Source: Clostridia bacterium
Lineage (GTDB): Bacteria > Bacillota > Clostridia > Oscillospirales > CAG-272
Reading direction: 5' to 3'
Assembly (NCBI GenBank): GCA_017456545.1
Contig: JAFTJE010000014.1
Coordinates: forward strand, 1 to 60,377
Length of the DNA: 60,377 bases
Both the position numbers and the translations under genes were made by a program. Below are positions 1 through 60,377 of this stretch, piece by piece. The notes under the pieces are model-generated. The model did no database searches and was not told where the DNA came from. It was given only the letters and a program-made list of their open reading frames with translations. Numbering within the stretch: the first letter of the stretch is position 1; each line of letters opens with the position of its first letter.

Positions 1-129
1 ACCACACACAGACCGAGAAAAAATTTCGGGTACAAGGCGCACCGCAGAAAGCAAGGCGAAGGCGTAGTATTCTACGTCGAGCCGCTTTCGAGGAGCAACG
101 CAGTAACCGGAAGAATTTTCGACGGTATG
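1..129. other. 3' flank of the serine recombinase, possible element end
   Basis: This 129-base stretch lies downstream of the recombinase stop codon at the window edge. It contains a short inverted repeat (CGTAG TATT CTACG, about 69-82) and no credible gene. Large serine recombinases often sit at one end of their element, so an attachment site may lie here or just outside the window. No matching core repeat could be found elsewhere by eye, so this stays a suggestion. Confidence 0.25.
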
Positions 130-1689
130 TCAGAAATTCCAATGAATTTCGATGGGCACGTTTCTCGTGCCCGAAATACGCTTCCCGACCATAATTTTGT
201 CGATCAAAATCTCCACCATTTCGCGTGTCAGATGCTCTACCTTGATGTATTTTTTGATCAGCTCACGGCGGTTGTCACCCACGGCGATTTTGATGTCTAT
301 CTCCGCAATTTGCTTTTGACATTCGAGCACCTGCGCTTCAAGACGTTCCTTTTGCGAGGTAAACTCTTTTGACAGTTCGATGAAATCCGCTTCGCAAATC
401 AGCCCTTTTACCTTGTCAAGATAGAGGTCACGCACGCCTTTGGAAAACTGATTGATCTTTCCTTGATAGGTCGCAATTTCGGCTTCGATTTCTTGCTTTT
501 GCGTGAGGAGTTCGGCGTTAAATTGTACCTTACGTTCCAATTCGTCCATATCAAGATACTCTGCATTGAGTCGTCTAAGCTCCGCAATGACCATCCGTTC
601 AAGCCTATCTACCGAGATAAACGCGCCCTCGCAAGCACCCTTGGCGTAATGTCGGCTGGGGCATTGCAGGAAGTGTCTGCCGCCCGATTTTGACGAGCGC
701 ATGACGTATCCGCAGGACGCACAACGCACCTTTTTGGCAAATAGTCCGATCGTGCCGACCTTGAACGGTTTTGCTCGCTCGGCGATCATTTTCTGCACCC
801 TATCCCACAGAGCGCGGTCAATGATGGGTTCGTGTGTTCCCTCAACCCGAAACCATTGCTCTTTGGGGCGTGGGCGGTTGATGCTGGTCTTATACGAAAT
901 GCTCTCGTACTTGCCTTGCACCAAATTGCCGATATATGTTTCGTTGACCAGCATATCCGATATTGCGAAATACTTCCACAGTGTGCTGTTCTTGCTTGGT
1001 GGCAGACTAAAGCGTAGTCCCTGCATCCGCTTGTACTCGGTGGGATTGGGTATCCCTCGGTCGTTGAGCATTCGTGCGATTGCCGTTTTGCCGTAGCCCT
1101 GCGAAAAGAGCGTAAATACTTCTCGCACCACGGCGGCGGCTTCCTCGTCGATGATCAAATGACCTTTCAGGTCGGGATCCTTTTTGTACCCGTAGAGCGC
1201 AAAGGAGCCGATGTGAAAGCCATTCTTTCGGCGGCTGTCAAGGGCGGATTTGATGCTGTCCGACATATCCTCCAAGTACCACTCGTTGACAAGTCCGTTG
1301 ATCTGACGGCTTTTTTTGTTGCCCTTGTTGGCGGTGTCGGCATTGTCAACGATGCTGACGAATCGAATGCCCCAAATTGGAAATAGACCGTGTATGTACC
1401 TTTCAACCAACTCAAGCTCGCGGGTGAATCTTGATTGCGTCTTGCAAAGGATAATATCGAACTTTTTCGCCTGCGCGTCGGCAAGTAACCGCTTGAACTC
1501 AGGGCGGTTTCTGTCCGAACCCGCATAATCGTCATCGCTGTAAATGCCGTAAAGCTCCCAACCCATACGGTCGGCGTAGTCGCGGAGCATCGCCTTTTGG
1601 TTCTGAATGCTGCCCGAATCGTCGGTGGCGTTTTGCTTGTTTTTGTCCTCCTCGGACAGTCTACAATAGATTGCTACTTTTTCTCTCAT
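130..1689 (-). CDS. Large serine recombinase (resolvase/recombinase/zinc-ribbon)
   Basis: This is a 519-residue site-specific recombinase of the large serine family. It would cut and rejoin DNA at attachment sites to integrate or excise a mobile element. The N-terminus AIYCRLSEED carries the nucleophilic serine of the resolvase domain (about residues 5-150). A Recombinase domain follows (about 155-290). A zinc ribbon with CASC and a later CPS...C pattern lies at about 320-360, and a charged coiled-coil stretch at about 375-450. Length and order match integrases of Clostridial mobile elements. Start ATG at 1689 has GAGGAG just upstream, placed in the loop of a 9-bp hairpin. It is transcribed towards the window edge behind a 44-codon gene. 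Confidence 0.93.
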   Translation of the reverse strand: MREKVAIYCRLSEEDKNKQNATDDSGSIQNQKAMLRDYADRMGWELYGIYSDDDYAGSDRNRPEFKRLLADAQAKKFDIILCKTQSRFTRELELVERYIHGLFPIWGIRFVSIVDNADTANKGNKKSRQINGLVNEWYLEDMSDSIKSALDSRRKNGFHIGSFALYGYKKDPDLKGHLIIDEEAAAVVREVFTLFSQGYGKTAIARMLNDRGIPNPTEYKRMQGLRFSLPPSKNSTLWKYFAISDMLVNETYIGNLVQGKYESISYKTSINRPRPKEQWFRVEGTHEPIIDRALWDRVQKMIAERAKPFKVGTIGLFAKKVRCASCGYVMRSSKSGGRHFLQCPSRHYAKGACEGAFISVDRLERMVIAELRRLNAEYLDMDELERKVQFNAELLTQKQEIEAEIATYQGKINQFSKGVRDLYLDKVKGLICEADFIELSKEFTSQKERLEAQVLECQKQIAEIDIKIAVGDNRRELIKKYIKVEHLTREMVEILIDKIMVGKRISGTRNVPIEIHWNF

Positions 1690-1715
1690 GTTCTTATCTC
1701 CTCTCGGATAAGAAC
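1690..1715 (-). promoter_or_regulatory. Hairpin presenting the recombinase ribosome binding site
   Basis: Perfect 9-bp inverted repeat GTTCTTATC / GATAAGAAC with an 8-base loop, directly abutting the recombinase start codon. Read on the minus strand, the loop holds the GAGAGGA ribosome binding site. It could modulate translation or bind a dimeric repressor. The function is inferred. Confidence 0.45.
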
Positions 1716-1736
1716 AAGCTGTTTTCCTCCAAGGGT

Positions 1737-1766
1737 ATTATACCACAGACTGCCCCTATTTGTCAT
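1737..1766 (-). promoter_or_regulatory. Promoter of the serine recombinase
   Basis: On the minus strand ATGACA (1761-1766) and TATAAT (1737-1742) are 18 bases apart, upstream of the recombinase and overlapping the end of the preceding 44-codon gene. Confidence 0.55.
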
Positions 1767-1897
1767 TGACTTGGAGAAAAATTTACACTTTTTCTGCGTT
1801 CTAATGTTGAAATTAGTTCTATCCATATACGCGTGTAATCCTCCTTCGTCAGTTCTTTTTTCTTAAAAACACTTGTTACGTGTGATTGCTTTTCCAT
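1763..1897 (-). CDS. Small hypothetical protein upstream of the recombinase
   Basis: A 44-residue ORF beginning MEKQSHVTSVFKKKELTKED, with a good GAAAGGAG ribosome binding site 6 bases before its ATG. It ends 73 bases upstream of the recombinase start. It is highly charged with no membrane segment. Small charged proteins of this kind often precede serine recombinases in Clostridial elements, which is family context from memory rather than proof. It could act with the recombinase, for example as a directionality factor or regulator, but no function can be assigned. Confidence 0.6.
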   Translation of the reverse strand: MEKQSHVTSVFKKKELTKEDYTRIWIELISTLERRKSVNFSPSQ

Positions 1898-1974
1898 AAT
1901 TGTCTCCTTTCGATTTACTAAATGAGTATGAGGTCGAGCTTGTACACTATGCCCGCCTCGGTGTGTACGGTTAT

Positions 1975-2003
1975 AGTATAAACCATAAAATCCCGTTTGT
2001 CAT
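1975..2003 (-). promoter_or_regulatory. Promoter of the 44-codon gene
   Basis: Minus-strand ATGACA (1998-2003) and TATACT (1975-1980) with a 17-base spacer. The -35 lies inside the left arm of the 11-bp inverted repeat at 1992-2084. A GTACAC/GTGTAC inverted repeat (about 1941-1967) lies just downstream and could be an operator. Confidence 0.45.
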
Positions 2004-2084
2004 CGGCGAAACTCCGCCAACTTTTTGCCTATTTTGTGCCATTTCATTTTCACCAAAAAAGTGAAAAAACTATTGACAAACGGG
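1992..2084. repeat. Widely spaced 11-bp inverted repeat with nested hairpins
   Basis: CCCGTTTGTCA (1992-2002) is exactly inverted at 2074-2084 (TGACAAACGGG). Between them are GGCG(AAACT)CCGCC and TTTTCAC/GTGAAAA hairpins. The arms include -35-like sequences facing away from each other. It may be a divergent control region or a recombination-related structure. It forms part of the 1898-2528 non-coding stretch. Confidence 0.5.
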
Positions 2085-2193
2085 ACGTGATAAGAACTAA
2101 CTCATAAGTTACTAACTCGTGATACAGTTATTTGCAAGGAAAGGAGATTTGTAACGCTGCTTACCCTCGACGACATCTATCGCAAATAAAGCA

Positions 2194-2248
2194 CAAAGGT
2201 CACGCAACCGAAAAGACGGAAACGTGACCTCATTTTGATTTGTGTGAG
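2194..2248 (+). terminator. Possible terminator
   Basis: AGGTCACG and CGTGACCT form a stem around a purine-rich loop, followed by CATTTTGATTT. An outer CACAA/TTGTG pair flanks it. No convincing gene precedes it. A ribosome-binding-like GGAAAGGAG lies at about 2139-2147, but the frames after it are very short. Confidence 0.35.
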
Positions 2249-2324
2249 CGTGATAGACGACGTAGTGCGCAGTGTGTAATTTCGAAATCGTGGTATGTCA
2301 ATCAACGTATTTTGCAAGAATTGT

Positions 2325-2520
2325 GAAGACTGCCCGGGGCGGCTTATGTAACATGGGAAAATTGAGAAATTACGCACTGTACGAACCTCTCACGTGCGTA
2401 ATTTGAAATAGTGTTACCTCGGAAAGTCCTTGTTTTACAAGTGTTTATCAGTTCCGGTGAACGAAAAATACATGGGTACTTTTTAAAGCTGATTTTTGCT
2501 CGAAAAATACCCATGTTTTT
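2325..2520. repeat. Compound intergenic repeat, copy A
   Basis: Core GAAGACTGCCCGGGGC (2325-2340). Then a hairpin with 11-bp stem AAATTACGCAC / GTGCGTAATTT (2367-2377, 2394-2404) and a 16-base loop, then an AT-rich hairpin with ACATGGGTA / TACCCATGT arms (2470-2516) and a T6 run. This fills most of the gap between the recombinase region and the pRiA4b-like gene. Confidence 0.75.
2470..2520. terminator. AT-rich terminator-like hairpin, copy A
   Basis: Arms CATGGGTACTTTTT and AAAAATACCCATG with an inner AGC/GCT stem, followed by T6 on the plus strand. On the minus strand the stem is followed by ATTTTTCG, so it could stop transcription from either side. It lies just past the stop codon of the leftward gene at 2529. 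Confidence 0.55.
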
Positions 2521-2528
2521 TGATTGCT

Positions 2529-3650
2529 TTAGTCGTATTGGACGGGGATGCAACGACGGTGTTGCTGTCTGATTCTGCGATTGATCGCATCAAAATCAAG
2601 GGGATGCCACCATGCGCTCCTCACCCATTCCGAAATCCATTCGTGGTCGGGATGGTCGGGATCGTTCAGAATTTTCATCTTCTCGTCAAACCCATACGGT
2701 CCGCCGCTATCCTCCATCGGCGCGTCGCCAATCGCCTCGGTGCAGTGTGGGTACGGGGTGGTGCAGTTGGAAATAAAACGCTTTAGCTTTATCGTATGTA
2801 TCCAACCGTCCCCGAAATCGTATTCATAGTCGATCTTCTTTTGCGCTTCGAAAATTTCACGAACGATAACCGTCGTGCTGTCAATGCTTTCAAGACTTTC
2901 GTCAAGCGCAAGCCAATCTTCATTTTTCATAAATTCGGGCTGTATAATTTTCATCGGTCTGCCCATACCGTCCTTTTTCAAAACGAACTGATGCAGATGA
3001 CAGTCGTGCCATTCAAAAGCGTCTTGTAAAATTCTATGAAGTTGATAGAAATTGAGATCACTCGGAACGACCAGCGTTCTCTTGCAGGGAGTAAGCAGGT
3101 CGAGCGTGACTTCAAGCTCTGCTACGTGAGCAGACTGCACGGGTGCGCCGTATCTCTCGGAAAGCGCCGTAATCAGATTCTCGTGGATAAACGAATAGTC
3201 ATCCTTGGCAATCATATCGTTGTTGATCCACGGAAGATATTTCTCTTGAAGCATCACGTCAGACTCAAACAGATTTACAAAACGCTCCACGCGCTCGCAC
3301 GCCTTATTGCAATACGCCACGTCAGAGCGTGATGCGGTTGTCGTTAGAATTAAATCGTCACCGCAATCGTCAAGATATTTTTCTATAATTTCGGGAGCAA
3401 TATACTCACTTTGCAATACCGCGCGAATACCGTCCTTCATCAGCTCGGGCAATTTTGAAGTGCTCTTTGCCGTCAAGCCGTGAAGCACGAAGCAACACTT
3501 GGTTGCATTGCTTACGGCAAACAATGTCTTGCGGCGATTCAGTATGATAAGATTCGCCGTCCAAGAAAACAGCGGATCGGTTTCGGCAGTTAATTTCTGC
3601 GGCTTTACTCCAAAAAAGTCAAGCAGTTTTTTCGTACATCCTATAACCAT
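2529..3650 (-). CDS. Plasmid pRiA4b ORF-3 family protein
   Basis: A 373-residue protein. Its C-terminal part (about 180-370) carries the signatures of the plasmid pRiA4b ORF-3 domain: YQLHRILQDAFEW, an acidic YEYDFGDGW segment, and a late GGPYGF with PDHPDHEW. Members occur on plasmids, transposons and defence islands. Their biochemical role is not settled. The frame is open further upstream, but the start at 3650 is chosen because AAGGAG lies 6 bases before it and the upstream extension shows no family similarity. It stands alone between two copies of the intergenic repeat. Confidence 0.8.
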   Translation of the reverse strand: MVIGCTKKLLDFFGVKPQKLTAETDPLFSWTANLIILNRRKTLFAVSNATKCCFVLHGLTAKSTSKLPELMKDGIRAVLQSEYIAPEIIEKYLDDCGDDLILTTTASRSDVAYCNKACERVERFVNLFESDVMLQEKYLPWINNDMIAKDDYSFIHENLITALSERYGAPVQSAHVAELEVTLDLLTPCKRTLVVPSDLNFYQLHRILQDAFEWHDCHLHQFVLKKDGMGRPMKIIQPEFMKNEDWLALDESLESIDSTTVIVREIFEAQKKIDYEYDFGDGWIHTIKLKRFISNCTTPYPHCTEAIGDAPMEDSGGPYGFDEKMKILNDPDHPDHEWISEWVRSAWWHPLDFDAINRRIRQQHRRCIPVQYD

Positions 3651-3801
3651 CTTTTTCTCCTTCCTCATACATATCAATATAAATATTATATCACATTTTC
3701 GGAAAATATCAATAGAAATAACAGAATGAGTATGGGCATATTTCTTACAAGCAATTTCGCTCCATAACGATTCGGAAAGCAGCAAAAATCGTGTGAATTG
3801 T

Positions 3802-3984
3802 GAAGACTGCCCGGGGAATTTGCGAAAATAGAGAATGTGCGAAATTGCGCCATATAGACCGCTCTCTTTGGCGTAACTTTTGAGAAATAACTGCTTGTAT
3901 GCCTTGAAAAAACAATACTTTTCTACGAAAATTTTTATGTAATTAGAGCACCCGATTTTAAGGCGGTTTTTACATAAAAAATTT
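3802..3984. repeat. Compound intergenic repeat, copy B
   Basis: Core GAAGACTGCCCGGGG (3802-3816). Hairpin arms AAATTGCGCCA (3842-3852) and TGGCGTAACTT (3869-3879) pair with one mismatch and one G-U, around a 16-base loop. The final hairpin differs from copies A, C and D: TTTTTATGTAA / TTTACATAAAAA (about 3928-3984), as in the copy near 21,800. Confidence 0.75.
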
Positions 3985-4136
3985 CTTCCTTTTTGAACGT
4001 GCAAAGGGGGATTGTTGCGCGATTGAGACATGGCGTGATTTTTGAATGGATATGATACGTTTCGCGACGGAATGCAATCCAATGCACTTGAATAGCAATG
4101 ACCGTTCAAAACGAATGATACAACGTGAAAATTCAA

Positions 4137-4280
4137 AAACCGCGCCATGTAGACTGCTCTCTCTGGCGCGGTTTGTGATCGTATATGGGTTAAAAGCCCT
4201 TATATCGCCTGTCTTTATTGCGAATAAAATGTGGGTATTTTTCAAAGCCGATTTTCACTCAAAAAATACCCATGTTTTTT
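4137..4280. repeat. Compound intergenic repeat, copy C (no core seen)
   Basis: Perfect 11-bp stem AAACCGCGCCA / TGGCGCGGTTT (4137-4147, 4164-4174) with the 16-base loop TGTAGACTGCTCTCTC, followed by the GGGTATTTTT / AAAAAATACCC hairpin and T6 (4233-4280). I see no GACTGCC core upstream, so this is a partial or diverged unit. Confidence 0.7.
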
Positions 4281-4400
4281 CCGAGTTTAGAGGGCGATAA
4301 TCCGAACAAAGCAATTGGAAAATCGGTATGGAACGACGATCATCATAGCAATTTCGCTTCATAACTCATTCCAAGAATAGTGCAAAGTCGGGAGAATTGT

Positions 4401-4596
4401 GAAGACTGCCCGGGGCGGAGAGAAAAGAGGCAATCATTGCGAATTTGCGTTATGATGAAGCCTCTCTCTAACGCAAATTGAAGAAACGAGGGCAGAAAAA
4501 AGCAAGGCGGCGTAAGGGATTGTGGTGATTTTTGCCCTTCAAAATTATGGGTACTTTTTGAAGCTGTTTTTTGCTCAAAAAATACCCATGTTTTTT
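4401..4596. repeat. Compound intergenic repeat, copy D
   Basis: Core GAAGACTGCCCGGGGC (4401-4416). Perfect 11-bp stem AATTTGCGTTA / TAACGCAAATT (4442-4452, 4469-4479) with a 16-base loop. Then the ATGGGTACTTTTT / AAAAAATACCCAT hairpin with T6 (4547-4596), ending 10 bases before the -35 of the next operon. Confidence 0.75.
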
Positions 4597-4606
4597 AGTA
4601 CGGATA

Positions 4607-4635
4607 TTGACAAACGATATAACATTTGGTATAAT
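4607..4635 (+). promoter_or_regulatory. Consensus sigma-A promoter of the DUF3990/Fic operon
   Basis: TTGACA (4607-4612) and TATAAT (4630-4635) with a 17-base spacer, 39 bases before the start codon. An exact consensus match suggests strong expression unless repressed, possibly by the XRE domain of the first gene. Confidence 0.85.
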
Positions 4636-4674
4636 ATAAATAATAAAACTTGTTATACAAAGCGGAGGCATAAA

Positions 4675-5538
4675 ATGCAAAAGCTAATCAAGGGTATAAG
4701 AGAATATTTGGGGCTGAGCCAAGCCGACTTCGCCGAGAAGCTGGGCGTGACCTTTGCAACCGTTAACCGTTGGGAAAACGGTCGCGCTATCCCCACCAAA
4801 TTGGCACAGGCAACTCTTTATGAATACTGTAAGGCGCAGGGCGTTCCCGTCTATCAGATGATCCTCGATAAGATAAAAACGGCCACCGAGGAAATCGCGC
4901 TTGAGGAAGGCCGTGTCCTGCTCTACCACGGCTCAAAGTCGGGTATCGTTGGTGACATCGCCCCCAAGAGCCGCGAGATGTGCGATTTCGGTAAGGGCTT
5001 TTATATGGGCACCGAGCCCGGACAACCGCTAACTCTCATCTGCGATTTTGAAAAATCTAAGTTCTACATCGTGTCGATCGATACGCGCGAGCTTGATGCC
5101 ATTGAGATCAAAGCCGACCTCGATTGGGCTATGCTCGTGGCAATTCACCGTGGCAGAATGGAGCAGATCAAGGGTACGGAGTTCTACGGCAAATACAGTC
5201 AGCTTGATGCCGGCAAGGATCTCGTGATCGGAAGCATTGCAAACGACAGAATGTTTTACGTGCTGGATAACTTCTTCACGGGCGGCATCACTGATATGGC
5301 TCTCGTCAATAGTCTTTCCGCCCTTAAACTCGGAAAACAGTACGTAGCGACCACCGAAAAGGCGTGTGCAGCCGTTCGCATTGAGAAGGAGCTTCCCATC
5401 TCAATGATGGAGCGCAGATTCCTTCAGGACGAGAGCGAAGCCAACAGGCAAAAAGGCATTCACCTTGCAAACGATATTTGCAAGAACTACCGCCGCGAAG
5501 GAAAGTTCTTTGACGAGATACTTGACGAAGCGAAATGA
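4675..5538 (+). CDS. XRE-family HTH fused to DUF3990 (ADP-ribosyltransferase-like)
   Basis: A 287-residue fusion. Residues about 3-65 form an XRE-type helix-turn-helix (LGLSQADFAEKLGVTFATVN, then RWENGRA). Residues about 82-240 match DUF3990, with LLYHGS and DFGKGFYMGT, which resemble the H and Y motifs of ADP-ribosyltransferase folds. DUF3990 proteins are usually small and part of toxin-antitoxin-like pairs. The fused DNA-binding domain suggests the product also controls its own promoter. ATG 4675 is chosen because GCGGAGG lies 7 bases upstream. It leads an operon with a small protein and a Fic protein. The toxin role is inference. Confidence 0.8.
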   Translation: MQKLIKGIREYLGLSQADFAEKLGVTFATVNRWENGRAIPTKLAQATLYEYCKAQGVPVYQMILDKIKTATEEIALEEGRVLLYHGSKSGIVGDIAPKSREMCDFGKGFYMGTEPGQPLTLICDFEKSKFYIVSIDTRELDAIEIKADLDWAMLVAIHRGRMEQIKGTEFYGKYSQLDAGKDLVIGSIANDRMFYVLDNFFTGGITDMALVNSLSALKLGKQYVATTEKACAAVRIEKELPISMMERRFLQDESEANRQKGIHLANDICKNYRREGKFFDEILDEAK

Positions 5539-5551
5539 TTAGGAGGACACA

Positions 5552-5968
5552 ATGAACGAACTCCAACTGAAAATGTGTGATATACAAGGTAGACTTTTCG
5601 AGCTGTCAGGCGCGAACGGTTACGACAGCGTAACCTTCATCAAGGCGTTTATGACGAGCGAGGTCGCCAAAGGACTTGATTCCAAGTTCAATCGTATGCA
5701 GTGGGCAGGCGAAGAATATCTCCTCGCGGAGATCGCTGACACCGCCGAGCTCACCAAGGGCGGCACTGTATACGATAAAGAGGTCCTCTATTGGGCAGGC
5801 TACCTCTACCGCTTCTGGCACTTCGCCACAGGTGAGGATAGCAAAGAAATCTACCGCCAAGCCCCTGCCGAAACCATGAGCCGCAATTGGCTTATCTTCC
5901 ATACCCTCGCCCCCGAAGTGGCAATCGAGGATCTGAAAGAGATTTATCGGCAGAAAAACGAAAAGTAA
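5552..5968 (+). CDS. Hypothetical protein between DUF3990 and Fic genes
   Basis: A 138-residue soluble protein starting 13 bases after the DUF3990 gene, with AGGAGG before its ATG. I cannot name its family. The segment YDSVTFIKAFMTSEVAKGLD and a Tyr/Trp-rich middle (YWAGYLYRFWHF) are its most distinctive parts. Position directly after a candidate toxin and before a Fic gene makes it a candidate antitoxin or partner, by context only. Confidence 0.65.
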   Translation: MNELQLKMCDIQGRLFELSGANGYDSVTFIKAFMTSEVAKGLDSKFNRMQWAGEEYLLAEIADTAELTKGGTVYDKEVLYWAGYLYRFWHFATGEDSKEIYRQAPAETMSRNWLIFHTLAPEVAIEDLKEIYRQKNEK

Positions 5969-5981
5969 CATGGAGGCAAAT

Positions 5982-7064
5982 ATGTCAGAGAAAAATTGGC
6001 AATTTGAACTTGAAGAATATATAAGACAAGGTGAGCCAGGAAAAATCGAGAAAAGCGAGGCGTGGCAGACTGCCATCGGACTGCAAGCGGTTGACGGTCT
6101 GAAAACCTCGGAATATCTTTTGGATACCGCCAAAGAGCATATCGAGGGTAACATCAGCATCGACGAGGCGCAAAAGCGCATTCAATGCTACTACGAGCAG
6201 CGTACCGAGCGCACCGAAATCGAGGACGCGACCAAGGAAGCCGATATTGTTTCCGCAAGAATTGCAAAGCTCCTCGGTGAAAAGAGCTTTCAGTTCTCGC
6301 CTGCGGAGTGGATGACCATTCACCGCAGATTGTTTGAGGGAGTTTTCAAGCACGCAGGTCAAGTGAGAACCTACAACATCATCAAGAAGGAATGGGTGCT
6401 GAACGGCGATACCGTGATCTACGCGGATTTCAATAGCATCCGTGACACTTTGGACTACGATTTTGCAACCGAAAAGCAGTTCTCATATGAGGGATTGTCC
6501 GTGGAAGCTGCCGTCAAACACCTCGCAAAATTCGCATCTGACATCTGGCAGATCCATCCATTCTGCGAAGGCAACACGAGAGCGACCGCCGTCTTTATGA
6601 TCAAATATATGAAAACCTTCGGATTTCGCGTCAATAACGATGCCTTCCAAAAGAATTCGTGGTATTTCCGCAACGCGCTCGTCAGAGCGAACTATAACAA
6701 TTTGCAAAAAGGCGTTCACTCTACAACGAAATTTTTGGAAATGTTCTTCGGCAATCTTCTCTTGGAAACCAATCACGAGTTGAAAAACCGATATATGCAC
6801 GTGGATTACGTGGCCGAAAACGATTCCCAAAGTGCCAAACCTGAAATTCCAAAGTGCCAATTTGGCACTTTAGACTGCACTTTAGAAGAACTGGCACTTT
6901 TAGAGTTAATTGCAAAGAATTCATCCATTACGCAACAGGAACTTGCAGACATATCAGGAAAATCACTCAGAACTGTAAAAAGACTGATGAAATCCCTGCA
7001 AGAAAAGAACTATATCCGCCGCGAAAGCGGAAAACGCTACGGCAAATGGGAAGTTTTGGTGTGA
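5982..7064 (+). CDS. Fic family protein with C-terminal winged helix
   Basis: A 360-residue Fic protein that would transfer AMP or another nucleotide-phosphate group to a target protein. The motif HPFCEGNTR (about residue 188) fits HPFx(D/E)GNxR fully. An N-terminal helix with AKEHIEGN resembles the inhibitory VbhA/YhfG-type segment, but Ser/Thr is not at the usual position four residues before the Glu, so autoinhibition is uncertain. The C-terminal about 65 residues (QQELADISGKSLRTVKRLM) look like a winged helix. ATG 5982 is preferred because GGAGG lies 5 bases upstream and overlaps an earlier in-frame ATG. It is the last gene of the DUF3990 operon. Confidence 0.88.
   Translation: MSEKNWQFELEEYIRQGEPGKIEKSEAWQTAIGLQAVDGLKTSEYLLDTAKEHIEGNISIDEAQKRIQCYYEQRTERTEIEDATKEADIVSARIAKLLGEKSFQFSPAEWMTIHRRLFEGVFKHAGQVRTYNIIKKEWVLNGDTVIYADFNSIRDTLDYDFATEKQFSYEGLSVEAAVKHLAKFASDIWQIHPFCEGNTRATAVFMIKYMKTFGFRVNNDAFQKNSWYFRNALVRANYNNLQKGVHSTTKFLEMFFGNLLLETNHELKNRYMHVDYVAENDSQSAKPEIPKCQFGTLDCTLEELALLELIAKNSSITQQELADISGKSLRTVKRLMKSLQEKNYIRRESGKRYGKWEVLV
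6851..6871. repeat. Palindrome inside the Fic gene linker
   Basis: AAAGTGCCAA / TTGGCACTTT with one central base, in the segment coding for the linker between the Fic and winged-helix domains. Half-sites AAAGTGCC (about 6831) and GGCACTTTT (about 6893) lie on either side. It closely resembles the inverted repeat at 24392-24416. Confidence 0.6.
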
Positions 7065-7101
7065 GGTTATTTAGATCAGTCTGGAGAAGATTATAACTGA
7101 C

Positions 7102-7139
7102 ATCGTAAGAAAAAATCTTGCGTTCGCAAGATTTACGAT
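7102..7139. promoter_or_regulatory. Nested inverted repeat touching the -35 of the ssp operon
   Basis: Inner perfect 9-bp repeat AATCTTGCG TT CGCAAGATT (7114-7133) flanked by ATCGTA / TACGAT (7102-7107, 7134-7139). The right end overlaps the first base of the -35 box. It may be the operator for the XRE protein encoded next, or a terminator for the Fic operon, though no T run follows. Confidence 0.5.
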
Positions 7140-7167
7140 TGACTTTTGTCGAATTATGTGATATAAT
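7139..7167 (+). promoter_or_regulatory. Promoter of the ssp operon
   Basis: TTGACT (7139-7144) and TATAAT (7162-7167) with a 17-base spacer, 32 bases before the GTG start of the XRE gene. This is the only strong promoter seen ahead of the ten-gene operon. Confidence 0.8.
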
Positions 7168-7199
7168 GTTCTTATACTTTATTTTTGTAGAGGTGTAAA

Positions 7200-7415
7200 G
7201 TGGCTATCAGTTATAAAAAGCTTTGGAAATTACTTATTGACAAAGACATGAAAAAGAAAGATTTGCAAGCAGCCGCGGGCATCAGCTCTGCTTCTGTTAC
7301 TAAGCTTGCAAAGAACGAAAACGTCAATACCGAAGTGTTACAAAAGGTATGTACTGCGCTGAATTGTGACATTGGGGATATTATGGAAATGATCCCGCAA
7401 GAAGATAATGAATAA
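7200..7415 (+). CDS. Small XRE/Cro-type transcriptional regulator
   Basis: A 71-residue helix-turn-helix protein (DLQAAAGISSASVTKLAKNE, then LQKVCTALNCDIGDIMEMIP) of the small Cro/CI-like family often found as a single-domain regulator. It starts with GTG behind GAGGTG. It is the first gene of the ssp operon and probably autoregulates it through the inverted repeat overlapping the -35. DNA phosphorothioation clusters are commonly regulated at their own promoter, which agrees with this but does not prove it. Confidence 0.85.
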   Translation: MAISYKKLWKLLIDKDMKKKDLQAAAGISSASVTKLAKNENVNTEVLQKVCTALNCDIGDIMEMIPQEDNE

Positions 7416-7453
7416 GAATTTTTCCGTAAAAATTATGAAAGGAGGATGCAAAT

Positions 7454-9169
7454 ATGTGGTGTAAGAATTGCAGAAAAGAAACTGATTTAAAGAAATGTGA
7501 TGCATGTGGAAAAACAACTATCGCTGATGTTCCCTATGAAGCTTACTGGTGCGATGATTGTAATATTCCGCTTATTATCAAGGCTACAGAAGGCGAGCGA
7601 ACAGTATGCCCTCTGTGTGGTAAAAAGGTTCGTTATTTAACCACAGATTTGCGACCTGTATTTCCCGAAGAGCGCCTCTTATTGGAATTGTTGTTTGACA
7701 ATCCCTTGAAATATATCAATTCTTCTGTATGGGCATCGGATAACAGATATTACATAGATGGCAAATCGAAGGCTGTGTCCAATACCGTTTTCGCAAATGC
7801 AGATATTCAAAAGTTAATCAAAGGATTAGAAGAATATAAAGATCAAAACTCGTATGCTGTTTTTGATTTTTATGTCGAGAAATTTGTTGAGGCTAATATT
7901 GATAGACTAAGATATATAAAAAGCGAAGCGTTTGATTTCATAAGAAATACCGCACATGATTATCCATCAGAGCACGTGGTCATCTCTTTCTCCGGTGGTA
8001 AAGATTCTACCGCTGTAGCTGATTTGGTGGTCAGAGCATTAGAAAATCCCAGTTTAGTGCATATCTTTGGCAACACAACGCTGGAATTTCCCCTAACCAT
8101 CGAATATGCTCAACGCTTCAGAAAAAATAATCCAAGAGTTATATTAAAAATTGCAAAAAACAAAGAACAGGACTTTTATAGTGTTTGCGAAGATATTGGC
8201 CCCCCTGCGCGTATGATGCGTTGGTGTTGCTCAATGTTTAAGACCGGACCTATAACCCGAATATTGAACAATCTTTATAAGGATGCTCAAATTCTTACCT
8301 TCTACGGAATTAGAAAATATGAGTCTGTCAGCAGAAGCAAGTATGAACGAGTTTCAAGCAATAATGAGTCTGTCAAAATCCAAAAGCAAACCGTAGCAGC
8401 CCCGATATTCGATTGGAGAGATATTGATGTATGGTTGTATTTGCTTGGGGAAAAGGTAGATTTCAATGACGCATATCGTTTGGGATATGATCGAGTTGGA
8501 TGTTGGTGTTGCCCTAACAACAATGAGCGAGCTCAATTCTTATCAAAAATATATATGCCGGAAGAATATAAGAAATGGCATGATTTTCTCGTGGATTTTG
8601 CCAAACGAATTGGGAAGCCAGACCCAGAGGTGTATGTTGACACCGGAAAGTGGAAGGCTCGTCAAGGCGGAAACGGAGTTAAAGCGGCAGATGACATTAA
8701 GATTAAATTTACCAACTGCACTGCTGAAGAAAACGCAAAGATTTATCAACTCAACAAACCTATCACAGATAGTTTTTATTCGCTTTTTGCTCCGTTTGGA
8801 AAGGTGTCCAGAGAATTGGGTAGAAAGTTAATTGGCGAGGTAATCGTTCTTGATACGAAGCATAATGTTCCAATCATATCTATTCAACCATTCAAACAGC
8901 CGGGATATGATTACTCTGTGAAAATCAAAACGATGAACGTTGCAAATCATGATGATTTACAGCGTATGGCAGGCTATCAAATCAGAAAATATAATGCCTG
9001 CCGCAAGTGCCTAAAGTGCGAGTCTTTGTGCAAAGCTGGGGCTATAATGATATATGGTGACACGTATCGTATTGATGAAACTAAATGCAAACGATGCAAA
9101 ATGTGTGTTACAGCAAAATATTTAGACGGTGGATGCAAGATGACAAACTATCTTGCAACCAAAGAATAA
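7454..9169 (+). CDS. sspD: SspD-like PAPS reductase-family phosphorothioation enzyme
   Basis: A 571-residue enzyme of the DndC/SspD type. These proteins use an ATP pyrophosphatase (PP-loop) fold to activate the DNA backbone and insert sulfur. Two zinc ribbons come first (CKNC, CDAC; CDDC, CPLC; residues 3-56). The PP-loop SGGKDST is at 180-186, with RWCC (about 257) and CWCCPN (about 354) typical of PAPS-reductase relatives. The C-terminus (516-561) has CxxCxxCxxxC and CxxCxxC clusters that would hold iron-sulfur centres. GGAGG precedes the ATG. The next genes, DUF4007, ATPase and cysteine desulfurase, complete an Ssp set. The symbol is given by family and context. Confidence 0.85.
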   Translation: MWCKNCRKETDLKKCDACGKTTIADVPYEAYWCDDCNIPLIIKATEGERTVCPLCGKKVRYLTTDLRPVFPEERLLLELLFDNPLKYINSSVWASDNRYYIDGKSKAVSNTVFANADIQKLIKGLEEYKDQNSYAVFDFYVEKFVEANIDRLRYIKSEAFDFIRNTAHDYPSEHVVISFSGGKDSTAVADLVVRALENPSLVHIFGNTTLEFPLTIEYAQRFRKNNPRVILKIAKNKEQDFYSVCEDIGPPARMMRWCCSMFKTGPITRILNNLYKDAQILTFYGIRKYESVSRSKYERVSSNNESVKIQKQTVAAPIFDWRDIDVWLYLLGEKVDFNDAYRLGYDRVGCWCCPNNNERAQFLSKIYMPEEYKKWHDFLVDFAKRIGKPDPEVYVDTGKWKARQGGNGVKAADDIKIKFTNCTAEENAKIYQLNKPITDSFYSLFAPFGKVSRELGRKLIGEVIVLDTKHNVPIISIQPFKQPGYDYSVKIKTMNVANHDDLQRMAGYQIRKYNACRKCLKCESLCKAGAIMIYGDTYRIDETKCKRCKMCVTAKYLDGGCKMTNYLATKE

Positions 9170-9182
9170 GGGAGCCAACTTT

Positions 9183-10058
9183 ATGAAATTCAGAGCACAT
9201 GATACATTTGCGATAAGAAAAGGATGGTTACACAAAGGCATACGCCATGTGGAAAAAAATTCTCGTATTTTCGTAGATAAAGAAAAGAATCCGATGGATG
9301 AGTTTGGCATAGGTGCCAATATGGTGAAAGCATTGCGTTATTGGCTTCAGGCTACTGGATTGACCGAAGAAAATACTGGAAATAATCGCAATCAATATCT
9401 CACTCCGTTTGGTGAACAAGTCAGGGAAAACGATCCCTATATGGAAGAGGACGGAACTCTTTTCTTGATACATTATTTTTTGGCATCAAATGAAAATTTG
9501 GCTACGGCGTGGTACTATTTTTTCAATCATTACAAAGTGGTTGATATAACCGAGGAAAACTTTATCGCGGGAATCAAGTCATATCTTCTAAGCATCTTGA
9601 AAGAAGGCGAATCTTTACCTTCGGATAGAGCTCTAACCGATGATTTCGATTGCATAGTAAAGACGTATATTCCTAATATTTCGTCTTCGCCTGAAAGCAA
9701 TATGGGATGTCCCTTGAGTGATCTTTCTCTTTTGGCAACTACGGAAAAATCAAAATATGTTAAAGTCAACACAAAATCATCAGCTATCAATCCGTTGATA
9801 ATTTTGGCGGTGATTATTAATGAAAGCTCTAAAAATGAGAGCAAAGAGATCAAAATCTCGAAATTGGAAAATGATCCTTGCAATATAGGCAAAATTTTTA
9901 ATTTGGATGCGCTAACAATTGCAACTTATCTTGATAAGCTGCAAAATATGGAGTATATCACTGTTAATAGAACCGCAGGCTTAGATATTATTACATTAAG
10001 AACGGATATGGATTTTATCCAGTGCGTTCAAGAGTATTATAGAAGCATACATGATTAA
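9183..10058 (+). CDS. sspB: SspB-like DUF4007 protein
   Basis: A 291-residue protein starting KFRAHDTFAIRKGWLHKG, the usual beginning of DUF4007. In the characterised SspABCD system the DUF4007 protein SspB is a DNA nickase that opens a strand for sulfur insertion. Start ATG 9183 has AAGGGA 9 bases upstream, and an earlier in-frame start would overlap the previous gene. It lies 13 bases after the sspD-like gene and 17 bases before the ATPase gene. No classical nuclease motif is obvious by eye, so the activity is inferred from family. Confidence 0.82.
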   Translation: MKFRAHDTFAIRKGWLHKGIRHVEKNSRIFVDKEKNPMDEFGIGANMVKALRYWLQATGLTEENTGNNRNQYLTPFGEQVRENDPYMEEDGTLFLIHYFLASNENLATAWYYFFNHYKVVDITEENFIAGIKSYLLSILKEGESLPSDRALTDDFDCIVKTYIPNISSSPESNMGCPLSDLSLLATTEKSKYVKVNTKSSAINPLIILAVIINESSKNESKEIKISKLENDPCNIGKIFNLDALTIATYLDKLQNMEYITVNRTAGLDIITLRTDMDFIQCVQEYYRSIHD

Positions 10059-10075
10059 ACGAAAGGAATTGAAAC

Positions 10076-13000
10076 ATGTCAAAAGAGACAATTAAATTAA
10101 GTGACAATATTCAAGTTCTTTCGAATTTTCAGTTTTCGATAAACATTGAATATGATCTAAATGATGACACAAAAATCAAGAATTACATTCCAACAGCAAG
10201 TGCAATTGATATCATCGAAGATGTAATGTTGAGCACATCGGCTAAATCAACGGACCGCGCACGTATTTTTGTCGGTGCATACGGAAAAGGCAAATCGCAT
10301 TTAGCACTTATGCTCCTGGCACTTCTTTGTAGAAAAGACAAGGCGTTGTATTCGGATCTCCTTTCTATGATTTGCGAGACCAAACCGGAGCTTTGTAAGT
10401 ATATAAGCGATTATCAAGAAAGCAACCAGAAAATGTTGCCTGTCGTAATACAGGGAAGTAGTATAGGTATTCGCCAAGCCTTTTTGCTGGCGTTGAGAAA
10501 AGCATTGCAGAATAATAATTTGGACGATATAATGCCAAACACATATTTTGCGGCCGCAATCAATTCAATCAACGTATGGAAAAGTGAATATCCGGAAACC
10601 TATAAAAAATTCAAGGAACTCATTAATTGTTCTACTACAGAATTCATTTCTGAGTTGGGACAGTATAACAATGACTATTACGAGAAATTTGTAAAAATAT
10701 ATCCTCAGTTGACCGCTGGAAGTGAATTTAATCCTTCTAATGGAATGAATATCGTTGATCTCTACAATGATGTTAACGAAAAAATTCGCAAACATGGATA
10801 TACTGGAATCTTTGTTGTGTTTGATGAATTCAGCAAATTCTTATCTGGAAATTTGAGTAAAACAAAAGCAGACGAAATTGAGCAATTGCAATATTTTGCC
10901 GCTAATTGCAATCGCAGCGGTGAAAAGCAAATGCATATTATGCTGATTTCCCACCAAAGCATTTTGAACTATGTGGATAAGCTCTCCAAAGTAAAAGTCG
11001 ATGCTTGGAAAGCCGTTTCCGGAAGGTTCAAATCCATTGAACTGAATACCTCACCCTCCCAAATGTACGAGATCACCTCGCGCGTTATCAAAAAGAATGA
11101 TGGGTGGTTTGAAGATTTCAGTTCTAAGCAATCTAAAAAGATTCTGTTCGAAGAATCATATCAAAAATGGCGCAAAAAAAGAGCATTTAGCGATTTAACA
11201 GACGAAGAACTAAAGCGTGTTGTGTGGGGATGTTATCCCATGCATCCTATAACGACTTTTTTGCTCCCTAAGATTTCCGAAAAAATTGCTCAGAACGAGA
11301 GGACTCTCTTTACTTTTCTGTCGGCAGAAGGTCAAAAACATACATTGCCGGACTTTCTAAAAACACCATCAGTGGATTTACTGCCATTGATGATGCCTGA
11401 TACGATTTTTGATTATTTCGAACCGTTATTCAAGGCAGATGGTTATGACAGACCTACTCATAAACTTTGGAAAACAGCAACCGTTGCTTTGAGTAAATTG
11501 CAAAAAAACCAAATATTAGAAGCTAAAATTATCAAGACTATTGCCCTTATTTATATTTTTGATAGATTGGATATTATAGCACCTAATATTGAAACTATCA
11601 TTGCCATCTTTGGAAATAATGCGACTAAAGCATTGACTGCATTGACAGATAGCGGAATTGTTCGACATCTCGAAAACAAAAAATATTTACGCATTGCGGA
11701 ACACACAGATGTCGATATTGACGCACTTGTCAATGATATGATTCAAAAGAAAATGCATCATATTTCTGTCAAAGAAATACTGAGCAATTTTGTTGGAGAC
11801 AGAGTGCTTTACCCTAACGCCTACAATGACGATAAAGAGATCGTTCGATTCTTTAGACTGAAGTTCATCCCTGCCTCAGACCTTCTCCAAAGTATCAATT
11901 TTGAATATGAATTGGAACATACGGATGGAGACGGTATTGTTTATGCTATCGTGACGGATGCGGACAATCATCTTTCTGCAATCGAATATATAAAGAACGT
12001 TGCTGAAAGCAGAATTGTGTTTATTATTCCTAACGAAAATAATGATATTGTCAAATGTGCATATGCTTACGATGCCATAAGGGATATCATTCTCCAATCC
12101 GAGGACGATATACTGAAAGAAGAGCTGAATTACTCTCTTATAGATGCTAATGATGCTTTGGAGACCTACATTGATGCGTATTTGCGCCCTGAGTTGGGAG
12201 AAGCAAGTTATTATTACCAAGGCGAGCAAATTTCCATTCGTAGAAGATCTGCCCTATCCAAGCAACTTTCCGACATTTGTAGCCGAGAGTTTGCACTGTG
12301 TCCCACGATTAACAACGAAATAATTAACAAAAACGTTATCACTGGACAAGCAACAAATAGCCGCGCTAAAGTGGTTGAAGGGATTCTGGCTAATGAAATC
12401 CAACTCAACTTAGGTCTTGTCGGAACAGGTCAGGACGTGAGCTTTATGCGAAGCACGCTTAAAATGACAGGCATCTATACAGAAGATAACGGTGTTGCTT
12501 CTTTGCAGTTTACATCTTTGCCTGATGCAAATCTTGAGAATGTGCTTACTGTAATCAAGCAGTTTATTGTATCTTCTTCTGATGAAGGAAAAAAGAATTT
12601 TTCCGAACTCTACGCTACCCTTACGCATCCTTCTCACCATATCGGTATGAAGAAAGGTGTCATTCCCATTTATATCGCAGTTATTCTACACTTCTTCAAA
12701 AAATATGCTGTAATCACCAAAAACAATCGCGAAATGGAGATAAATGCTCGATTGTTGGAAAGCATTAACAACAATCCGGCAGATTACGACATCTATTTGG
12801 AGCAATGGGATAGTTCCAAAGAAGAATATATCACTTCTTTGGAAAAGATCTTTGGAGCACACATTAGGGTTGCCGAAAAAGAGTATAACAATTTTGATTA
12901 TATCGTTCGTGCAATACAAAGATGGTATTTGCAACTTCCCAAATATGTCAAGGAAATCAAAAAGGTGTACACCGGTAACGGAAATTCCCAGCCGGTTAAT

Positions 13001-13711
13001 AGTACTGCCTTGAAATTTTTGAATTCTCTTCGTGCTCCGGAGATCAACGCTCGTGAATATCTTTTTGGTAAATTGTTATGGGTGTTTGGAATCAAAGAAT
13101 TTGATATACAAATTATTGATGAAATCATCAAAACCAAGGCTTATATTGAAGGGATCAAGAAAGAACTTGTTAAGAATCTTATCAGTGATTTGAAGAAAGT
13201 GTTTGGTGGCAAGAAAATTGCAGAAGGCGCAACGCTCTCCTCTATTGTGGTTGATTGGGTAGATTCCTTGGATGACGAAGTTCATTCCCATGTTTTCTCA
13301 AACAGTGAAAAAACGTTACTCAGCGTATGCTCCAACATCACTCCTGATTGCGAAAAATTTATAGAAGATTTGGCACGTCCAGCGACCAATCTTAGAATTG
13401 ATGACTGGGGTGAAATCACCATCGATTGCTTTATCCAAGTTATTAGCGAGTTTGTAGCAACGGTGAATGCTTACAATGAAAAAACACAGCAATCGATGGG
13501 CGCAGCCATTACCGGAAGTTACAAAATAAGCTATGTAGATGATGCCGGCAATGAAACCTTTAAGACTTATGACAAAACAGAGCTTACAAATCATGCAAAG
13601 CTTCTTTATAACGATATTGAAGCAATGTTAACGGAAGAATATGGTGCTTCGTTAAGCTCTGATGAAAAGAGACAAGTTCTAATTGATATTATCGGAAAAT
13701 TACTAAGTTAA
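10076..13711 (+). CDS. sspC: SspC-like large ATPase
   Basis: A 1211-residue P-loop ATPase. Walker A is GAYGKGKS (67-74) and Walker B is IFVVFDEF (about 243-250), followed by an ISHQS sensor-like segment. The remaining about 900 residues are alpha-helical and without repeats. In Ssp systems the third protein is an ATPase thought to power or organise DNA handling during modification. It also resembles BREX PglY/BrxC-type ATPases in length and motif position, so context decides the naming. GAAAGGAA precedes the ATG. It sits between the DUF4007 gene and the cysteine desulfurase. Confidence 0.8.
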   Translation: MSKETIKLSDNIQVLSNFQFSINIEYDLNDDTKIKNYIPTASAIDIIEDVMLSTSAKSTDRARIFVGAYGKGKSHLALMLLALLCRKDKALYSDLLSMICETKPELCKYISDYQESNQKMLPVVIQGSSIGIRQAFLLALRKALQNNNLDDIMPNTYFAAAINSINVWKSEYPETYKKFKELINCSTTEFISELGQYNNDYYEKFVKIYPQLTAGSEFNPSNGMNIVDLYNDVNEKIRKHGYTGIFVVFDEFSKFLSGNLSKTKADEIEQLQYFAANCNRSGEKQMHIMLISHQSILNYVDKLSKVKVDAWKAVSGRFKSIELNTSPSQMYEITSRVIKKNDGWFEDFSSKQSKKILFEESYQKWRKKRAFSDLTDEELKRVVWGCYPMHPITTFLLPKISEKIAQNERTLFTFLSAEGQKHTLPDFLKTPSVDLLPLMMPDTIFDYFEPLFKADGYDRPTHKLWKTATVALSKLQKNQILEAKIIKTIALIYIFDRLDIIAPNIETIIAIFGNNATKALTALTDSGIVRHLENKKYLRIAEHTDVDIDALVNDMIQKKMHHISVKEILSNFVGDRVLYPNAYNDDKEIVRFFRLKFIPASDLLQSINFEYELEHTDGDGIVYAIVTDADNHLSAIEYIKNVAESRIVFIIPNENNDIVKCAYAYDAIRDIILQSEDDILKEELNYSLIDANDALETYIDAYLRPELGEASYYYQGEQISIRRRSALSKQLSDICSREFALCPTINNEIINKNVITGQATNSRAKVVEGILANEIQLNLGLVGTGQDVSFMRSTLKMTGIYTEDNGVASLQFTSLPDANLENVLTVIKQFIVSSSDEGKKNFSELYATLTHPSHHIGMKKGVIPIYIAVILHFFKKYAVITKNNREMEINARLLESINNNPADYDIYLEQWDSSKEEYITSLEKIFGAHIRVAEKEYNNFDYIVRAIQRWYLQLPKYVKEIKKVYTGNGNSQPVNSTALKFLNSLRAPEINAREYLFGKLLWVFGIKEFDIQIIDEIIKTKAYIEGIKKELVKNLISDLKKVFGGKKIAEGATLSSIVVDWVDSLDDEVHSHVFSNSEKTLLSVCSNITPDCEKFIEDLARPATNLRIDDWGEITIDCFIQVISEFVATVNAYNEKTQQSMGAAITGSYKISYVDDAGNETFKTYDKTELTNHAKLLYNDIEAMLTEEYGASLSSDEKRQVLIDIIGKLLS

Positions 13712-13720
13712 GGAGACCTT

Positions 13721-14872
13721 ATGCATTATTTTGATAATGCCGCAACCACTTTCCCAAAGCCTGATGCGGTATATGACAATATGGATTCGTTTTATCGGAC
13801 ATATGGCGTAAATGTAGGCCGCGGTCAATTCCGCGAGGCTTCGGTGGCAAGTCACATGGTCGACGAAACCCGAGAACTGATTTTAGAATTGTTTCATGTG
13901 TCGAACTTGTATTCGTGTGTATTCACTTCTTCTGCAACGGAAGCCTTGAACATTATTCTTCAAGGCTTCCCTTGGAAGCACGGAATGAATGTGTATATTT
14001 CGCCGTTTGAGCACAATGCTGTTTTGCGAACATTACAACACATTCAAGACAAATATAGCATCACGGTACGAATGATACTTCCAGATTGTAAGACATTGAA
14101 ATACGATCTGTCTTCTGTTCAGGCTACATTTGCATCTCAAAAACCGGATGTTGTGATTCTCACCCATGCTTCAAACGCCTTTGGAAACATTCTACCAATT
14201 ACAGATATATTTACATTAGCTAAAGATGCCGGAGCTATCACTATTTGCGATATGGCACAAACCGCAGGCTTGATTGATACGAATATCGTAGAATCAAAAA
14301 TTGATTTTGCAGTGTTTGCCGGACACAAAACACTTTATGGACCGTTCGGAATAGCGGGATTTGTAACAAATCAAAAATTAAAGCTTGCTCCGCTTATCTT
14401 CGGTGGTACTGGAATTGATTCTAAAAATCCTTATATGCCGGAAGAAATGCCTACCAAATATGAGGCAGGAAGCCCTAACGTGCATGCAATATCTGGATTG
14501 AATGCTGCGCTAAAATGGATAAAAGAAACCGGAATAAACAATATACGTCAGAAAGAACGTGAGACTACGAAGAAACTGTTGGATGTTTTACGTTCTCATG
14601 GTAATATTCGAGTCATTGAATGCGAATCAGAAGATGACAGAATCGGTGTAGTTTCCTGTGTGTTTGAAGGTTATAGTAGTGATAATATTGGTCAAGTTTT
14701 GTCTGAATATGATATTGCAGTCAGAACCGGACTGCATTGTGCGCCTAAAGCTCATGAATTTATGAAAACCGCACCGGACGGAACGGTTAGATTTAGTGTG
14801 GGATATTTTGTATCTGACGAAGCATTGATTGAATTAAATAAAGTACTCGATTATATTGAAATGGAGGGCTAA
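13721..14872 (+). CDS. sspA: SspA/DndA-like cysteine desulfurase
   Basis: A 383-residue class V aminotransferase of the NifS/IscS group, which removes sulfur from cysteine with PLP and passes it on as a persulfide. The N-terminus YFDNAATTFPKP, the PLP-binding lysine in GHKTLYGP (about 203), and the active cysteine in RTGLHCAPKAHEF (about 339) are all present. It would be the sulfur donor for the SspD-like enzyme. It starts 9 bases after the ATPase gene with AAGGAG, and its stop lies just before the helicase start. Confidence 0.88.
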   Translation: MHYFDNAATTFPKPDAVYDNMDSFYRTYGVNVGRGQFREASVASHMVDETRELILELFHVSNLYSCVFTSSATEALNIILQGFPWKHGMNVYISPFEHNAVLRTLQHIQDKYSITVRMILPDCKTLKYDLSSVQATFASQKPDVVILTHASNAFGNILPITDIFTLAKDAGAITICDMAQTAGLIDTNIVESKIDFAVFAGHKTLYGPFGIAGFVTNQKLKLAPLIFGGTGIDSKNPYMPEEMPTKYEAGSPNVHAISGLNAALKWIKETGINNIRQKERETTKKLLDVLRSHGNIRVIECESEDDRIGVVSCVFEGYSSDNIGQVLSEYDIAVRTGLHCAPKAHEFMKTAPDGTVRFSVGYFVSDEALIELNKVLDYIEMEG

Positions 14873-14873
14873 T

Positions 14874-16556
14874 ATGAATTATAACAAACTTAAAGAAATA
14901 TTACGAACTAAGTTCTCCAAAAAAGAAATTGAGAATCTATTGGGCGACAAAATATATTCAGCTATTGTTGAATGGACCGACTCCGAAGAAGCATACACAC
15001 AAACATCTTTGGTGGAGCTTTTGGTTAGCATAACTGGCTATGGTATTTTTCAAAACAAGATGTTTAGAAAGCGCTTTTTCAGATGTATTCCTTTTGAAAC
15101 ATTAAAGGAATTGTTGAACAACAATACTTCTACCTACGAGGAATTAGCAGGCAAAGCTGCGAAAATCGAGTTCTCAAACAATGAGTTCTATCAAAAGTTA
15201 TTTGTAGAATATTTCGAATGCCCCGAATATGATTTCATAGACTATGTTCCAGAGGCAATGTTGGAAACTTTTTCGGGCACACAAGAAAAGTTTTATGAAC
15301 TCTTTGATTATCAATATCTAATCAAACAACAAGCGGTTTACGAGTTAGATAAGAAAACTCCTCTCGGTAGAAAAGTTTTAATTCACATGCCTACCGGAAC
15401 TGGAAAAACCAAGACGACTATGCACATTCTTGCACATTATTTGAACTTTATCAATAAAAATGGGTTGGTTTTGTGGGTAGCACATACAAAAGAATTGCTC
15501 GGACAAGCATTGGAAACTTTCTCAAATGTGTGGAATCATTTGGGGTTGGGGGAAATATGCGTAGAAAAAAGTTGGGGCAATGGAGAATATACCATTACAC
15601 GTGGAATGGTATTTATCACTATTCAAGCATTACAAAGCATGAGATCCTCATCTTCAGATGAATATTTATCGCTTTGCAATCGCACTACACTCATGGTATA
15701 CGATGAATGCCATAAAATTGGTGCAGAAGAAACCAATAAGGTTGTTACAGAGTTCACCACTTCAACAGAAGGAAATCGAAAATTCTTTATTGGGTTAACC
15801 GCAACACCAGGACGAACGACCGTCGCTTCATTAGAGAATAGAATATTCAATGAGTTCTTCGACAGAAAAATTGAAATAGACATTAATCTTGTTGAAAGAA
15901 TAAGCAAAGGAAGAAATCAGGCATTTAATAGTTCGACTACGACAGATGTTATAAGATACTTTCAGCAAAGAAAAATACTTTCAGTTTTAATTAAGGAACA
16001 ATTAGACTATGAAGCTTCATCTGATCTAATCGAGTCTCTTAGGCGAGAGGCCGCTTCGAGGCGCGAAGAATATACCGAGACTTTAATTAAAAAGTTAGCC
16101 ACCAACAAAGCAAGAAATACAGTAATTTTGAATAGACTGCGCGAACTCAATAGACAAGGAAAGCCCACGATTGTTTTTGCCTGTTCGTTGGATCATGCTA
16201 AAATGCTCTCAGCATTCTTGAATATTGAGAACATTCCTAATTCTTTAGTATATGGTGATATGCTGCCTTCTGTACGAAAGCAGGCTATTGCGGATTTCAA
16301 AGATAGATCCAATCCGACGAATATAATTATTAATTATGATATTTTAACAACCGGATTTGACTCGACTAATATTGAATGTGTATTTATTACAAGGCCAACT
16401 AAGTCGGTAATACTATACAGTCAAATGATAGGAAGAGGATTAAGAGGTCCTAAAATGGGCGGCGGAGAAACTTGTTTGCTAATAGATGTGAAAGATAATT
16501 TGGAAGCATATAACGAAAATGAAGCATTTTCACACTTTAACAGTTACTGGAGGTAA
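14874..16556 (+). CDS. DEAD/DEAH-box helicase of the ssp operon
   Basis: A 560-residue superfamily 2 helicase. Motif I is PTGTGKTKT (about 173), motif II DECH (about 277), motif III GLTATPGR, and motif VI is within MIGRGLRGP near the C-terminus. About 150 residues precede the helicase core and may bind DNA. ATG 14874 lies 5 bases after GGAGGG. A TTG further upstream would overlap the desulfurase. With the next two genes it forms a helicase, GHKL ATPase, PLD set in the position of restriction genes. This may correspond to the SspFGH module paired with SspABCD, but the one-to-one assignment is from memory and not secure. Confidence 0.85.
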   Translation: MNYNKLKEILRTKFSKKEIENLLGDKIYSAIVEWTDSEEAYTQTSLVELLVSITGYGIFQNKMFRKRFFRCIPFETLKELLNNNTSTYEELAGKAAKIEFSNNEFYQKLFVEYFECPEYDFIDYVPEAMLETFSGTQEKFYELFDYQYLIKQQAVYELDKKTPLGRKVLIHMPTGTGKTKTTMHILAHYLNFINKNGLVLWVAHTKELLGQALETFSNVWNHLGLGEICVEKSWGNGEYTITRGMVFITIQALQSMRSSSSDEYLSLCNRTTLMVYDECHKIGAEETNKVVTEFTTSTEGNRKFFIGLTATPGRTTVASLENRIFNEFFDRKIEIDINLVERISKGRNQAFNSSTTTDVIRYFQQRKILSVLIKEQLDYEASSDLIESLRREAASRREEYTETLIKKLATNKARNTVILNRLRELNRQGKPTIVFACSLDHAKMLSAFLNIENIPNSLVYGDMLPSVRKQAIADFKDRSNPTNIIINYDILTTGFDSTNIECVFITRPTKSVILYSQMIGRGLRGPKMGGGETCLLIDVKDNLEAYNENEAFSHFNSYWR

Positions 16557-16560
16557 AAAG

Positions 16561-18372
16561 ATGAACACCACAGATACAATATTCGATCAAGTAAACGGAG
16601 AAGAATTATATCAAATCGAAACAATGGCTGACGGTGCCAGAAACACCGGATATAAATCGACCTACAATGCAATTGCAGAAATCGTTGATAACAGCATAGA
16701 GTCTGGTGCACACAATGTATTTATTATCGGCAAGCAAGATTTGGTTTTAAATCAGCAGTGCATACGTGAATTTGCTTTTTTAGATGATGGTACTGGAATG
16801 ACAGACGAAGTATTAGCCAAGTGTTTGAAGATTGGTTTTACAACACGCGCCCAGCGACAGGGAATGGGGCGTTTCGGTGTTGGATTGCCTCAAGCCTCTT
16901 ACTTTGTGTCCCCACGTGTGGAAGTTTATACTTGGCAAAACGGAATTGAGAATTGCAAATGTGTATATGTAGATTTGGATTTAGTATCGGCTGGAGATCA
17001 AACGAGGATCGTAGGCCCATTTCCTTCCGAAATTCCAGAGGAATATCAAGGTTTTATAAACTTTATTACTGCAGATAACAATTTCGATTTTAGTCAACAT
17101 GGAACATTGGTTAGATGGCCAAAATGTGATAGAGTTGATCACAAAAAGTGGAATACTTGCAAAAGAAACATTTCAGAAGATTTAGGTCGAAAATATCGCT
17201 GGATGATCAATGACGGCACTATCAATATCGCAACTGTTGAAATTAATGATTTAGAAACCTTCGATGTGATTTTACCGAATGATCCGCTATTTTTGATGCA
17301 GAAAACACAATTTTGCGTAAGAAACACTTGCGGTGATCAAGATCCGTCTTGTCAAAAATATGATGAGGTTCTTGGTTATACCGAATCAATGTTTGAACCT
17401 TACGTTACCGAGGATAACCAAACGGGAATTGTCGACTATCCTGTATACTTTTTTGATAAGCACGGCGAGAAAAAGTGGTCAACCGTAAGAATCAGATTTT
17501 CTATTGTGAAAGAACGCTTTTATGATAAAGCTTATGTCGCAGCAGACCCCGGAACCCATCAGTATGGTAAATGCGCCAAAAAGAATATGGGTATTTCTAT
17601 TGTAAGGCAAGGACGCGAAATCGATTTCGGGGATTTCGGGTATTACGATGATGCTGTTAAGCCCAACCACAGATGGTGGGGTTGTGAGATTTCTTTTACT
17701 GCCGAGTTGGATGAGGCATTTGGAATTGCCAACAATAAGCAACAAGTAACTCTTAAACGAATCGATGATGACGATTTGCCTGATTTTGATGGAAACGAAC
17801 CAATGTGGCTTCAGTTAAGAAGTATTGTTTCTGGAACAATAAACAAAATGTTCCAAATTAATAAAGATAGGCGTAGCGGAACAAGATCGTCTTCTAACGG
17901 AATTACAGCAACTACGGCAACCTCCGAAACAGTAAAGGCTGCAGAAGCAGAAAATCCAGACATATCGGTTCCCAATATAGAGCAACCTGAACTCACTCCT
18001 GAAATTAAAGACAAAATTGAACAGGAACTCAAAGAAGAAGGTTTTACTGAAGTCACAGAAGAACAAATTGTACAGTATCTTGATTCCAATACTCGAGTAA
18101 AATATGTTAATTACGGCCCCAGGAGCGCATTCTTGGATTTTCAAGATGATTTAGGCGTATTAAAAATCATTGTTAATAAAGACCATCAGTTTTATCAAGA
18201 ATTTGTACAAGAAGCTTACCAAGATGAAAATATGCAAGTAACATTCGAGTTGTTTTTGGTGTCTTTAGTCAAGACAGTATATCAACTTAAGAATACCTAT
18301 CCGGCTGCTATGGATAGACTGATAGATGATATAAATACCAAACTTAAAGTCTACATAAAAACCAGAAATTAA
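16561..18372 (+). CDS. GHKL (HSP90/MutL/MORC-like) ATPase of the ssp operon
   Basis: A 603-residue protein with an N-terminal GHKL ATP-binding fold: AIAEIVDNSIE (N box, about 40), DDGTGM (about 75) and GRFGVGLP (about 104). These are the Bergerat motifs of HSP90, MutL and MORC proteins, which dimerise on ATP and often clamp DNA. A low-complexity acidic linker lies at about 445-500, before an all-alpha C-terminus. ATG 16561 follows GGAGG with 7 bases between, and the gene starts 4 bases after the helicase stop. A role in sensing or acting on unmodified DNA is inferred. Confidence 0.8.
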   Translation: MNTTDTIFDQVNGEELYQIETMADGARNTGYKSTYNAIAEIVDNSIESGAHNVFIIGKQDLVLNQQCIREFAFLDDGTGMTDEVLAKCLKIGFTTRAQRQGMGRFGVGLPQASYFVSPRVEVYTWQNGIENCKCVYVDLDLVSAGDQTRIVGPFPSEIPEEYQGFINFITADNNFDFSQHGTLVRWPKCDRVDHKKWNTCKRNISEDLGRKYRWMINDGTINIATVEINDLETFDVILPNDPLFLMQKTQFCVRNTCGDQDPSCQKYDEVLGYTESMFEPYVTEDNQTGIVDYPVYFFDKHGEKKWSTVRIRFSIVKERFYDKAYVAADPGTHQYGKCAKKNMGISIVRQGREIDFGDFGYYDDAVKPNHRWWGCEISFTAELDEAFGIANNKQQVTLKRIDDDDLPDFDGNEPMWLQLRSIVSGTINKMFQINKDRRSGTRSSSNGITATTATSETVKAAEAENPDISVPNIEQPELTPEIKDKIEQELKEEGFTEVTEEQIVQYLDSNTRVKYVNYGPRSAFLDFQDDLGVLKIIVNKDHQFYQEFVQEAYQDENMQVTFELFLVSLVKTVYQLKNTYPAAMDRLIDDINTKLKVYIKTRN

Positions 18373-18389
18373 AACATTGAGAGGTTTCC

Positions 18390-19322
18390 ATGAGTTTACT
18401 GAATACATATGAAGTACAACAAAAAATAGCACAAGAAGTGGCGAGCGCTACAACACATCTGCAAATTGTTTCTGCATTTTGTAAAGTTGATGCGATTGAA
18501 TTTATTGATAGTCATATCAACACCTCTTTGCAAACAAAGAAACTCATGGTTAGATTCCTTCTATCCGACATAATAAACGGAGCGAGTGATTTTAACTTAT
18601 ATGAGTATTGTAAATCACATGGTTGGCAGATGTATGTTCGGTTTGATTTGCATGCCAAGACATACATCTTTGATCGAAAAAGATGTATTCTTGGCAGTGC
18701 TAATCTTACTAATCGCGGATTAGGGCTCAACTTGCACGGTAATTATGAATTATCCAGTTTTGCAGATGTTGATGATAATGATTTGCAAAAAATTGATACT
18801 TTGTTTGATAACGCCATTTTGATGACAGATTCGTTGTATGAAGCAATGAAATCAGAGTATGAAAAATGGCAGGAAACGAGATCATCTGTTGCTGTTCCGA
18901 AATGGAGTTCGATAATTGAGGGACATTTTAATCCTAAAATCGATTTGCTATTCACCTATGACTTTCCGACAACGATAACTCCTGATTTTAACGATATAAC
19001 ATCATTTGAGTTTTTGGGTATAAATTATATTCCCCCAATTGATGATGTTAGGCGGGCTTTTAGATGGAGCAAGGCATTTTTATGGCTTTACAATTACGTA
19101 AGTTCTTGTCCGGATCAAACAAGTTATTTTGGAGGAGTGACAGCAGCGCTACATAATGCTTTAATAAATGATCCTAAGCCATATAGAAAAGAAGTAAAGG
19201 ATCTTTTGGCCAATATGCTTAGTTGGATAGTCACATTAGATATAATTGATATTATTGTTGATGTGCCCAACCATTCCCATAGGATTCGAATAAATAATAA
19301 GGAGATGTGTTTGACAAAATGA
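18390..19322 (+). CDS. PLD-like nuclease/phosphodiesterase of the ssp operon
   Basis: A 310-residue protein whose N-terminal half carries one HKD-type site, DLHAKTYIFDRKRCILGSAN (about residues 86-105: H-x-K, later D, then GSxN). One HKD motif per chain implies a dimer, as in PLD-family nucleases such as BfiI or Nuc. The C-terminal half (about 190-310) is unrecognised. GAGAGG precedes the ATG. It overlaps the DUF262 gene by four bases (ATGA), so the two are probably translated in a coupled way. It is the best nuclease candidate among the restriction genes of this operon. Confidence 0.8.
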   Translation: MSLLNTYEVQQKIAQEVASATTHLQIVSAFCKVDAIEFIDSHINTSLQTKKLMVRFLLSDIINGASDFNLYEYCKSHGWQMYVRFDLHAKTYIFDRKRCILGSANLTNRGLGLNLHGNYELSSFADVDDNDLQKIDTLFDNAILMTDSLYEAMKSEYEKWQETRSSVAVPKWSSIIEGHFNPKIDLLFTYDFPTTITPDFNDITSFEFLGINYIPPIDDVRRAFRWSKAFLWLYNYVSSCPDQTSYFGGVTAALHNALINDPKPYRKEVKDLLANMLSWIVTLDIIDIIVDVPNHSHRIRINNKEMCLTK

Positions 19323-20341
19323 GTTGGAATTCATATAAACATCCTATATCGGATATTAGAGATTGGAATAGAAATAATAGGTTAGAATTAAAACCGGATT
19401 TTCAAAGAAACGAAGTGTGGACCAAAGCTGCGCAAATCATGCTGATTGATACAATTATCAGAAAAATACCAATACCTAAAATATATATCAAATCAATAAT
19501 ACACGAAGGTAATACATACCGTGTTGTTCTTGACGGTCAGCAAAGATTAACTGCAATATTAAAATTCGTTGAAGATAAACTTAAATTGGGAAAGCCTTAT
19601 GAAGGTGAATATTTTGGAAAAAAATTTAGTGAGCTTCCTATAGAAGTGCAAAACGACATCCTAAGATATACCATTGATATAAACGAAATATTTAATCCGA
19701 CCGACGAACAAATCCGAGATTTATATGCAAGAGTTAATAAGTATACCGTTCAGTTAAACAAACAGGAACTTCGCAAGGCTGACTTCCCTGGAGACTTTAT
19801 AGAGTTAGCAGAGGAACTCTCCGAAATGGAGTTTTTTGAAAAATCAAAGATCTTTAGCATCAAACAACGCCGACGTATGCTTGATGTAGAATATATTGAA
19901 GAACTTTTAAGTGTTATGCTTGAAGGTATTCACGAAAAGAAAGAACACCTTGATAGCGTTTGCGAAAAATATATGACCATGTCAAACAGAGATGAAATAT
20001 ATGCAGAATTTGTGAATGTTATCGGTGATATTTCGACAATTTTTGACGCAGAATCTTATCCGATTTCTCAAACCAGATTCAAACAAAAATCAGATTTTTA
20101 TTCTTTGTTTGCATGTATTTTTGAACTTCGAAAAGTGGGTACTATTAACCATTCTTACATAGTTAACATTCGGGATAACATAACACTTATGACAGAAAAT
20201 GTTGGACCTCAAAGCGAAATTGAAAAATATCGCGAATATGCAATGCGTTGTTTGAGTGATGCAAATTCTGTTTCAAGTAGGAAATGGCGAGTTCAGTTCC
20301 TGAATGAAATTCTTGAGCCTGCATATACAAATGAGGAATAA
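19319..20341 (+). CDS. DUF262 protein without the DUF1524 nuclease half
   Basis: A 340-residue protein with a DUF262 (GmrSD N-terminal, ParB/Srx-like) domain at about 10-170, shown by PDFQRNEVWT, PIPKIYI and LDGQQRLTAIL. The C-terminal half has no HxxP or N..R signature of the HNH nuclease DUF1524 seen in SspE and GmrSD. DUF262 couples NTP hydrolysis to sensing of modified DNA, so this may be a sensor or regulator. ATG 19319 overlaps the preceding stop. AAGGAG is 14 bases away, and an alternative GTG at 19307 would sit too close to it. Confidence 0.8.
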   Translation: MSWNSYKHPISDIRDWNRNNRLELKPDFQRNEVWTKAAQIMLIDTIIRKIPIPKIYIKSIIHEGNTYRVVLDGQQRLTAILKFVEDKLKLGKPYEGEYFGKKFSELPIEVQNDILRYTIDINEIFNPTDEQIRDLYARVNKYTVQLNKQELRKADFPGDFIELAEELSEMEFFEKSKIFSIKQRRRMLDVEYIEELLSVMLEGIHEKKEHLDSVCEKYMTMSNRDEIYAEFVNVIGDISTIFDAESYPISQTRFKQKSDFYSLFACIFELRKVGTINHSYIVNIRDNITLMTENVGPQSEIEKYREYAMRCLSDANSVSSRKWRVQFLNEILEPAYTNEE

Positions 20342-20344
20342 TAA

Positions 20345-21208
20345 ATGGACATTGCTTTGAACGATTTCTCCAGAGTGTATAGTGCTCCTGATGAAATATT
20401 AGGTAATTCAGGAAAAAGTTATGAGCTGGGTGATAGAATTGGTGGCGGAGGCAACGGTGCTGTCTATGAATGTATTGATATCAACGGAAACATATTAGCA
20501 GTTAAATTCCTTTTGCATTTTTCAGATAAAATCAAAAAACGTTTTTTGCAAGAAGTTACAGTTTTAAAGGCAGTTAATCATCCCCATATCATTAAATACT
20601 ACGATGATGGAAAAGTTATAGCATATGATAAAAAAAGAAATCCTCACGAGCTATATTTTGTGATTATGGAGAAAGCCGATTGCAATTTGGTAGAATATTT
20701 GAGAAAAGAAATTTCTGTTGAATACGATGTATACTCAGGTCAATTTAGAGGGCTGTGTGAAGCTTTAGCGGAATTACATAAGTATGCCATTCATAGAGAC
20801 ATAAAGCCTGAAAACATCCTTGTAAAGGGTGAAAAATGGGTATTGAGTGACTTTGGATTATGCCAAGCGGTTTTGCCTGAAAACAGAATAGATGTAACTG
20901 AAGAAAACGAAAAAGTGGGGCCTGCCTTTTGGATGAGTCCCGAAGCGATAACTAAATACTACTTAGGAACTTCCGAAATAAACGCTTCGTCAGACGTTTT
21001 TCAATTATGTATGGTATTTATATTTGTGTTAACCCGAGAATTTCCTGGAGGAATAATCCAAGAAGCCGATATTGAAAATACTACGCAGCCAATTAAAGAA
21101 TTGCTTTTATCAGCCGTTTCTCATAAATCCACGAACCGCCCGAATGATGGTGCTGTACTACTACAATTGTATAACAATGCTACATATTATCAGTCACAAA
21201 ACCTTTAG
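20345..21208 (+). CDS. Hanks-type serine/threonine protein kinase
   Basis: A 287-residue single-domain kinase. The Gly-rich loop GGGGNGAVY (about 33-41), ATP lysine in LAVKF (about 53), catalytic loop HRDIKPENIL (about 154-163), DFG (about 174) and SPE in place of APE (about 199) are all present, so it should be active. There is no membrane segment or PASTA domain. It starts 3 bases after the DUF262 stop and closes the ssp operon. Kinases occur in other defence systems (PglW, Stk2), but I know of no standard Ssp set that contains one. Targets are unknown. Confidence 0.88.
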   Translation: MDIALNDFSRVYSAPDEILGNSGKSYELGDRIGGGGNGAVYECIDINGNILAVKFLLHFSDKIKKRFLQEVTVLKAVNHPHIIKYYDDGKVIAYDKKRNPHELYFVIMEKADCNLVEYLRKEISVEYDVYSGQFRGLCEALAELHKYAIHRDIKPENILVKGEKWVLSDFGLCQAVLPENRIDVTEENEKVGPAFWMSPEAITKYYLGTSEINASSDVFQLCMVFIFVLTREFPGGIIQEADIENTTQPIKELLLSAVSHKSTNRPNDGAVLLQLYNNATYYQSQNL

Positions 21209-21301
21209 TGATATGCTGGTTTGTAGTATATCAGTCACATACATTGACAAAAAGTTGATATTCCTCAACTATGAGACTGTACTGTATTTCCATAGTGATT
21301 G

Positions 21302-21340
21302 CCTGAACAAAGTAGTAATCGTACTACTTTGTTCGGGCTT
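21302..21340 (+). terminator. Terminator of the ssp operon
   Basis: Perfect 13-bp stem GAACAAAGTAGTA / TACTACTTTGTTC with loop ATCG (21305-21334), followed by GGGCTTTTC. It lies 97 bases after the kinase gene. Confidence 0.75.
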
Positions 21341-21393
21341 TTCATTTATATCGGTTTGTCCGAGCAATAGATTTTCCGTTTTAGAAGAATCGC

Positions 21394-21430
21394 AGAGGAC
21401 TGCCGGGGGCGAGAGAAATGAAGCAAGTTA
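21394..21430. repeat. Intergenic repeat core, copy E
   Basis: GAGGACTGCCGGGGGC (21394-21409) followed by a purine-rich stretch like that of copy D. No variable-stem hairpin is evident after it. Confidence 0.5.
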
Positions 21431-21644
21431 ACACAATCAAGAATTGTAGGAATGGTCGGAGCAATAAAGATTGAAGTTAATATGGAGAAGCGGGTTTTGT
21501 ATTGGATATGGCAGAAATATTGAGATTTCCTTTGCATTGAAAATGTAAAGAAAATTGAAATGTATGCAAGTATGAGAATTGCCATGATGTGCGCGATTTT
21601 GCACCAGACTCATTTTAGAAATGTGCAGAATTTGACGGAATTGC

Positions 21645-21842
21645 GGGGACTGCCCGGGGCGTGAATCGCACTCACAAAAGAACGTTGTCTGGGGCAAAAT
21701 TACGTCAACTTGTTTGCAACCTTTGACGTAAAATCATAATTTCTCATTTCTAAAAAGGCTTATAATAGCTGAATTTTTCGCTCAAAAATCTTATGTAATT
21801 AGCATATAAAAAATTTCGGTTCATTTTTACATAAAAAATTCA
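21645..21842. repeat. Compound intergenic repeat, copy F
   Basis: Core GGGGACTGCCCGGGGC (21645-21660). Stem TTACGTCA / TGACGTAA (21700-21707, 21724-21731) with a 16-base loop. Final hairpin with TTATGTAATT / TTTTTACATAAAAAATT arms (about 21786-21842), like copy B. CCAGACTCATTTTA precedes the core. Confidence 0.7.
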
Positions 21843-21891
21843 CGGTTTTTACGTCATATTATAGTTGTATCATTGCGAAAAATTGCATCAA

Positions 21892-21995
21892 GAAGACTGC
21901 CGAGGCGATCACGCTCGGTAATGCGTTTATACCAGACTCATTCTACCGTTAAAACTGAGATCTATATTGTTGCAATTTCAAAATGAGTTTGGGGC
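21892..21995. repeat. Intergenic repeat, copy G
   Basis: Core GAAGACTGCCGAGGC (21892-21906). Arms CCAGACTCATT (21932-21942) and AATGAGTTTGG (21982-21992) pair with one G-U. It is closely similar over about 95 bases to copy H at 24145, including TTGAGATCTATATT-like and TTGCAATTTCAAAATGAGT segments. Confidence 0.7.
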
Positions 21996-22103
21996 AAATC
22001 CATTTTTGCGGTCGTTTTTTGTCAAATTGAGTTCCGCTCCATACACAAGTGTAAAAAAATTACATCAAATTTCGAAAACGCGAAAAAAATTTACAAATAC
22101 ATG

Positions 22104-22131
22104 TTTACTTTTGAGGATTTTGTGATATAAT
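22104..22131 (+). promoter_or_regulatory. Promoter of the AAA/TOPRIM pair
   Basis: TTTACT (22104-22109) and TATAAT (22126-22131) with a 16-base spacer, directly upstream of the TAGGAGGT ribosome binding site. Confidence 0.65.
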
Positions 22132-22153
22132 AATGGTGTAGGAGGTAATGAAT

Positions 22154-23290
22154 ATGCTTACACAAATTAAACTTTCAGGCTTCAGATCCTTCAAAGAAGA
22201 AACTATTTTTGATATCTGCGCCACGAATTATAAAATGCTTCAGGACGTTAACGTAACGGACGGAATCCTAAAGGGATTGCTTTTTATCGGCGGAAACGCA
22301 TCCGGTAAAACCAATTCTATTCGCGCTATTACATTTTTGCTTGAGATGCTTTTCAAAGAAACTTCGATTGACGTTCCCGTTAATCCTTGTCTCTTTTCCA
22401 AGGATAATATGAAATTAGAGTATCACTTTAGCTTTGACGAGAACAAAATCGTGTACTCTTTTGAAACCAACAAAAACGGAATCGTGCTTAAAGAAAAGCT
22501 GATGTTAAACGGCGATTGCGTTATGGAGCGCATTGGTAAAAGCGCAAATACAACTCTGTCGGAAACCAAAAATTATAACGATATTGACGAGGCAACGCTT
22601 TTCCTAAGAACGATTCATTTCAATACAAAATTCGCATCTTCTCCTATTTTGGCAAGATGGATGAAGTATCTTAGCAACTCGGTTTTGTTTAATGCTGCCG
22701 AAAGAAGTGTTATCACATTTGAAGCGAGCAACAAGCTGATGTTGTCTAAATACGTTGAATCCAATGGTGTTGATGCAATAAATGATTTCTTTAATTACTT
22801 TGGATTTAATCAGGAAGTGGCTTATGAAACCACGCACCGCCTGAGTGAGTTTGCCGTTGCCGAATCCAAGTCGGATAAGAACGTTTACTTGAAGCGCAAC
22901 AATTTGGATTATTGGATGCCTTTGGCGTTGGAATCGCTTGGCAATCAAACACTTCTGAATATGTTGCCTGCTTTGTTGCACGTTGTTAACACCGAATGCA
23001 TGTTTATCATTGATGAATTCAGCAGTGCTTTTCATAATGAGTTAGAGGAATTAATCGTTCGCTACTTTATGGAAAAATCGAAGAGGTCACAGATCTTCTT
23101 TGTATCTCACTCAACCAATTTGTTGAAGTCTACGTTGTTAAGACCCGATCAGATTTATACGGTTGATTTTAGTCAGGCTTGTGGCAGTACCATCAAAAAA
23201 GCATCCTCCGAGCATCCCAGAGAATCGCAGAACTTTGAAAAGATGTATTTGAGCGGAGTGTTTGGTGGTCTTCCTAATTACAGAGGTTGA
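22154..23290 (+). CDS. AAA15/AAA21-type ATPase, AbiL/RloA/PARIS-like
   Basis: A 378-residue ABC-like ATPase of the AAA15 group. It begins LTQIKLSGFRSFKEE, has Walker A GGNASGKTNS (about 43-52), Walker B MFIIDEFSSAF (about 281-291) and an SHST switch-like motif. Paired with the TOPRIM-like gene 5 bases downstream, it matches two-gene abortive-infection modules such as AbiL, RloAB and PARIS, where the ATPase senses a phage trigger and controls the partner. ATG 22154 is preferred to 22148 because GGAGG ends only 2 bases before the latter. Confidence 0.82.
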   Translation: MLTQIKLSGFRSFKEETIFDICATNYKMLQDVNVTDGILKGLLFIGGNASGKTNSIRAITFLLEMLFKETSIDVPVNPCLFSKDNMKLEYHFSFDENKIVYSFETNKNGIVLKEKLMLNGDCVMERIGKSANTTLSETKNYNDIDEATLFLRTIHFNTKFASSPILARWMKYLSNSVLFNAAERSVITFEASNKLMLSKYVESNGVDAINDFFNYFGFNQEVAYETTHRLSEFAVAESKSDKNVYLKRNNLDYWMPLALESLGNQTLLNMLPALLHVVNTECMFIIDEFSSAFHNELEELIVRYFMEKSKRSQIFFVSHSTNLLKSTLLRPDQIYTVDFSQACGSTIKKASSEHPRESQNFEKMYLSGVFGGLPNYRG

Positions 23291-23295
23291 TTGCC

Positions 23296-24072
23296 ATGAA
23301 ACTGAGCTTAAACCCCACAAAATCCATTGGTAAGGTTGTATTTATCGTTGAAGGTCAGAGACGGGAATTTACTTTTCTTGAATATCTGCTTACGAAGGTT
23401 TTTGATTACACTGTTGTAGAATACCGAAGAGGGAAAGAACCAATCGTATATTATCAAAGCCCGTCCGACATTCATTCGCAAATCTTTATTGTAAATACCG
23501 AAAACTCAAATATTTCGAGCATCAAAAGAGGAACGGATTACCTGAATGCGGTTTTCAACGAGCTTTACGAGAAATACAAATTAGACTTACATAATGCCGC
23601 GACGTATTATATTTTTGACAGAGATCCCAAGTCCAACAACAATCCTGAGTTGATTGAAAACCTAACCACCGAGTTAACCAATGCAAGAGATAACGACACA
23701 GAGCTTGGCGGGTTGCTTTTGCTAAGTTACCCCAGTCTTGAAGCATATCTGCTCAGTGCCCTTGTTCATAAAGAGGATCGTGTTCCGTTTGAGCGTGGCG
23801 AAAAGATGAAGGAATATCTGGCAAGAAACAAACTTTACCAAGAGAACATCCAAGAGCAAAACGTACTTCAAGCGGCGGATGAGATGCTTGCGGAGTTATA
23901 TTCGCTGAGCGGCATAGAATTCAAAATCAGCATTTTAGATGATTTTGGCGAATATAATTTGTCTATATTCAAAAGCGAGGAACACGAATTCGAAACGAAT
24001 AAAGCATACTCTATTTTGAGTTGCCTTTCTTGCGCATTGATTGATTTGGGAATCATCGTAATGGATGAATGA
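23296..24072 (+). CDS. TOPRIM-like partner (RloB/AbiLii/AriB-like)
   Basis: A 258-residue protein with a TOPRIM-like start: VVFIVEGQRREFTFLEYLL carries the catalytic Glu, and YYIFDRDPKSNN (about 113) the DxD metal site. A later LLSYPSLEAYLLSAL segment is also seen in RloB-like proteins. It is the likely nuclease effector of the upstream ATPase. ATG 23296 has GAGG 9 bases upstream. An earlier TTG overlaps the previous stop. The exact system name (AbiL, RloB or PARIS) cannot be settled by eye. Confidence 0.75.
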   Translation: MKLSLNPTKSIGKVVFIVEGQRREFTFLEYLLTKVFDYTVVEYRRGKEPIVYYQSPSDIHSQIFIVNTENSNISSIKRGTDYLNAVFNELYEKYKLDLHNAATYYIFDRDPKSNNNPELIENLTTELTNARDNDTELGGLLLLSYPSLEAYLLSALVHKEDRVPFERGEKMKEYLARNKLYQENIQEQNVLQAADEMLAELYSLSGIEFKISILDDFGEYNLSIFKSEEHEFETNKAYSILSCLSCALIDLGIIVMDE

Positions 24073-24093
24073 TCAAAAGCACAAATTGAATCG

Positions 24094-24137
24094 AAGAGGT
24101 TTGAACACTTACTCTAAGCGTTTAGACCTCTTTTTGT
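24094..24137 (+). terminator. Terminator of the AAA/TOPRIM pair
   Basis: AAGAGGT (24094-24100) pairs with ACCTCTT (24126-24132). The stem continues inward with several pairs around a CTC loop, and the right arm runs into TTTTTG. Confidence 0.75.
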
Positions 24138-24144
24138 TATGCTC

Positions 24145-24246
24145 GAGGACTGCCGAGGTGGGCGCCCTTGGCAATACGTTTATACCAGACTCGTTTTACC
24201 GATAAGGTTGAGATCTATATTTGTTGCAATTTCAAAATGAGTATGG
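24145..24246. repeat. Intergenic repeat, copy H
   Basis: Core GAGGACTGCCGAGG (24145-24158), then arms CCAGACTCGTTTT (24185-24197) and AAAATGAGTATGG (24234-24246). Nearly the same as copy G over its length. Confidence 0.7.
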
Positions 24247-24370
24247 AGAATGAAGCTGCCATAGCTTAAAAGCAAAACTTCGGCTAATTTATGAGAATTC
24301 TTAAAATTAGCCGAAAAATGATTGAAAGCGGGTGAAAACCTAATTGTGCCGATTTGGATGATATAATGCT

Positions 24371-24431
24371 CCAAAGTATCAAAAGCAGATTCCAAAGTGT
24401 CAAATTGATACTTTGGAAGAGAATTTATAAT
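24371..24431 (+). promoter_or_regulatory. Operator-like repeats and possible promoter of the manganese-catalase gene
   Basis: Left arms CCAAAGTATC (24371-24380) and CCAAAGTGTC (24392-24401) can each pair with GATACTTTGG (24407-24416). TTGATA (24405-24410) and TATAAT (24426-24431) could form a promoter with a short 15-base spacer, so a protein on the repeat would block the -35. Confidence 0.4.
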
Positions 24432-24518
24432 AGTATAACATATATTTTAATGCCTTCAACAATATATTTTCGCCGTTTTGGGAAATACTAACGGTGAATA
24501 CAATAAACGGAGGTAGTT

Positions 24519-25181
24519 ATGTTCAAACACGAAAAACAGTTATTTCATCCCGTAGAGGTGGAGCTACCGAACCCGCAGTATGCGGTTCTCTTACAGGAGC
24601 AGCTTGGCGGCGGCAACGGCGAACTCAAGGCGGCAATGCAGTATATGTCACAGAGCTTCAGAATCAAAGATCCCGAGATCAAGGACTTGTTTCTTGACAT
24701 AGCCGCGGAGGAGCTGGGACACATGGAAATGGTGGCGCAGACCATCAACCTGCTCAACGGTCACGATGTGGATGCAACCAAGGTGCAGGCGGGCGAGGTG
24801 CAGACGCACGTTCTGCTTGGTCTGAATCCTGGACTCATAAATGCTTCGGGCTATTCCTGGACGGCGGATTACGTGACCGTCACGGGCGACCTGTGCGCTG
24901 ATCTGCTCTCCAACATTGCGTCCGAGCAGAGAGCCAAGGTGGTTTACGAATATCTCTACCGTCAGATTGAGGACAAGAAGGTACGGGAAACGATTGACTT
25001 CCTTCTCAACCGCGAGGAGGCGCACAACCAGATGTTCCGTGATGCCTTCAACAAGGTTCAGGAAACGGGCTCGAACCGCGATTTCGGCACGACCAAGGCG
25101 GCGAAGATGTATTTCTCTATGTCGAACCCCGGACCGAATACGTTTGCAACGGGCGAAACTCATGCGCCGTCGTTTAAGTAA
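24519..25181 (+). CDS. Manganese catalase family protein (CotJC-like)
   Basis: A 220-residue four-helix di-manganese protein. Metal ligands appear twice as expected: Glu35 and EELGH (64-68) in the first pair of helices, then SEQRAK (about Glu139) and REEAHNQ (about 168-172) in the second. Proteins of this family break down hydrogen peroxide or act as spore coat components. It is complete, unlike the related gene at 25361 on the other strand. CGGAGG precedes the ATG. Its GC-rich codon use differs from the AT-rich ssp operon to its left, and I take it as cargo at the right side of the accessory region. Confidence 0.85.
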   Translation: MFKHEKQLFHPVEVELPNPQYAVLLQEQLGGGNGELKAAMQYMSQSFRIKDPEIKDLFLDIAAEELGHMEMVAQTINLLNGHDVDATKVQAGEVQTHVLLGLNPGLINASGYSWTADYVTVTGDLCADLLSNIASEQRAKVVYEYLYRQIEDKKVRETIDFLLNREEAHNQMFRDAFNKVQETGSNRDFGTTKAAKMYFSMSNPGPNTFATGETHAPSFK

Positions 25182-25187
25182 TTTAAG

Positions 25188-25220
25188 AAAGTCACCGTCA
25201 TTGTTTGGCGGTGACTTTTG
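25188..25220 (+). terminator. Terminator of the manganese-catalase gene
   Basis: AAAGTCACCG (25188-25197) and CGGTGACTTTTG (25209-25220) form a strong stem followed by T residues, 7 bases after the gene. Confidence 0.8.
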
Positions 25221-25360
25221 TACTTTGAGAAAACAGCTTGTCCTTATCGATTTTTTTAATAAATTAATCTAAATTTTGGTAAAATTACGTGTTGTTGCTC
25301 TTATATGATAGCAGGATAGCAATTTTTGAACGTTTTGCTGAAGTGCGAAAAATCCTTATT

Positions 25361-25822
25361 TTACAAGGGGTTTCGGCGATTTTTTGATAAAGGTTGCATT
25401 TGCGTTATTGCAGCATCTGCTGCCAGGTCCTCATGAAGGTCTGCGAGAATGTCACCCTTGGATTGGAACTGTGCTGCCGTATACGGATAACCACTTGCAG
25501 CAACGGGATAAATTCCCGTTGTGTGGTCAACAAAATAGGTGGCAAAGCCACTGTTCTCTATTTCATTAACCTTAAGATTTTTGGTAAGCTGATAAAGAAT
25601 GGCAGATACCATCTCCACATGTGCAAGCTCCTCTGTACCGATGTCCGTTAAAATTCCCGTAATCTGGGAATACGGCATTGCTATTCTCTGGGTAAGATAA
25701 CGAAGGGATGCACCTATTTCTCCATCGGGTCCACCAAGCTGACTGACTATAATCTGTGCATACTTGGGATTGGGATTTTTTATATTAACGGGATACTGTA
25801 ATTTCTTTTCGTACTGCCACAT
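25361..25822 (-). pseudogene. cotJC: Truncated cotJC (manganese catalase family)
   Basis: A 153-codon remnant of the spore coat manganese-catalase CotJC. The first metal-binding half is intact (Glu35 and EELAH at 64-68). The match to the family stops after DILADLHEDLAAD (about residue 135) and is replaced by an unrelated tail (ITQMQPLSKNRRNPL). The second set of ligands is missing, and full-length relatives are about 190-220 residues. The break at about 25,405 coincides with the change from accessory to core DNA. It follows cotJB, as in the usual cotJABC order. Confidence 0.75.
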
Positions 25823-25825
25823 AGC

Positions 25826-26089
25826 CTACTCCTTATAATTGCATTCGTTTTGCCAGGGCCAGGGTCCCTTTGTCCACTCCCAGGAGCATGCGTCGAAGGG
25901 TAATGTCAAGGGACCGAAGCGTGCCTCGTATTCCCTTGTAGCCTTCATAGCCAATGCCTTGTGCTTATTATAATAGTCAAGAGCACATTTTGATGTGGGA
26001 TGGGAGTCAAGATAAAGCATAGCGTCGTGGGCAGCAAAGGAATACGCCTGTATCTGCTTCATAAGCTTTTCACGATTTACATTCATCAT
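25826..26089 (-). CDS. cotJB: Spore coat protein CotJB
   Basis: An 87-residue protein matching CotJB: an N-terminal helix with QAYSFAAHDAMLYLDSHP, then LDYYNKHKAL and a C-terminal Trp-rich GPWPWQNEC end. CotJB is part of the spore coat complex made in the mother cell. ATG 26089 is chosen because GGGGG lies 8 bases upstream. The start overlaps the cotJA-like stop (ATGATGA), so the two are coupled. It is expected to depend on sporulation sigma factors, but I could not identify such a promoter with confidence. Confidence 0.88.
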   Translation of the reverse strand: MMNVNREKLMKQIQAYSFAAHDAMLYLDSHPTSKCALDYYNKHKALAMKATREYEARFGPLTLPFDACSWEWTKGPWPWQNECNYKE

Positions 26090-26520
26090 CCTCTGCACCC
26101 CCTTCCACCTGAGCAACCTGTCTTTTCGAGAGGAAGATTCAGCTCCTCAAAAACAGTACCGTAGGAAAGCCCTAATTCAATATCGTAAAGGTTTTTCCAT
26201 TCCTGGCTGATACCGTACACCATTGCAATGGGACGGGTGCCGCATATTGTCTGCTCACATCCGTGATTATGAGAACAGTCGCTGTTATGGTCACAACCAT
26301 GATTGTGATTGCAGCCGTGATTATGGTCGCAATCATTGTTATGGGAGCAGCCATGATTGTGAGAGCAATCATTGTTATTGAGGCAACCGTGATTATGGTT
26401 GCAATCATTATTATGAGAGCAGCTGTTATTATCAGCATTTGCCCTGCGTCCACTCAAAAATTTAGCAAACTGCTCATAATCTGCACGCTGTGAGCCTCTG
26501 TAATTGGAATCAAATTTCAT
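26086..26520 (-). CDS. cotJA: CotJA-like protein with His/Cys/Asn-rich repeats
   Basis: A 144-residue protein. The C-terminal part (about 95-135: RPIAMVYGISQEW, YDIELGLSYGTVFEELNLP) matches the short spore coat protein CotJA. The N-terminal part holds an unusual tandem array (32-88) of units such as SHNNDCDHNHGC, rich in His, Cys, Asn and Asp. Such arrays could bind metal ions or form disulfide cross-links in the coat, which would fit the neighbouring manganese-catalase-like CotJC. AAGGAGATA precedes the ATG. It is the first gene of the leftward cotJABC operon. Confidence 0.8.
   Translation of the reverse strand: MKFDSNYRGSQRADYEQFAKFLSGRRANADNNSCSHNNDCNHNHGCLNNNDCSHNHGCSHNNDCDHNHGCNHNHGCDHNSDCSHNHGCEQTICGTRPIAMVYGISQEWKNLYDIELGLSYGTVFEELNLPLEKTGCSGGRGCRG
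26257..26427 (-). repeat. Tandem 36-base coding repeats in cotJA
   Basis: About five imperfect copies of a 36-base unit coding for variants of SHNNDCxHNHGC, one copy shortened to six codons. The variation in copy length suggests growth and loss by slippage. Confidence 0.75.
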
Positions 26521-26614
26521 ATTATCTCCTTTTGAGCATTGTGCTCATTATCATCTTATGACGGTATGAAACAAAATTCCACTTTATTTTACACAAATGC
26601 GACATCTTCATTAT

Positions 26615-28675
26615 TTATTTTGCAAAAGAGATGTGCCTCATTCTGTTTATAAGTGCAATAAGCTCTGTTTTCCTCGGCAAGTCGAGAAACCTCCTTCCAC
26701 TTGTAAAAAAGGAGGAGTATATACAATCAAGCCCTTCCCTTTTTATCCTGTCATAAAGCTCGTCAATCCTTTCCTTTATGTTAATTATGTTATCAATGTT
26801 TGATATTTCAAGATAACGAAGCATAAATCCCAATGCATCAAGCTGCCCACTGCTAACAATGTTATGAAGACCACGGACATCTATCCTTTCATCTCCTATA
26901 ATAATAAATCCCATATCCGACACCTCCAGCCTTTCACTTCCGCGTCCTGAGGGATAAGAGGTAAATTTTTCAGAAAGGAGAAATCTTGACTGATTCCAGT
27001 CGGTAAAGGGAGCATCCTCATTTTCCACTCTGTTATTAACACAGACTGATTTTGCCCTATCGGTTACATCATATATAGCATAGTCCTCCATCATATATAT
27101 CTTGTCGGCCACGGATAGGTATTCTCCACTTCCTCCGATTACAAGAATTGTAGACACTCCCTCGGACTTATATAGCTCATGCACTCTATCGGTAAAGGGA
27201 GTTATCGGCTCCTTTTGTATCAACTCCTTCATCATTTTATCCCTTATCATAAAATTAGTGGCACTCTTATCCTCATCAATTAAAAGAAGTCCGGAACCGG
27301 AGTCAATTGCCTCCATAATATTTGCCGCCTGGGAGGTTGAGCCCGAGGCATGCTCTGTAGAAAAATCTGCCGTGTCCCCGGACGGTAACCATTTTATGAA
27401 CGGGGATATATTAACCCGTTTTACACTTCTGCCATCCTCGGCAGAAATAGTAACTGCACTCTCATCTGTTATACACAGCTCTCGCCCGTCTCCGAGAACA
27501 TGATTGTATATTCCCGAGGAAATTGCATCAAGAAGTGTGGATTTTCCGGAATATCCGCCACCTGTTATTACGGTAATACCCCGTTTGATTCCCATACCCT
27601 TGATTCCGCATATTTCGATTTCATCCTCTTTAACCGACATAAACGGAACAGCACATTCAAGCGGTAAATCGGTTCCTTTTTTTCGTGGAAGAATGCTACC
27701 GTTAGCGATAAAAGCACAATAATCACTTTTTTTCAGATACTCCCGTATAATTTCCTGCTTATACGACAGCTCCAATGCCTTATCAAGCCCGTCAAAATCA
27801 AAATTGGCGACAAATCTGTCCACCGCGTCGGGCAGATCCTTACACAGCATTGTCATCGCCTTTTTAAGTCTCTTTTTTGGGAGCTGAACCTGTAACCGTA
27901 TGCACAGGCACATCTTGGGCGGTCTCTCCACTCCGTCACGCAACAGGTACACCGTAGAGCCGCCTCCGTTCTCATAATCCTTCTGAGGGCAGAGTGCAAA
28001 ATACGCCGTGTTTCTTGTAAGCACCTCTCCCCCGGGCTCGCAAAGATAATATTTACCGTTTTCATTATCGGGACGGCTCCTGTTATAAAGCTCTCCGTTC
28101 AGCTCATCTATATATTTTTTGAATTTACGCAGGCAAAAGTCGGCACAGGTGTCTGTAATTTTGGAAATTCCTATTTTCTCACATGGAATCTGCCATGTGA
28201 CTGTAGGAATGTCCTTTGACAGCTTATTGCTTTCCTCAACTGTAAATGAGGATATACCGTCCTCGTGCCAATATGTGTTGTCCCGTATCTCTTCCGGCTC
28301 GGGCGCGTGGCCGTCCCAGGCGGTTGACGGCGTTATACAAATTGCTTTGCCGTCATACATCTCCTTATATGTGGAGGTATTCTCCTCCATACCTCTCAAA
28401 TAACATTTAAGTCTTTTCAATATATCACTCCTTCTTTTATCACTAAGTATATAATCCCTTGGAATGACTACGGTAACTGTAGGCTTATCCTGTGCCAACT
28501 TATGAGTACCCGTCACCGTAAATCCTATCTCCCCTTTGTAATAGGTAGGATCCTGAGTGCAAATCGGCGCCCATTTCGCCTCCGGGTCGATTATTACTAT
28601 CGAGCCGTTATACATCTCCTGGTAGGTTGCTGTATTCAAGTCCATTTGTAAAAATTTGTTTTTCAATCTTTTCAT
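26615..28675 (-). CDS. ABC-class ATPase domain protein with duplicated N-terminus
   Basis: A 686-residue protein. Residues about 190-686 match predicted ATPases of the ABC class (COG3044 type): Walker A GGGYSGKSTL (about 372-381), a signature-like SGSTSQAANIMEAI (about 437), and Walker B LLLIDED (about 458). It has no membrane segments and is not a transporter component. Two N-terminal segments, about 14-95 and 97-190, are copies of each other (NTATYQEMYNG.. and NTSTYKEMYDG..). I do not recognise this repeat. TAGGAG precedes the ATG. Function unknown. Confidence 0.75.
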   Translation of the reverse strand: MKRLKNKFLQMDLNTATYQEMYNGSIVIIDPEAKWAPICTQDPTYYKGEIGFTVTGTHKLAQDKPTVTVVIPRDYILSDKRRSDILKRLKCYLRGMEENTSTYKEMYDGKAICITPSTAWDGHAPEPEEIRDNTYWHEDGISSFTVEESNKLSKDIPTVTWQIPCEKIGISKITDTCADFCLRKFKKYIDELNGELYNRSRPDNENGKYYLCEPGGEVLTRNTAYFALCPQKDYENGGGSTVYLLRDGVERPPKMCLCIRLQVQLPKKRLKKAMTMLCKDLPDAVDRFVANFDFDGLDKALELSYKQEIIREYLKKSDYCAFIANGSILPRKKGTDLPLECAVPFMSVKEDEIEICGIKGMGIKRGITVITGGGYSGKSTLLDAISSGIYNHVLGDGRELCITDESAVTISAEDGRSVKRVNISPFIKWLPSGDTADFSTEHASGSTSQAANIMEAIDSGSGLLLIDEDKSATNFMIRDKMMKELIQKEPITPFTDRVHELYKSEGVSTILVIGGSGEYLSVADKIYMMEDYAIYDVTDRAKSVCVNNRVENEDAPFTDWNQSRFLLSEKFTSYPSGRGSERLEVSDMGFIIIGDERIDVRGLHNIVSSGQLDALGFMLRYLEISNIDNIINIKERIDELYDRIKREGLDCIYSSFFTSGRRFLDLPRKTELIALINRMRHISFAK

Positions 28676-28800
28676 TCGTGTTTACTCCTAATTTAATAAT
28701 AGATATAAGTTTTCCTTTCATAATCTAAAATCCTCCTTTACAGAATTTTTCGTTATGCTTATATTCAAGGGAGCTTTCACGAAAAACAAAAGGCACCCAT

Positions 28801-28830
28801 CGGGTGCCCTCAAAAAAATCCAATAGCATA
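28801..28830 (-). terminator. Terminator of the 18-codon gene
   Basis: GGCACCC ATC GGGTGCC (28802-28818) with a T-rich run after it on the minus strand. A second hairpin, CACATCCG/CGGGTGTG (about 28844-28862), lies between the small ORF and this stem. Confidence 0.75.
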
Positions 28831-28882
28831 TGGAAATAAAAAACACACCCGAACCGGATGTGATAGCATATACATAATCCTG

Positions 28883-28939
28883 TCAGCAAAATAATCCACA
28901 GGCGATAGAAATAACATCCGATAAATATAAGCTTGTCAT
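28883..28939 (-). CDS. 18-residue small ORF with own promoter and terminator
   Basis: Encodes MTSLYLSDVISIACGLFC, a short hydrophobic peptide ending in Cys. It has a near-perfect AAAGGAGG ribosome binding site, a TTGACA-17-TATTCT promoter and a strong terminator, giving a transcript of about 180 bases. I do not recognise the peptide. It might be a small membrane peptide, a signal peptide precursor, or part of a dual-function small RNA. The clean expression signals are the main evidence that it is real. Confidence 0.5.
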   Translation of the reverse strand: MTSLYLSDVISIACGLFC

Positions 28940-28984
28940 AACAATCGCCTCCTTTGGCATTTATTTTTGCATCTCTGCTTCTTT

Positions 28985-29013
28985 AGAATAACACAATTTA
29001 CCATCATTGTCAA
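28985..29013 (-). promoter_or_regulatory. Promoter of the 18-codon gene
   Basis: On the minus strand TTGACA (29008-29013) and TATTCT (28985-28990) are 17 bases apart. Confidence 0.7.
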
Positions 29014-29020
29014 TATGTTT

Positions 29021-29075
29021 ACAAAAAAATTAAAAGCCCATTAGCATGGAATTATCCACACTATGTCGGGCTTTT
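29021..29075 (-). terminator. Terminator of the comEC-like gene
   Basis: AAAAGCCC (29032-29039) and GGGCTTTT (29068-29075) form a stem whose upstream arm overlaps the comEC-like stop codon. On the minus strand it runs into TTAATTTTTTTG. Confidence 0.7.
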
Positions 29076-31293
29076 AATTCAGAATAAATCTTCTGTCCTG
29101 TAAAACGGTCCTTACCTTTTCCGTCTCACAATTACAATAATATACTGCTTTCGTGGAAAACATACAGTATTTTACATTTTTCAAATCGTATTTGAAGCTG
29201 TATTTGTAATCGGGTCCACACCGTCCGAAATACACTGCATCGGACCCTGAAATATAGCCTTGAGCAAACTCATATCCCCGTCTGCCCTCGTGTACGGATG
29301 CTCCAATATAGGTATATCTTGAGGTCTCTCCCTCAATAGAATACGCACATAGACGCTTGTTCGACCTGGGTATGAAATCAGCAACAAGGAAACGAAGATT
29401 CTTTCCATTAAATTCTATATTCCCAACATTGACTACTACCTCGACATTTTTCTTTCCAAGCATCTCTGATATATTCAAGTACATAAGAAGCTCATTTTCA
29501 TTGGTTATGGATGGGAGCACCACCCTGCGAACATATGTACTATCCGTCAGCATATCAAGAGCCTTGCAGATGCGTGAGTTATAATCGGTGATGATATATG
29601 TATCTATCTCCAGATACCCCATTGCACTAACATTGTAATACGCATTTGACAGGGAGGATTTTGATACCGGGTGTCCGTCAATAACGCATATTTCTCCCTC
29701 GGATTCCAGATATGTCCTGTCGCCGCTGTCATCACCGTAGGTGGTTACATATGTATTGGTGTGCCTGTCAACGGATATTGCCACGGACTGACCTGCTATA
29801 ACGCCCAATCCAAGAACTAATATTGCTAAGCTGAGCCTCAGCCTTCTCCTGCTCAGAACCATAATCATAACAATTGCCAAGGCTACAGTTACAATTCCTA
29901 TACCGTGAATATCCGTATAAAGTGGGAAGGCAATATTCGGAAAAGGTGCAACGCTTCCTGTAAGGAACAGGATAATATCAGTTAAGCCCTCGCATAGCCA
30001 CACAATTCCCTCTCCTAAATACGGCACTCCTCCCAAAAGAAGCAGGAGGGGAGAAAGATACAGAAGAAGATTAAAAAGAGGTATGAAAATAAGATTTGCT
30101 ATAGGTGACACCACAGATACAAATCCGAAATTCATGAAGGCTAACGGCAGAGTTGTTAAGCTGACAAAAAAGGTGGTGATAATACCTCCCTTTACATAGG
30201 CTACTATTTTGCTTCTCCTCTTTTTTGATAGCATAAAAGAGCTTATTACACATCCCAGCATGGCAAGAAAGGACAAAAGCAGGCTTATCGACAGAATCGA
30301 ATAGGGTGACAGCATACATATAAGAGTAACAGACAAAAATATCTCCGTAATGAAATCTGCCTTTTGCTTAAAGAAGAACATCGTATACAGGATTATAAGC
30401 ATAACTCCTGCTCTCATTACAGATTCGGAAAAGCCTGTAAGCCCTATATAGCACAAAATGATAGCAAGAGTAAGAAGATATTTCTTTCGCCGTTTGATAC
30501 CTGTGTGATTAATAATGCCTCCAACGACAGAGGCTATTATTGAAAGGTGCATACCACTGAGTGCCAGAATATGACTTATACCAAGCCTTGCAAAATCACG
30601 GCTGTCCGATGTGCTCAGTCCCTTTTTATTTCCCAGGAAAAGAGCTGATACAATACCCGAGGTATCCTTGTTTGCATATTCGGATATTCTTTCACAATAG
30701 CTGAGATTCAAAAGCCTGAATCTCATTTTTATATCATAATTACCCTCAGAAATCAGCTGTGTGTCATTGCATACTGCTTTAATGTATATTCCCGATGATT
30801 TGTATGTATCCTTTTCACTGTATCCCTTCTCAGCATCGTTAAGGTCATATAAAGATAGCTCTGCGTCTATGAGCTGACCTATTTCAAATGTATAATCATA
30901 GGACATCAGAACTACGCTTTGTCCTATCTCATCTATTCTTCCGACATAAATGCTGTAAAAATCACTTTCGTAGCGTATATCCTCCACCAGGACCTCAAAT
31001 CTGTCGGTAGCTCCGAAATATTTTTTGGCTGTAGCCTCATCATTACGAAAGGATATAAAGGATACAAGAGCACTGAGTATCAGAGCCATAGCTATAGGAA
31101 TAAGATAAACAGTAATGCCCCTTACAATTCTCCTTCCGTCTGCCCTCATTAGAATCGGCACGGCAATAAGAGCTACTGCTCCGATGCACAGTACAATGAA
31201 GGAGAGCAATGCCCTCGCAGAATACAGAAAATAAAGGGATATAAGAAACAGTGCACAGCCTAAGGCAAGTGGTCTATTCTTAAAAATGCTCAT
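29074..31293 (-). CDS. comEC: ComEC/Rec2-like membrane protein
   Basis: A 739-residue polytopic protein. Early membrane segments and an OB-like region (about 95-190) precede the competence domain (about 215-490), with SALFLGNKKGLS, HILALSGMHLSII and FSESVMRAG, the conserved ComEC blocks. ComEC forms the channel that carries single-stranded DNA into the cell. The C-terminal about 230 residues lack the HxHxDH motif of an active beta-lactamase-like nuclease, so that domain looks degenerate. ATG 31293 is preferred. A TTG at 31323 would fall inside the gapA terminator. No good ribosome binding site is visible for either start. Confidence 0.82.
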   Translation of the reverse strand: MSIFKNRPLALGCALFLISLYFLYSARALLSFIVLCIGAVALIAVPILMRADGRRIVRGITVYLIPIAMALILSALVSFISFRNDEATAKKYFGATDRFEVLVEDIRYESDFYSIYVGRIDEIGQSVVLMSYDYTFEIGQLIDAELSLYDLNDAEKGYSEKDTYKSSGIYIKAVCNDTQLISEGNYDIKMRFRLLNLSYCERISEYANKDTSGIVSALFLGNKKGLSTSDSRDFARLGISHILALSGMHLSIIASVVGGIINHTGIKRRKKYLLTLAIILCYIGLTGFSESVMRAGVMLIILYTMFFFKQKADFITEIFLSVTLICMLSPYSILSISLLLSFLAMLGCVISSFMLSKKRRSKIVAYVKGGIITTFFVSLTTLPLAFMNFGFVSVVSPIANLIFIPLFNLLLYLSPLLLLLGGVPYLGEGIVWLCEGLTDIILFLTGSVAPFPNIAFPLYTDIHGIGIVTVALAIVMIMVLSRRRLRLSLAILVLGLGVIAGQSVAISVDRHTNTYVTTYGDDSGDRTYLESEGEICVIDGHPVSKSSLSNAYYNVSAMGYLEIDTYIITDYNSRICKALDMLTDSTYVRRVVLPSITNENELLMYLNISEMLGKKNVEVVVNVGNIEFNGKNLRFLVADFIPRSNKRLCAYSIEGETSRYTYIGASVHEGRRGYEFAQGYISGSDAVYFGRCGPDYKYSFKYDLKNVKYCMFSTKAVYYCNCETEKVRTVLQDRRFILN

Positions 31294-31311
31294 AATGAAA
31301 TAAACAGAAAA

Positions 31312-31340
31312 AGAGTGTCGCAAAGCAACACTCTCTTTCT
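31312..31340 (-). terminator. Terminator of gapA
   Basis: On the minus strand GAGTGTTGC TTT GCGACACTC followed by TTTTTCTG, just after the gapA stop codon. Confidence 0.75.
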
Positions 31341-31355
31341 ACACTAATAATTAAA

Positions 31356-32375
31356 TTAGATTTCAGCGAAGTACTTGATTGTACGAACCATCTGGCTTGT
31401 GTAGGAGTTCTCGTTATCGTACCAAGAAACTACCTGTACCTGATATGTGTCGTCGTCAATCTTAGATACCATTGTCTGTGTAGCATCGAAGAGAGAACCG
31501 TAACGCATACCGATTACATCAGAAGAAACAATCTCGTCTGTATTGTAACCGAAGGATTCTGTTGCCTGAGCCTTCATAGCTGCATTGATAGCATCCTTAG
31601 TAACATCCTTACCCTTAACTACTGCAACGAGGATAGTTGTGGAGCCTGTGCAAGTAGGAACTCTCTGTGCGGAACCGATGAGCTTACCGTCAAGCTCAGG
31701 GATAACAAGGCCGATAGCCTTAGCAGCACCAGTGGAGTTAGGAACGATGTTCTGAGCACCTGCGCGAGCACGACGGAGGTCACCCTTTCTGTGAGGACCA
31801 TCAAGAATCATCTGGTCACCTGTGTAAGCGTGAACAGTTGTCATGATACCACTCTGAATGGGGAATGCATCGTTAAGAGCCTTAGCCATAGGAGCAAGGC
31901 AGTTTGTTGTGCAGGATGCAGCAGAGATGATCTGGTCATCCTTTGTAAGGATTTCGTTATTAACATTGAATACAACAGTCTTAAGGTCCTTACCTGCGGG
32001 AGCAGAAATAACTACCTTCTTAGCACCTGCGTTGATATGAGCCATAGACTTGTCCTTAGAGCAGTAGAAGCCTGTGCACTCGAGAACTACATCAACACCA
32101 AGCTCACCCCAAGGGCAGTTAGCAGCGTCCTTCTCAGCATAGATCTTAATTGTCTTACCGTCAACTGTGATGCTGTTAGCCTCTTCGTCAACTGTTACGG
32201 TATCAGCGAGAGCATACTTACCCTGTGCTGTATCGTACTTAAGAAGATGAGCAAGCATCTTAGCGCTTGTGAGGTCGTTGATAGCTACGATTTCGTAACC
32301 CTCTGCACCGAACATCTGTCTGAATGCAAGACGACCGATACGGCCAAAGCCGTTGATTGCAACTTTAACTGACAT
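31356..32375 (-). CDS. gapA: Glyceraldehyde-3-phosphate dehydrogenase
   Basis: A 339-residue NAD-dependent glycolytic enzyme converting glyceraldehyde 3-phosphate to 1,3-bisphosphoglycerate. The Rossmann motif INGFGRIGR opens the protein. The catalytic Cys is in SCTTNCLAP (about 153), the phosphate-binding SNASCTT-like region is SAASCTTN, and the C-terminus ends [14 protein letters not shown]. Codon choice is strongly biased, which suggests high expression. GGAGG lies before the ATG. A perfect palindrome at 32409-32423 in the leader could be an operator. Confidence 0.97.
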
Positions 32376-32408
32376 TTTGAATTCCTCCGAAAATAATTTT
32401 ATTTGTGT

Positions 32409-32423
32409 ATGGAATTATTCCAT
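32409..32423. promoter_or_regulatory. Palindrome in the gapA leader
   Basis: ATGGAAT T ATTCCAT, a perfect 7-1-7 palindrome between the -10-like TATAAA (minus strand, about 32440) and the gapA start. It could bind a dimeric repressor or form an RNA hairpin. Confidence 0.4.
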
Positions 32424-32577
32424 TCCCTACCGAGTATATTTTATACTATTTTTCCAAAATATACAATAGTTTTTTTGAAATTCATATAAATTTCTCGTTC
32501 TTGCATAAAAATTTTGTAAAAAAAAGAAGTTTTTTAGAAAAATAATATAAAAATGCACCGATAGAGATGATTTTAGT

Positions 32578-32606
32578 TTGACATACGCTGTTTTATTTGA
32601 TATAAT
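32578..32606 (+). promoter_or_regulatory. Promoter of the holB operon
   Basis: TTGACA (32578-32583) and TATAAT (32601-32606) with a 17-base spacer. An exact consensus promoter 43 bases before the holB start. Confidence 0.85.
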
Positions 32607-32648
32607 AACATTCAGATATACTGAGATATGAAACGGAGGCACCCCGAT

Positions 32649-33641
32649 TTGAAAATATTTGATACGCTGATCGGTAATGAAGAAATCAAACAAACCCTGG
32701 GTGCATCTATTGCAAGCTCAGGCTTTTCCCACGCATATATTATAGAGGGTGCCCCCGGTACGGGTAAGCGAACTGTTGCCCGTTTAGCATCGGCAGCTAT
32801 AATGTGCAAAGGTGAAGGCAGGCTCCCCTGTGGGAAATGTCCGTCCTGTGAAAAAATATTAAATGATAAATGTGTAGATGTCAAATTCTGCGAGATAACC
32901 AAGGTTGAGCAAGCGAGGGAGCTTAAAGCCAGGCTCTATGACAGCACTGTTGAATCCGACTACAAAATTTACATCATTACAGATGCCCAGAAGATGAATA
33001 TCAAGGCTCAAAACGCCCTTCTCATTTCTCTTGAGGAGCCACCTAAGAATGTTGTGTTTTTTATTCTCACAACCGATGCCGGAGCTCTTTTGGAGACAAT
33101 ACGGTCAAGGGCACAGACCCTGCGTACATCCAGACTGTCGGATGATGTGATATTCGACCATATCAGAAAAACAAGGCCCGATATCAGGCTTGAGGACGGT
33201 AAGCTGAAGGAGATTATTATGGCAAGTGCCGGCTCCCTCGGTTATGCTATGGATATGGCAGATGCAAAAAAATCGGAGGGGCTCCTGTCAAGGCGTTCCC
33301 GTGCTCTTGATTTTGTATGTGCAGTGCTACGCAATGACAATGATGCCGTTTCCTTTCTTATGTCCTTATCCGGAACGGTGAGGGATGAGCTTAAGGAGAC
33401 AATATCACTTTCACTCGAAATAATCGGTGACCTTATCTCTGTAAAAAGAGCCAAGGGCTCTACATTATATTTCTTTGCCTCACGGGAGCAGGCAGAGGAA
33501 ATCGCATCAAATTACAGTCTCTCAAAAATTGCAGACGCATACAGTGCTCTTGAAAAAGCAACAGAGGATCTTAACTCCAATGCATCCCAGGGAGTGACAC
33601 TTATGTCTCTGCTTATAAACTCCGCAAAGAAAGGAAACTAA
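32649..33641 (+). CDS. holB: DNA polymerase III delta-prime subunit
   Basis: A 330-residue clamp-loader subunit. The RFC-like AAA+ module shows GAPGTGKRTVA (about 38-48), a zinc site CGKCPSC (about 69-75), ALLISLEEPP (about 120) and a TIRSRAQ sensor segment. Start TTG at 32649 is chosen because CGGAGG lies 9 bases upstream. An earlier in-frame ATG at 32628 precedes that site. It leads a rightward run with ricT 1 base downstream, the usual Firmicute neighbour. Confidence 0.9.
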   Translation: MKIFDTLIGNEEIKQTLGASIASSGFSHAYIIEGAPGTGKRTVARLASAAIMCKGEGRLPCGKCPSCEKILNDKCVDVKFCEITKVEQARELKARLYDSTVESDYKIYIITDAQKMNIKAQNALLISLEEPPKNVVFFILTTDAGALLETIRSRAQTLRTSRLSDDVIFDHIRKTRPDIRLEDGKLKEIIMASAGSLGYAMDMADAKKSEGLLSRRSRALDFVCAVLRNDNDAVSFLMSLSGTVRDELKETISLSLEIIGDLISVKRAKGSTLYFFASREQAEEIASNYSLSKIADAYSALEKATEDLNSNASQGVTLMSLLINSAKKGN

Positions 33642-33642
33642 A

Positions 33643-34554
33643 ATGTCTGAAGAACTTAACATAAATACAGAAGCCGTAAGTGAGGAGCCCTTATTTACCG
33701 AGGTAGTGGGCGTTTGCTTTAAGGACGGCGGAAAAATATATTACTTTGCCCCCAACGGCACACAGGCAAAGATTGGAGAGTTTGCCATAGTAGAAACCTC
33801 AAGAGGTCTTGAATTCGGCAAGGTAGCCAGCCAGAATAAGCAGGTGAAAACCGAGGATGTGGTACAGCCCCTTCGCAAGGTGGTTCGAATAGCTACCAAG
33901 GAGGATATCGCCGTAAATGAGGAAAACAAGAAAAAGGAGGCCGAGGCACTTAAAATCTGCCAGGTAAAAATAAATGAACACGGCTTGGAAATGAAGCTTA
34001 TTGAATCTGAGTACACCTTCGACTGCTCTAAGCTTACATTCTACTTTACAGCTGACGGAAGAATTGATTTCCGTGACCTTGTAAAGGACCTTGCCTCCAC
34101 CTTCAGAACAAGAATCGAGCTTCGCCAGATAGGTATCCGTGATGAGGCTAAATTTATGGGAGGCCTCGGCATATGCGGAAGACCCTTCTGCTGCTCGTCC
34201 TTCCTGCCGGATTTTGTACAGGTATCCATCAAGATGGCTAAGGAACAGAATCTGTCACTCAACTCAGCAAAAATATCAGGTGCATGTGGCCGCCTTATGT
34301 GCTGCTTGCGTTACGAGTATGACACATATCTCCAGGAGGCAAAGCTCACTCCCCCTATTAACTCCACTGTTAAAACAGAGGACGGTATCGGCACGGTAAT
34401 TGAAGCAAATACTCTGCGTGGACTCCTTAAGGTTTCTGTTAATGACACGGTAAAAACATACCACAGAGACAATGTTAAGGTTATTTCCAACACTAAAAGT
34501 AAAAAGCCCTCCTCCAATCCCGATAGCGACAGCAGTGAAGACGAAAGCAAATAA
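33643..34554 (+). CDS. ricT: PSP1 domain protein RicT/YaaT
   Basis: A 303-residue protein with the PSP1 domain (LEFGKVASQNKQV to about residue 190) including FMGGLGICGRPFCC and GACGRLMCCLRYEY. These Cys-rich blocks are hallmarks of RicT (YaaT). In Bacillus, RicT works with RicA and RicF in mRNA maturation through RNase Y and in entry to sporulation and competence. Its Cys residues hold an iron-sulfur cluster in that complex. It starts 1 base after holB with AAAGGAAAC before the ATG. Confidence 0.92.
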   Translation: MSEELNINTEAVSEEPLFTEVVGVCFKDGGKIYYFAPNGTQAKIGEFAIVETSRGLEFGKVASQNKQVKTEDVVQPLRKVVRIATKEDIAVNEENKKKEAEALKICQVKINEHGLEMKLIESEYTFDCSKLTFYFTADGRIDFRDLVKDLASTFRTRIELRQIGIRDEAKFMGGLGICGRPFCCSSFLPDFVQVSIKMAKEQNLSLNSAKISGACGRLMCCLRYEYDTYLQEAKLTPPINSTVKTEDGIGTVIEANTLRGLLKVSVNDTVKTYHRDNVKVISNTKSKKPSSNPDSDSSEDESK

Positions 34555-34566
34555 AGCAAAAAACTA

Positions 34567-34594
34567 TTGACAAATAAAAAAAATATGTTAAAAT
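34567..34594 (+). promoter_or_regulatory. Promoter of the ferredoxin gene
   Basis: TTGACA (34567-34572) and TAAAAT (34589-34594) with a 16-base spacer, 35 bases before the ATG. Confidence 0.7.
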
Positions 34595-34629
34595 AAAACT
34601 GTACAAATTCTAAACGGAGGTTTACTGAG

Positions 34630-34800
34630 ATGGCATACAAAATTACAGACGAGTGCATCAGCTGTGGTGCATGTGTTGAAGCTTGTCCCTGTGAGTGCAT
34701 CGCTGAGGGTGACGGCAAGTATGTAATCAACGCTGACGAGTGTGTTGGTTGCGGTTCTTGTGCTGGCGCTTGCCCCGTTGGTGCTCCTGTTGAGGAATAA
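34630..34800 (+). CDS. 2[4Fe-4S] ferredoxin
   Basis: A 56-residue Clostridial-type ferredoxin carrying electrons between anaerobic oxidoreductases. Two CxxCxxCxxxCP motifs are present (CISCGACVEACP and CVGCGSCAGACP), each binding one 4Fe-4S cluster. The ORF is short, but the ACGGAGG site, the promoter and the terminator make it certain. Optimised codons suggest strong expression, typical of anaerobes. Confidence 0.96.
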   Translation: MAYKITDECISCGACVEACPCECIAEGDGKYVINADECVGCGSCAGACPVGAPVEE

Positions 34801-34821
34801 TTCAACCTACATAAACAATTT

Positions 34822-34855
34822 AACGGAGCAGCATATGCTACTCCGTTATTGTTTT
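34822..34855 (+). terminator. Terminator of the ferredoxin gene
   Basis: AACGGAG and CTCCGTT (34822-34847) enclosing the palindrome AGCATATGCT, followed by ATTGTTTT. Confidence 0.75.
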
Positions 34856-34881
34856 AAGTAATGCTTTGCCATAAAAATGCT

Positions 34882-35637
34882 ATGATAAACAGTGATGAAA
34901 GAATAAACGAAATAAATGAAAGCCTCCGCCTTATAGAAAAAACAAACGGTCTTGTTTTCGGAACGGATGCATATCTTCTGGCATCCTATCTGCCAAAACG
35001 CCAAAAGCTCGCAGGTGCAGAGCTCGGTTGTGGCACAGGAGTAATTTCTCTTCTTGCCATGGCGAGGAAAAAGTGCCGACATGTGTACGCTTTTGAGGTG
35101 CAAAAGGATTTTTGCGACCTTACCGAAAGGAATATAAGGCTCAACGGATTTGAGAATCACATAACGGTAATTGAAAAAAATGTCAAGGATGCACTACCCT
35201 CCGACACGGATAATGAGGTGGATTTTGTATTTACAAATCCCCCTTATATGAAATCCACATCGGGAAGAGCCAATGAGCACAGTGAGAAAAATATAGCAAG
35301 GCATGAGGTATGTGGGGATATAAATGACTTTTGTGCCTGTGCGAAAAGACTTCTTAAGCACGGTGGAGCCTTTTATGCCGTATACCGTCCCGACAGGATG
35401 TCAGACCTTATATGTGCTATGAGAGACAACGGAATCGAGCCGAAGAAAGCTACCTTTATATACCCAAATTCAGCCACTCCCCCCTGCTTAATGCTAATAA
35501 CCGGCAAAAAGGGAGCAAAAAGCGGGATGATTATAGAAAGACCTGTCTTTATATACAAGGACGGAACAGCCGAGTATACAGATACCTTCTCCAAAATATA
35601 CGAAAATTGCAGTATGTATGATGAAACGGAGCTTTGA
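34882..35637 (+). CDS. tRNA1(Val) adenine-N6 methyltransferase-like protein
   Basis: A 251-residue SAM-dependent methyltransferase of the TrmN6/YabB type, which modifies A37 of tRNA-Val in E. coli. LVFGTDAYLLASY and AGAELGCGTGVISL (SAM-binding motif I), with FTNPPYMKS (the NPPY catalytic motif, about 124), are clear. ATG 34882 (MINSDERI) fits the family start better than ATG 34861, and neither has a strong ribosome binding site. It overlaps none of its neighbours and is followed closely by rsmI. Confidence 0.85.
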   Translation: MINSDERINEINESLRLIEKTNGLVFGTDAYLLASYLPKRQKLAGAELGCGTGVISLLAMARKKCRHVYAFEVQKDFCDLTERNIRLNGFENHITVIEKNVKDALPSDTDNEVDFVFTNPPYMKSTSGRANEHSEKNIARHEVCGDINDFCACAKRLLKHGGAFYAVYRPDRMSDLICAMRDNGIEPKKATFIYPNSATPPCLMLITGKKGAKSGMIIERPVFIYKDGTAEYTDTFSKIYENCSMYDETEL

Positions 35638-35638
35638 T

Positions 35639-36523
35639 ATGAGCAGTATTAAATCAAAAAATGTATCAAAAGATGATAAAAACGCCATAGTAGGAGGTAC
35701 TCTTTACCTTGTAGCAACTCCTATCGGTAATTTATCCGATATATCACAGCGTGCTCTCAAGGTAATCAGTGAGGTTGACTTTATAGCTGCCGAGGATACA
35801 AGAAATACCGGAAAGCTGCTTGCATATTTCGGTGTGCAAAAATCAATGGTAAGCTATTTTGAGCATAACAAAAGAGAAAGAGGCGAATACATCCTCTCCC
35901 GTCTTCAAAACGGAGAGAGCTGTGCTCTGCTCACAGACGCAGGTACTCCTGCCATCAGTGACCCCGGTGAGGACCTTGTCCGTCTTTGTGCCGAAAACGG
36001 TGTTAATGTTACATCAATACCCGGATGCAGTGCTGTTGTAAATGCCCTTGCTCTCTCTGCTCTTCCCACAGGTCGTTTTTGCTTTGAGGGCTTTTTAAGC
36101 ACAAATAAAAATGAGAGGAGCTCTCGCTTAGAGGAGATAAAAAAAGATAGGCGTACCACGATTTTTTATGAAGCTCCCCACAAATTAAGAAAAACTCTTG
36201 AGGATATTATGTCTGTCTTCGGTGACAGAAAAATTGCACTCTGCCGTGAGCTTACCAAGCTTAACGAGGAAATTATGCGTACTACACTTTCTGGTGCTAT
36301 CAGCTATTACGAAAATACCGACCCAAGAGGTGAATATGTGCTTGTAATAGAGGGTGCCTGTGATGAGGAAATAAAAAACGATGCCTTCTTTTCCGATATG
36401 AGCATTGCCGAGCATTTTGAACATTATGTAAGCCTCGGAATGTCAAAAATGGACGCAACCAAGGCTGTCGCCAAGGACCGAGGAGTTGCAAAAAATGTGA
36501 TATATAAGGAGCTTAACAGGTAG
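35639..36523 (+). CDS. rsmI: 16S rRNA 2'-O-ribose C1402 methyltransferase
   Basis: A 294-residue RsmI of the tetrapyrrole-methylase fold. It has LYLVATPIGNLSDIS at the start, AAEDTRNT, LTDAGTPAISDPG, PGCSAVVNALALSALP and FYEAPHKL. It methylates C1402 in the 16S decoding centre, adjacent to the target of RsmH. ATG 35639 follows GGAG by 8 bases, and the start lies 1 base after the upstream methyltransferase stop. Adjacent in-operon placement with the YabB-like gene is common in Firmicutes. Confidence 0.95.
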   Translation: MSSIKSKNVSKDDKNAIVGGTLYLVATPIGNLSDISQRALKVISEVDFIAAEDTRNTGKLLAYFGVQKSMVSYFEHNKRERGEYILSRLQNGESCALLTDAGTPAISDPGEDLVRLCAENGVNVTSIPGCSAVVNALALSALPTGRFCFEGFLSTNKNERSSRLEEIKKDRRTTIFYEAPHKLRKTLEDIMSVFGDRKIALCRELTKLNEEIMRTTLSGAISYYENTDPRGEYVLVIEGACDEEIKNDAFFSDMSIAEHFEHYVSLGMSKMDATKAVAKDRGVAKNVIYKELNR

Positions 36524-36645
36524 CTTTTTCCCACACTGTGTCTGTTCCCCCCTTCTTTCACCTTTATTTGTGTGGAATATTGCAATTCTAAAATCAGGTG
36601 GAATTAAAATAATTAAAATAATTTGCTAAAATATTTAAGAAAACT

Positions 36646-36676
36646 CCTTGATATCAAGGGGTTTTTCTGTTATAAT
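36646..36676 (+). promoter_or_regulatory. nagA promoter with an operator-like palindrome
   Basis: TTGATA (36648-36653) and TATAAT (36671-36676) with a 17-base spacer. The perfect 14-base palindrome CCTTGATATCAAGG (36646-36659) covers the -35 box, so a dimeric repressor, for example one responding to amino sugars, could block transcription. The regulator identity is inference. Confidence 0.6.
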
Positions 36677-36709
36677 TATAAGATGAAATATTGCTGTGGA
36701 GGTAAAAAT

Positions 36710-37867
36710 ATGAAAAGAGTTGCTTTTACAGGTGGTTTGATATTCAATTCAAACAGTGAAACCTTCGTTTCTGCAAATATTCTTTGCGAGGACGGTTATA
36801 TTAAAGATATTACAAGGGACCCTGTTCCCTACAATTATGAGGTTATCTCCGTGGAGGGAAAATATGTAATACCCGGAATGGTGGATGTTCATACCCACGG
36901 TATTGCAGGCTTTGACTTCAATTACGCTAAGGATACCGATATTCCATCTATGTGCTATACCTATGCCAAAGAGGGTACTACCTCGGTTATGGCTACGCTT
37001 GCCTCCGACTCGGTTACCCATCTTATGAATTCCATATTTGCCATTAACCAGAACAGACTTAACACCAAGGTTGGCAATGCAAACATCATCGGTATTCATA
37101 TGGAGGGCAGATACTTAAATCCCGAGATGAAGGGTGCCCACGCCCCTCAGTATCTTGCTCTGCCCGATCAGAAGGAGCTTAATATGCTTGCTCTTTCCAT
37201 GATGCCACCGCCAATTCACTTCTCTATGGCTCCCGAGCTTGAGGGTGCCTCTGAATTTCTTGCCCAGGCTAAGGAGCTTAATGCAACGGTAGGTATTGCC
37301 CATACCAACGCTACCTATGAGGAGGCAATGACAGCTGTAAAGAACGGTGCAAGATCATTTACCCACACCTTTAACGCTATGACAAAGGTGCATCACAGAA
37401 ATCCCGGTGCTGCAATCTGTGCCCTTAACTGTGACGATGCATATGCCGAGATAATCTGCGACGGGGATCACACTCATCCCGCTATGGTTAAGCTTGCATA
37501 CAGATCAAAGCCCAAGGATAAGCTTGTGCTTGTTACCGACTCAATGTGTGCAACAGGCTGTCCCGACGGAGCATATAAGATTGCCGGTACCGATGTTTAT
37601 GTAAAAAAGGGACGGGCAGTGGATATAAACGGAACATTGGCAGGAAGCACCCTTACTATGTTTATGGCTCTTAAGAATCTTATGAAATTCTGCAACATTT
37701 CTTTGAATGAAGCAATTAAATATGCGACCACCAACCCCGCAAGAATGATAAAGGCTGATTTTGTAGGTAAGATAGCTAAATGCTACCGTGCCGACTTTAT
37801 TACTATTTCCGATATTTCAAATCCCGAGATAGACAATGTTTATGTTGGTGGATGTCAGGTCAGATAA
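36710..37867 (+). CDS. nagA: N-acetylglucosamine-6-phosphate deacetylase
   Basis: A 385-residue amidohydrolase that removes acetate from GlcNAc-6-phosphate, feeding amino sugars into glycolysis or cell-wall recycling. Metal-binding signs are VDVHTHGIAGFDF (about 60), HMEGRYLNPEMKGAH (about 130), AHTNATYEEA (about 196), HTFNAM (about 218) and the catalytic Asp in LVTDSMCATG (about 278). The YLNPEMKGAHAPQYL loop is slightly altered from the usual FINPEKKGAH. TGGAGGT lies 6 bases before ATG 36710. No nagB is adjacent, and metG follows after 12 bases. Confidence 0.92.
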   Translation: MKRVAFTGGLIFNSNSETFVSANILCEDGYIKDITRDPVPYNYEVISVEGKYVIPGMVDVHTHGIAGFDFNYAKDTDIPSMCYTYAKEGTTSVMATLASDSVTHLMNSIFAINQNRLNTKVGNANIIGIHMEGRYLNPEMKGAHAPQYLALPDQKELNMLALSMMPPPIHFSMAPELEGASEFLAQAKELNATVGIAHTNATYEEAMTAVKNGARSFTHTFNAMTKVHHRNPGAAICALNCDDAYAEIICDGDHTHPAMVKLAYRSKPKDKLVLVTDSMCATGCPDGAYKIAGTDVYVKKGRAVDINGTLAGSTLTMFMALKNLMKFCNISLNEAIKYATTNPARMIKADFVGKIAKCYRADFITISDISNPEIDNVYVGGCQVR

Positions 37868-37879
37868 GGAGAACAGACA

Positions 37880-39814
37880 ATGAATAAAGAAAAATTTTAT
37901 TTAACTACAGCTATTGCCTATGCGTCAAGAAAGCCTCATTTCGGTAACACCTATGAGGTAATTATGTCCGACGCATATGCAAGATATAAGAGACAGAGAG
38001 GCTATGATGTCCGTTTTATGACAGGTACCGATGAGCACGGTCAGAAGATTCAGGACCTTGCCAAGGAAGCAAATATCACTCCTAAGCTCTATGTTGACAG
38101 GGTTGCCTCCGAGATAAAGGGTATCTGGGACCTTATGAACTCATCCTACGACCACTTTATCCGTACCACCGACGATTATCACGAAACAGCTGTCAAGCAT
38201 ATTTTTGAAAAGCTTTACAATCAGGGAGATATCTATAAGGGCTCCTATGAGGGCTGGTACTGTACCCCCTGTGAATCCTTTTTTACCGAAACTCAGCTTG
38301 TAGACGGTAAATGTCCCGACTGTGGCCGTGAGGTAACAAAGACTAAGGAGGAGGCTTACTTCTTCAAGATGAGTAAGTATGCCGACCGACTTATGAAATA
38401 TATCGAGGATAACCCCGATTTTATTCAGCCCGAGAGCCGTAAGAAGGAAATGATTAACAACTTCTTAAAGCCCGGTCTCCAGGACCTTTGCGTGTCAAGA
38501 ACATCCTTTGACTGGGGTGTACCCGTAACCTTCGACCCGAAGCATGTAACATATGTTTGGATAGATGCCCTCTCCAACTACATTACAGGTCTTGGCTACG
38601 ACCCTGCAAATGAGGTACAGCCCGAGCTGTTCCAAAAATATTGGCCTGCCGATGTTCATATTATCGGCAAGGATATTGTAAGATTCCATACAATCTACTG
38701 GCCCATTATGCTTATGGCACTTGATATTCCTCTCCCCAAAAAGGTATTCGGACATCCCTGGTTCAACTTCGGTGCCGATAAAATGTCAAAATCAAGGGGT
38801 AATGTGGTTTATGCCGATGAGCTTGCGAAAAAGTTCGGTGTTGACGGTGTAAGATACTACGCTTTAAGTGAGATGCCCTACGCAAATGACGGTAGCATCA
38901 CATACGAATCCATTATTACAAGATACAACATGGACCTTGCAAATAATCTCGGTAACCTTGTAAGCAGAACTATCGCCATGACAAAGAAATACTTTGGTGG
39001 CATAATCCCCACTCCCGGTGAGGAAACAGCTCTTGATAAGGAGCTTAAGGACACATGTGCCAACGCATATACAAAGCTCTGTGAGCTTATGGACGGATAC
39101 AGGGTTGCAGATGCTCTTACCGAGGTATTTGCTATGCTCAGCAGAGCCAATAAATATATCGATGAAACAACTCCCTGGATACTTGCGAAGAGTGAGGAAA
39201 CAATGCCCCGTCTTGCAACCGTTATCTACAATCTTTTAGAGGCTATCCGTATCGGTGCTGTAATGCTCTCACCCTTTATTCCCACAACCTGTGAGGAAAT
39301 CTTCAGACAGCTTAACACAGACCTCTGCTCCTATGACAATATTCAGTTCGGTCTTCTCAAATCAGGTGTTTCTGTAGGAGAGGCTAAGATACTTTTCGCC
39401 AGAATTGACGAAAAGGCTCTCCTTGAGCAGATTGAAAAGGAGAGAAAGGCTAAGGAGGAGGCTGCGAAAAAGCCTGAAAAGCCCGAGGGCTGTGCTATAA
39501 TCGGTATTGACAAGTTTGCAGAAATCGAGCTTCGCACGGCACAGGTTATTTCCTGTGAGAGGGTGCCTAAGGCTAAGAAGCTGCTCAAGCTCCAGCTTGA
39601 CCTTGGCTACGAAACAAGACAGGTAGTATCAGGTATTGCAAAATTCTATGAGCCCGAGGACCTTATAGGTAAGAAGGTGGTTATGGTAGCTAACCTTGCC
39701 CCTGCTAAGCTCTGTGGAATCGAAAGCAACGGTATGATACTTGCATCCGGTGAGGAAACTGTAAGAGTTATATTCCTTGACAAGGATACTCCCAACGGAG
39801 AAAGAGTAAGATAG
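37880..39814 (+). CDS. metG: Methionyl-tRNA synthetase
   Basis: A 644-residue class I synthetase charging tRNA-Met. The HIGH-equivalent is KPHFGNTYE (about 13), the KMSKS loop is DKMSKSRGN (about 300), and a zinc knuckle is formed by CTPCESFF and CPDCGRE (about 128-153). An anticodon domain follows. A lysine/glutamate-rich linker (about 512-535) leads to a C-terminal tRNA-binding (EMAP-like) domain (about 540-644, IELRTAQVISCERVPKAKKL). AAGGAGAAC is before the ATG. It is probably cotranscribed with nagA and is followed by tatD, its usual neighbour. Confidence 0.97.
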   Translation: MNKEKFYLTTAIAYASRKPHFGNTYEVIMSDAYARYKRQRGYDVRFMTGTDEHGQKIQDLAKEANITPKLYVDRVASEIKGIWDLMNSSYDHFIRTTDDYHETAVKHIFEKLYNQGDIYKGSYEGWYCTPCESFFTETQLVDGKCPDCGREVTKTKEEAYFFKMSKYADRLMKYIEDNPDFIQPESRKKEMINNFLKPGLQDLCVSRTSFDWGVPVTFDPKHVTYVWIDALSNYITGLGYDPANEVQPELFQKYWPADVHIIGKDIVRFHTIYWPIMLMALDIPLPKKVFGHPWFNFGADKMSKSRGNVVYADELAKKFGVDGVRYYALSEMPYANDGSITYESIITRYNMDLANNLGNLVSRTIAMTKKYFGGIIPTPGEETALDKELKDTCANAYTKLCELMDGYRVADALTEVFAMLSRANKYIDETTPWILAKSEETMPRLATVIYNLLEAIRIGAVMLSPFIPTTCEEIFRQLNTDLCSYDNIQFGLLKSGVSVGEAKILFARIDEKALLEQIEKERKAKEEAAKKPEKPEGCAIIGIDKFAEIELRTAQVISCERVPKAKKLLKLQLDLGYETRQVVSGIAKFYEPEDLIGKKVVMVANLAPAKLCGIESNGMILASGEETVRVIFLDKDTPNGERVR

Positions 39815-39885
39815 GATATTTGATAATTCAGATACGAATAAAAAGGGCGTTGTAAATCAGCGCCCTTATATCATAGGAGAGCTAT

Positions 39886-40671
39886 ATGAAGCTATTTGAC
39901 ACTCACGCCCATTGTGATGATTTGAGAATACAAAATGAATTTGAGGGTGGTACAGAGGGGTATATTCTCTACCAGCTTGACAACGGAGTCGCCAATATTG
40001 TAAACATAGGTACAAACCTTGACAACTCACGGGTAAGCATTGACCTTGCAAAAAGAATAACTCAGGTGTATGCCACCTGTGGAATACATCCCTACGACAT
40101 ACGCTTCTACAACGATGTGGATACGGCACTTGCATCTCTTAAGGCTATGCTGGCAGAGGAAAAGGTAGTAGCCCTTGGAGAAATAGGTCTTGACTACCAC
40201 TACGAGGACAGCGATTTCCAAAAGCAGATGGTCTTCTTTGTAAAGCAAATGGAGCTGGCAGGGGAGCTTAATATACCTGTAGTTATCCACGACAGAGACG
40301 CCCACGGGGATACTATGGATGTAATACGCCGTTTTCCCGAGGTTACAGGCATTTTCCACAGCTTCAGCGGTAGTGCAGAAATGGCAAACGAGCTTATTGA
40401 ACGGGGATGGTATATTTCCTTCTCCGGTCCGATAACCTACAAAAATGCGAAAAAGCCCAAGGAGGCGTGCAAAATCTGCCCCCTTGACAGAATACTTATA
40501 GAAACGGATGCACCGTATCTTCCTCCCACACCGTACAGAGGGCAGATGAACCATCCCCACTATGTTGTAAGGACAGCAGAGGAAATAGCCGGCATACACG
40601 GTATTTCCGTGGATGAGGTGGCAGAAATCACCTATGAAAATGCAAAAAAGGTTTACCGTATACGGGACTGA
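39886..40671 (+). CDS. tatD: TatD family metal-dependent DNase
   Basis: A 261-residue TIM-barrel hydrolase. Metal ligands are in LFDTHAHCDD (about 3-10), ALGEIGLDYHY (about 97), IPVVIHDRDAH (about 132), FHSFSGS (about 158) and LIETDAPYL (about 205). TatD/YcfH proteins are nucleases acting in DNA repair or degradation, and some are D-aminoacyl-tRNA deacylases. AGGAGAG precedes the ATG. It lies 71 bases after metG, with a GC hairpin (AAGGGCG/CGCCCTT, 39843-39867) in the gap, and is followed by a terminator. Confidence 0.93.
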   Translation: MKLFDTHAHCDDLRIQNEFEGGTEGYILYQLDNGVANIVNIGTNLDNSRVSIDLAKRITQVYATCGIHPYDIRFYNDVDTALASLKAMLAEEKVVALGEIGLDYHYEDSDFQKQMVFFVKQMELAGELNIPVVIHDRDAHGDTMDVIRRFPEVTGIFHSFSGSAEMANELIERGWYISFSGPITYKNAKKPKEACKICPLDRILIETDAPYLPPTPYRGQMNHPHYVVRTAEEIAGIHGISVDEVAEITYENAKKVYRIRD

Positions 40672-40683
40672 GAATATAATCGC

Positions 40684-40721
40684 ATCACCTCATCATATAA
40701 TAGTGATGAGGTGATTTTTTT
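40684..40721 (+). terminator. tatD terminator whose 3' arm holds the next ribosome binding site
   Basis: Perfect 12-bp stem ATCACCTCATCA / TGATGAGGTGAT (40684-40695, 40704-40715) followed by T6 and immediately ATG. The right arm contains GAGGTGAT, fully complementary to the 16S anti-Shine-Dalgarno, 6 bases from ATG 40722. The loop has TATAAT. It may both terminate tatD and gate translation of the amidase. Confidence 0.7.
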
Positions 40722-41471
40722 ATGGTAAAAAAGGATATGAAATATTATATTGCTTATTTTTTTATCGCTGTTGCGATTATAATCATAACAGCATCCTTTT
40801 CTATGTGGTTTATAGGGAGAACTAAGGATAAAAGCGAGACACTCTCCCCCACATTTTCCGATAATAAAAACTGCTCTACCTTTGTAATCGACCCGGGCCA
40901 CGGGGGAGAGGACGGAGGTGCAATAGCCGACGACGGAACAACGGAAAAGGAGCTTAACCTTTTGCTTGCCAAGAATCTTTCCCTACTATTGGAGCTGAAC
41001 GGCGAAAAGGCTGTTATGACAAGGGAAACGGACACTCTTCTCTATGATAAATACGGTGACCTTGATAATTACAAGGGGAAAAAGAAAATATATGACTTAA
41101 AAAACAGAGTGAAAATAACAAATGAGCAGCAGAGCCCTGTTTACATCGGCATACATATGAATAAATTTCCCGATGAGAGGTACAGTGGACTCCAGGTATA
41201 CTATTCAAAGAACAATGAAAAAAGTAAGCTTCTTGCCGAAAATGTGCAGAAAAATACCCATGCGTATATACAAAATACTAACAATAGAGCTATTAAGAGG
41301 GCTGATGGCTCCATATATATTTTAGACAGCCTCAACTGTCCGTCGGTGCTTATAGAATGTGGCTTTATGTCAAACCCAAATGAGCTGGAGCTGCTCAAAT
41401 CACAGGAATACAGAAGGGACCTTGCCACTGTAATTTTTATCTCTGCTATCAACACTCCCCGTACCGATTGA
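40722..41471 (+). CDS. N-acetylmuramoyl-L-alanine amidase (Amidase_3)
   Basis: A 249-residue cell-wall hydrolase. One N-terminal membrane segment (about 8-28, YIAYFFIAVAIIIITA) anchors it or acts as a signal. The zinc amidase domain (about 48-245) shows FVIDPGHGGEDGGA with the first His, a Glu in KELNLLLA, IHMNKF with the second His, and the catalytic Glu in VLIECGFMSN. It resembles CwlD, which makes muramic lactam in spore cortex, as well as general amidases. ATG 40722 uses the site in the hairpin. ATG 40737 with AAAAAAGGA is an alternative. Confidence 0.88.
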   Translation: MVKKDMKYYIAYFFIAVAIIIITASFSMWFIGRTKDKSETLSPTFSDNKNCSTFVIDPGHGGEDGGAIADDGTTEKELNLLLAKNLSLLLELNGEKAVMTRETDTLLYDKYGDLDNYKGKKKIYDLKNRVKITNEQQSPVYIGIHMNKFPDERYSGLQVYYSKNNEKSKLLAENVQKNTHAYIQNTNNRAIKRADGSIYILDSLNCPSVLIECGFMSNPNELELLKSQEYRRDLATVIFISAINTPRTD

Positions 41472-41511
41472 TGCCCACGGTCGAGTGTGTCAGTATTGGG
41501 ACAAAGCCTTA

Positions 41512-41540
41512 TTGACAATATAACACGCCTATGATAAAAT
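41512..41540 (+). promoter_or_regulatory. radA promoter
   Basis: TTGACA (41512-41517) and TAAAAT (41535-41540) with a 17-base spacer, 35 bases before the start codon. Confidence 0.75.
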
Positions 41541-41574
41541 ATATAAAAAAGATTTATCAAGCAAAGGATATAAA

Positions 41575-42945
41575 ATGAAAAGTAAGACAGTTTATGTTTG
41601 CTCCGAGTGTGACTATCAGAGCCCTAAGTGGCTCGGTAAATGTCCGTCTTGTAAAAGCTGGAACACCTTTACAGAGGAAACCTATACCCCAACTCCGGAG
41701 CCTAAAAATAAAAGAATATCCATAATTGCGGAAAACACCGAGGCTGTTCGCTTTGAGGATATGGAAATCCCCGAATATATCCGTGCAAATACAGGTATCG
41801 GAGAGCTTGACCGTGTGCTGGGGGGAGGAATCGTAAGTGGCTCTGTTATTCTTCTTGCAGGTGAGCCCGGCATCGGTAAATCCACATTGCTTATGCAGAT
41901 TTGTGCAAAAATGCTAACAAGGGTGCTCTATGTTTCGGGTGAGGAATCCACAGGCCAGCTAAAGCTCCGTGCCACCCGTCTTGAAATAGAAAATGCCAAC
42001 ACATATTTTATGACGGAAACAAATGTAGACAATATAGCTGCTCAGACCGACAAAATAAAGCCCGAGCTTATTATAATCGACTCCATACAGACAATGTTCG
42101 ACCCTTCCTCTGCCTCCATACCCGGCAGTATAACACAGGTTAAGGAATGTGCCTCAAAATTCATTGCCAAGGCAAAAAGCCAGGGTATTTCCATAGTTCT
42201 TGTAGGTCATGTAAACAAGGAGGGCATTATAGCAGGTCCTAAGGTCCTTGAGCATATGGTGGATGCAGTTCTCTACTTTGAGGGTGAAAGGATGCAGAGC
42301 TACCGAGTTATAAGAGCTATCAAAAACCGTTTTGGCTCAACTAACGAAATCGGCGTTTTTGAAATGACGGACACAGGACTCTCCGAGGTGCCTAACCCAT
42401 CGGAAATGCTGCTTTCCGGCAGACCTGTGGGTGTTTCCGGCAGCTGTGCTGTATGTATAATGGAGGGCACCCGTCCGATTATAGCCGAGATACAGGCCCT
42501 CGTTACCTCCACATCCTTTCCTTCTCCACGCCGTGCAGCCAACGGTCTTGACTACAACAGGATGTGTATGCTTATAGCCATATTGGAGAAAAGACTCGGA
42601 CTTAAATTCTCACAGAATGATATATATCTGAATGTGGTAGGTGGTCTTAAGCTGAATGACCCTGCCGTAGACCTGGCAGTTGCACTTGCGTTAATTTCCA
42701 GTATTAAGGATATACCCGTGCCTCCGAATGTTATCGCTATGGGAGAGCTTGGACTTGTAGGTGAGTGCAGAGCTATCACCGATTTACAAAAGCGAATAAA
42801 TGAGTCCTACAGGCTTGGCTTTGATGTGATTGCAATTCCACATAAGACCCACAAGGAGAAGATAAAAATACCCGAGGACGCCTCTGTCCTGAATATAAAA
42901 AGCGTGTATGACGCACTATCACTGTTTTCTCAGAAAGAGGATTAG
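41575..42945 (+). CDS. radA: DNA repair protein RadA
   Basis: A 456-residue branch-migration helicase acting in homologous recombination. The zinc finger CSECDYQSPKWLGKCPSC (10-27) is followed by a RecA-like ATPase with GEPGIGKST (about 94-102), LIIIDSIQTM (Walker B, about 164) and the RadA-specific KNRFG (about 250). A C-terminal Lon-protease-like domain (about 290-456) has no visible catalytic Ser-Lys dyad, as usual. All hallmark motifs are intact. It has its own promoter and a terminator downstream. Confidence 0.96.
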   Translation: MKSKTVYVCSECDYQSPKWLGKCPSCKSWNTFTEETYTPTPEPKNKRISIIAENTEAVRFEDMEIPEYIRANTGIGELDRVLGGGIVSGSVILLAGEPGIGKSTLLMQICAKMLTRVLYVSGEESTGQLKLRATRLEIENANTYFMTETNVDNIAAQTDKIKPELIIIDSIQTMFDPSSASIPGSITQVKECASKFIAKAKSQGISIVLVGHVNKEGIIAGPKVLEHMVDAVLYFEGERMQSYRVIRAIKNRFGSTNEIGVFEMTDTGLSEVPNPSEMLLSGRPVGVSGSCAVCIMEGTRPIIAEIQALVTSTSFPSPRRAANGLDYNRMCMLIAILEKRLGLKFSQNDIYLNVVGGLKLNDPAVDLAVALALISSIKDIPVPPNVIAMGELGLVGECRAITDLQKRINESYRLGFDVIAIPHKTHKEKIKIPEDASVLNIKSVYDALSLFSQKED

Positions 42946-42952
42946 ATATAAT

Positions 42953-43016
42953 AAACAGGTTACCGTTTTGGAGTGAAGCTATTTAATTCACTCTATTTCG
43001 TAACCTGTTTTTTTAA
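42953..43016 (+). terminator. radA terminator
   Basis: AAACAGGTTAC (42953-42963) and GTAACCTGTTT (43000-43010) with an inner GAGTGAA/TTCACTC stem, followed by TTTTTTT. Confidence 0.85.
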
Positions 43017-43076
43017 TGTAATTATTTTTCATAATTGGCATATAATACTAAGGAACTGACTAAAAGGAGAATTATT

Positions 43077-44891
43077 ATGTGCTCAATTTGCGGTATAGTG
43101 GATTTTTGCTGTGAGGACAGCAATAGCTATGAAATTATAGATAAAATGAACAGAAGGATGAAGCACCGAGGACCTGATGAAAGCGATATATTTACCGACA
43201 GGCATATTGCTCTGGGTCATAACAGACTAAGCGTAGTAGACTTAAAGAACGGTCATCAGCCCATGAGTACGGTGTACGGAAATAAAAAATACACCATAGT
43301 ATATAACGGTGAAATATACAACTGTGATGAAATAAGAAAGGACCTTGCAAAACGAAATATATTTACAAAAACAAGCTCCGATACAGAGGTAGTTCTGTAC
43401 TCATACATTCTATACGGAGAGGATTGCCCCTGCCACTTAAACGGTATATTCGCTTTTTGCATATATGACGGAGAAAAGGTCTTTTGTGCAAGGGACCGAT
43501 TCGGAGTTAAGCCCTTATACTATTCCCACATCGGGTCATCTCTCATATTTGCCTCCGAAATAAAGGCAATGCTGGAGCACCCGAAAATATCCCCCTCCGT
43601 TGACAGGCAGGGACTGTGGGAGCTTCTGTATATGAGTCCGAATTTTATAGGTGGAAAAAGTGTTTTCAAGGATATATATGAATTATTGCCGTCGGAGTGT
43701 ATGACTTTTGATAAAAACGGCTTAAAAAAACGAAAATATTGGCAAATAAAGGCACTCCCCTATTTCAAGGACAGGAATTATGCCATAGATGTAACAAATT
43801 ATCTTGTAACCGATGCGATAAAGCGCCAGCTTGTGTCCGATGTTCCTCTTTGTGTGCTTCTTTCGGGTGGACTGGACTCCTCGGTGGTAACTGCAGTTGC
43901 CTGCGAGGAGTATAAAAGCAAGGGAAAAATACTCGATACCTATTCCTTTGAATACGAGGGCAATAAGGCATCCTTTGAAAAGAGTCTTTTTCAGCCCGAG
44001 GGTGATGACGACTACGCCATATTTGTGGCAGATTACTTAAAAACCAACCACAGGGTACTGACTATTCCTACAAAGGACTTAGCCCGTGAGCTTTATGACG
44101 CTACAAGGGCAAGAGATATACCGGGGCAGGCAGATATAGATTCATCCCTGTATTACTTCTGCCGGGAAATAAAGAAAAATAACACAGTTGGCTTAAGTGG
44201 AGAATGCTCCGATGAGATATTCGGTGGCTATCCCTGGTTTTACAGACCGGAAATGCTATATTCCGACTTTTTCCCATGGATTCACAAGCCAAAGCTACGC
44301 CCTTCCCTGTTTTCAGGTGTAAATTCCGACACGGGGTACGACTTTATCCGACAAATTTACATCGATACACTAAGTAGCTGTCCTGTGCTCCCCGACGATA
44401 CCGATGAGATGAAAACAGCCAGACGGGCATCCTATCTTTCTGTAAATTATTTTATGACCTCTCTCTTACAAAGAAAGGACAGAATGAGTATGGCAAGTGG
44501 AGTCGAAATACGGGTTCCCTTTGCCGACCACAGAATTTTCGAGTTCGTTTTTAATGTGCCGTGGCACATAAAATTTGAAAACGGTATAGAAAAATCCTTA
44601 CTCCGTAACAGTATGAGGGGTAAATTGCCCGATAAAATCCTATGGAGAAAGAAGAGCCCCTATCCAAAGACTCACAATCCGGAATACCTTTCCTTGGTTC
44701 TTTCCCTGCTTGATGAAAGACTGTCAAAGGGAGGCTTTCTCTCAGAGCACCTTAACAGAGGGCTTCTTGATGATATGATATCCTCAGGTGGCACCTGGTT
44801 CGGTCAGCTTATGGATATACCACAGCTTATTGCCTGGCTTATTCAATTCGATATCTGGGCTAATGAATATAATATTAATTTCATAGAATAA
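43077..44891 (+). CDS. asnB: Asparagine synthase, glutamine-hydrolysing
   Basis: A 604-residue enzyme making asparagine from aspartate, glutamine and ATP. Cys2 after the initiator Met (MCSICGIV) is the glutaminase nucleophile. RMKHRGPDES and YNGEIYN bind glutamine (domain about 1-200). The synthetase part has the PP-loop LSGGLDSSV (about 262) and SGECSDEIFGGYPW (about 373). ATG 43077 is required for Cys2 and has AAAGGAGA upstream. Some members amidate cell-wall peptides instead of aspartate, so the substrate is inferred. Confidence 0.93.
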   Translation: MCSICGIVDFCCEDSNSYEIIDKMNRRMKHRGPDESDIFTDRHIALGHNRLSVVDLKNGHQPMSTVYGNKKYTIVYNGEIYNCDEIRKDLAKRNIFTKTSSDTEVVLYSYILYGEDCPCHLNGIFAFCIYDGEKVFCARDRFGVKPLYYSHIGSSLIFASEIKAMLEHPKISPSVDRQGLWELLYMSPNFIGGKSVFKDIYELLPSECMTFDKNGLKKRKYWQIKALPYFKDRNYAIDVTNYLVTDAIKRQLVSDVPLCVLLSGGLDSSVVTAVACEEYKSKGKILDTYSFEYEGNKASFEKSLFQPEGDDDYAIFVADYLKTNHRVLTIPTKDLARELYDATRARDIPGQADIDSSLYYFCREIKKNNTVGLSGECSDEIFGGYPWFYRPEMLYSDFFPWIHKPKLRPSLFSGVNSDTGYDFIRQIYIDTLSSCPVLPDDTDEMKTARRASYLSVNYFMTSLLQRKDRMSMASGVEIRVPFADHRIFEFVFNVPWHIKFENGIEKSLLRNSMRGKLPDKILWRKKSPYPKTHNPEYLSLVLSLLDERLSKGGFLSEHLNRGLLDDMISSGGTWFGQLMDIPQLIAWLIQFDIWANEYNINFIE

Positions 44892-44894
44892 TAC

Positions 44895-44922
44895 TTGACT
44901 TTATTTTTTTGTGTGATAAAAT
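44895..44922 (+). promoter_or_regulatory. Promoter of the MFS transporter
   Basis: TTGACT (44895-44900) and TAAAAT (44917-44922) with a 16-base spacer. Confidence 0.65.
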
Positions 44923-44954
44923 AGTAGCAGTTTATTATATCCGAGGTAGTGTGT

Positions 44955-46148
44955 ATGTTAAGAAAAAGCTTTAAGGCTACTATCGGCGCATCCTGTATCG
45001 GCTACTTTACACAGGCTGTATTAATTAACTTTGCGCCTCTTTTGTTTATCACCTTTCAAAAGGAATTCGGTCTCTCCATTGCTCAGCTCAGTGTGCTTAT
45101 CGCCACTAATTTTGCAACAGAGCTTATAATAGATTTTTTAGGCACAAAATATGTAAGCAAGATAGGATACAGACGGTCTGTCATAATTGCCCAGGCCCTT
45201 TCGGTTATGGGTCTTGTTATGATACCTATGCTTCCTAAGCTGTTACCTCATAAATTTCTCGCACTGGAGATTGCTATGATATTCTGCGGTCTTGGCGGAG
45301 GACTTATTGAGGTTCTTATAAGCCCTATTGTAGGGGCATGTCCAACTAAGAAAAAAAGTGCTATTATGAGTGTGCTCCATTCCTTCTACTGTTGGGGACA
45401 AATGGGAGTAGTGCTTTTATCTACCCTATATTTCCGTACTGTGGGTATTGAGAATTGGGAATACCTCTCCCTTATCTGGGCGATAATCCCTGCTGTTGAC
45501 CTTGTTTTGTTCTGCTTTGTACCTATCAACACTCTTGTTGACGAATCCGAGGAAAGCTCCTTTGGAGACCTTATAAAACAAAAGCTTTTCTGGGTTTTCC
45601 TTGTTATGATGCTTTGTGCGGGTGCCACAGAGCTTTCTATGAGCCAATGGGCGTCTGCCTTTGCTGAGGCAGGTCTCGGTGTTGAAAAATGGATTGGTGA
45701 CCTGCTCGGTCCCTGCTTGTTTGCCGTATGTATGGGAGGTGCCCGTGTATTTTATGCCACCCATTCGGATAAAATAGGATTGAAGAAGGGAATTTTAATT
45801 TCTGCATTTATCTGTATCTTCTCATATCTTGTGGCAATATTTTCTCCTATTCCGATTATCTCACTTCTCGGATGTGCACTTTGCGGTGTGGGAAGCGGAA
45901 TGCTCTGGCCCGGAACCTACAGCATAGCCACTAACCGTATGCCGAAGGGTGGTGTGCCTATGTTCGGTCTTCTTGCCCTTGCGGGAGACCTGGGCTGTTT
46001 AAGCGGACCTTACCTTACAGGTATGATGTCAACAGCCTTTGGGGGAAATCTGAAAATGGGCTTCCTATGTAGCCTTGTATTTCCCGTAACTCTTGTAATT
46101 ATGGTTCTGATATTGATGAGGTATTTCAAAAAGCCCACAAACAACTAA
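44955..46148 (+). CDS. Major facilitator superfamily transporter
   Basis: A 397-residue inner-membrane carrier with about 12 predicted membrane segments in two halves split by a charged loop (about 187-205, DESEESSFGDLIKQK). A loop like the MFS motif (GTKYVSKIGYRRS, about 63) lies between segments 2 and 3. The second half has GGARVFYATHSDKIGLKKG in the matching place. It resembles FucP/NarK-like sugar or multidrug members, but the substrate cannot be told. ATG 44955 has GAGGT 7 bases upstream. Confidence 0.85.
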   Translation: MLRKSFKATIGASCIGYFTQAVLINFAPLLFITFQKEFGLSIAQLSVLIATNFATELIIDFLGTKYVSKIGYRRSVIIAQALSVMGLVMIPMLPKLLPHKFLALEIAMIFCGLGGGLIEVLISPIVGACPTKKKSAIMSVLHSFYCWGQMGVVLLSTLYFRTVGIENWEYLSLIWAIIPAVDLVLFCFVPINTLVDESEESSFGDLIKQKLFWVFLVMMLCAGATELSMSQWASAFAEAGLGVEKWIGDLLGPCLFAVCMGGARVFYATHSDKIGLKKGILISAFICIFSYLVAIFSPIPIISLLGCALCGVGSGMLWPGTYSIATNRMPKGGVPMFGLLALAGDLGCLSGPYLTGMMSTAFGGNLKMGFLCSLVFPVTLVIMVLILMRYFKKPTNN

Positions 46149-46176
46149 ATTCAAAAAATCGATGAACAAATAAATC

Positions 46177-46233
46177 AGAGACTGTATATGCGTTGTGTCC
46201 TTAATGGCATAACGCATATACAGTCTCTTTTTT
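46177..46233 (+). terminator. Strong terminator between the MFS gene and eno
   Basis: Perfect 18-bp stem AGAGACTGTATATGCGTT / AACGCATATACAGTCTCT (46177-46194, 46211-46228) then T6. It may serve both converging genes. Confidence 0.9.
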
Positions 46234-46257
46234 ACAAGTAAAAATATACGGGCTCTT

Positions 46258-47613
<1,356 letters not shown>

Positions 47614-49737
47614 TTATATAACCTCAATTCCCTCGGGTACCGATATTTTTCTTTCCTGTCCCTTAAGCTCTATTGATATAGGTCCGTAGGGGGTAGATAT
47701 GCCGAGGCTTGCATAATCAAGAGAATACAGCTGAGGACTTAGCCTGATTTTCTTATATCCCGGCTCCACCATCTCAAAGCCCGAAATAGCCTTTTTAAGG
47801 ATATACGCAGGAGAGCCTCCCCAAGCGTGGGAGCAATCTCCGTTTACAAATTCCCAAGCCTCGCAAAGACCCTTATCACACTTATCGGTAAGGCTCTTAT
47901 ATTTTTTTATAAGCTCAAGGCCGTATTTATTAAAAAGCCCCTCTTTATAAACTGCTTCTAAAAGGAAATGATAAAAATAAGGCTGTATTTCCTCTTTCCT
48001 TAGGTTTTCAACCACTCTCTCAAGGATTTTCACACGGCTTTCCTCAGGTGCCACACCGTAAAGAACAGCTAAGATATTTGCCTGCTTAAGATAAAATACA
48101 CGGCTTGTGTTTTTTGGTAGCCACGGTCCGTTTTTCACTCTGTCGGGAGTATTGAGTCCACCTATATACATTTCTTCCTCTTTATCATATAGGTGGATAT
48201 TTATAGCCTTCTTGATTTTTTCAGCCTTTTCACAGCACTCCAAGGCACTTTTTTCCTCACCAATCACTCCGTACAAATGTGATGCACATATAAGTGAACG
48301 GTAATAAAGGATACACAGCACACTCTGTCCCAAGGATTTAGGTGGGTGGTGCAGACTGTACCCCTCCCCCTTACCGTGAGACATTATATCCCGTGAATCC
48401 GCATAGGGGTCCTCGGCATCCTTCATAGCTATCCAGTCCACAAACATATAATCCGGAGCATATTCGAGAAGCCCGTTATCCTCAGCCACATAGGTATCAA
48501 AAAGGGAAAACAGACACTCCATCGCCTTTTTCGACTCACAAACAAGGCTTGTATCCCCTGTATGCATATAATAATCGTACAGCCACATAGGGAACATAAG
48601 GCTATAAGAGGTATGGAACATCCTACCCTTCTGAATCTCTAAAATCTGAGATGTCCTGTATATATCAAAGGCTGTAAGCGTAGGGTCATATATATTGTAA
48701 TACTCCATCAACGCCTGTATAAAATAATCTCCCGTACAGGCAATAGGCTCCTGATGTGTGGGTGAATCAAGATGGGTATTCTGTCTGCATATTTTAAGGG
48801 TATGCATACAAACATCATAAACCTTATTAATCACAGGGTCGGAGCATATAAATCCCGTCTCGTTAAGCACAGGATAGTGGGAGTACCGTAATACCACACC
48901 GTCTATATGTGCGTCCTTATCCGACATATTTTCGACACTTATACGCATATATCCGACGCTTCTCATCCTCTGGCAACGATGTACAGTATCTCTGCTTGCG
49001 ATAAATTCCTCTCCTATTCTGCCTACTCCGTCAATTTCCGAGGTTTCAAAATATACACGGATTTTGCCGTCGCATTTTACGGAAATTTCGGGAAAAGCTG
49101 AGTATATTTTATCAAAAAACAGCACCGTTTCGGTTTTTTCGTTACATTTTACTGTGATTTTATCAAAATTCGTCGGATGCACCGTGTCCTCACAAAGGTG
49201 CATAAGAGGAGATTTTTTAACATTGTGAATATCGGGAATTCTGCAAGGGACCGAGTATGCATCCTCCATTTCGGTATAGTCCGTATACATGGCATATTTT
49301 CTTTCGGTAAGGGGACGGCATAACCAGCTCTCATCCGTACCCTGTACTGCACCGTTTGTATCGGTGAGCTCCACAAATACACCGGGGTGCCCAAAGGTAA
49401 ATTCATTTATCGCTGTTGCCTGAGATGTCACCACTACTCTTATTTTTGCAAGGGGAGTGTCTTTTATTTCATATTCATCATAATAACAGTAGTTCATTTT
49501 TTCAGTCAAAAAGTCTGCACCGACAGATGCAGGACCTCTGCCTAAAAATTTACCGTTTATAAAAAGCTCATATCTTGCATCCGCACAGATTTTCAGAGTA
49601 GCATCACCCTTAAGCGAATACTCCCTTACAAATTCTGCCATACAAAAGCCTTCACTGTTCAAGCTGAAAATATCCGACCTTGAGTTATCACAGAGGTGAG
49701 GATATTTTTCGGGATCGAGCCAAATCCAATATGCCAT
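47614..49737 (-). CDS. Alpha-L-rhamnosidase-like glycoside hydrolase (GH78)
   Basis: A 707-residue cytoplasmic protein with no signal peptide. An N-terminal beta-sandwich (YELFINGKFLGRGP at about 55, typical of GH78 N domains) is followed by a six-hairpin alpha/alpha barrel (about 280-620) and a C-terminal beta domain (AWGGSPAYILKKAISG, IRLSPQL). The acid-rich HLDSPTHQEPIACTGDY (about 323-339) sits where GH78 enzymes hold catalytic acids. It may remove rhamnose or a similar sugar. It overlaps the preceding transporter operon at TGATATG, so the pair is probably one unit for sugar uptake and breakdown. Confidence 0.8.
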   Translation of the reverse strand: MAYWIWLDPEKYPHLCDNSRSDIFSLNSEGFCMAEFVREYSLKGDATLKICADARYELFINGKFLGRGPASVGADFLTEKMNYCYYDEYEIKDTPLAKIRVVVTSQATAINEFTFGHPGVFVELTDTNGAVQGTDESWLCRPLTERKYAMYTDYTEMEDAYSVPCRIPDIHNVKKSPLMHLCEDTVHPTNFDKITVKCNEKTETVLFFDKIYSAFPEISVKCDGKIRVYFETSEIDGVGRIGEEFIASRDTVHRCQRMRSVGYMRISVENMSDKDAHIDGVVLRYSHYPVLNETGFICSDPVINKVYDVCMHTLKICRQNTHLDSPTHQEPIACTGDYFIQALMEYYNIYDPTLTAFDIYRTSQILEIQKGRMFHTSYSLMFPMWLYDYYMHTGDTSLVCESKKAMECLFSLFDTYVAEDNGLLEYAPDYMFVDWIAMKDAEDPYADSRDIMSHGKGEGYSLHHPPKSLGQSVLCILYYRSLICASHLYGVIGEEKSALECCEKAEKIKKAINIHLYDKEEEMYIGGLNTPDRVKNGPWLPKNTSRVFYLKQANILAVLYGVAPEESRVKILERVVENLRKEEIQPYFYHFLLEAVYKEGLFNKYGLELIKKYKSLTDKCDKGLCEAWEFVNGDCSHAWGGSPAYILKKAISGFEMVEPGYKKIRLSPQLYSLDYASLGISTPYGPISIELKGQERKISVPEGIEVI

Positions 49738-49738
49738 A

Positions 49739-50851
49739 TCAGTTCTCCAGGAGTAAATCGTTTTCTTTTATCCATCCAACTCTGCGAAGGAGCTGTCCAA
49801 AGCCAAATGAAATAACAGTGGGAAGAACCAGGCAAAGGAGTGGCAAGCCTACCCAGAGGAGAGCACCGTTTTCTGTATCGGAAATAACCCCGATAGGTCC
49901 TACAAAGCCACAGGTTCCCATTCCGGCACTGACACCCATACATTTAAGCTTGAATATCATTGTGGAAAGAGGTCCACATATTGCTCCTGCCAGCGTGGGA
50001 GGTATCCAGATACGGGGATTTTTGCAAATATTTCCCATTTGGAGCATACTTGTTCCTATACCCTGAGATACAAGTCCGCTGTATTTGTTTTCCTTAAATG
50101 ACATAACGGCAAAGCCTACCATCTGTGCACAGCATCCCACCGTCGCTGCTCCACCTGCAAGGAGAAATCCCTCCGAGGTGCCGTTAGCCACAGCTACCGC
50201 ATAGGCAGTCTCCGAAAAAATCATAGCACAAATTGCAGCACTGGAAATAGGAAGTGTAAGCACCATACCGACAACCACAGCCACAATAATACCCATAAGC
50301 AGAGGCTGAAATGTTGTTGCGAGGGAAATGAATACACCAAGGTAGTACATTATATATGATACCAAGGGACAAAGAACAAAGCATGCACCGAAGCCCACAA
50401 GTATTGTTACAACAGGGGTTACCAAAATATCAACCTTAGTTTTTTTGGAAACAAATTTTGCCACCTCACAGGCTATAATAACGGCGAAGAATGCACCTGC
50501 GGGACCTGCAGAATAGAAAACACCCTGTGCCTCTCCCTTAGCACTAACTGCCCACGCAGAAATAAGACCTCCGTTTATTACAGCACCAATAGCATTTCCC
50601 ATAGCTCCCACTACCGATGCGGAAAGAATAACAAGCATATCGGATTTTAACGAAAGTGCAATAGCAACACCGATTGCCATACCGGTAGCACCGGATGCAA
50701 AGCCTGCTATCTGCACAAGAAAATCAAGACCTGTATACTGTCCTACGGTTTTTATTATTGTACCAATAAGAAGCGTTGCGAAAAGGCCCTGTGCCATAGC
50801 TCCCATAGCAGTTACAAAATATTTTTTCAGATAAATTTTTACCTTTTCCAT
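49739..50851 (-). CDS. PTS IIC-like / PfoR-type membrane transporter
   Basis: A 370-residue membrane protein with about 9-10 hydrophobic segments rich in Gly and Ala, matching the PTS_EIIC_2 (COG3641, PfoR) family. KKYFVTAMGAMAQGLFATLL begins the protein, and GAICGPLSTMIF and CGFVGPIG occur late. No IIA or IIB partners are nearby, and these stand-alone IIC-like proteins have uncertain substrates. ATG 50851 has AAGGAGATA upstream. It is cotranscribed with the GH78-like gene, suggesting a shared sugar. Confidence 0.82.
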   Translation of the reverse strand: MEKVKIYLKKYFVTAMGAMAQGLFATLLIGTIIKTVGQYTGLDFLVQIAGFASGATGMAIGVAIALSLKSDMLVILSASVVGAMGNAIGAVINGGLISAWAVSAKGEAQGVFYSAGPAGAFFAVIIACEVAKFVSKKTKVDILVTPVVTILVGFGACFVLCPLVSYIMYYLGVFISLATTFQPLLMGIIVAVVVGMVLTLPISSAAICAMIFSETAYAVAVANGTSEGFLLAGGAATVGCCAQMVGFAVMSFKENKYSGLVSQGIGTSMLQMGNICKNPRIWIPPTLAGAICGPLSTMIFKLKCMGVSAGMGTCGFVGPIGVISDTENGALLWVGLPLLCLVLPTVISFGFGQLLRRVGWIKENDLLLEN

Positions 50852-50977
50852 TTCTTTATCTCCTTGTTTTTTTGGCTGTATTATATACCTTTTGCGATTT
50901 TTTGTCAATAAAAATCTTGATTTTTCACAGTGTATATATTACAATTTATATATACATACCATATCAAGGAGAAATTT

Positions 50978-51913
50978 ATGGAATTTTTACGATTTTTAGA
51001 GGGAATCAGAAATCCTGTTTTTGACTTTATACTGTCCCTTATAACACATTTGGGAGAGGAAACAATTTTTATGGCTGTTGCCATAATGATTTTCTGGTGC
51101 TTCTCCAAAAAAGACGGATATTATTTGTTAAGCGTCGGCTTTGTGGGTACGGTTCTTAACCAATTTCTCAAGCTTGCCTTCAGAATTCCCCGTCCGTGGG
51201 TGGAGGACCCATCATTTACCATAGTAGAGAGTGCCAGAGCAGAGGCCACGGGTTATTCCTTCCCCAGTGGTCACACTCAGAGTGCGGTAGGCAATTTCGG
51301 TGGACTTGCTTACACCTACAAAAGCAAAAAATCAATCTGGATACCCTGTGTCGTTGCTTGTGTGCTTGTAGCATTTTCAAGAATGTATCTCGGTGTACAC
51401 TTCCCCACTGATGTTTTGGTATCGGTTGGCATTGCCATAGTCCTTATTTTTGCCCTTAAGCCCGTTATGAACAAGGCATATGACAATCCAAAAATAATGT
51501 ACATTACTCTTTCAACAATGGCACTTATGTCCCTTGCCCTTATCCTTTATGTGGAATTCTTTAATTTTCCTGCGGATATTGACAAGCATAACATTGAGTC
51601 CGGCATTAAAAACGCCTATACCCTTTTCGGTGCGACCCTCGGTATGATCCTTGCCTTTTTCCTTGAGAAAAAATATGTTAATTTTGAAACAGAAGCAAAA
51701 TGGTATACTCAGATTATTAAGCTTGCCGTTGGTCTCGGACTGATACTCGGAATCAAGGCAGGACTTAAGCCCCTACTCAATTTTATCTGCATGTCCCATC
51801 CTATTGCCCACTCCGTACGCTATGCCATTATAGTTCTTTTTGCAGCCGTTGTGTGGCCCCTTACCTTCCCACTTATAAGAAAAATCGAGAACTTGAAAAA
51901 AAGTGAAAAATAA
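50978..51913 (+). CDS. PAP2 family lipid phosphatase
   Basis: A 311-residue membrane protein with about 8 membrane segments. The PAP2 motifs are KLAFRIPRPW (K-x6-RP, about 67-76), FPSGHTQS (PSGH, about 103) and SRMYLGVHFPTDV (R-x5-H-x3-D, about 140). Such enzymes dephosphorylate lipid phosphates, for example undecaprenyl pyrophosphate in wall synthesis. The C-terminal about 120 residues add further helices, making it longer than minimal members. ATG 50978 follows AAGGAG by 6 bases. Confidence 0.88.
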   Translation: MEFLRFLEGIRNPVFDFILSLITHLGEETIFMAVAIMIFWCFSKKDGYYLLSVGFVGTVLNQFLKLAFRIPRPWVEDPSFTIVESARAEATGYSFPSGHTQSAVGNFGGLAYTYKSKKSIWIPCVVACVLVAFSRMYLGVHFPTDVLVSVGIAIVLIFALKPVMNKAYDNPKIMYITLSTMALMSLALILYVEFFNFPADIDKHNIESGIKNAYTLFGATLGMILAFFLEKKYVNFETEAKWYTQIIKLAVGLGLILGIKAGLKPLLNFICMSHPIAHSVRYAIIVLFAAVVWPLTFPLIRKIENLKKSEK

Positions 51914-51916
51914 TTA

Positions 51917-51945
51917 TTGATTTTAGTGCATTGAATTGATATAAT
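51917..51945 (+). promoter_or_regulatory. Promoter of the 76-residue membrane protein
   Basis: TTGATT (51917-51922) and TATAAT (51940-51945) with a 17-base spacer. Confidence 0.7.
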
Positions 51946-51989
51946 TAATGTAGGATGTTATCCTAAATTTATATTTAAGGAGATTTATC

Positions 51990-52220
51990 ATGGATTTGAT
52001 TAAAGCTTTTGACGAGCTCCCCTTGATTGCAAAAATTATTTTTGCTCTTCCCGGTCTTGACATCATCTGGGCTATCTACCGTATTGCTAAGGGAGCATTA
52101 ACAAACAATCTTGTTATGCTTGTTGTAGGTATTGTTTGGGTATTTGCAGGAACATGCATCTGCTGGATACTTGACCTTGTGTTCCTTATCCTCGGCAAGA
52201 ATCCTATTATGACTGAATAG
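51990..52220 (+). CDS. Small membrane protein, unknown function
   Basis: A 76-residue protein with two or three hydrophobic segments (about 12-30 and 40-68), ending ILGKNPIMTE. It has its own promoter, an AAGGAG site 8 bases before the ATG and a strong terminator, so it is a separate transcription unit. I cannot name the family. It loosely resembles small YqaE-like membrane proteins in size only. Confidence 0.7.
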   Translation: MDLIKAFDELPLIAKIIFALPGLDIIWAIYRIAKGALTNNLVMLVVGIVWVFAGTCICWILDLVFLILGKNPIMTE

Positions 52221-52232
52221 TACATATTATAT

Positions 52233-52268
52233 AAAACACGGTGCCGTCTGACACCGTGTTTTATTTTT
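52233..52268. terminator. Bidirectional terminator
   Basis: Perfect 11-bp stem AAAACACGGTG / CACCGTGTTTT (52233-52243, 52252-52262) followed by ATTTTTAA, between two converging genes. Confidence 0.85.
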
Positions 52269-52272
52269 AATT

Positions 52273-52833
52273 TTATCTTGTTCTCTCTCTGCTTACCTTC
52301 TTTGATTCGGGCATAAAGTGCTTAATACCACGGATTCCTCCAAAATATGAGAGGAAGCAAACCAAGGCACCGGGTATAATAAGAAGGAGATATATGAGGG
52401 GAAAGTCCGGTAAAAGACTTGTTACGGAAAGGTATGCTCCGTTATAATAGTGTGTTATTATCTTGAAGGCAGCATATACCTCGTTCATTCCCGTTGATAC
52501 CTCTGAGCTTGTAAAGAAATAAGTAATGAATGTTACAAGGGAAAGAATAATATTAAGTGACTGGGCACAAAGGTATACAAAAAGACCGTAAAAATTCTTT
52601 CTCGCCATTCTGCCACCGTCAATTTTTATTTTGTCCTCATTGCCCTTTTCGATAAAATGGGAATAAAGAACAAACAAATACAATAGAATTGAAAGTCCAC
52701 CTGCAATATGATATAGCACGGGATTTATCATTCTTGTAGCAAGAACAACAATCAAGCCAAATACCATCATTGCTATCTGGGTGAGAACAACCTTCCAAAT
52801 CATAGCTAAATTTTCTTTGAAAAATTTTACCAT
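52273..52833 (-). CDS. Membrane protein, unknown function
   Basis: A 186-residue protein with about four or five hydrophobic segments (about 13-31, 40-60, 85-105 and 140-165) and a basic C-terminus (SKKVSRERTR). No motif is recognisable. The ATG has only a weak ribosome binding site (GGTGG) upstream. It converges on the small membrane protein gene and diverges from the recombinase gene. Confidence 0.65.
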   Translation of the reverse strand: MVKFFKENLAMIWKVVLTQIAMMVFGLIVVLATRMINPVLYHIAGGLSILLYLFVLYSHFIEKGNEDKIKIDGGRMARKNFYGLFVYLCAQSLNIILSLVTFITYFFTSSEVSTGMNEVYAAFKIITHYYNGAYLSVTSLLPDFPLIYLLLIIPGALVCFLSYFGGIRGIKHFMPESKKVSRERTR

Positions 52834-52982
52834 TTCGAACCACCTTATTAGTTACTGTCTCTATTATATATAAAAAGAAAATAAATTGCAAGATTATACA
52901 AAAAAATTTACAACTTTTATACAAAAATCCGTAAAGTTGTGTTAAAATGATTTAATAATGAGTAAACAAAGGAGGAATGTAA

Positions 52983-54002
52983 TTGGGAAAAAGCTTTAAT
53001 GTAAATATTATGCCACCTCTTGTCAGAGACTTTGCCTCCTACAAGCTTACTATCCAGGTCTGCTCCCAAAAAACCGTTGACGAGTATCTGTCCGATCTTC
53101 GGCTTTTCTTTAAGTACATATACTCTCAAAGAAACGGTATAGATCCTCTCGGGGACTCCTTTGACGATGTGGATATCTCCACCCTGTCAAATGATTTTAT
53201 TTTTTCTGTAACCACAAGTGAGATATATAATTTCTTTATATATGTATCAAATGACAGGAGAAATAAAGCCTCAGCAAGGTCAAGAAAGCTGTCGGCCATC
53301 AAGGCGTTTTATAAATATGTGTGCACAAAGCGTCATTTGATGGAGAAAAACCCCGCTATTGATATCGAATCTCCTAAGAAAAAACAGACACTGCCAAAGT
53401 TTTTGTCTGTTGAGGAGAGTGTGAGTCTCCTTTCGGCTGTGGAAAATGACAGGGCGTCGAAAACAAGAGAAAGAGACTACGCCATAATCACCCTGTTTCT
53501 TAATTGCGGTATGCGTCTTTCCGAGCTTGTCGGAATAAATCTTAACGACCTTGACAAGGATTTACGGTCCTTGCGAGTTCTGGGTAAGGGAGCTAAGGAG
53601 AGGATAGTATATCTTAACGATGCCTGTCGCAGTGCCCTGACAAGATATTTGGAAATAAGATTAAGCGAAAAATACAAGGCTGTAAATATTCCTGCACTGT
53701 TTATCAGTAAGCAGTACAAGAGGATAAGCCACAAGACGGTACAATGGCTTGTCTATAAATATCTGGAGATGGCAGGACTTGAATATAAGCACTTCTCTAC
53801 ACATAAGCTACGCCACACAGCAGCAACGCTTATGTACCAAACCGGGAAGGTAGATGTAAGAGTTCTTAAAGAGATATTGGGACACGAGCAGCTAAACACC
53901 ACACAGATATATACCCATGTATCAAACAAGGGAATGGAGGAGGCTGTAAATATGAATCCTCTTGCCGGGATCAGCACAAATAAGAAGCCCGACAAAGGGT
54001 GA
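52983..54002 (+). CDS. Tyrosine recombinase, XerC/XerD type
   Basis: A 339-residue tyrosine recombinase. The SAM-like N-domain (about 10-115, RKLSAIKAFYKYVCTKR) is followed by the catalytic domain with Arg in CGMRLSELVG (about 177), HKLRHTAA (H..R, about 277), LGHEQLNTTQIYTHV (His and the Tyr nucleophile, about 301-313). Such enzymes resolve chromosome dimers at dif or integrate elements. Close similarity to XerD-like proteins and a core neighbourhood favour the housekeeping role, though the protein is about 40 residues longer than XerD. TTG 52983 is used because AAAGGAGG lies 7 bases before it and the ATG in between is followed by a stop. Confidence 0.88.
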   Translation: MGKSFNVNIMPPLVRDFASYKLTIQVCSQKTVDEYLSDLRLFFKYIYSQRNGIDPLGDSFDDVDISTLSNDFIFSVTTSEIYNFFIYVSNDRRNKASARSRKLSAIKAFYKYVCTKRHLMEKNPAIDIESPKKKQTLPKFLSVEESVSLLSAVENDRASKTRERDYAIITLFLNCGMRLSELVGINLNDLDKDLRSLRVLGKGAKERIVYLNDACRSALTRYLEIRLSEKYKAVNIPALFISKQYKRISHKTVQWLVYKYLEMAGLEYKHFSTHKLRHTAATLMYQTGKVDVRVLKEILGHEQLNTTQIYTHVSNKGMEEAVNMNPLAGISTNKKPDKG

Positions 54003-54084
54003 TATGCTCAAACCCCCTTATTTATTGTGCATTTTGTACAATAAATGCATAGTAAAATTCGATTTTTTTCTACACTATACTCTA

Positions 54085-54113
54085 TTGACATATATTGTAA
54101 AAACATTTATAAT
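54085..54113 (+). promoter_or_regulatory. acpP promoter
   Basis: TTGACA (54085-54090) and TATAAT (54108-54113) with a 17-base spacer: exact consensus. Confidence 0.85.
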
Positions 54114-54165
54114 TATTTAGGCGAAACACAGAGAGATTATATTATATTTTTTGGAGGATTTTATC

Positions 54166-54393
54166 ATGTTTGAGAAGTTAAAGGACATTCTTGTAGAAGA
54201 GCTTTCTATCGAAGCTGACATAATCACTATGGAAGCAGAGCTTGCTAACGACCTCGGTATTAACTCCTTGGAGCTTGCTGACCTCGTTCTTCTTTGCGAG
54301 GATACATTTGGTGTAGAGTTCGACGAGAACGATATGCACAAGTTCATCACAGTTGGCGATGTTGTTGAGTTTTTGAACGCTAATGCTCAGTAA
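54166..54393 (+). CDS. acpP: Acyl carrier protein
   Basis: A 75-residue acidic four-helix carrier of acyl chains. The phosphopantetheine serine lies in GINSLELADL (Ser37), where the usual Asp of the DSL motif is Asn. ATG 54166 follows TTGGAGG by 8 bases. It stands alone between its promoter and a terminator, not in a fatty-acid operon. A phosphopantetheinyl transferase gene lies 1.1 kb downstream and could activate it. Confidence 0.9.
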   Translation: MFEKLKDILVEELSIEADIITMEAELANDLGINSLELADLVLLCEDTFGVEFDENDMHKFITVGDVVEFLNANAQ

Positions 54394-54410
54394 TTACCTA
54401 TAAAATAAAT

Positions 54411-54437
54411 ACAGCACCCGATTGGGTGCTGTTTTTT
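54411..54437 (+). terminator. Terminator of acpP
   Basis: ACAGCACCC GATT GGGTGCTGT (54411-54432) followed by TTTTTATT. It abuts the end of the converging DUF1292 gene. Confidence 0.85.
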
Positions 54438-54702
54438 ATTCATCGTCCTCATCCTCGAGAGATTCGGCATACTCTTCAAGCAATTCCTCGAGCATAGCCC
54501 ACTCCTCTTCTGTCTCAACAGGGAAAAGATCTCCTTCTCCCTCATCGTCGGAATTGTATATTCCCGCACTTACCTCCTCGGTCTCCGTGTCCATAAATAC
54601 AACATAGTTCTTATTAAACTCATCGGAATGATAGGTAAAAAGAATCTCACATATTGTTTCCTTGCCCTCATCGTCGATAAAGCTCATCTTACGATCATCC
54701 AT
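54436..54702 (-). CDS. DUF1292 protein
   Basis: An 88-residue very acidic protein beginning MDDRKMSFIDDEGKETICEI, with YVVFMDTETEEVSAGIY in the middle and a long Glu/Asp-rich end. This matches DUF1292 (YrzB-like), widespread in Firmicutes and of unknown function. GAGGAAAA lies before the ATG. It follows the cytidylate-kinase-like gene in the same direction. Confidence 0.88.
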   Translation of the reverse strand: MDDRKMSFIDDEGKETICEILFTYHSDEFNKNYVVFMDTETEEVSAGIYNSDDEGEGDLFPVETEEEWAMLEELLEEYAESLEDEDDE

Positions 54703-54721
54703 ATTATTTTCCTCTTCTTTA

Positions 54722-55360
54722 TCAGTATTCTATTCTGTTCTGAATAAGCTTAACAAATTCCTCGATTATTTTGGCAGCACCCTCTTTACCGATTCTTGTT
54801 GTGTCAATCATAAGGTCATAGTTTTCACTCCTGCCCCACTTTTTGGAGGTGTAATAGCCATAATAATTTGAACGCTTTTTATCAAGCTTAACAGCAAGGC
54901 TTTTTGCCTCGTTATAGGATATATTATTACGGAAAGCAACCTCGTCTGCTCTCTTTTCAATATCAGCATATATAAATACACGCACCACATTTTCAAAATC
55001 TCTTAAAACATAGTCAGCACATCTGCCGATAAATACACAGGAGTTGCTCTTTGCAAGCTCCTCGATAATACTTGATTGGAGCACGAACAGTCTGTCATTT
55101 ATAGGTGTATCATAGGGCATACCGTGGGAAAAGGGTACCATACCCATTCCACCCATAGCTATTGAGTAAAGAAAGCTGGGGGTCGCCTTTTCATCTGTGT
55201 TTTTCAAAATCTCGGGGCTGATTCCCGATTTTTCCGCCGCCATACTTATAAGGCTCTTGTCATGATATTCAAATCCGAGATCCCGTGCTACCATCTCTCC
55301 GATTTCTCTGCCTCCACTACCGAACTGACGGGCAATAGTTACTATTACATTCTTGGACAT
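54722..55360 (-). CDS. Cytidylate kinase-like family protein
   Basis: A 212-residue P-loop kinase of the cytidylate-kinase-like group. ARQFGSGGREIGEMVA holds the nucleotide-binding loop (about 10-25), DLGFEYHDKSLI follows, and FIGRCADYVL lies at about 105. These proteins are distinct from true Cmk and their substrates are unknown. AAGGAGGA precedes the ATG. It is followed 19 bases later by DUF1292. Confidence 0.85.
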   Translation of the reverse strand: MSKNVIVTIARQFGSGGREIGEMVARDLGFEYHDKSLISMAAEKSGISPEILKNTDEKATPSFLYSIAMGGMGMVPFSHGMPYDTPINDRLFVLQSSIIEELAKSNSCVFIGRCADYVLRDFENVVRVFIYADIEKRADEVAFRNNISYNEAKSLAVKLDKKRSNYYGYYTSKKWGRSENYDLMIDTTRIGKEGAAKIIEEFVKLIQNRIEY

Positions 55361-55450
55361 AGTAAATCCTCCTTATAGGTATTTTTACATGCCACAGGGT
55401 GGCTATCTGTTATTATTTTATCATTTTTTTCACGCTTTTGCAAGAAAAAA

Positions 55451-55479
55451 TTGATTTTATGAGAAAAATATGGTAAAAT
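55451..55479 (+). promoter_or_regulatory. Promoter of the phosphopantetheinyl transferase gene
   Basis: TTGATT (55451-55456) and TAAAAT (55474-55479) with a 17-base spacer. Confidence 0.65.
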
Positions 55480-55512
55480 ATTCATATAAGATAATTTACA
55501 AGGAGGGCAATA

Positions 55513-56028
55513 ATGTTAAAAATCGAACACAGGGATGTACTTTTTTTACAAAGTGACACGCCAAGAGACAAAAAAGAGAGAGAGCATATAGCAGGGCTCA
55601 ATCTATGCAAGGAGATGATAAGCAAGTATTTCGGAGCAGACAATCCGAAGTTTATGCTTAACGATTACGGTAAGCCCTACATAGATATGGAGGGGGTATA
55701 TTTCAACATTTCTCACTCTAAGGGTCGAGTTGTTTGTGCTGTTTCCGACTCTCCTGTGGGCATTGATATCGAAAAATTGACAGAAAAAAACGACACCGAT
55801 ATCAAAAATTTTGCAAAAAGATACTTTGTCGAAAATGAGATTGCTCAGCTTGAAAGGGACGGATATTCCGTACTGTCCTTCTATAAGATATGGACAAGCA
55901 AAGAGGCATATTCAAAAATGCTGGGCTCTGCTCTGTCCAAAAATCTCAAAATTGATACAACCGTGCTGGATATAGAAACCTATGTTGAGGGAGAATATAT
56001 TTTAAGCGTTGCCGTAAACAAAATTTGA
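55513..56028 (+). CDS. 4'-phosphopantetheinyl transferase
   Basis: A 171-residue Sfp/AcpT-like enzyme that moves phosphopantetheine from CoA onto a carrier protein serine. FNISHSKGRVVCAVSD (about 63-78) and VGIDIEKL (about 82-89, metal-binding D-x-E) and FYKIWTSKEAYSKMLG (about 121-136, W-x-x-K-E-A) are the three family motifs. At 171 residues it is shorter than Sfp and may be a compact form. AAGGAGG precedes the ATG. The nearby ACP is the obvious substrate candidate. Confidence 0.9.
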   Translation: MLKIEHRDVLFLQSDTPRDKKEREHIAGLNLCKEMISKYFGADNPKFMLNDYGKPYIDMEGVYFNISHSKGRVVCAVSDSPVGIDIEKLTEKNDTDIKNFAKRYFVENEIAQLERDGYSVLSFYKIWTSKEAYSKMLGSALSKNLKIDTTVLDIETYVEGEYILSVAVNKI

Positions 56029-56035
56029 AAATCTA

Positions 56036-56064
56036 TTGATTTTATATTTTCAATGATGTATAAT
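56036..56064 (+). promoter_or_regulatory. fba promoter
   Basis: TTGATT (56036-56041) and TATAAT (56059-56064) with a 17-base spacer, followed by a leader of about 60 bases. Confidence 0.7.
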
Positions 56065-56128
56065 ATATGCGATTAAAATTCAGCCTAAAAAAGTTAAAAA
56101 TTTTTGATATAAATAAGGAGTACGAAAA

Positions 56129-56992
56129 ATGTTAGTTTCAGCAAAAGAAATGCTTGAAAAAGCAAAAGCAGGCAAATATGCCGTAGGTCAGTTCAACATC
56201 AACAACCTTGAGTGGACAAAGGCTATCCTTCTTACAGCTCAGGAGCTTAACTCCCCCGTTATTCTCGGTGTTTCCGAGGGTGCAGGAAAGTATATGTGCG
56301 GCTACGAGACAATCGTTGGTATGGTTAAGGGTATGATTAAGTGCCTCAAGATTACTGTTCCCGTTGCTCTCCACCTCGACCACGGTTCATACGAGGGTGC
56401 AAAGGCTTGTATCAACGCAGGCTTCTCCTCCGTTATGTTCGACGGTTCCCACTACCCCATTGAAGAAAACATTGCAAAGACAACAGAGCTTGTAAACGCT
56501 TGTAATGTTCTCGGCATCTCCCTCGAGGCTGAGGTTGGCTCCATCGGTGGCGAAGAGGACGGTGTTGTAGGTGCCGGTGAGTGTGCAGACCCCAACGAGT
56601 GCAAGATGATTGCAGACCTCGGTGTTACAATGCTCGCTGCAGGTATCGGTAATATCCACGGTAAGTACCCTGCAAACTGGGCAGGTCTTAACTTCGATGT
56701 TCTCGGTGCTATTTCCGAGAAGACAGGCGATATGCCCCTTGTTCTCCACGGCGGTACAGGTATCCCCGAGGATATGATTAAGCGTGCTATCTCCCTTGGC
56801 GTTTCCAAAATCAATGTAAACACAGAGTGCCAGCTCTCCTTTGCAGCTGCTACAAGAGCATATGTTGAGGCAGGCAAGGACCTCCAGGGTAAGGGCTTCG
56901 ACCCTAGAAAGCTTCTTGCTCCCGGCTTTGAGGCTATCAAGGCTACAGTTAAGGAAAAGATGGAGCTCTTCGGCTCTGTTAACAAGGCGTAA
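56129..56992 (+). CDS. fba: Fructose-bisphosphate aldolase, class II
   Basis: A 287-residue zinc-dependent aldolase splitting fructose 1,6-bisphosphate into two triose phosphates. YAVGQFNINNLEW opens the protein. Zinc and catalytic residues are in ALHLDHGSYE (about 80-89), MFDGSHYPIEEN (about 107-118), LEAEVGSIGGEEDG (about 136), GNIHGKYP (about 178) and LHGGTGIPEDMI (about 208). Strong codon bias indicates high expression. It has its own promoter and a GAAA-loop terminator. AAGGAG lies before the ATG. Confidence 0.96.
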   Translation: MLVSAKEMLEKAKAGKYAVGQFNINNLEWTKAILLTAQELNSPVILGVSEGAGKYMCGYETIVGMVKGMIKCLKITVPVALHLDHGSYEGAKACINAGFSSVMFDGSHYPIEENIAKTTELVNACNVLGISLEAEVGSIGGEEDGVVGAGECADPNECKMIADLGVTMLAAGIGNIHGKYPANWAGLNFDVLGAISEKTGDMPLVLHGGTGIPEDMIKRAISLGVSKINVNTECQLSFAAATRAYVEAGKDLQGKGFDPRKLLAPGFEAIKATVKEKMELFGSVNKA

Positions 56993-57076
56993 GCACGGGC
57001 TGCTTCAATAAGCACGGACCAAAAAGCCACCTTTACCGTGTCTTTATCTACTGATAAAATTGTACTTTATAAGATT

Positions 57077-57110
57077 GAGATTTTGCAGAAATGCAAAATC
57101 TCTTCTTTTT
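57077..57110 (+). terminator. fba terminator
   Basis: Perfect 11-bp stem GAGATTTTGCA / TGCAAAATCTC with a GAAA tetraloop (57077-57102), followed by TTCTTTTT. Confidence 0.9.
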
Positions 57111-57230
57111 ATTGTGTCTGTTTTTAAGGTGACTGCATAGTTCTTTTGTTTAAGACAAGCTACTCTGAAAGAGAAATACTCTTAAGGATAGTTTTTTTGA
57201 AAGCCAATAGAATACATTTCTTACCAACAG

Positions 57231-57268
57231 AAAAAAGGACAGAGATTTTTCGTTCTCTGCCTTTTTTT
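57231..57268. terminator. Terminator between fba and tyrS
   Basis: AAAAAAGG-CAGAGA and TCTCTG-CCTTTTTTT (57231-57268) form a stem with T runs on both strands. Its position past the tyrS stop suggests it mainly ends tyrS. The rest of the 56993-57326 gap shows nothing else. Confidence 0.75.
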
Positions 57269-57326
57269 ACAAGCACTGTATTTATAGCCACAAGTGTGAT
57301 TATTAAATTGTCGATATGCTTTGATT

Positions 57327-58547
57327 TTATTTGAGAATAAGCTTCTTATAGGACTTCTTACCTCTGCGTACTGCAAGTCCTGCCTTAAGCTGGTCGGGAG
57401 TGTATACTGTCTTGATATTAGTTACCTTTTCTCCGTCTACGGTTACGCCACCCTGCTCTACTGCACGGCGAGCCTCACTTCTTGAAGGAACGAGTCCAGC
57501 CTTAACAAGAACACCGAGAATATCAAGTGTGCCGTTAAAGAGGTCTGCCTCTGTAATTTCAACAGTGGGCATATTTTCGTCGGAGCCTGCGTTAAAGATA
57601 GCCTTAGCTGCTGCCTCTGCCTTGAGAGCCTCCTCCTCACCGTGAACAAGCTTAGTAAGCTCGAATGCGAGAATTTCCTTAGCTCTGTTAAGCTGGCTAC
57701 CCTCCCAATTTGCCATCTCGTCAATCTGCTCAAGGGGAAGGAAGGTGAGCATTCTTATGCATTTCATAACATCGGCATCGTTAACATTTCTCCAATACTG
57801 ATAGAAGTCAAAGGGAGATGTCTTATTGGGGTCAAGCCATACGGCATTACCTGCTGTTTTACCCATTTTCTTGCCCTGGGAGTCTGTAAGAAGAGTAATT
57901 GTCATACAGTGTGCATCCTTGCCGAGCTTCTTTCTGATAAGCTCAGTACCACCGAGCATATTGCTCCACTGGTCATCGCCACCGAACTGCATATTACAGC
58001 CAAAATTCTTGAAAAGATGATAGAAGTCATAGGACTGCATAATCATATAGTTGAATTCAAGGAAGGAAAGACCCTTTTCCATTCTCTGCTTATAGCAATC
58101 GGCTCTTAACATATTATTTACGGAGAAGCAGGCACCAACCTCACGAAGGAGCTCCACATAGTTAAGCTTAAGGAGCCAATCTGCGTTGTTTATCATCATT
58201 GCCTTGCCCTCTCCAAACTCGATGAACTTTTCCATCTGACGCTTGAAGCAGTCTGCATTATGCTGGATATCCTCAATGGTAAGCATCTTTCTCATATCGG
58301 TTCTGCCGGAGGGGTCACCTATCATAGTAGTACCACCACCGATAAGGGCGATGGGCTTATTACCTGCCATCTGGAGTCTCTTCATAAGAGTAAGAGCCAT
58401 AAAGTGACCTGCTGTAAGGGAGTCTGCAGTACAGTCAAAGCCAATATAGAAGGTAGCCTTACCCTCGTTAATCATATTTTTAATTTCTTCCTCGTTTGTA
58501 ACCTGGGCAATAAGACCACGGGCAACGAGCTCGTCATAAATCTTCAT
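57327..58547 (-). CDS. tyrS: Tyrosyl-tRNA synthetase
   Basis: A 406-residue class I synthetase. FYIGFDCTADSLTAGHFM holds the HIGH-equivalent (about 33-50), QSYDFYHL and GGDDQWSNM bind tyrosine, and KMGKTAGN is the KMSKS loop (about 229). The C-terminal S4 RNA-binding domain (about 335-400, SRSEARRAVEQGGVTVDGEKV) is present. It belongs to the TyrS form with KMGKT-type loops common in Clostridia. ATG 58547 has GAGGA upstream. No T-box leader fits in the about 80 bases before it. Confidence 0.95.
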   Translation of the reverse strand: MKIYDELVARGLIAQVTNEEEIKNMINEGKATFYIGFDCTADSLTAGHFMALTLMKRLQMAGNKPIALIGGGTTMIGDPSGRTDMRKMLTIEDIQHNADCFKRQMEKFIEFGEGKAMMINNADWLLKLNYVELLREVGACFSVNNMLRADCYKQRMEKGLSFLEFNYMIMQSYDFYHLFKNFGCNMQFGGDDQWSNMLGGTELIRKKLGKDAHCMTITLLTDSQGKKMGKTAGNAVWLDPNKTSPFDFYQYWRNVNDADVMKCIRMLTFLPLEQIDEMANWEGSQLNRAKEILAFELTKLVHGEEEALKAEAAAKAIFNAGSDENMPTVEITEADLFNGTLDILGVLVKAGLVPSRSEARRAVEQGGVTVDGEKVTNIKTVYTPDQLKAGLAVRRGKKSYKKLILK

Positions 58548-58629
58548 TTTCGTCCTCTTTATATACAAGTATTAAATAATACAGTCATTTTACCAAATCA
58601 AACATAAAATGTCAAGTGTTTAGTAATTA

Positions 58630-59091
58630 TTAATCCTGCAAGTCGGGAATTTTACCCGAAGAGGCAAGATTTTTATTTTTGTACCTTTTGTCAAAGGTAA
58701 CCTCAGTACCTAAAAAATTGGGGGGAATAAAAGCATTTGCCTCCTCCACCGTGGAAAACTCCACCTCTGCTGTAACAAGCCCTTTAAGTCCACCCTTATA
58801 CTCGTCTATTTCTATAGTATATTTACCGTAAGGCATATAGTATCTTCTCTTGGTAAGGATGCCTCCCTCCCTGTTCTCCATAAGGTTGTTGTACACGGAC
58901 AAGGGGATTTCCGTTTCTGTTTCCTCTCGCACCATTTCCCCATCGGATTTATCTGTGCGATAGTATTTGCCTCCCTTTTTTCTGACTCTGATTTCAGGCT
59001 CTAAGCATACATACCCCTGTATAATATCGTCATATTCAAGATGGGCAATATCCATTTTTGTCTCTATCAAAAACTTTCTTTCTATTTCCAA
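58630..59091 (-). CDS. CYTH domain protein
   Basis: A 153-residue protein of the CYTH superfamily (triphosphate tunnel metalloenzymes). It starts with the defining EIERKFLI signature, has IRVRKKGGKYYRTDKS, LTKRRYY and IEIDEYKG strands, and ends with a VTFDKRYKN segment. Members hydrolyse triphosphates, for example inorganic triphosphate. TTG 59091 is chosen because AGAGGTGAT lies just upstream. A GTG at 59100 lies inside that site. It lies upstream of tyrS on the same strand. Confidence 0.87.
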   Translation of the reverse strand: MEIERKFLIETKMDIAHLEYDDIIQGYVCLEPEIRVRKKGGKYYRTDKSDGEMVREETETEIPLSVYNNLMENREGGILTKRRYYMPYGKYTIEIDEYKGGLKGLVTAEVEFSTVEEANAFIPPNFLGTEVTFDKRYKNKNLASSGKIPDLQD

Positions 59092-59197
59092 TATTATCAC
59101 CTCTGTTTAATTTTACCATAAATCCGTGCAGTAATCAATTTATATTTATATTATTATGAAAATTTAATGAATTTTAAGAAAATGTAATATAAAACTA

Positions 59198-59227
59198 TTG
59201 CAAAGAACTTGAATAATATGATATACT
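59198..59227 (+). promoter_or_regulatory. pckG promoter
   Basis: TTGCAA (59198-59203) and TATACT (59222-59227) with an 18-base spacer. Confidence 0.5.
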
Positions 59228-59270
59228 ATTTACAATGAAAAAATAATGCTTTAAGAGAAAGAGGTATTTT

Positions 59271-60377
59271 ATGAAGTTTGAAAACAAAGCTCTCACAAAC
59301 AGCAAGTACATACTTGACTGGATTGAAGAAATGGTTGAGTTGGTAAACCCCGACAAGATCGTTTGGATTGACGGCTCCGAGGAACAGACAGAGGCTCTCC
59401 GTGCTGAGGCATGCTCCACAGGCGAGCTTGAAAAGCTTAACGACGAGCTTCTTCCTAACTGCTATCTCCACAGAACAGCTATCAACGATGTTGCTCGTGT
59501 AGAGGGCAGAACATTTATCTGCACAAGAAAGAAAGAGGATGCAGGTAACATCAATAACTGGATGGACCCCGTAGAGTGCTACGATAAGCTTGGTAAGCTC
59601 TATAAGAACTCCTATAAGGGTCGCACAATGTACATCATCCCCTACGCAATGGGTCAGGTTGGCTCCGACTTTGCTAAGTACGGTATCGAGCTTACAGACT
59701 CCATCTATGTAGTTCTTAATATGCTCATTATGACAAGAGCAGGTGCTAAGGTTGCTGAGGCTATGGGCGACGGCGAGGGCTTTATCAAGGGTCTCCACGC
59801 AAGAAAGGATATCGACGAGGACAACCGTTATATCTGCCACTTCCCCGAAGACAACACAATCTGGTCTGTTAACTCCGGTTACGGTGGAAATGTACTTCTC
59901 GGTAAGAAGTGCTTTGCTCTCCGTATTGCTTCCTACCTCGGTAAGAAGGAAGGCTGGATGGCTGAGCATATGCTTATCCTCGGCGTTGAATATCCCAACG
60001 GTGAAACAAAGTACATCTCTGCTGCATTCCCCTCTGCTTGCGGTAAGACTAACCTTGCTATGCTTATTCCTCCCACAGTTTACAAGGAGAAGGGCTATAA
60101 GGTATGGTGCGTAGGCGACGATATCGCTTGGCTCCGTGTTGGTAAGGACGGCAGACTCTGGGCTATCAACCCCGAAAACGGATTCTTCGGTGTTGCTCCC
60201 GGTACTAACGATAAGTCCAACCCAAATGCTCTCGCAACAACAATGAGAGATACAATCTTTACAAATGTTGGTCATGTTCTTGATGACAACACAGTATGGT
60301 GGGAGGGTCTTAACGACAATGCTCCCGACAACTGCATTAACTGGAAGGGCGAAAAGTGGGATAAGACAAAGTATGAC
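59271..60377 (+). CDS. pckG: Phosphoenolpyruvate carboxykinase (GTP), 3' end outside window
   Basis: The first 369 codons of a GTP-dependent PEP carboxykinase, which interconverts oxaloacetate and phosphoenolpyruvate. The frame stays open to the last base. GRTMYIIPYAMGQVGS (about 123-138), YGGNVLLGKKCFALRIAS (about 203-220), the P-loop region FPSACGKTNLAM (about 251-262) and the metal-site VGDDIAWL (about 282) are diagnostic of the GTP form. GAGGTATTTT precedes the ATG. Codon bias is strong. Its position with gapA, eno and fba suggests an anaplerotic or CO2-fixing role in fermentation. Confidence 0.95.
   Translation, partial: MKFENKALTNSKYILDWIEEMVELVNPDKIVWIDGSEEQTEALRAEACSTGELEKLNDELLPNCYLHRTAINDVARVEGRTFICTRKKEDAGNINNWMDPVECYDKLGKLYKNSYKGRTMYIIPYAMGQVGSDFAKYGIELTDSIYVVLNMLIMTRAGAKVAEAMGDGEGFIKGLHARKDIDEDNRYICHFPEDNTIWSVNSGYGGNVLLGKKCFALRIASYLGKKEGWMAEHMLILGVEYPNGETKYISAAFPSACGKTNLAMLIPPTVYKEKGYKVWCVGDDIAWLRVGKDGRLWAINPENGFFGVAPGTNDKSNPNALATTMRDTIFTNVGHVLDDNTVWWEGLNDNAPDNCINWKGEKWDKTKYD

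Follow-up and report, generated by a model that had tools for sequence, protein, structure and literature searches.

Two families of repeats, A and B, lie between the genes of a mobile defence island of ~25 kb in a Clostridia bacterium. We tentatively read them, with a little less than even confidence, as conserved boundary elements of this modular island that would insulate transcription and serve as recombination joints. This reading is based on confinement to the island, conservation, covariation in family A, the presence or absence of a gene module between direct B copies, and two junctions that fall on repeated motifs; weighing against it are several breakpoints away from the elements, other intergenic stretches that are just as conserved, and a copy at 21645 lacking a convincing terminator fold. 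Positions refer to the window, the whole stretch of 60,377 nucleotides analysed. Its island, designated W, was compared with seven further islands, six from genomes of the same bacterial family and one from IMG/VR (G338–G342, G696 and G1142).

The carrier island and the confinement of the repeats

At its left end the island carries a TndX/TnpX-like large serine recombinase (130–1689, minus strand; Resolvase, Recombinase, Zn ribbon, DUF4368), with ~97% amino acid identity in four other islands, and it ends at a shared TC (25416–25417) within a Mn-catalase-family (cotJC-like) gene, the interrupted remainder of which runs on to 25822. The left piece of that gene was seen in G339, G340, G341 and G696, and in W would fall beyond the contig; the gene is unbroken in seven of the eight relatives read, the eighth (L078) appearing interrupted near the same place. 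The carrier has the terminal recombinase, the interrupted gene and the intact relatives of a serine-recombinase intervening element, and in its recombinase and its insertion inside a gene it resembles intervening elements of spore-formers that have serine recombinases: gin in gerE (PMC5595907), SPbeta in spsM (PMC4191935), skin in sigK (PMC5025042) and yin in yabG (PMC10747680). The island recombinase scores to the CcrB and XisF models, below their cut-offs. SCC of staphylococci is likewise comparable, with a recombinase at one end and insertion inside a gene; the resemblance of SCC and of the spore-former elements is to the carrier island and not to the A and B repeats.

The left framework and the right end are constant; the phage-defence cargo between them is exchangeable and differs from island to island. 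The framework kept in G339, G340, G341 and G696 comprises HTH-DUF3990, an unnamed gene (5552–5968) and Fic (4675–7064, plus strand); further left lies a PRiA4_ORF3/DUF6933 gene (2529–3650, minus strand), whose mechanical reading frame, extending to 4148, overruns the point near 3650 where homologues begin. The cargo of W (7454–21208, plus strand) is an Ssp-type phosphorothioation defence set, found in none of the other islands read, with PAPS reductase/BrxP-like, SspB, SspC, SspA-like, helicase, HATPase, PLD, GmrSD/NsnA-like and kinase components. Type I restriction-modification with bSEFIR occupies G340, DrmA/DrmB G341 and other cargo G342 and G696, and G339 has open reading frames of a size matching those of G340.

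The initial annotation called the repeats dispersed, yet all copies found in the genome sit within this island, and across six genomes or records every model match for the element families falls inside the island type. A genome-wide repeat was ruled out on this count, and the genome-wide scatter of an insertion sequence or MITE was not encountered in the six genomes or records. The core pattern, with ~0.002 matches expected in the window from base composition, has only one further exact match in the genome, on C40; by our reading of the sequence it lies within a protein-coding gene, and it counts as chance. Seventeen other matches were also set aside as chance, namely L010–L015 (relatives), L016 and 10 of 15 genome stretches (L017, L019–L022, L024–L026, L028 and L030); with both models run on them, the best A score was 21 bits, which includes a contribution from the core pattern that selected these matches, against 33–94 bits for true copies, and B gave none. 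DNA searches of a phage collection, with one stretch holding elements d and B, and of a plasmid collection, with one stretch holding element a, returned no match, and a query with HTH-DUF3990 brought up no relative in IMG/VR. Nine IMG/VR loci with homologues of the island recombinase (48–83% identity) contain neither A nor B elements, and the repeats therefore do not simply follow that recombinase. Missing covariation, missing copies in relatives and a plain insertion sequence, the outcomes that the initial annotation had set against its own proposal, were each checked and none occurred.

Architecture and covariation of the repeats

Seven cores, GRRGACTGCCSRGG, start at 2325, 3802, 4401, 21395, 21645, 21892 and 24145, all intergenic, as had been proposed, and all on the plus strand; one start was corrected from 21394. 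In family A the core reads GAATTGYGRRGACTGCCCGGGG; two inverted arms, AAATTRCGNNA and TNNCGYAATTT, enclose a loop of 16 nt, and most members also carry an AT-rich palindrome of terminator-like form. Its members, all on the plus strand, are elements a (2262–2525; core 2316–2339, hairpin 2366–2405, palindrome 2465–2521), b (3736–3990; core 3793–3815, hairpin 3842–3879, palindrome 3927–3985), c (4336–4596; core 4392–4414, hairpin 4442–4479, palindrome 4541–4595), d (21585–21845; core 21636–21659, hairpin 21700–21731, with a weakly folding AT palindrome) and h (4026–4283; hairpin 4137–4174, palindrome 4221–4283). Element h has no core, is missing wholly or partly in G339, G340, G341 and G696, and looks to have been lost by deletion; the comparison showed no clean empty site of a single A unit. 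Family B carries the same core heptamer with other hairpins, and comprises a left copy (21893–21994) and a right copy (24146–24248), both on the plus strand, with the cores at 21892 and 24145; the core at 21395 belongs to a diverged B-like form (21386–21487, plus strand; core 21395–21408, then a hairpin, ending in ATATGG). A further terminator-like hairpin (24274–24323, plus strand) is present once in W, G341, G342 and G696, and twice, around a FAD-oxidoreductase gene, in G338, G339, G340 and G1142. Coding sequence (EDCPG or other frames) was rejected as an explanation of the core on our own reading, which found no synonymous-change pattern and no common frame.

The five hairpins first noted all exist with 16-nt loops, at 2367–2404, 3842–3879 (clean part 3845–3876), 4137–4174, 4442–4479 and 21700–21731, the last with a best-scoring alternative of 9 bp and a 14-nt loop. 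In 300 dinucleotide shuffles the best hairpin was reached 2 times for 2325, 20 for 3802, 2 for 4401, 3 for 21645 and 0 for 4137, so the 3802 hairpin alone is unremarkable. The constant loop length holds in 20 of 23 copies from seven islands; three copies, of the 2325 type, have 18 nt and an innermost C-A pair. The stems, thought at first to be unrelated in sequence, have AAATTRCG...CGYAATTT in common (AAACCGCG in 4137), with swaps mainly in the inner two or three pairs. Compensating changes, also proposed initially, are supported for family A and hardly for family B. In the 23 A copies, both partners vary at 6 of the 11 helix pairs, a result that none of 500 shuffles reached; the alignment used here was fitted to the model and is biased in its favour. 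In a separate test the pair count was reached by 34 of 500 shuffles and the score by none. The significant helix covariation expected of a structured RNA was found in family A. The corresponding signal in family B is weak, at 1 of 24 pairs, a count that 114 of 500 shuffles equalled.

These compensatory changes would also suit a less probable alternative, namely that family A is a plus-strand structured RNA (small RNA or leader) in which a conserved core of 24 nt, a hairpin whose loop is rich in CUCUC and an intrinsic terminator are combined, gene exchange being incidental. A T-run follows the palindrome on the plus strand, one internal pair is GC, GU or AU and never A-C in the 23 copies, and the core is conserved in all four types and the loop in elements b and c. 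However, A-C mismatches occur at the helix ends (7 cells versus 13 G-T cells), promoter scans listed no plus-strand site at a position shared by the sequences ahead of the cores, and the bases directly preceding the core show low conservation in elements a, b and c (0.71–0.80; 0.92 in d). The AT-rich terminal palindrome of the initial annotation was recovered in four A copies (shuffle z −3.1 to −5.8), whereas the 21645 copy, element d, scarcely folds as RNA (z −0.4). In agreement with the initial view that no named family fits, Rfam gave no family at gathering score in the window and nothing relevant at E up to 5 in 1–25000, where four weak matches (E 0.13–1.1) were taken as chance. A long upstream arm, whose pairing was equalled by 0, 4, 14, 2 and 0 of 300 shuffles, is only moderately conserved (0.80–0.89) and is at most tentatively a regular part of the element.

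We consider it improbable that the hairpin is only apparent, the two arms being half-sites (TTRCG, spaced by 16 bp) of an operator or recombinase-binding site on double-stranded DNA. The half-sites do recur in alternating orientation, and one island-end arm, its own position apart, matches the 4401 copy better than any other place in the 60 kb window, but by 28 against 27 for the next place in W; the likeness to the A hairpin is limited to that one arm and the 4401 type, and does not rank first in other islands. Moreover, the inner bases co-vary between the arms, which would not be expected of independent half-sites, and the loop conservation in b and c also speaks against such sites.

Conservation and module junctions

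Mean pairwise identity, from five islands each, is 0.86–0.97 for cores, 0.88–0.97 for hairpin arms and 0.86–0.95 for palindromes, compared with 0.75–0.77 for third codon positions of two neighbouring genes and 0.60–0.83 for most spacers; the repeats are real and, judged from these alignments, look to be under selection. Other intergenic stretches are equally conserved (1690–2180, 0.90; 2181–2261, 0.93; 3700–3735, 0.89), and values are also high within elements c (4415–4436, 0.87) and d (21610–21635 and 21660–21685, 0.92).

An exchangeable two-gene module (22148–24072, plus strand), consisting of an AbiLi/PDC-M12A-like AAA_21 ATPase and a weakly PDC-M12B-like partner, lies between two direct B copies in three of the eight islands (W, G342 and G696). 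In G338, G339, G340, G341 and G1142 the stretches read lack the pair and have one B each, truncated in G1142. Relative to the four complete empty sites (G338–G341), the match is 0.61–0.98 to the left of the first B in W, G342 and G696 and 0.75–0.97 to the right of the second B in W and G696, versus 0.19–0.26 for the inner flanks; the G342 right flank departs from the empty sites (0.27–0.29). Homology switches at the core in two places. At W 24148, identity to single-B islands is 0.07–0.53 on the left and 0.76–0.82 on the right of the core; at G339 22066, where a cargo terminator abuts the right half of element d, identity to other d elements is 0.11–0.42 on the left and 0.89–0.98 on the right.

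These switches, the single orientation of all copies, and the module between direct B copies with a single B where it is absent would be in keeping with dedicated recombination sites, attC-like by analogy and used by another enzyme, with circular modules integrating at the GACTGCC core. We regard this as unlikely. In G1142, by our own reading, the left part of d is joined to the right part of B at another motif, CAGACTCATT. In G696 it is the right copy of B that is of the resident type, in G342 the left one (W fits neither assignment clearly), so crossover is not always at the core. The island recombinase ends at a site different from the core, with TC in common, the nine loci with related recombinases lack both families, and five genomes gave no integron integrase above cut-off. 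The B flank comparison and the G1142 junction made our first idea, strictly site-specific recombination at the core, less probable. A bolder version, an integron-independent cassette system in which a putative enzyme integrates and excises circular defence modules at folded GACTGCC sites inside a serine-recombinase island, seems to us quite improbable. Several breakpoints do not coincide with an element: the left border of the cargo follows Fic with none present, and deletions around 4026–4336 and in the d element of G341 lie at other places. Later homologous exchange could blur the position of a crossover.

The initial annotation offered a structured RNA or a recombination site read as folded DNA; structure in family A and recombination at elements, by island comparison, were both supported, while the junctions are not confined to one point. 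As boundary elements, the repeats would have two linked functions: they would insulate adjoining modules from one another's transcripts, their structure acting in transcription, and the repeated motifs would be joints for the insertion, loss or fusion of gene modules, with recombination probably proceeding by short homology rather than by a dedicated enzyme.

Relation to known systems and meaning

The repeats are like integron attC sites and cassettes in the single orientation at module ends, in structure that is kept while sequence varies, and in a module present or absent between repeats. Integron integrase TIGR02249 was found over cut-off in none of five genomes (MAGs, not complete), with weaker matches in all five, as in 14 of 14 controls. 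A strict pair of attC boxes (R''=RYYYAAC, R'=GTTRRRY, 45–140 bp apart) is absent from all eight elements on either strand, and the whole window holds one such pair, which is palindromic. Integron membership was rejected on the integrase and the boxes, with a junction also at a second motif (G1142). In mosaic phage genomes, boundary or linker sequences are conserved intergenic stretches where modules exchange by homology; unlike these, the A and B repeats occur several times in a single island, some of them in tandem, and their structure is conserved. Family A resembles the structured RNAs of Rfam in its covarying hairpin with a conserved loop, although no family reached gathering score. No description of the repeats was found in the literature at the level of abstracts.

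How islands reshuffle their defence genes is still an open question. In the island type described here, found in seven genomes of a single bacterial family and in one IMG/VR record, the frame is kept and modules (Ssp, restriction-modification, DISARM-like, AbiLi-like) are exchanged, with conserved structured repeats at some of the joints. Such repeats make the exchange traceable by sequence, and the two covariance models can be used to search for it.

Core and hairpin repeats

The initial annotation placed seven cores between genes, and all seven copies of GRRGACTGCCSRGG (2325, 3802, 4401, 21395, 21645, 21892 and 24145) proved intergenic and on the + strand, with one position corrected from 21394 to 21395. 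Base composition alone predicts ~0.002 copies in the window, and the one exact copy elsewhere in this genome lies inside what reads from the sequence as a coding gene. The five reported hairpins (2367–2404, 3842–3879, 4137–4174, 4442–4479 and 21700–21731) are likewise present. Among 23 copies taken from seven islands, their supposedly invariant 16-nt loop recurs in 20 and fails in the other three, and the stems, described as unrelated, instead share the pattern AAATTRCGNNA...TNNCGYAATTT, in which the inner NN pairs are what swaps; the 4137 stem also changes farther out.

A search for GAATYGYRRRGACTGCCSRGG across 84,980 species genomes returned 15 stretches, including five true homologues (L018, L023, L027, L029 and L031) from four genomes; the remaining 10 were rejected as copies, scoring ≤21 bits with the family A model and giving no match to the family B model. 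The single stretch found in IMG/VR, L032, is also a true homologue. Further copies emerged from the covariance-model searches of related genomes that had been proposed. R1, built on 15 copies of family A (hairpin with 16-nt loop), retrieved four copies withheld from it: 4137, two from island genome G339 and one from G341 (E = 3.7e-8, 6.8e-18, 9.0e-17 and 1.8e-5). Under the stricter filters of large-sample searches, which lose weak matches, R1 matched only the window's own genome among 394 of the order, and R2, modelling family B (core heptamer with other hairpins), matched only its own genome among 391 of the class and six of 395 in the family: its own, G696, and four counted as G338–G341 because their coordinates are identical. 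R2 also matched three of 35 genomes of one genus, including a new one, G1142. The opinion that no named family fits agrees with the lack of any Rfam match to the elements, and literature searches, within what they covered, found no description of the repeats.

The suggested covariation test supported the family A helix: in the alignment fitted to the model, 89.7% of cells are paired and both partners vary in 6 of 11 pairs, with a covariation score of 0.370 (0/500 shuffles reach either). In an unfitted alignment, both partners vary in 4 of 11 pairs (34/500 shuffles reach this) and the score is 0.348 (0/500). Kinship among sequences can beat shuffles even without structure, but swaps at two inner pairs mostly divide paralogous types; within type a, one pair is U-A in G696, C-G in the window and C-A in three others. 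The upstream arm is paired and weakly conserved, and family B has hardly any covariation. Function as a structured RNA is possible, if unlikely.

Identity was calculated as the pairwise mean over five islands each: the window, G339, G340, G341 and G696 for a, b and c; the window, G338, G340, G342 and G696 for d. Values were 0.86–0.97 for cores, 0.88–0.97 for helix arms, 0.82–0.95 for loops and 0.86–0.95 for palindromes. For comparison, third codon positions in two genes adjoining a, b and c gave 0.75–0.77, and most spacers 0.60–0.83; one c spacer (4415–4436, 0.87) and two d spacers (0.92) exceed this range. High identity also occurs outside the elements (e.g. intergenic 1690–2180, 0.90). That the elements are DNA operators seems improbable. 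Between the recombinase and element a, 2055–2240 falls in a stretch conserved at 0.90–0.93 across five islands; by eye it contains a promoter-like stretch, a strong ribosome-binding site, a very short open frame and a terminator-like hairpin, and it is possibly a leader or attenuator.

Insertion in a Mn-catalase-family gene

The whole island (118–25417) looks like a serine-recombinase intervening element within a Mn-catalase-family gene, which we take to be cotJC-like. The left piece of the interrupted gene is present in G339, G340, G341 and G696 (that of the window would fall beyond the contig), and the right piece starts at a shared TC (25416–25417). By reading, the gene is unbroken in seven of eight relatives inspected; the eighth looks interrupted near the same site.

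In that eighth relative (L078, a stretch of genome G008), gene-adjacent sequence near 1501 resembles not the intact gene but the island's right end, and may mark another related insertion. In G011, of the same genus, the halves of the gene region lie ~44 kb apart (C47:6076–50319) with ~12 bp of query overlap (window 25730–25741), perhaps through another insertion in this gene. A second, separate Mn-catalase-family gene (24519–25181) lies just within the island's right end. Repeats like GCGAAAAATCCTTATTTTACAAGG (25346–25372) are found close to one end or both ends of the island in the window, G339, G340, G341, G342 and G696; element a contains a diverged copy (2420–2446), between its hairpin and palindrome.

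Cargo exchange and module junctions

Across the window, G340, G339, G341 and G696, the left frame is constant (recombinase at ~97% amino-acid identity, PRiA4_ORF3-like, HTH-DUF3990, an unnamed gene and Fic), as is the right end, with elements followed by a Mn-catalase-family gene; the G340 stretch stops short of this end. The cargo between them differs from island to island: Ssp phosphorothioation genes in the window; type I R-M, bSEFIR, a KwaB-like protein and a PDC-S53 protein in G340; DrmA/DrmB in G341; and, in G696, a PDC-S14 gene among others. G342 carries DUF4357/HSDR_N/DUF2971.

In the window, G342 and G696, the AbiLi-like ATPase pair (22148–24072) is flanked by two B copies (21893–21994 and 24146–24248 in the window); G338–G341 have a single B and G1142 a truncated B, and in none of these five do the stretches read contain the pair. 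When flanks (60 nt left, 75 nt right) are compared with the four complete empty sites (G338–G341), the left flank of the first B matches at 0.61–0.98 in all three, the right flank of the second at 0.75–0.97 in the window and G696 but 0.27–0.29 in G342, and the inner, module-side flanks at 0.19–0.26. G696 has the resident-type B body as its right copy (0.92–0.95 to G338–G340) and G342 as its left (0.94–0.96); the window favours neither decisively. This difference argues against a crossover point fixed at the core. Dedicated cassette sites are an improbable explanation. Integron membership was also tested and rejected.

Some junctions fall within elements. In G339, the core is where a cargo terminator is fused to the right half of d, the flanks matching other d elements at 0.11–0.42 on the left and 0.89–0.98 on the right; in G1142, d is joined to B at CAGACTCATT. 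Some other breakpoints coincide with no element. A separate hairpin repeat (24274–24323) lies on both sides of a FAD-dependent oxidoreductase gene in G338, G339, G340 and G1142; one copy was found with the gene in G342 and G696, and one without it in the window and G341. The palindrome TTCCAAAGTGTCAAATTGATACTTTGGAA (24389–24418), with a close form between B' and d elements in G338, G340, G342 and G1142, looks like an operator.

From their position and the terminator-like folds in four of five A copies, we infer that the elements would insulate neighbouring modules. Tentatively, we favour the reading that these repeats are boundary elements, which may both insulate modules and serve as joints at which modules would be exchanged by homology.
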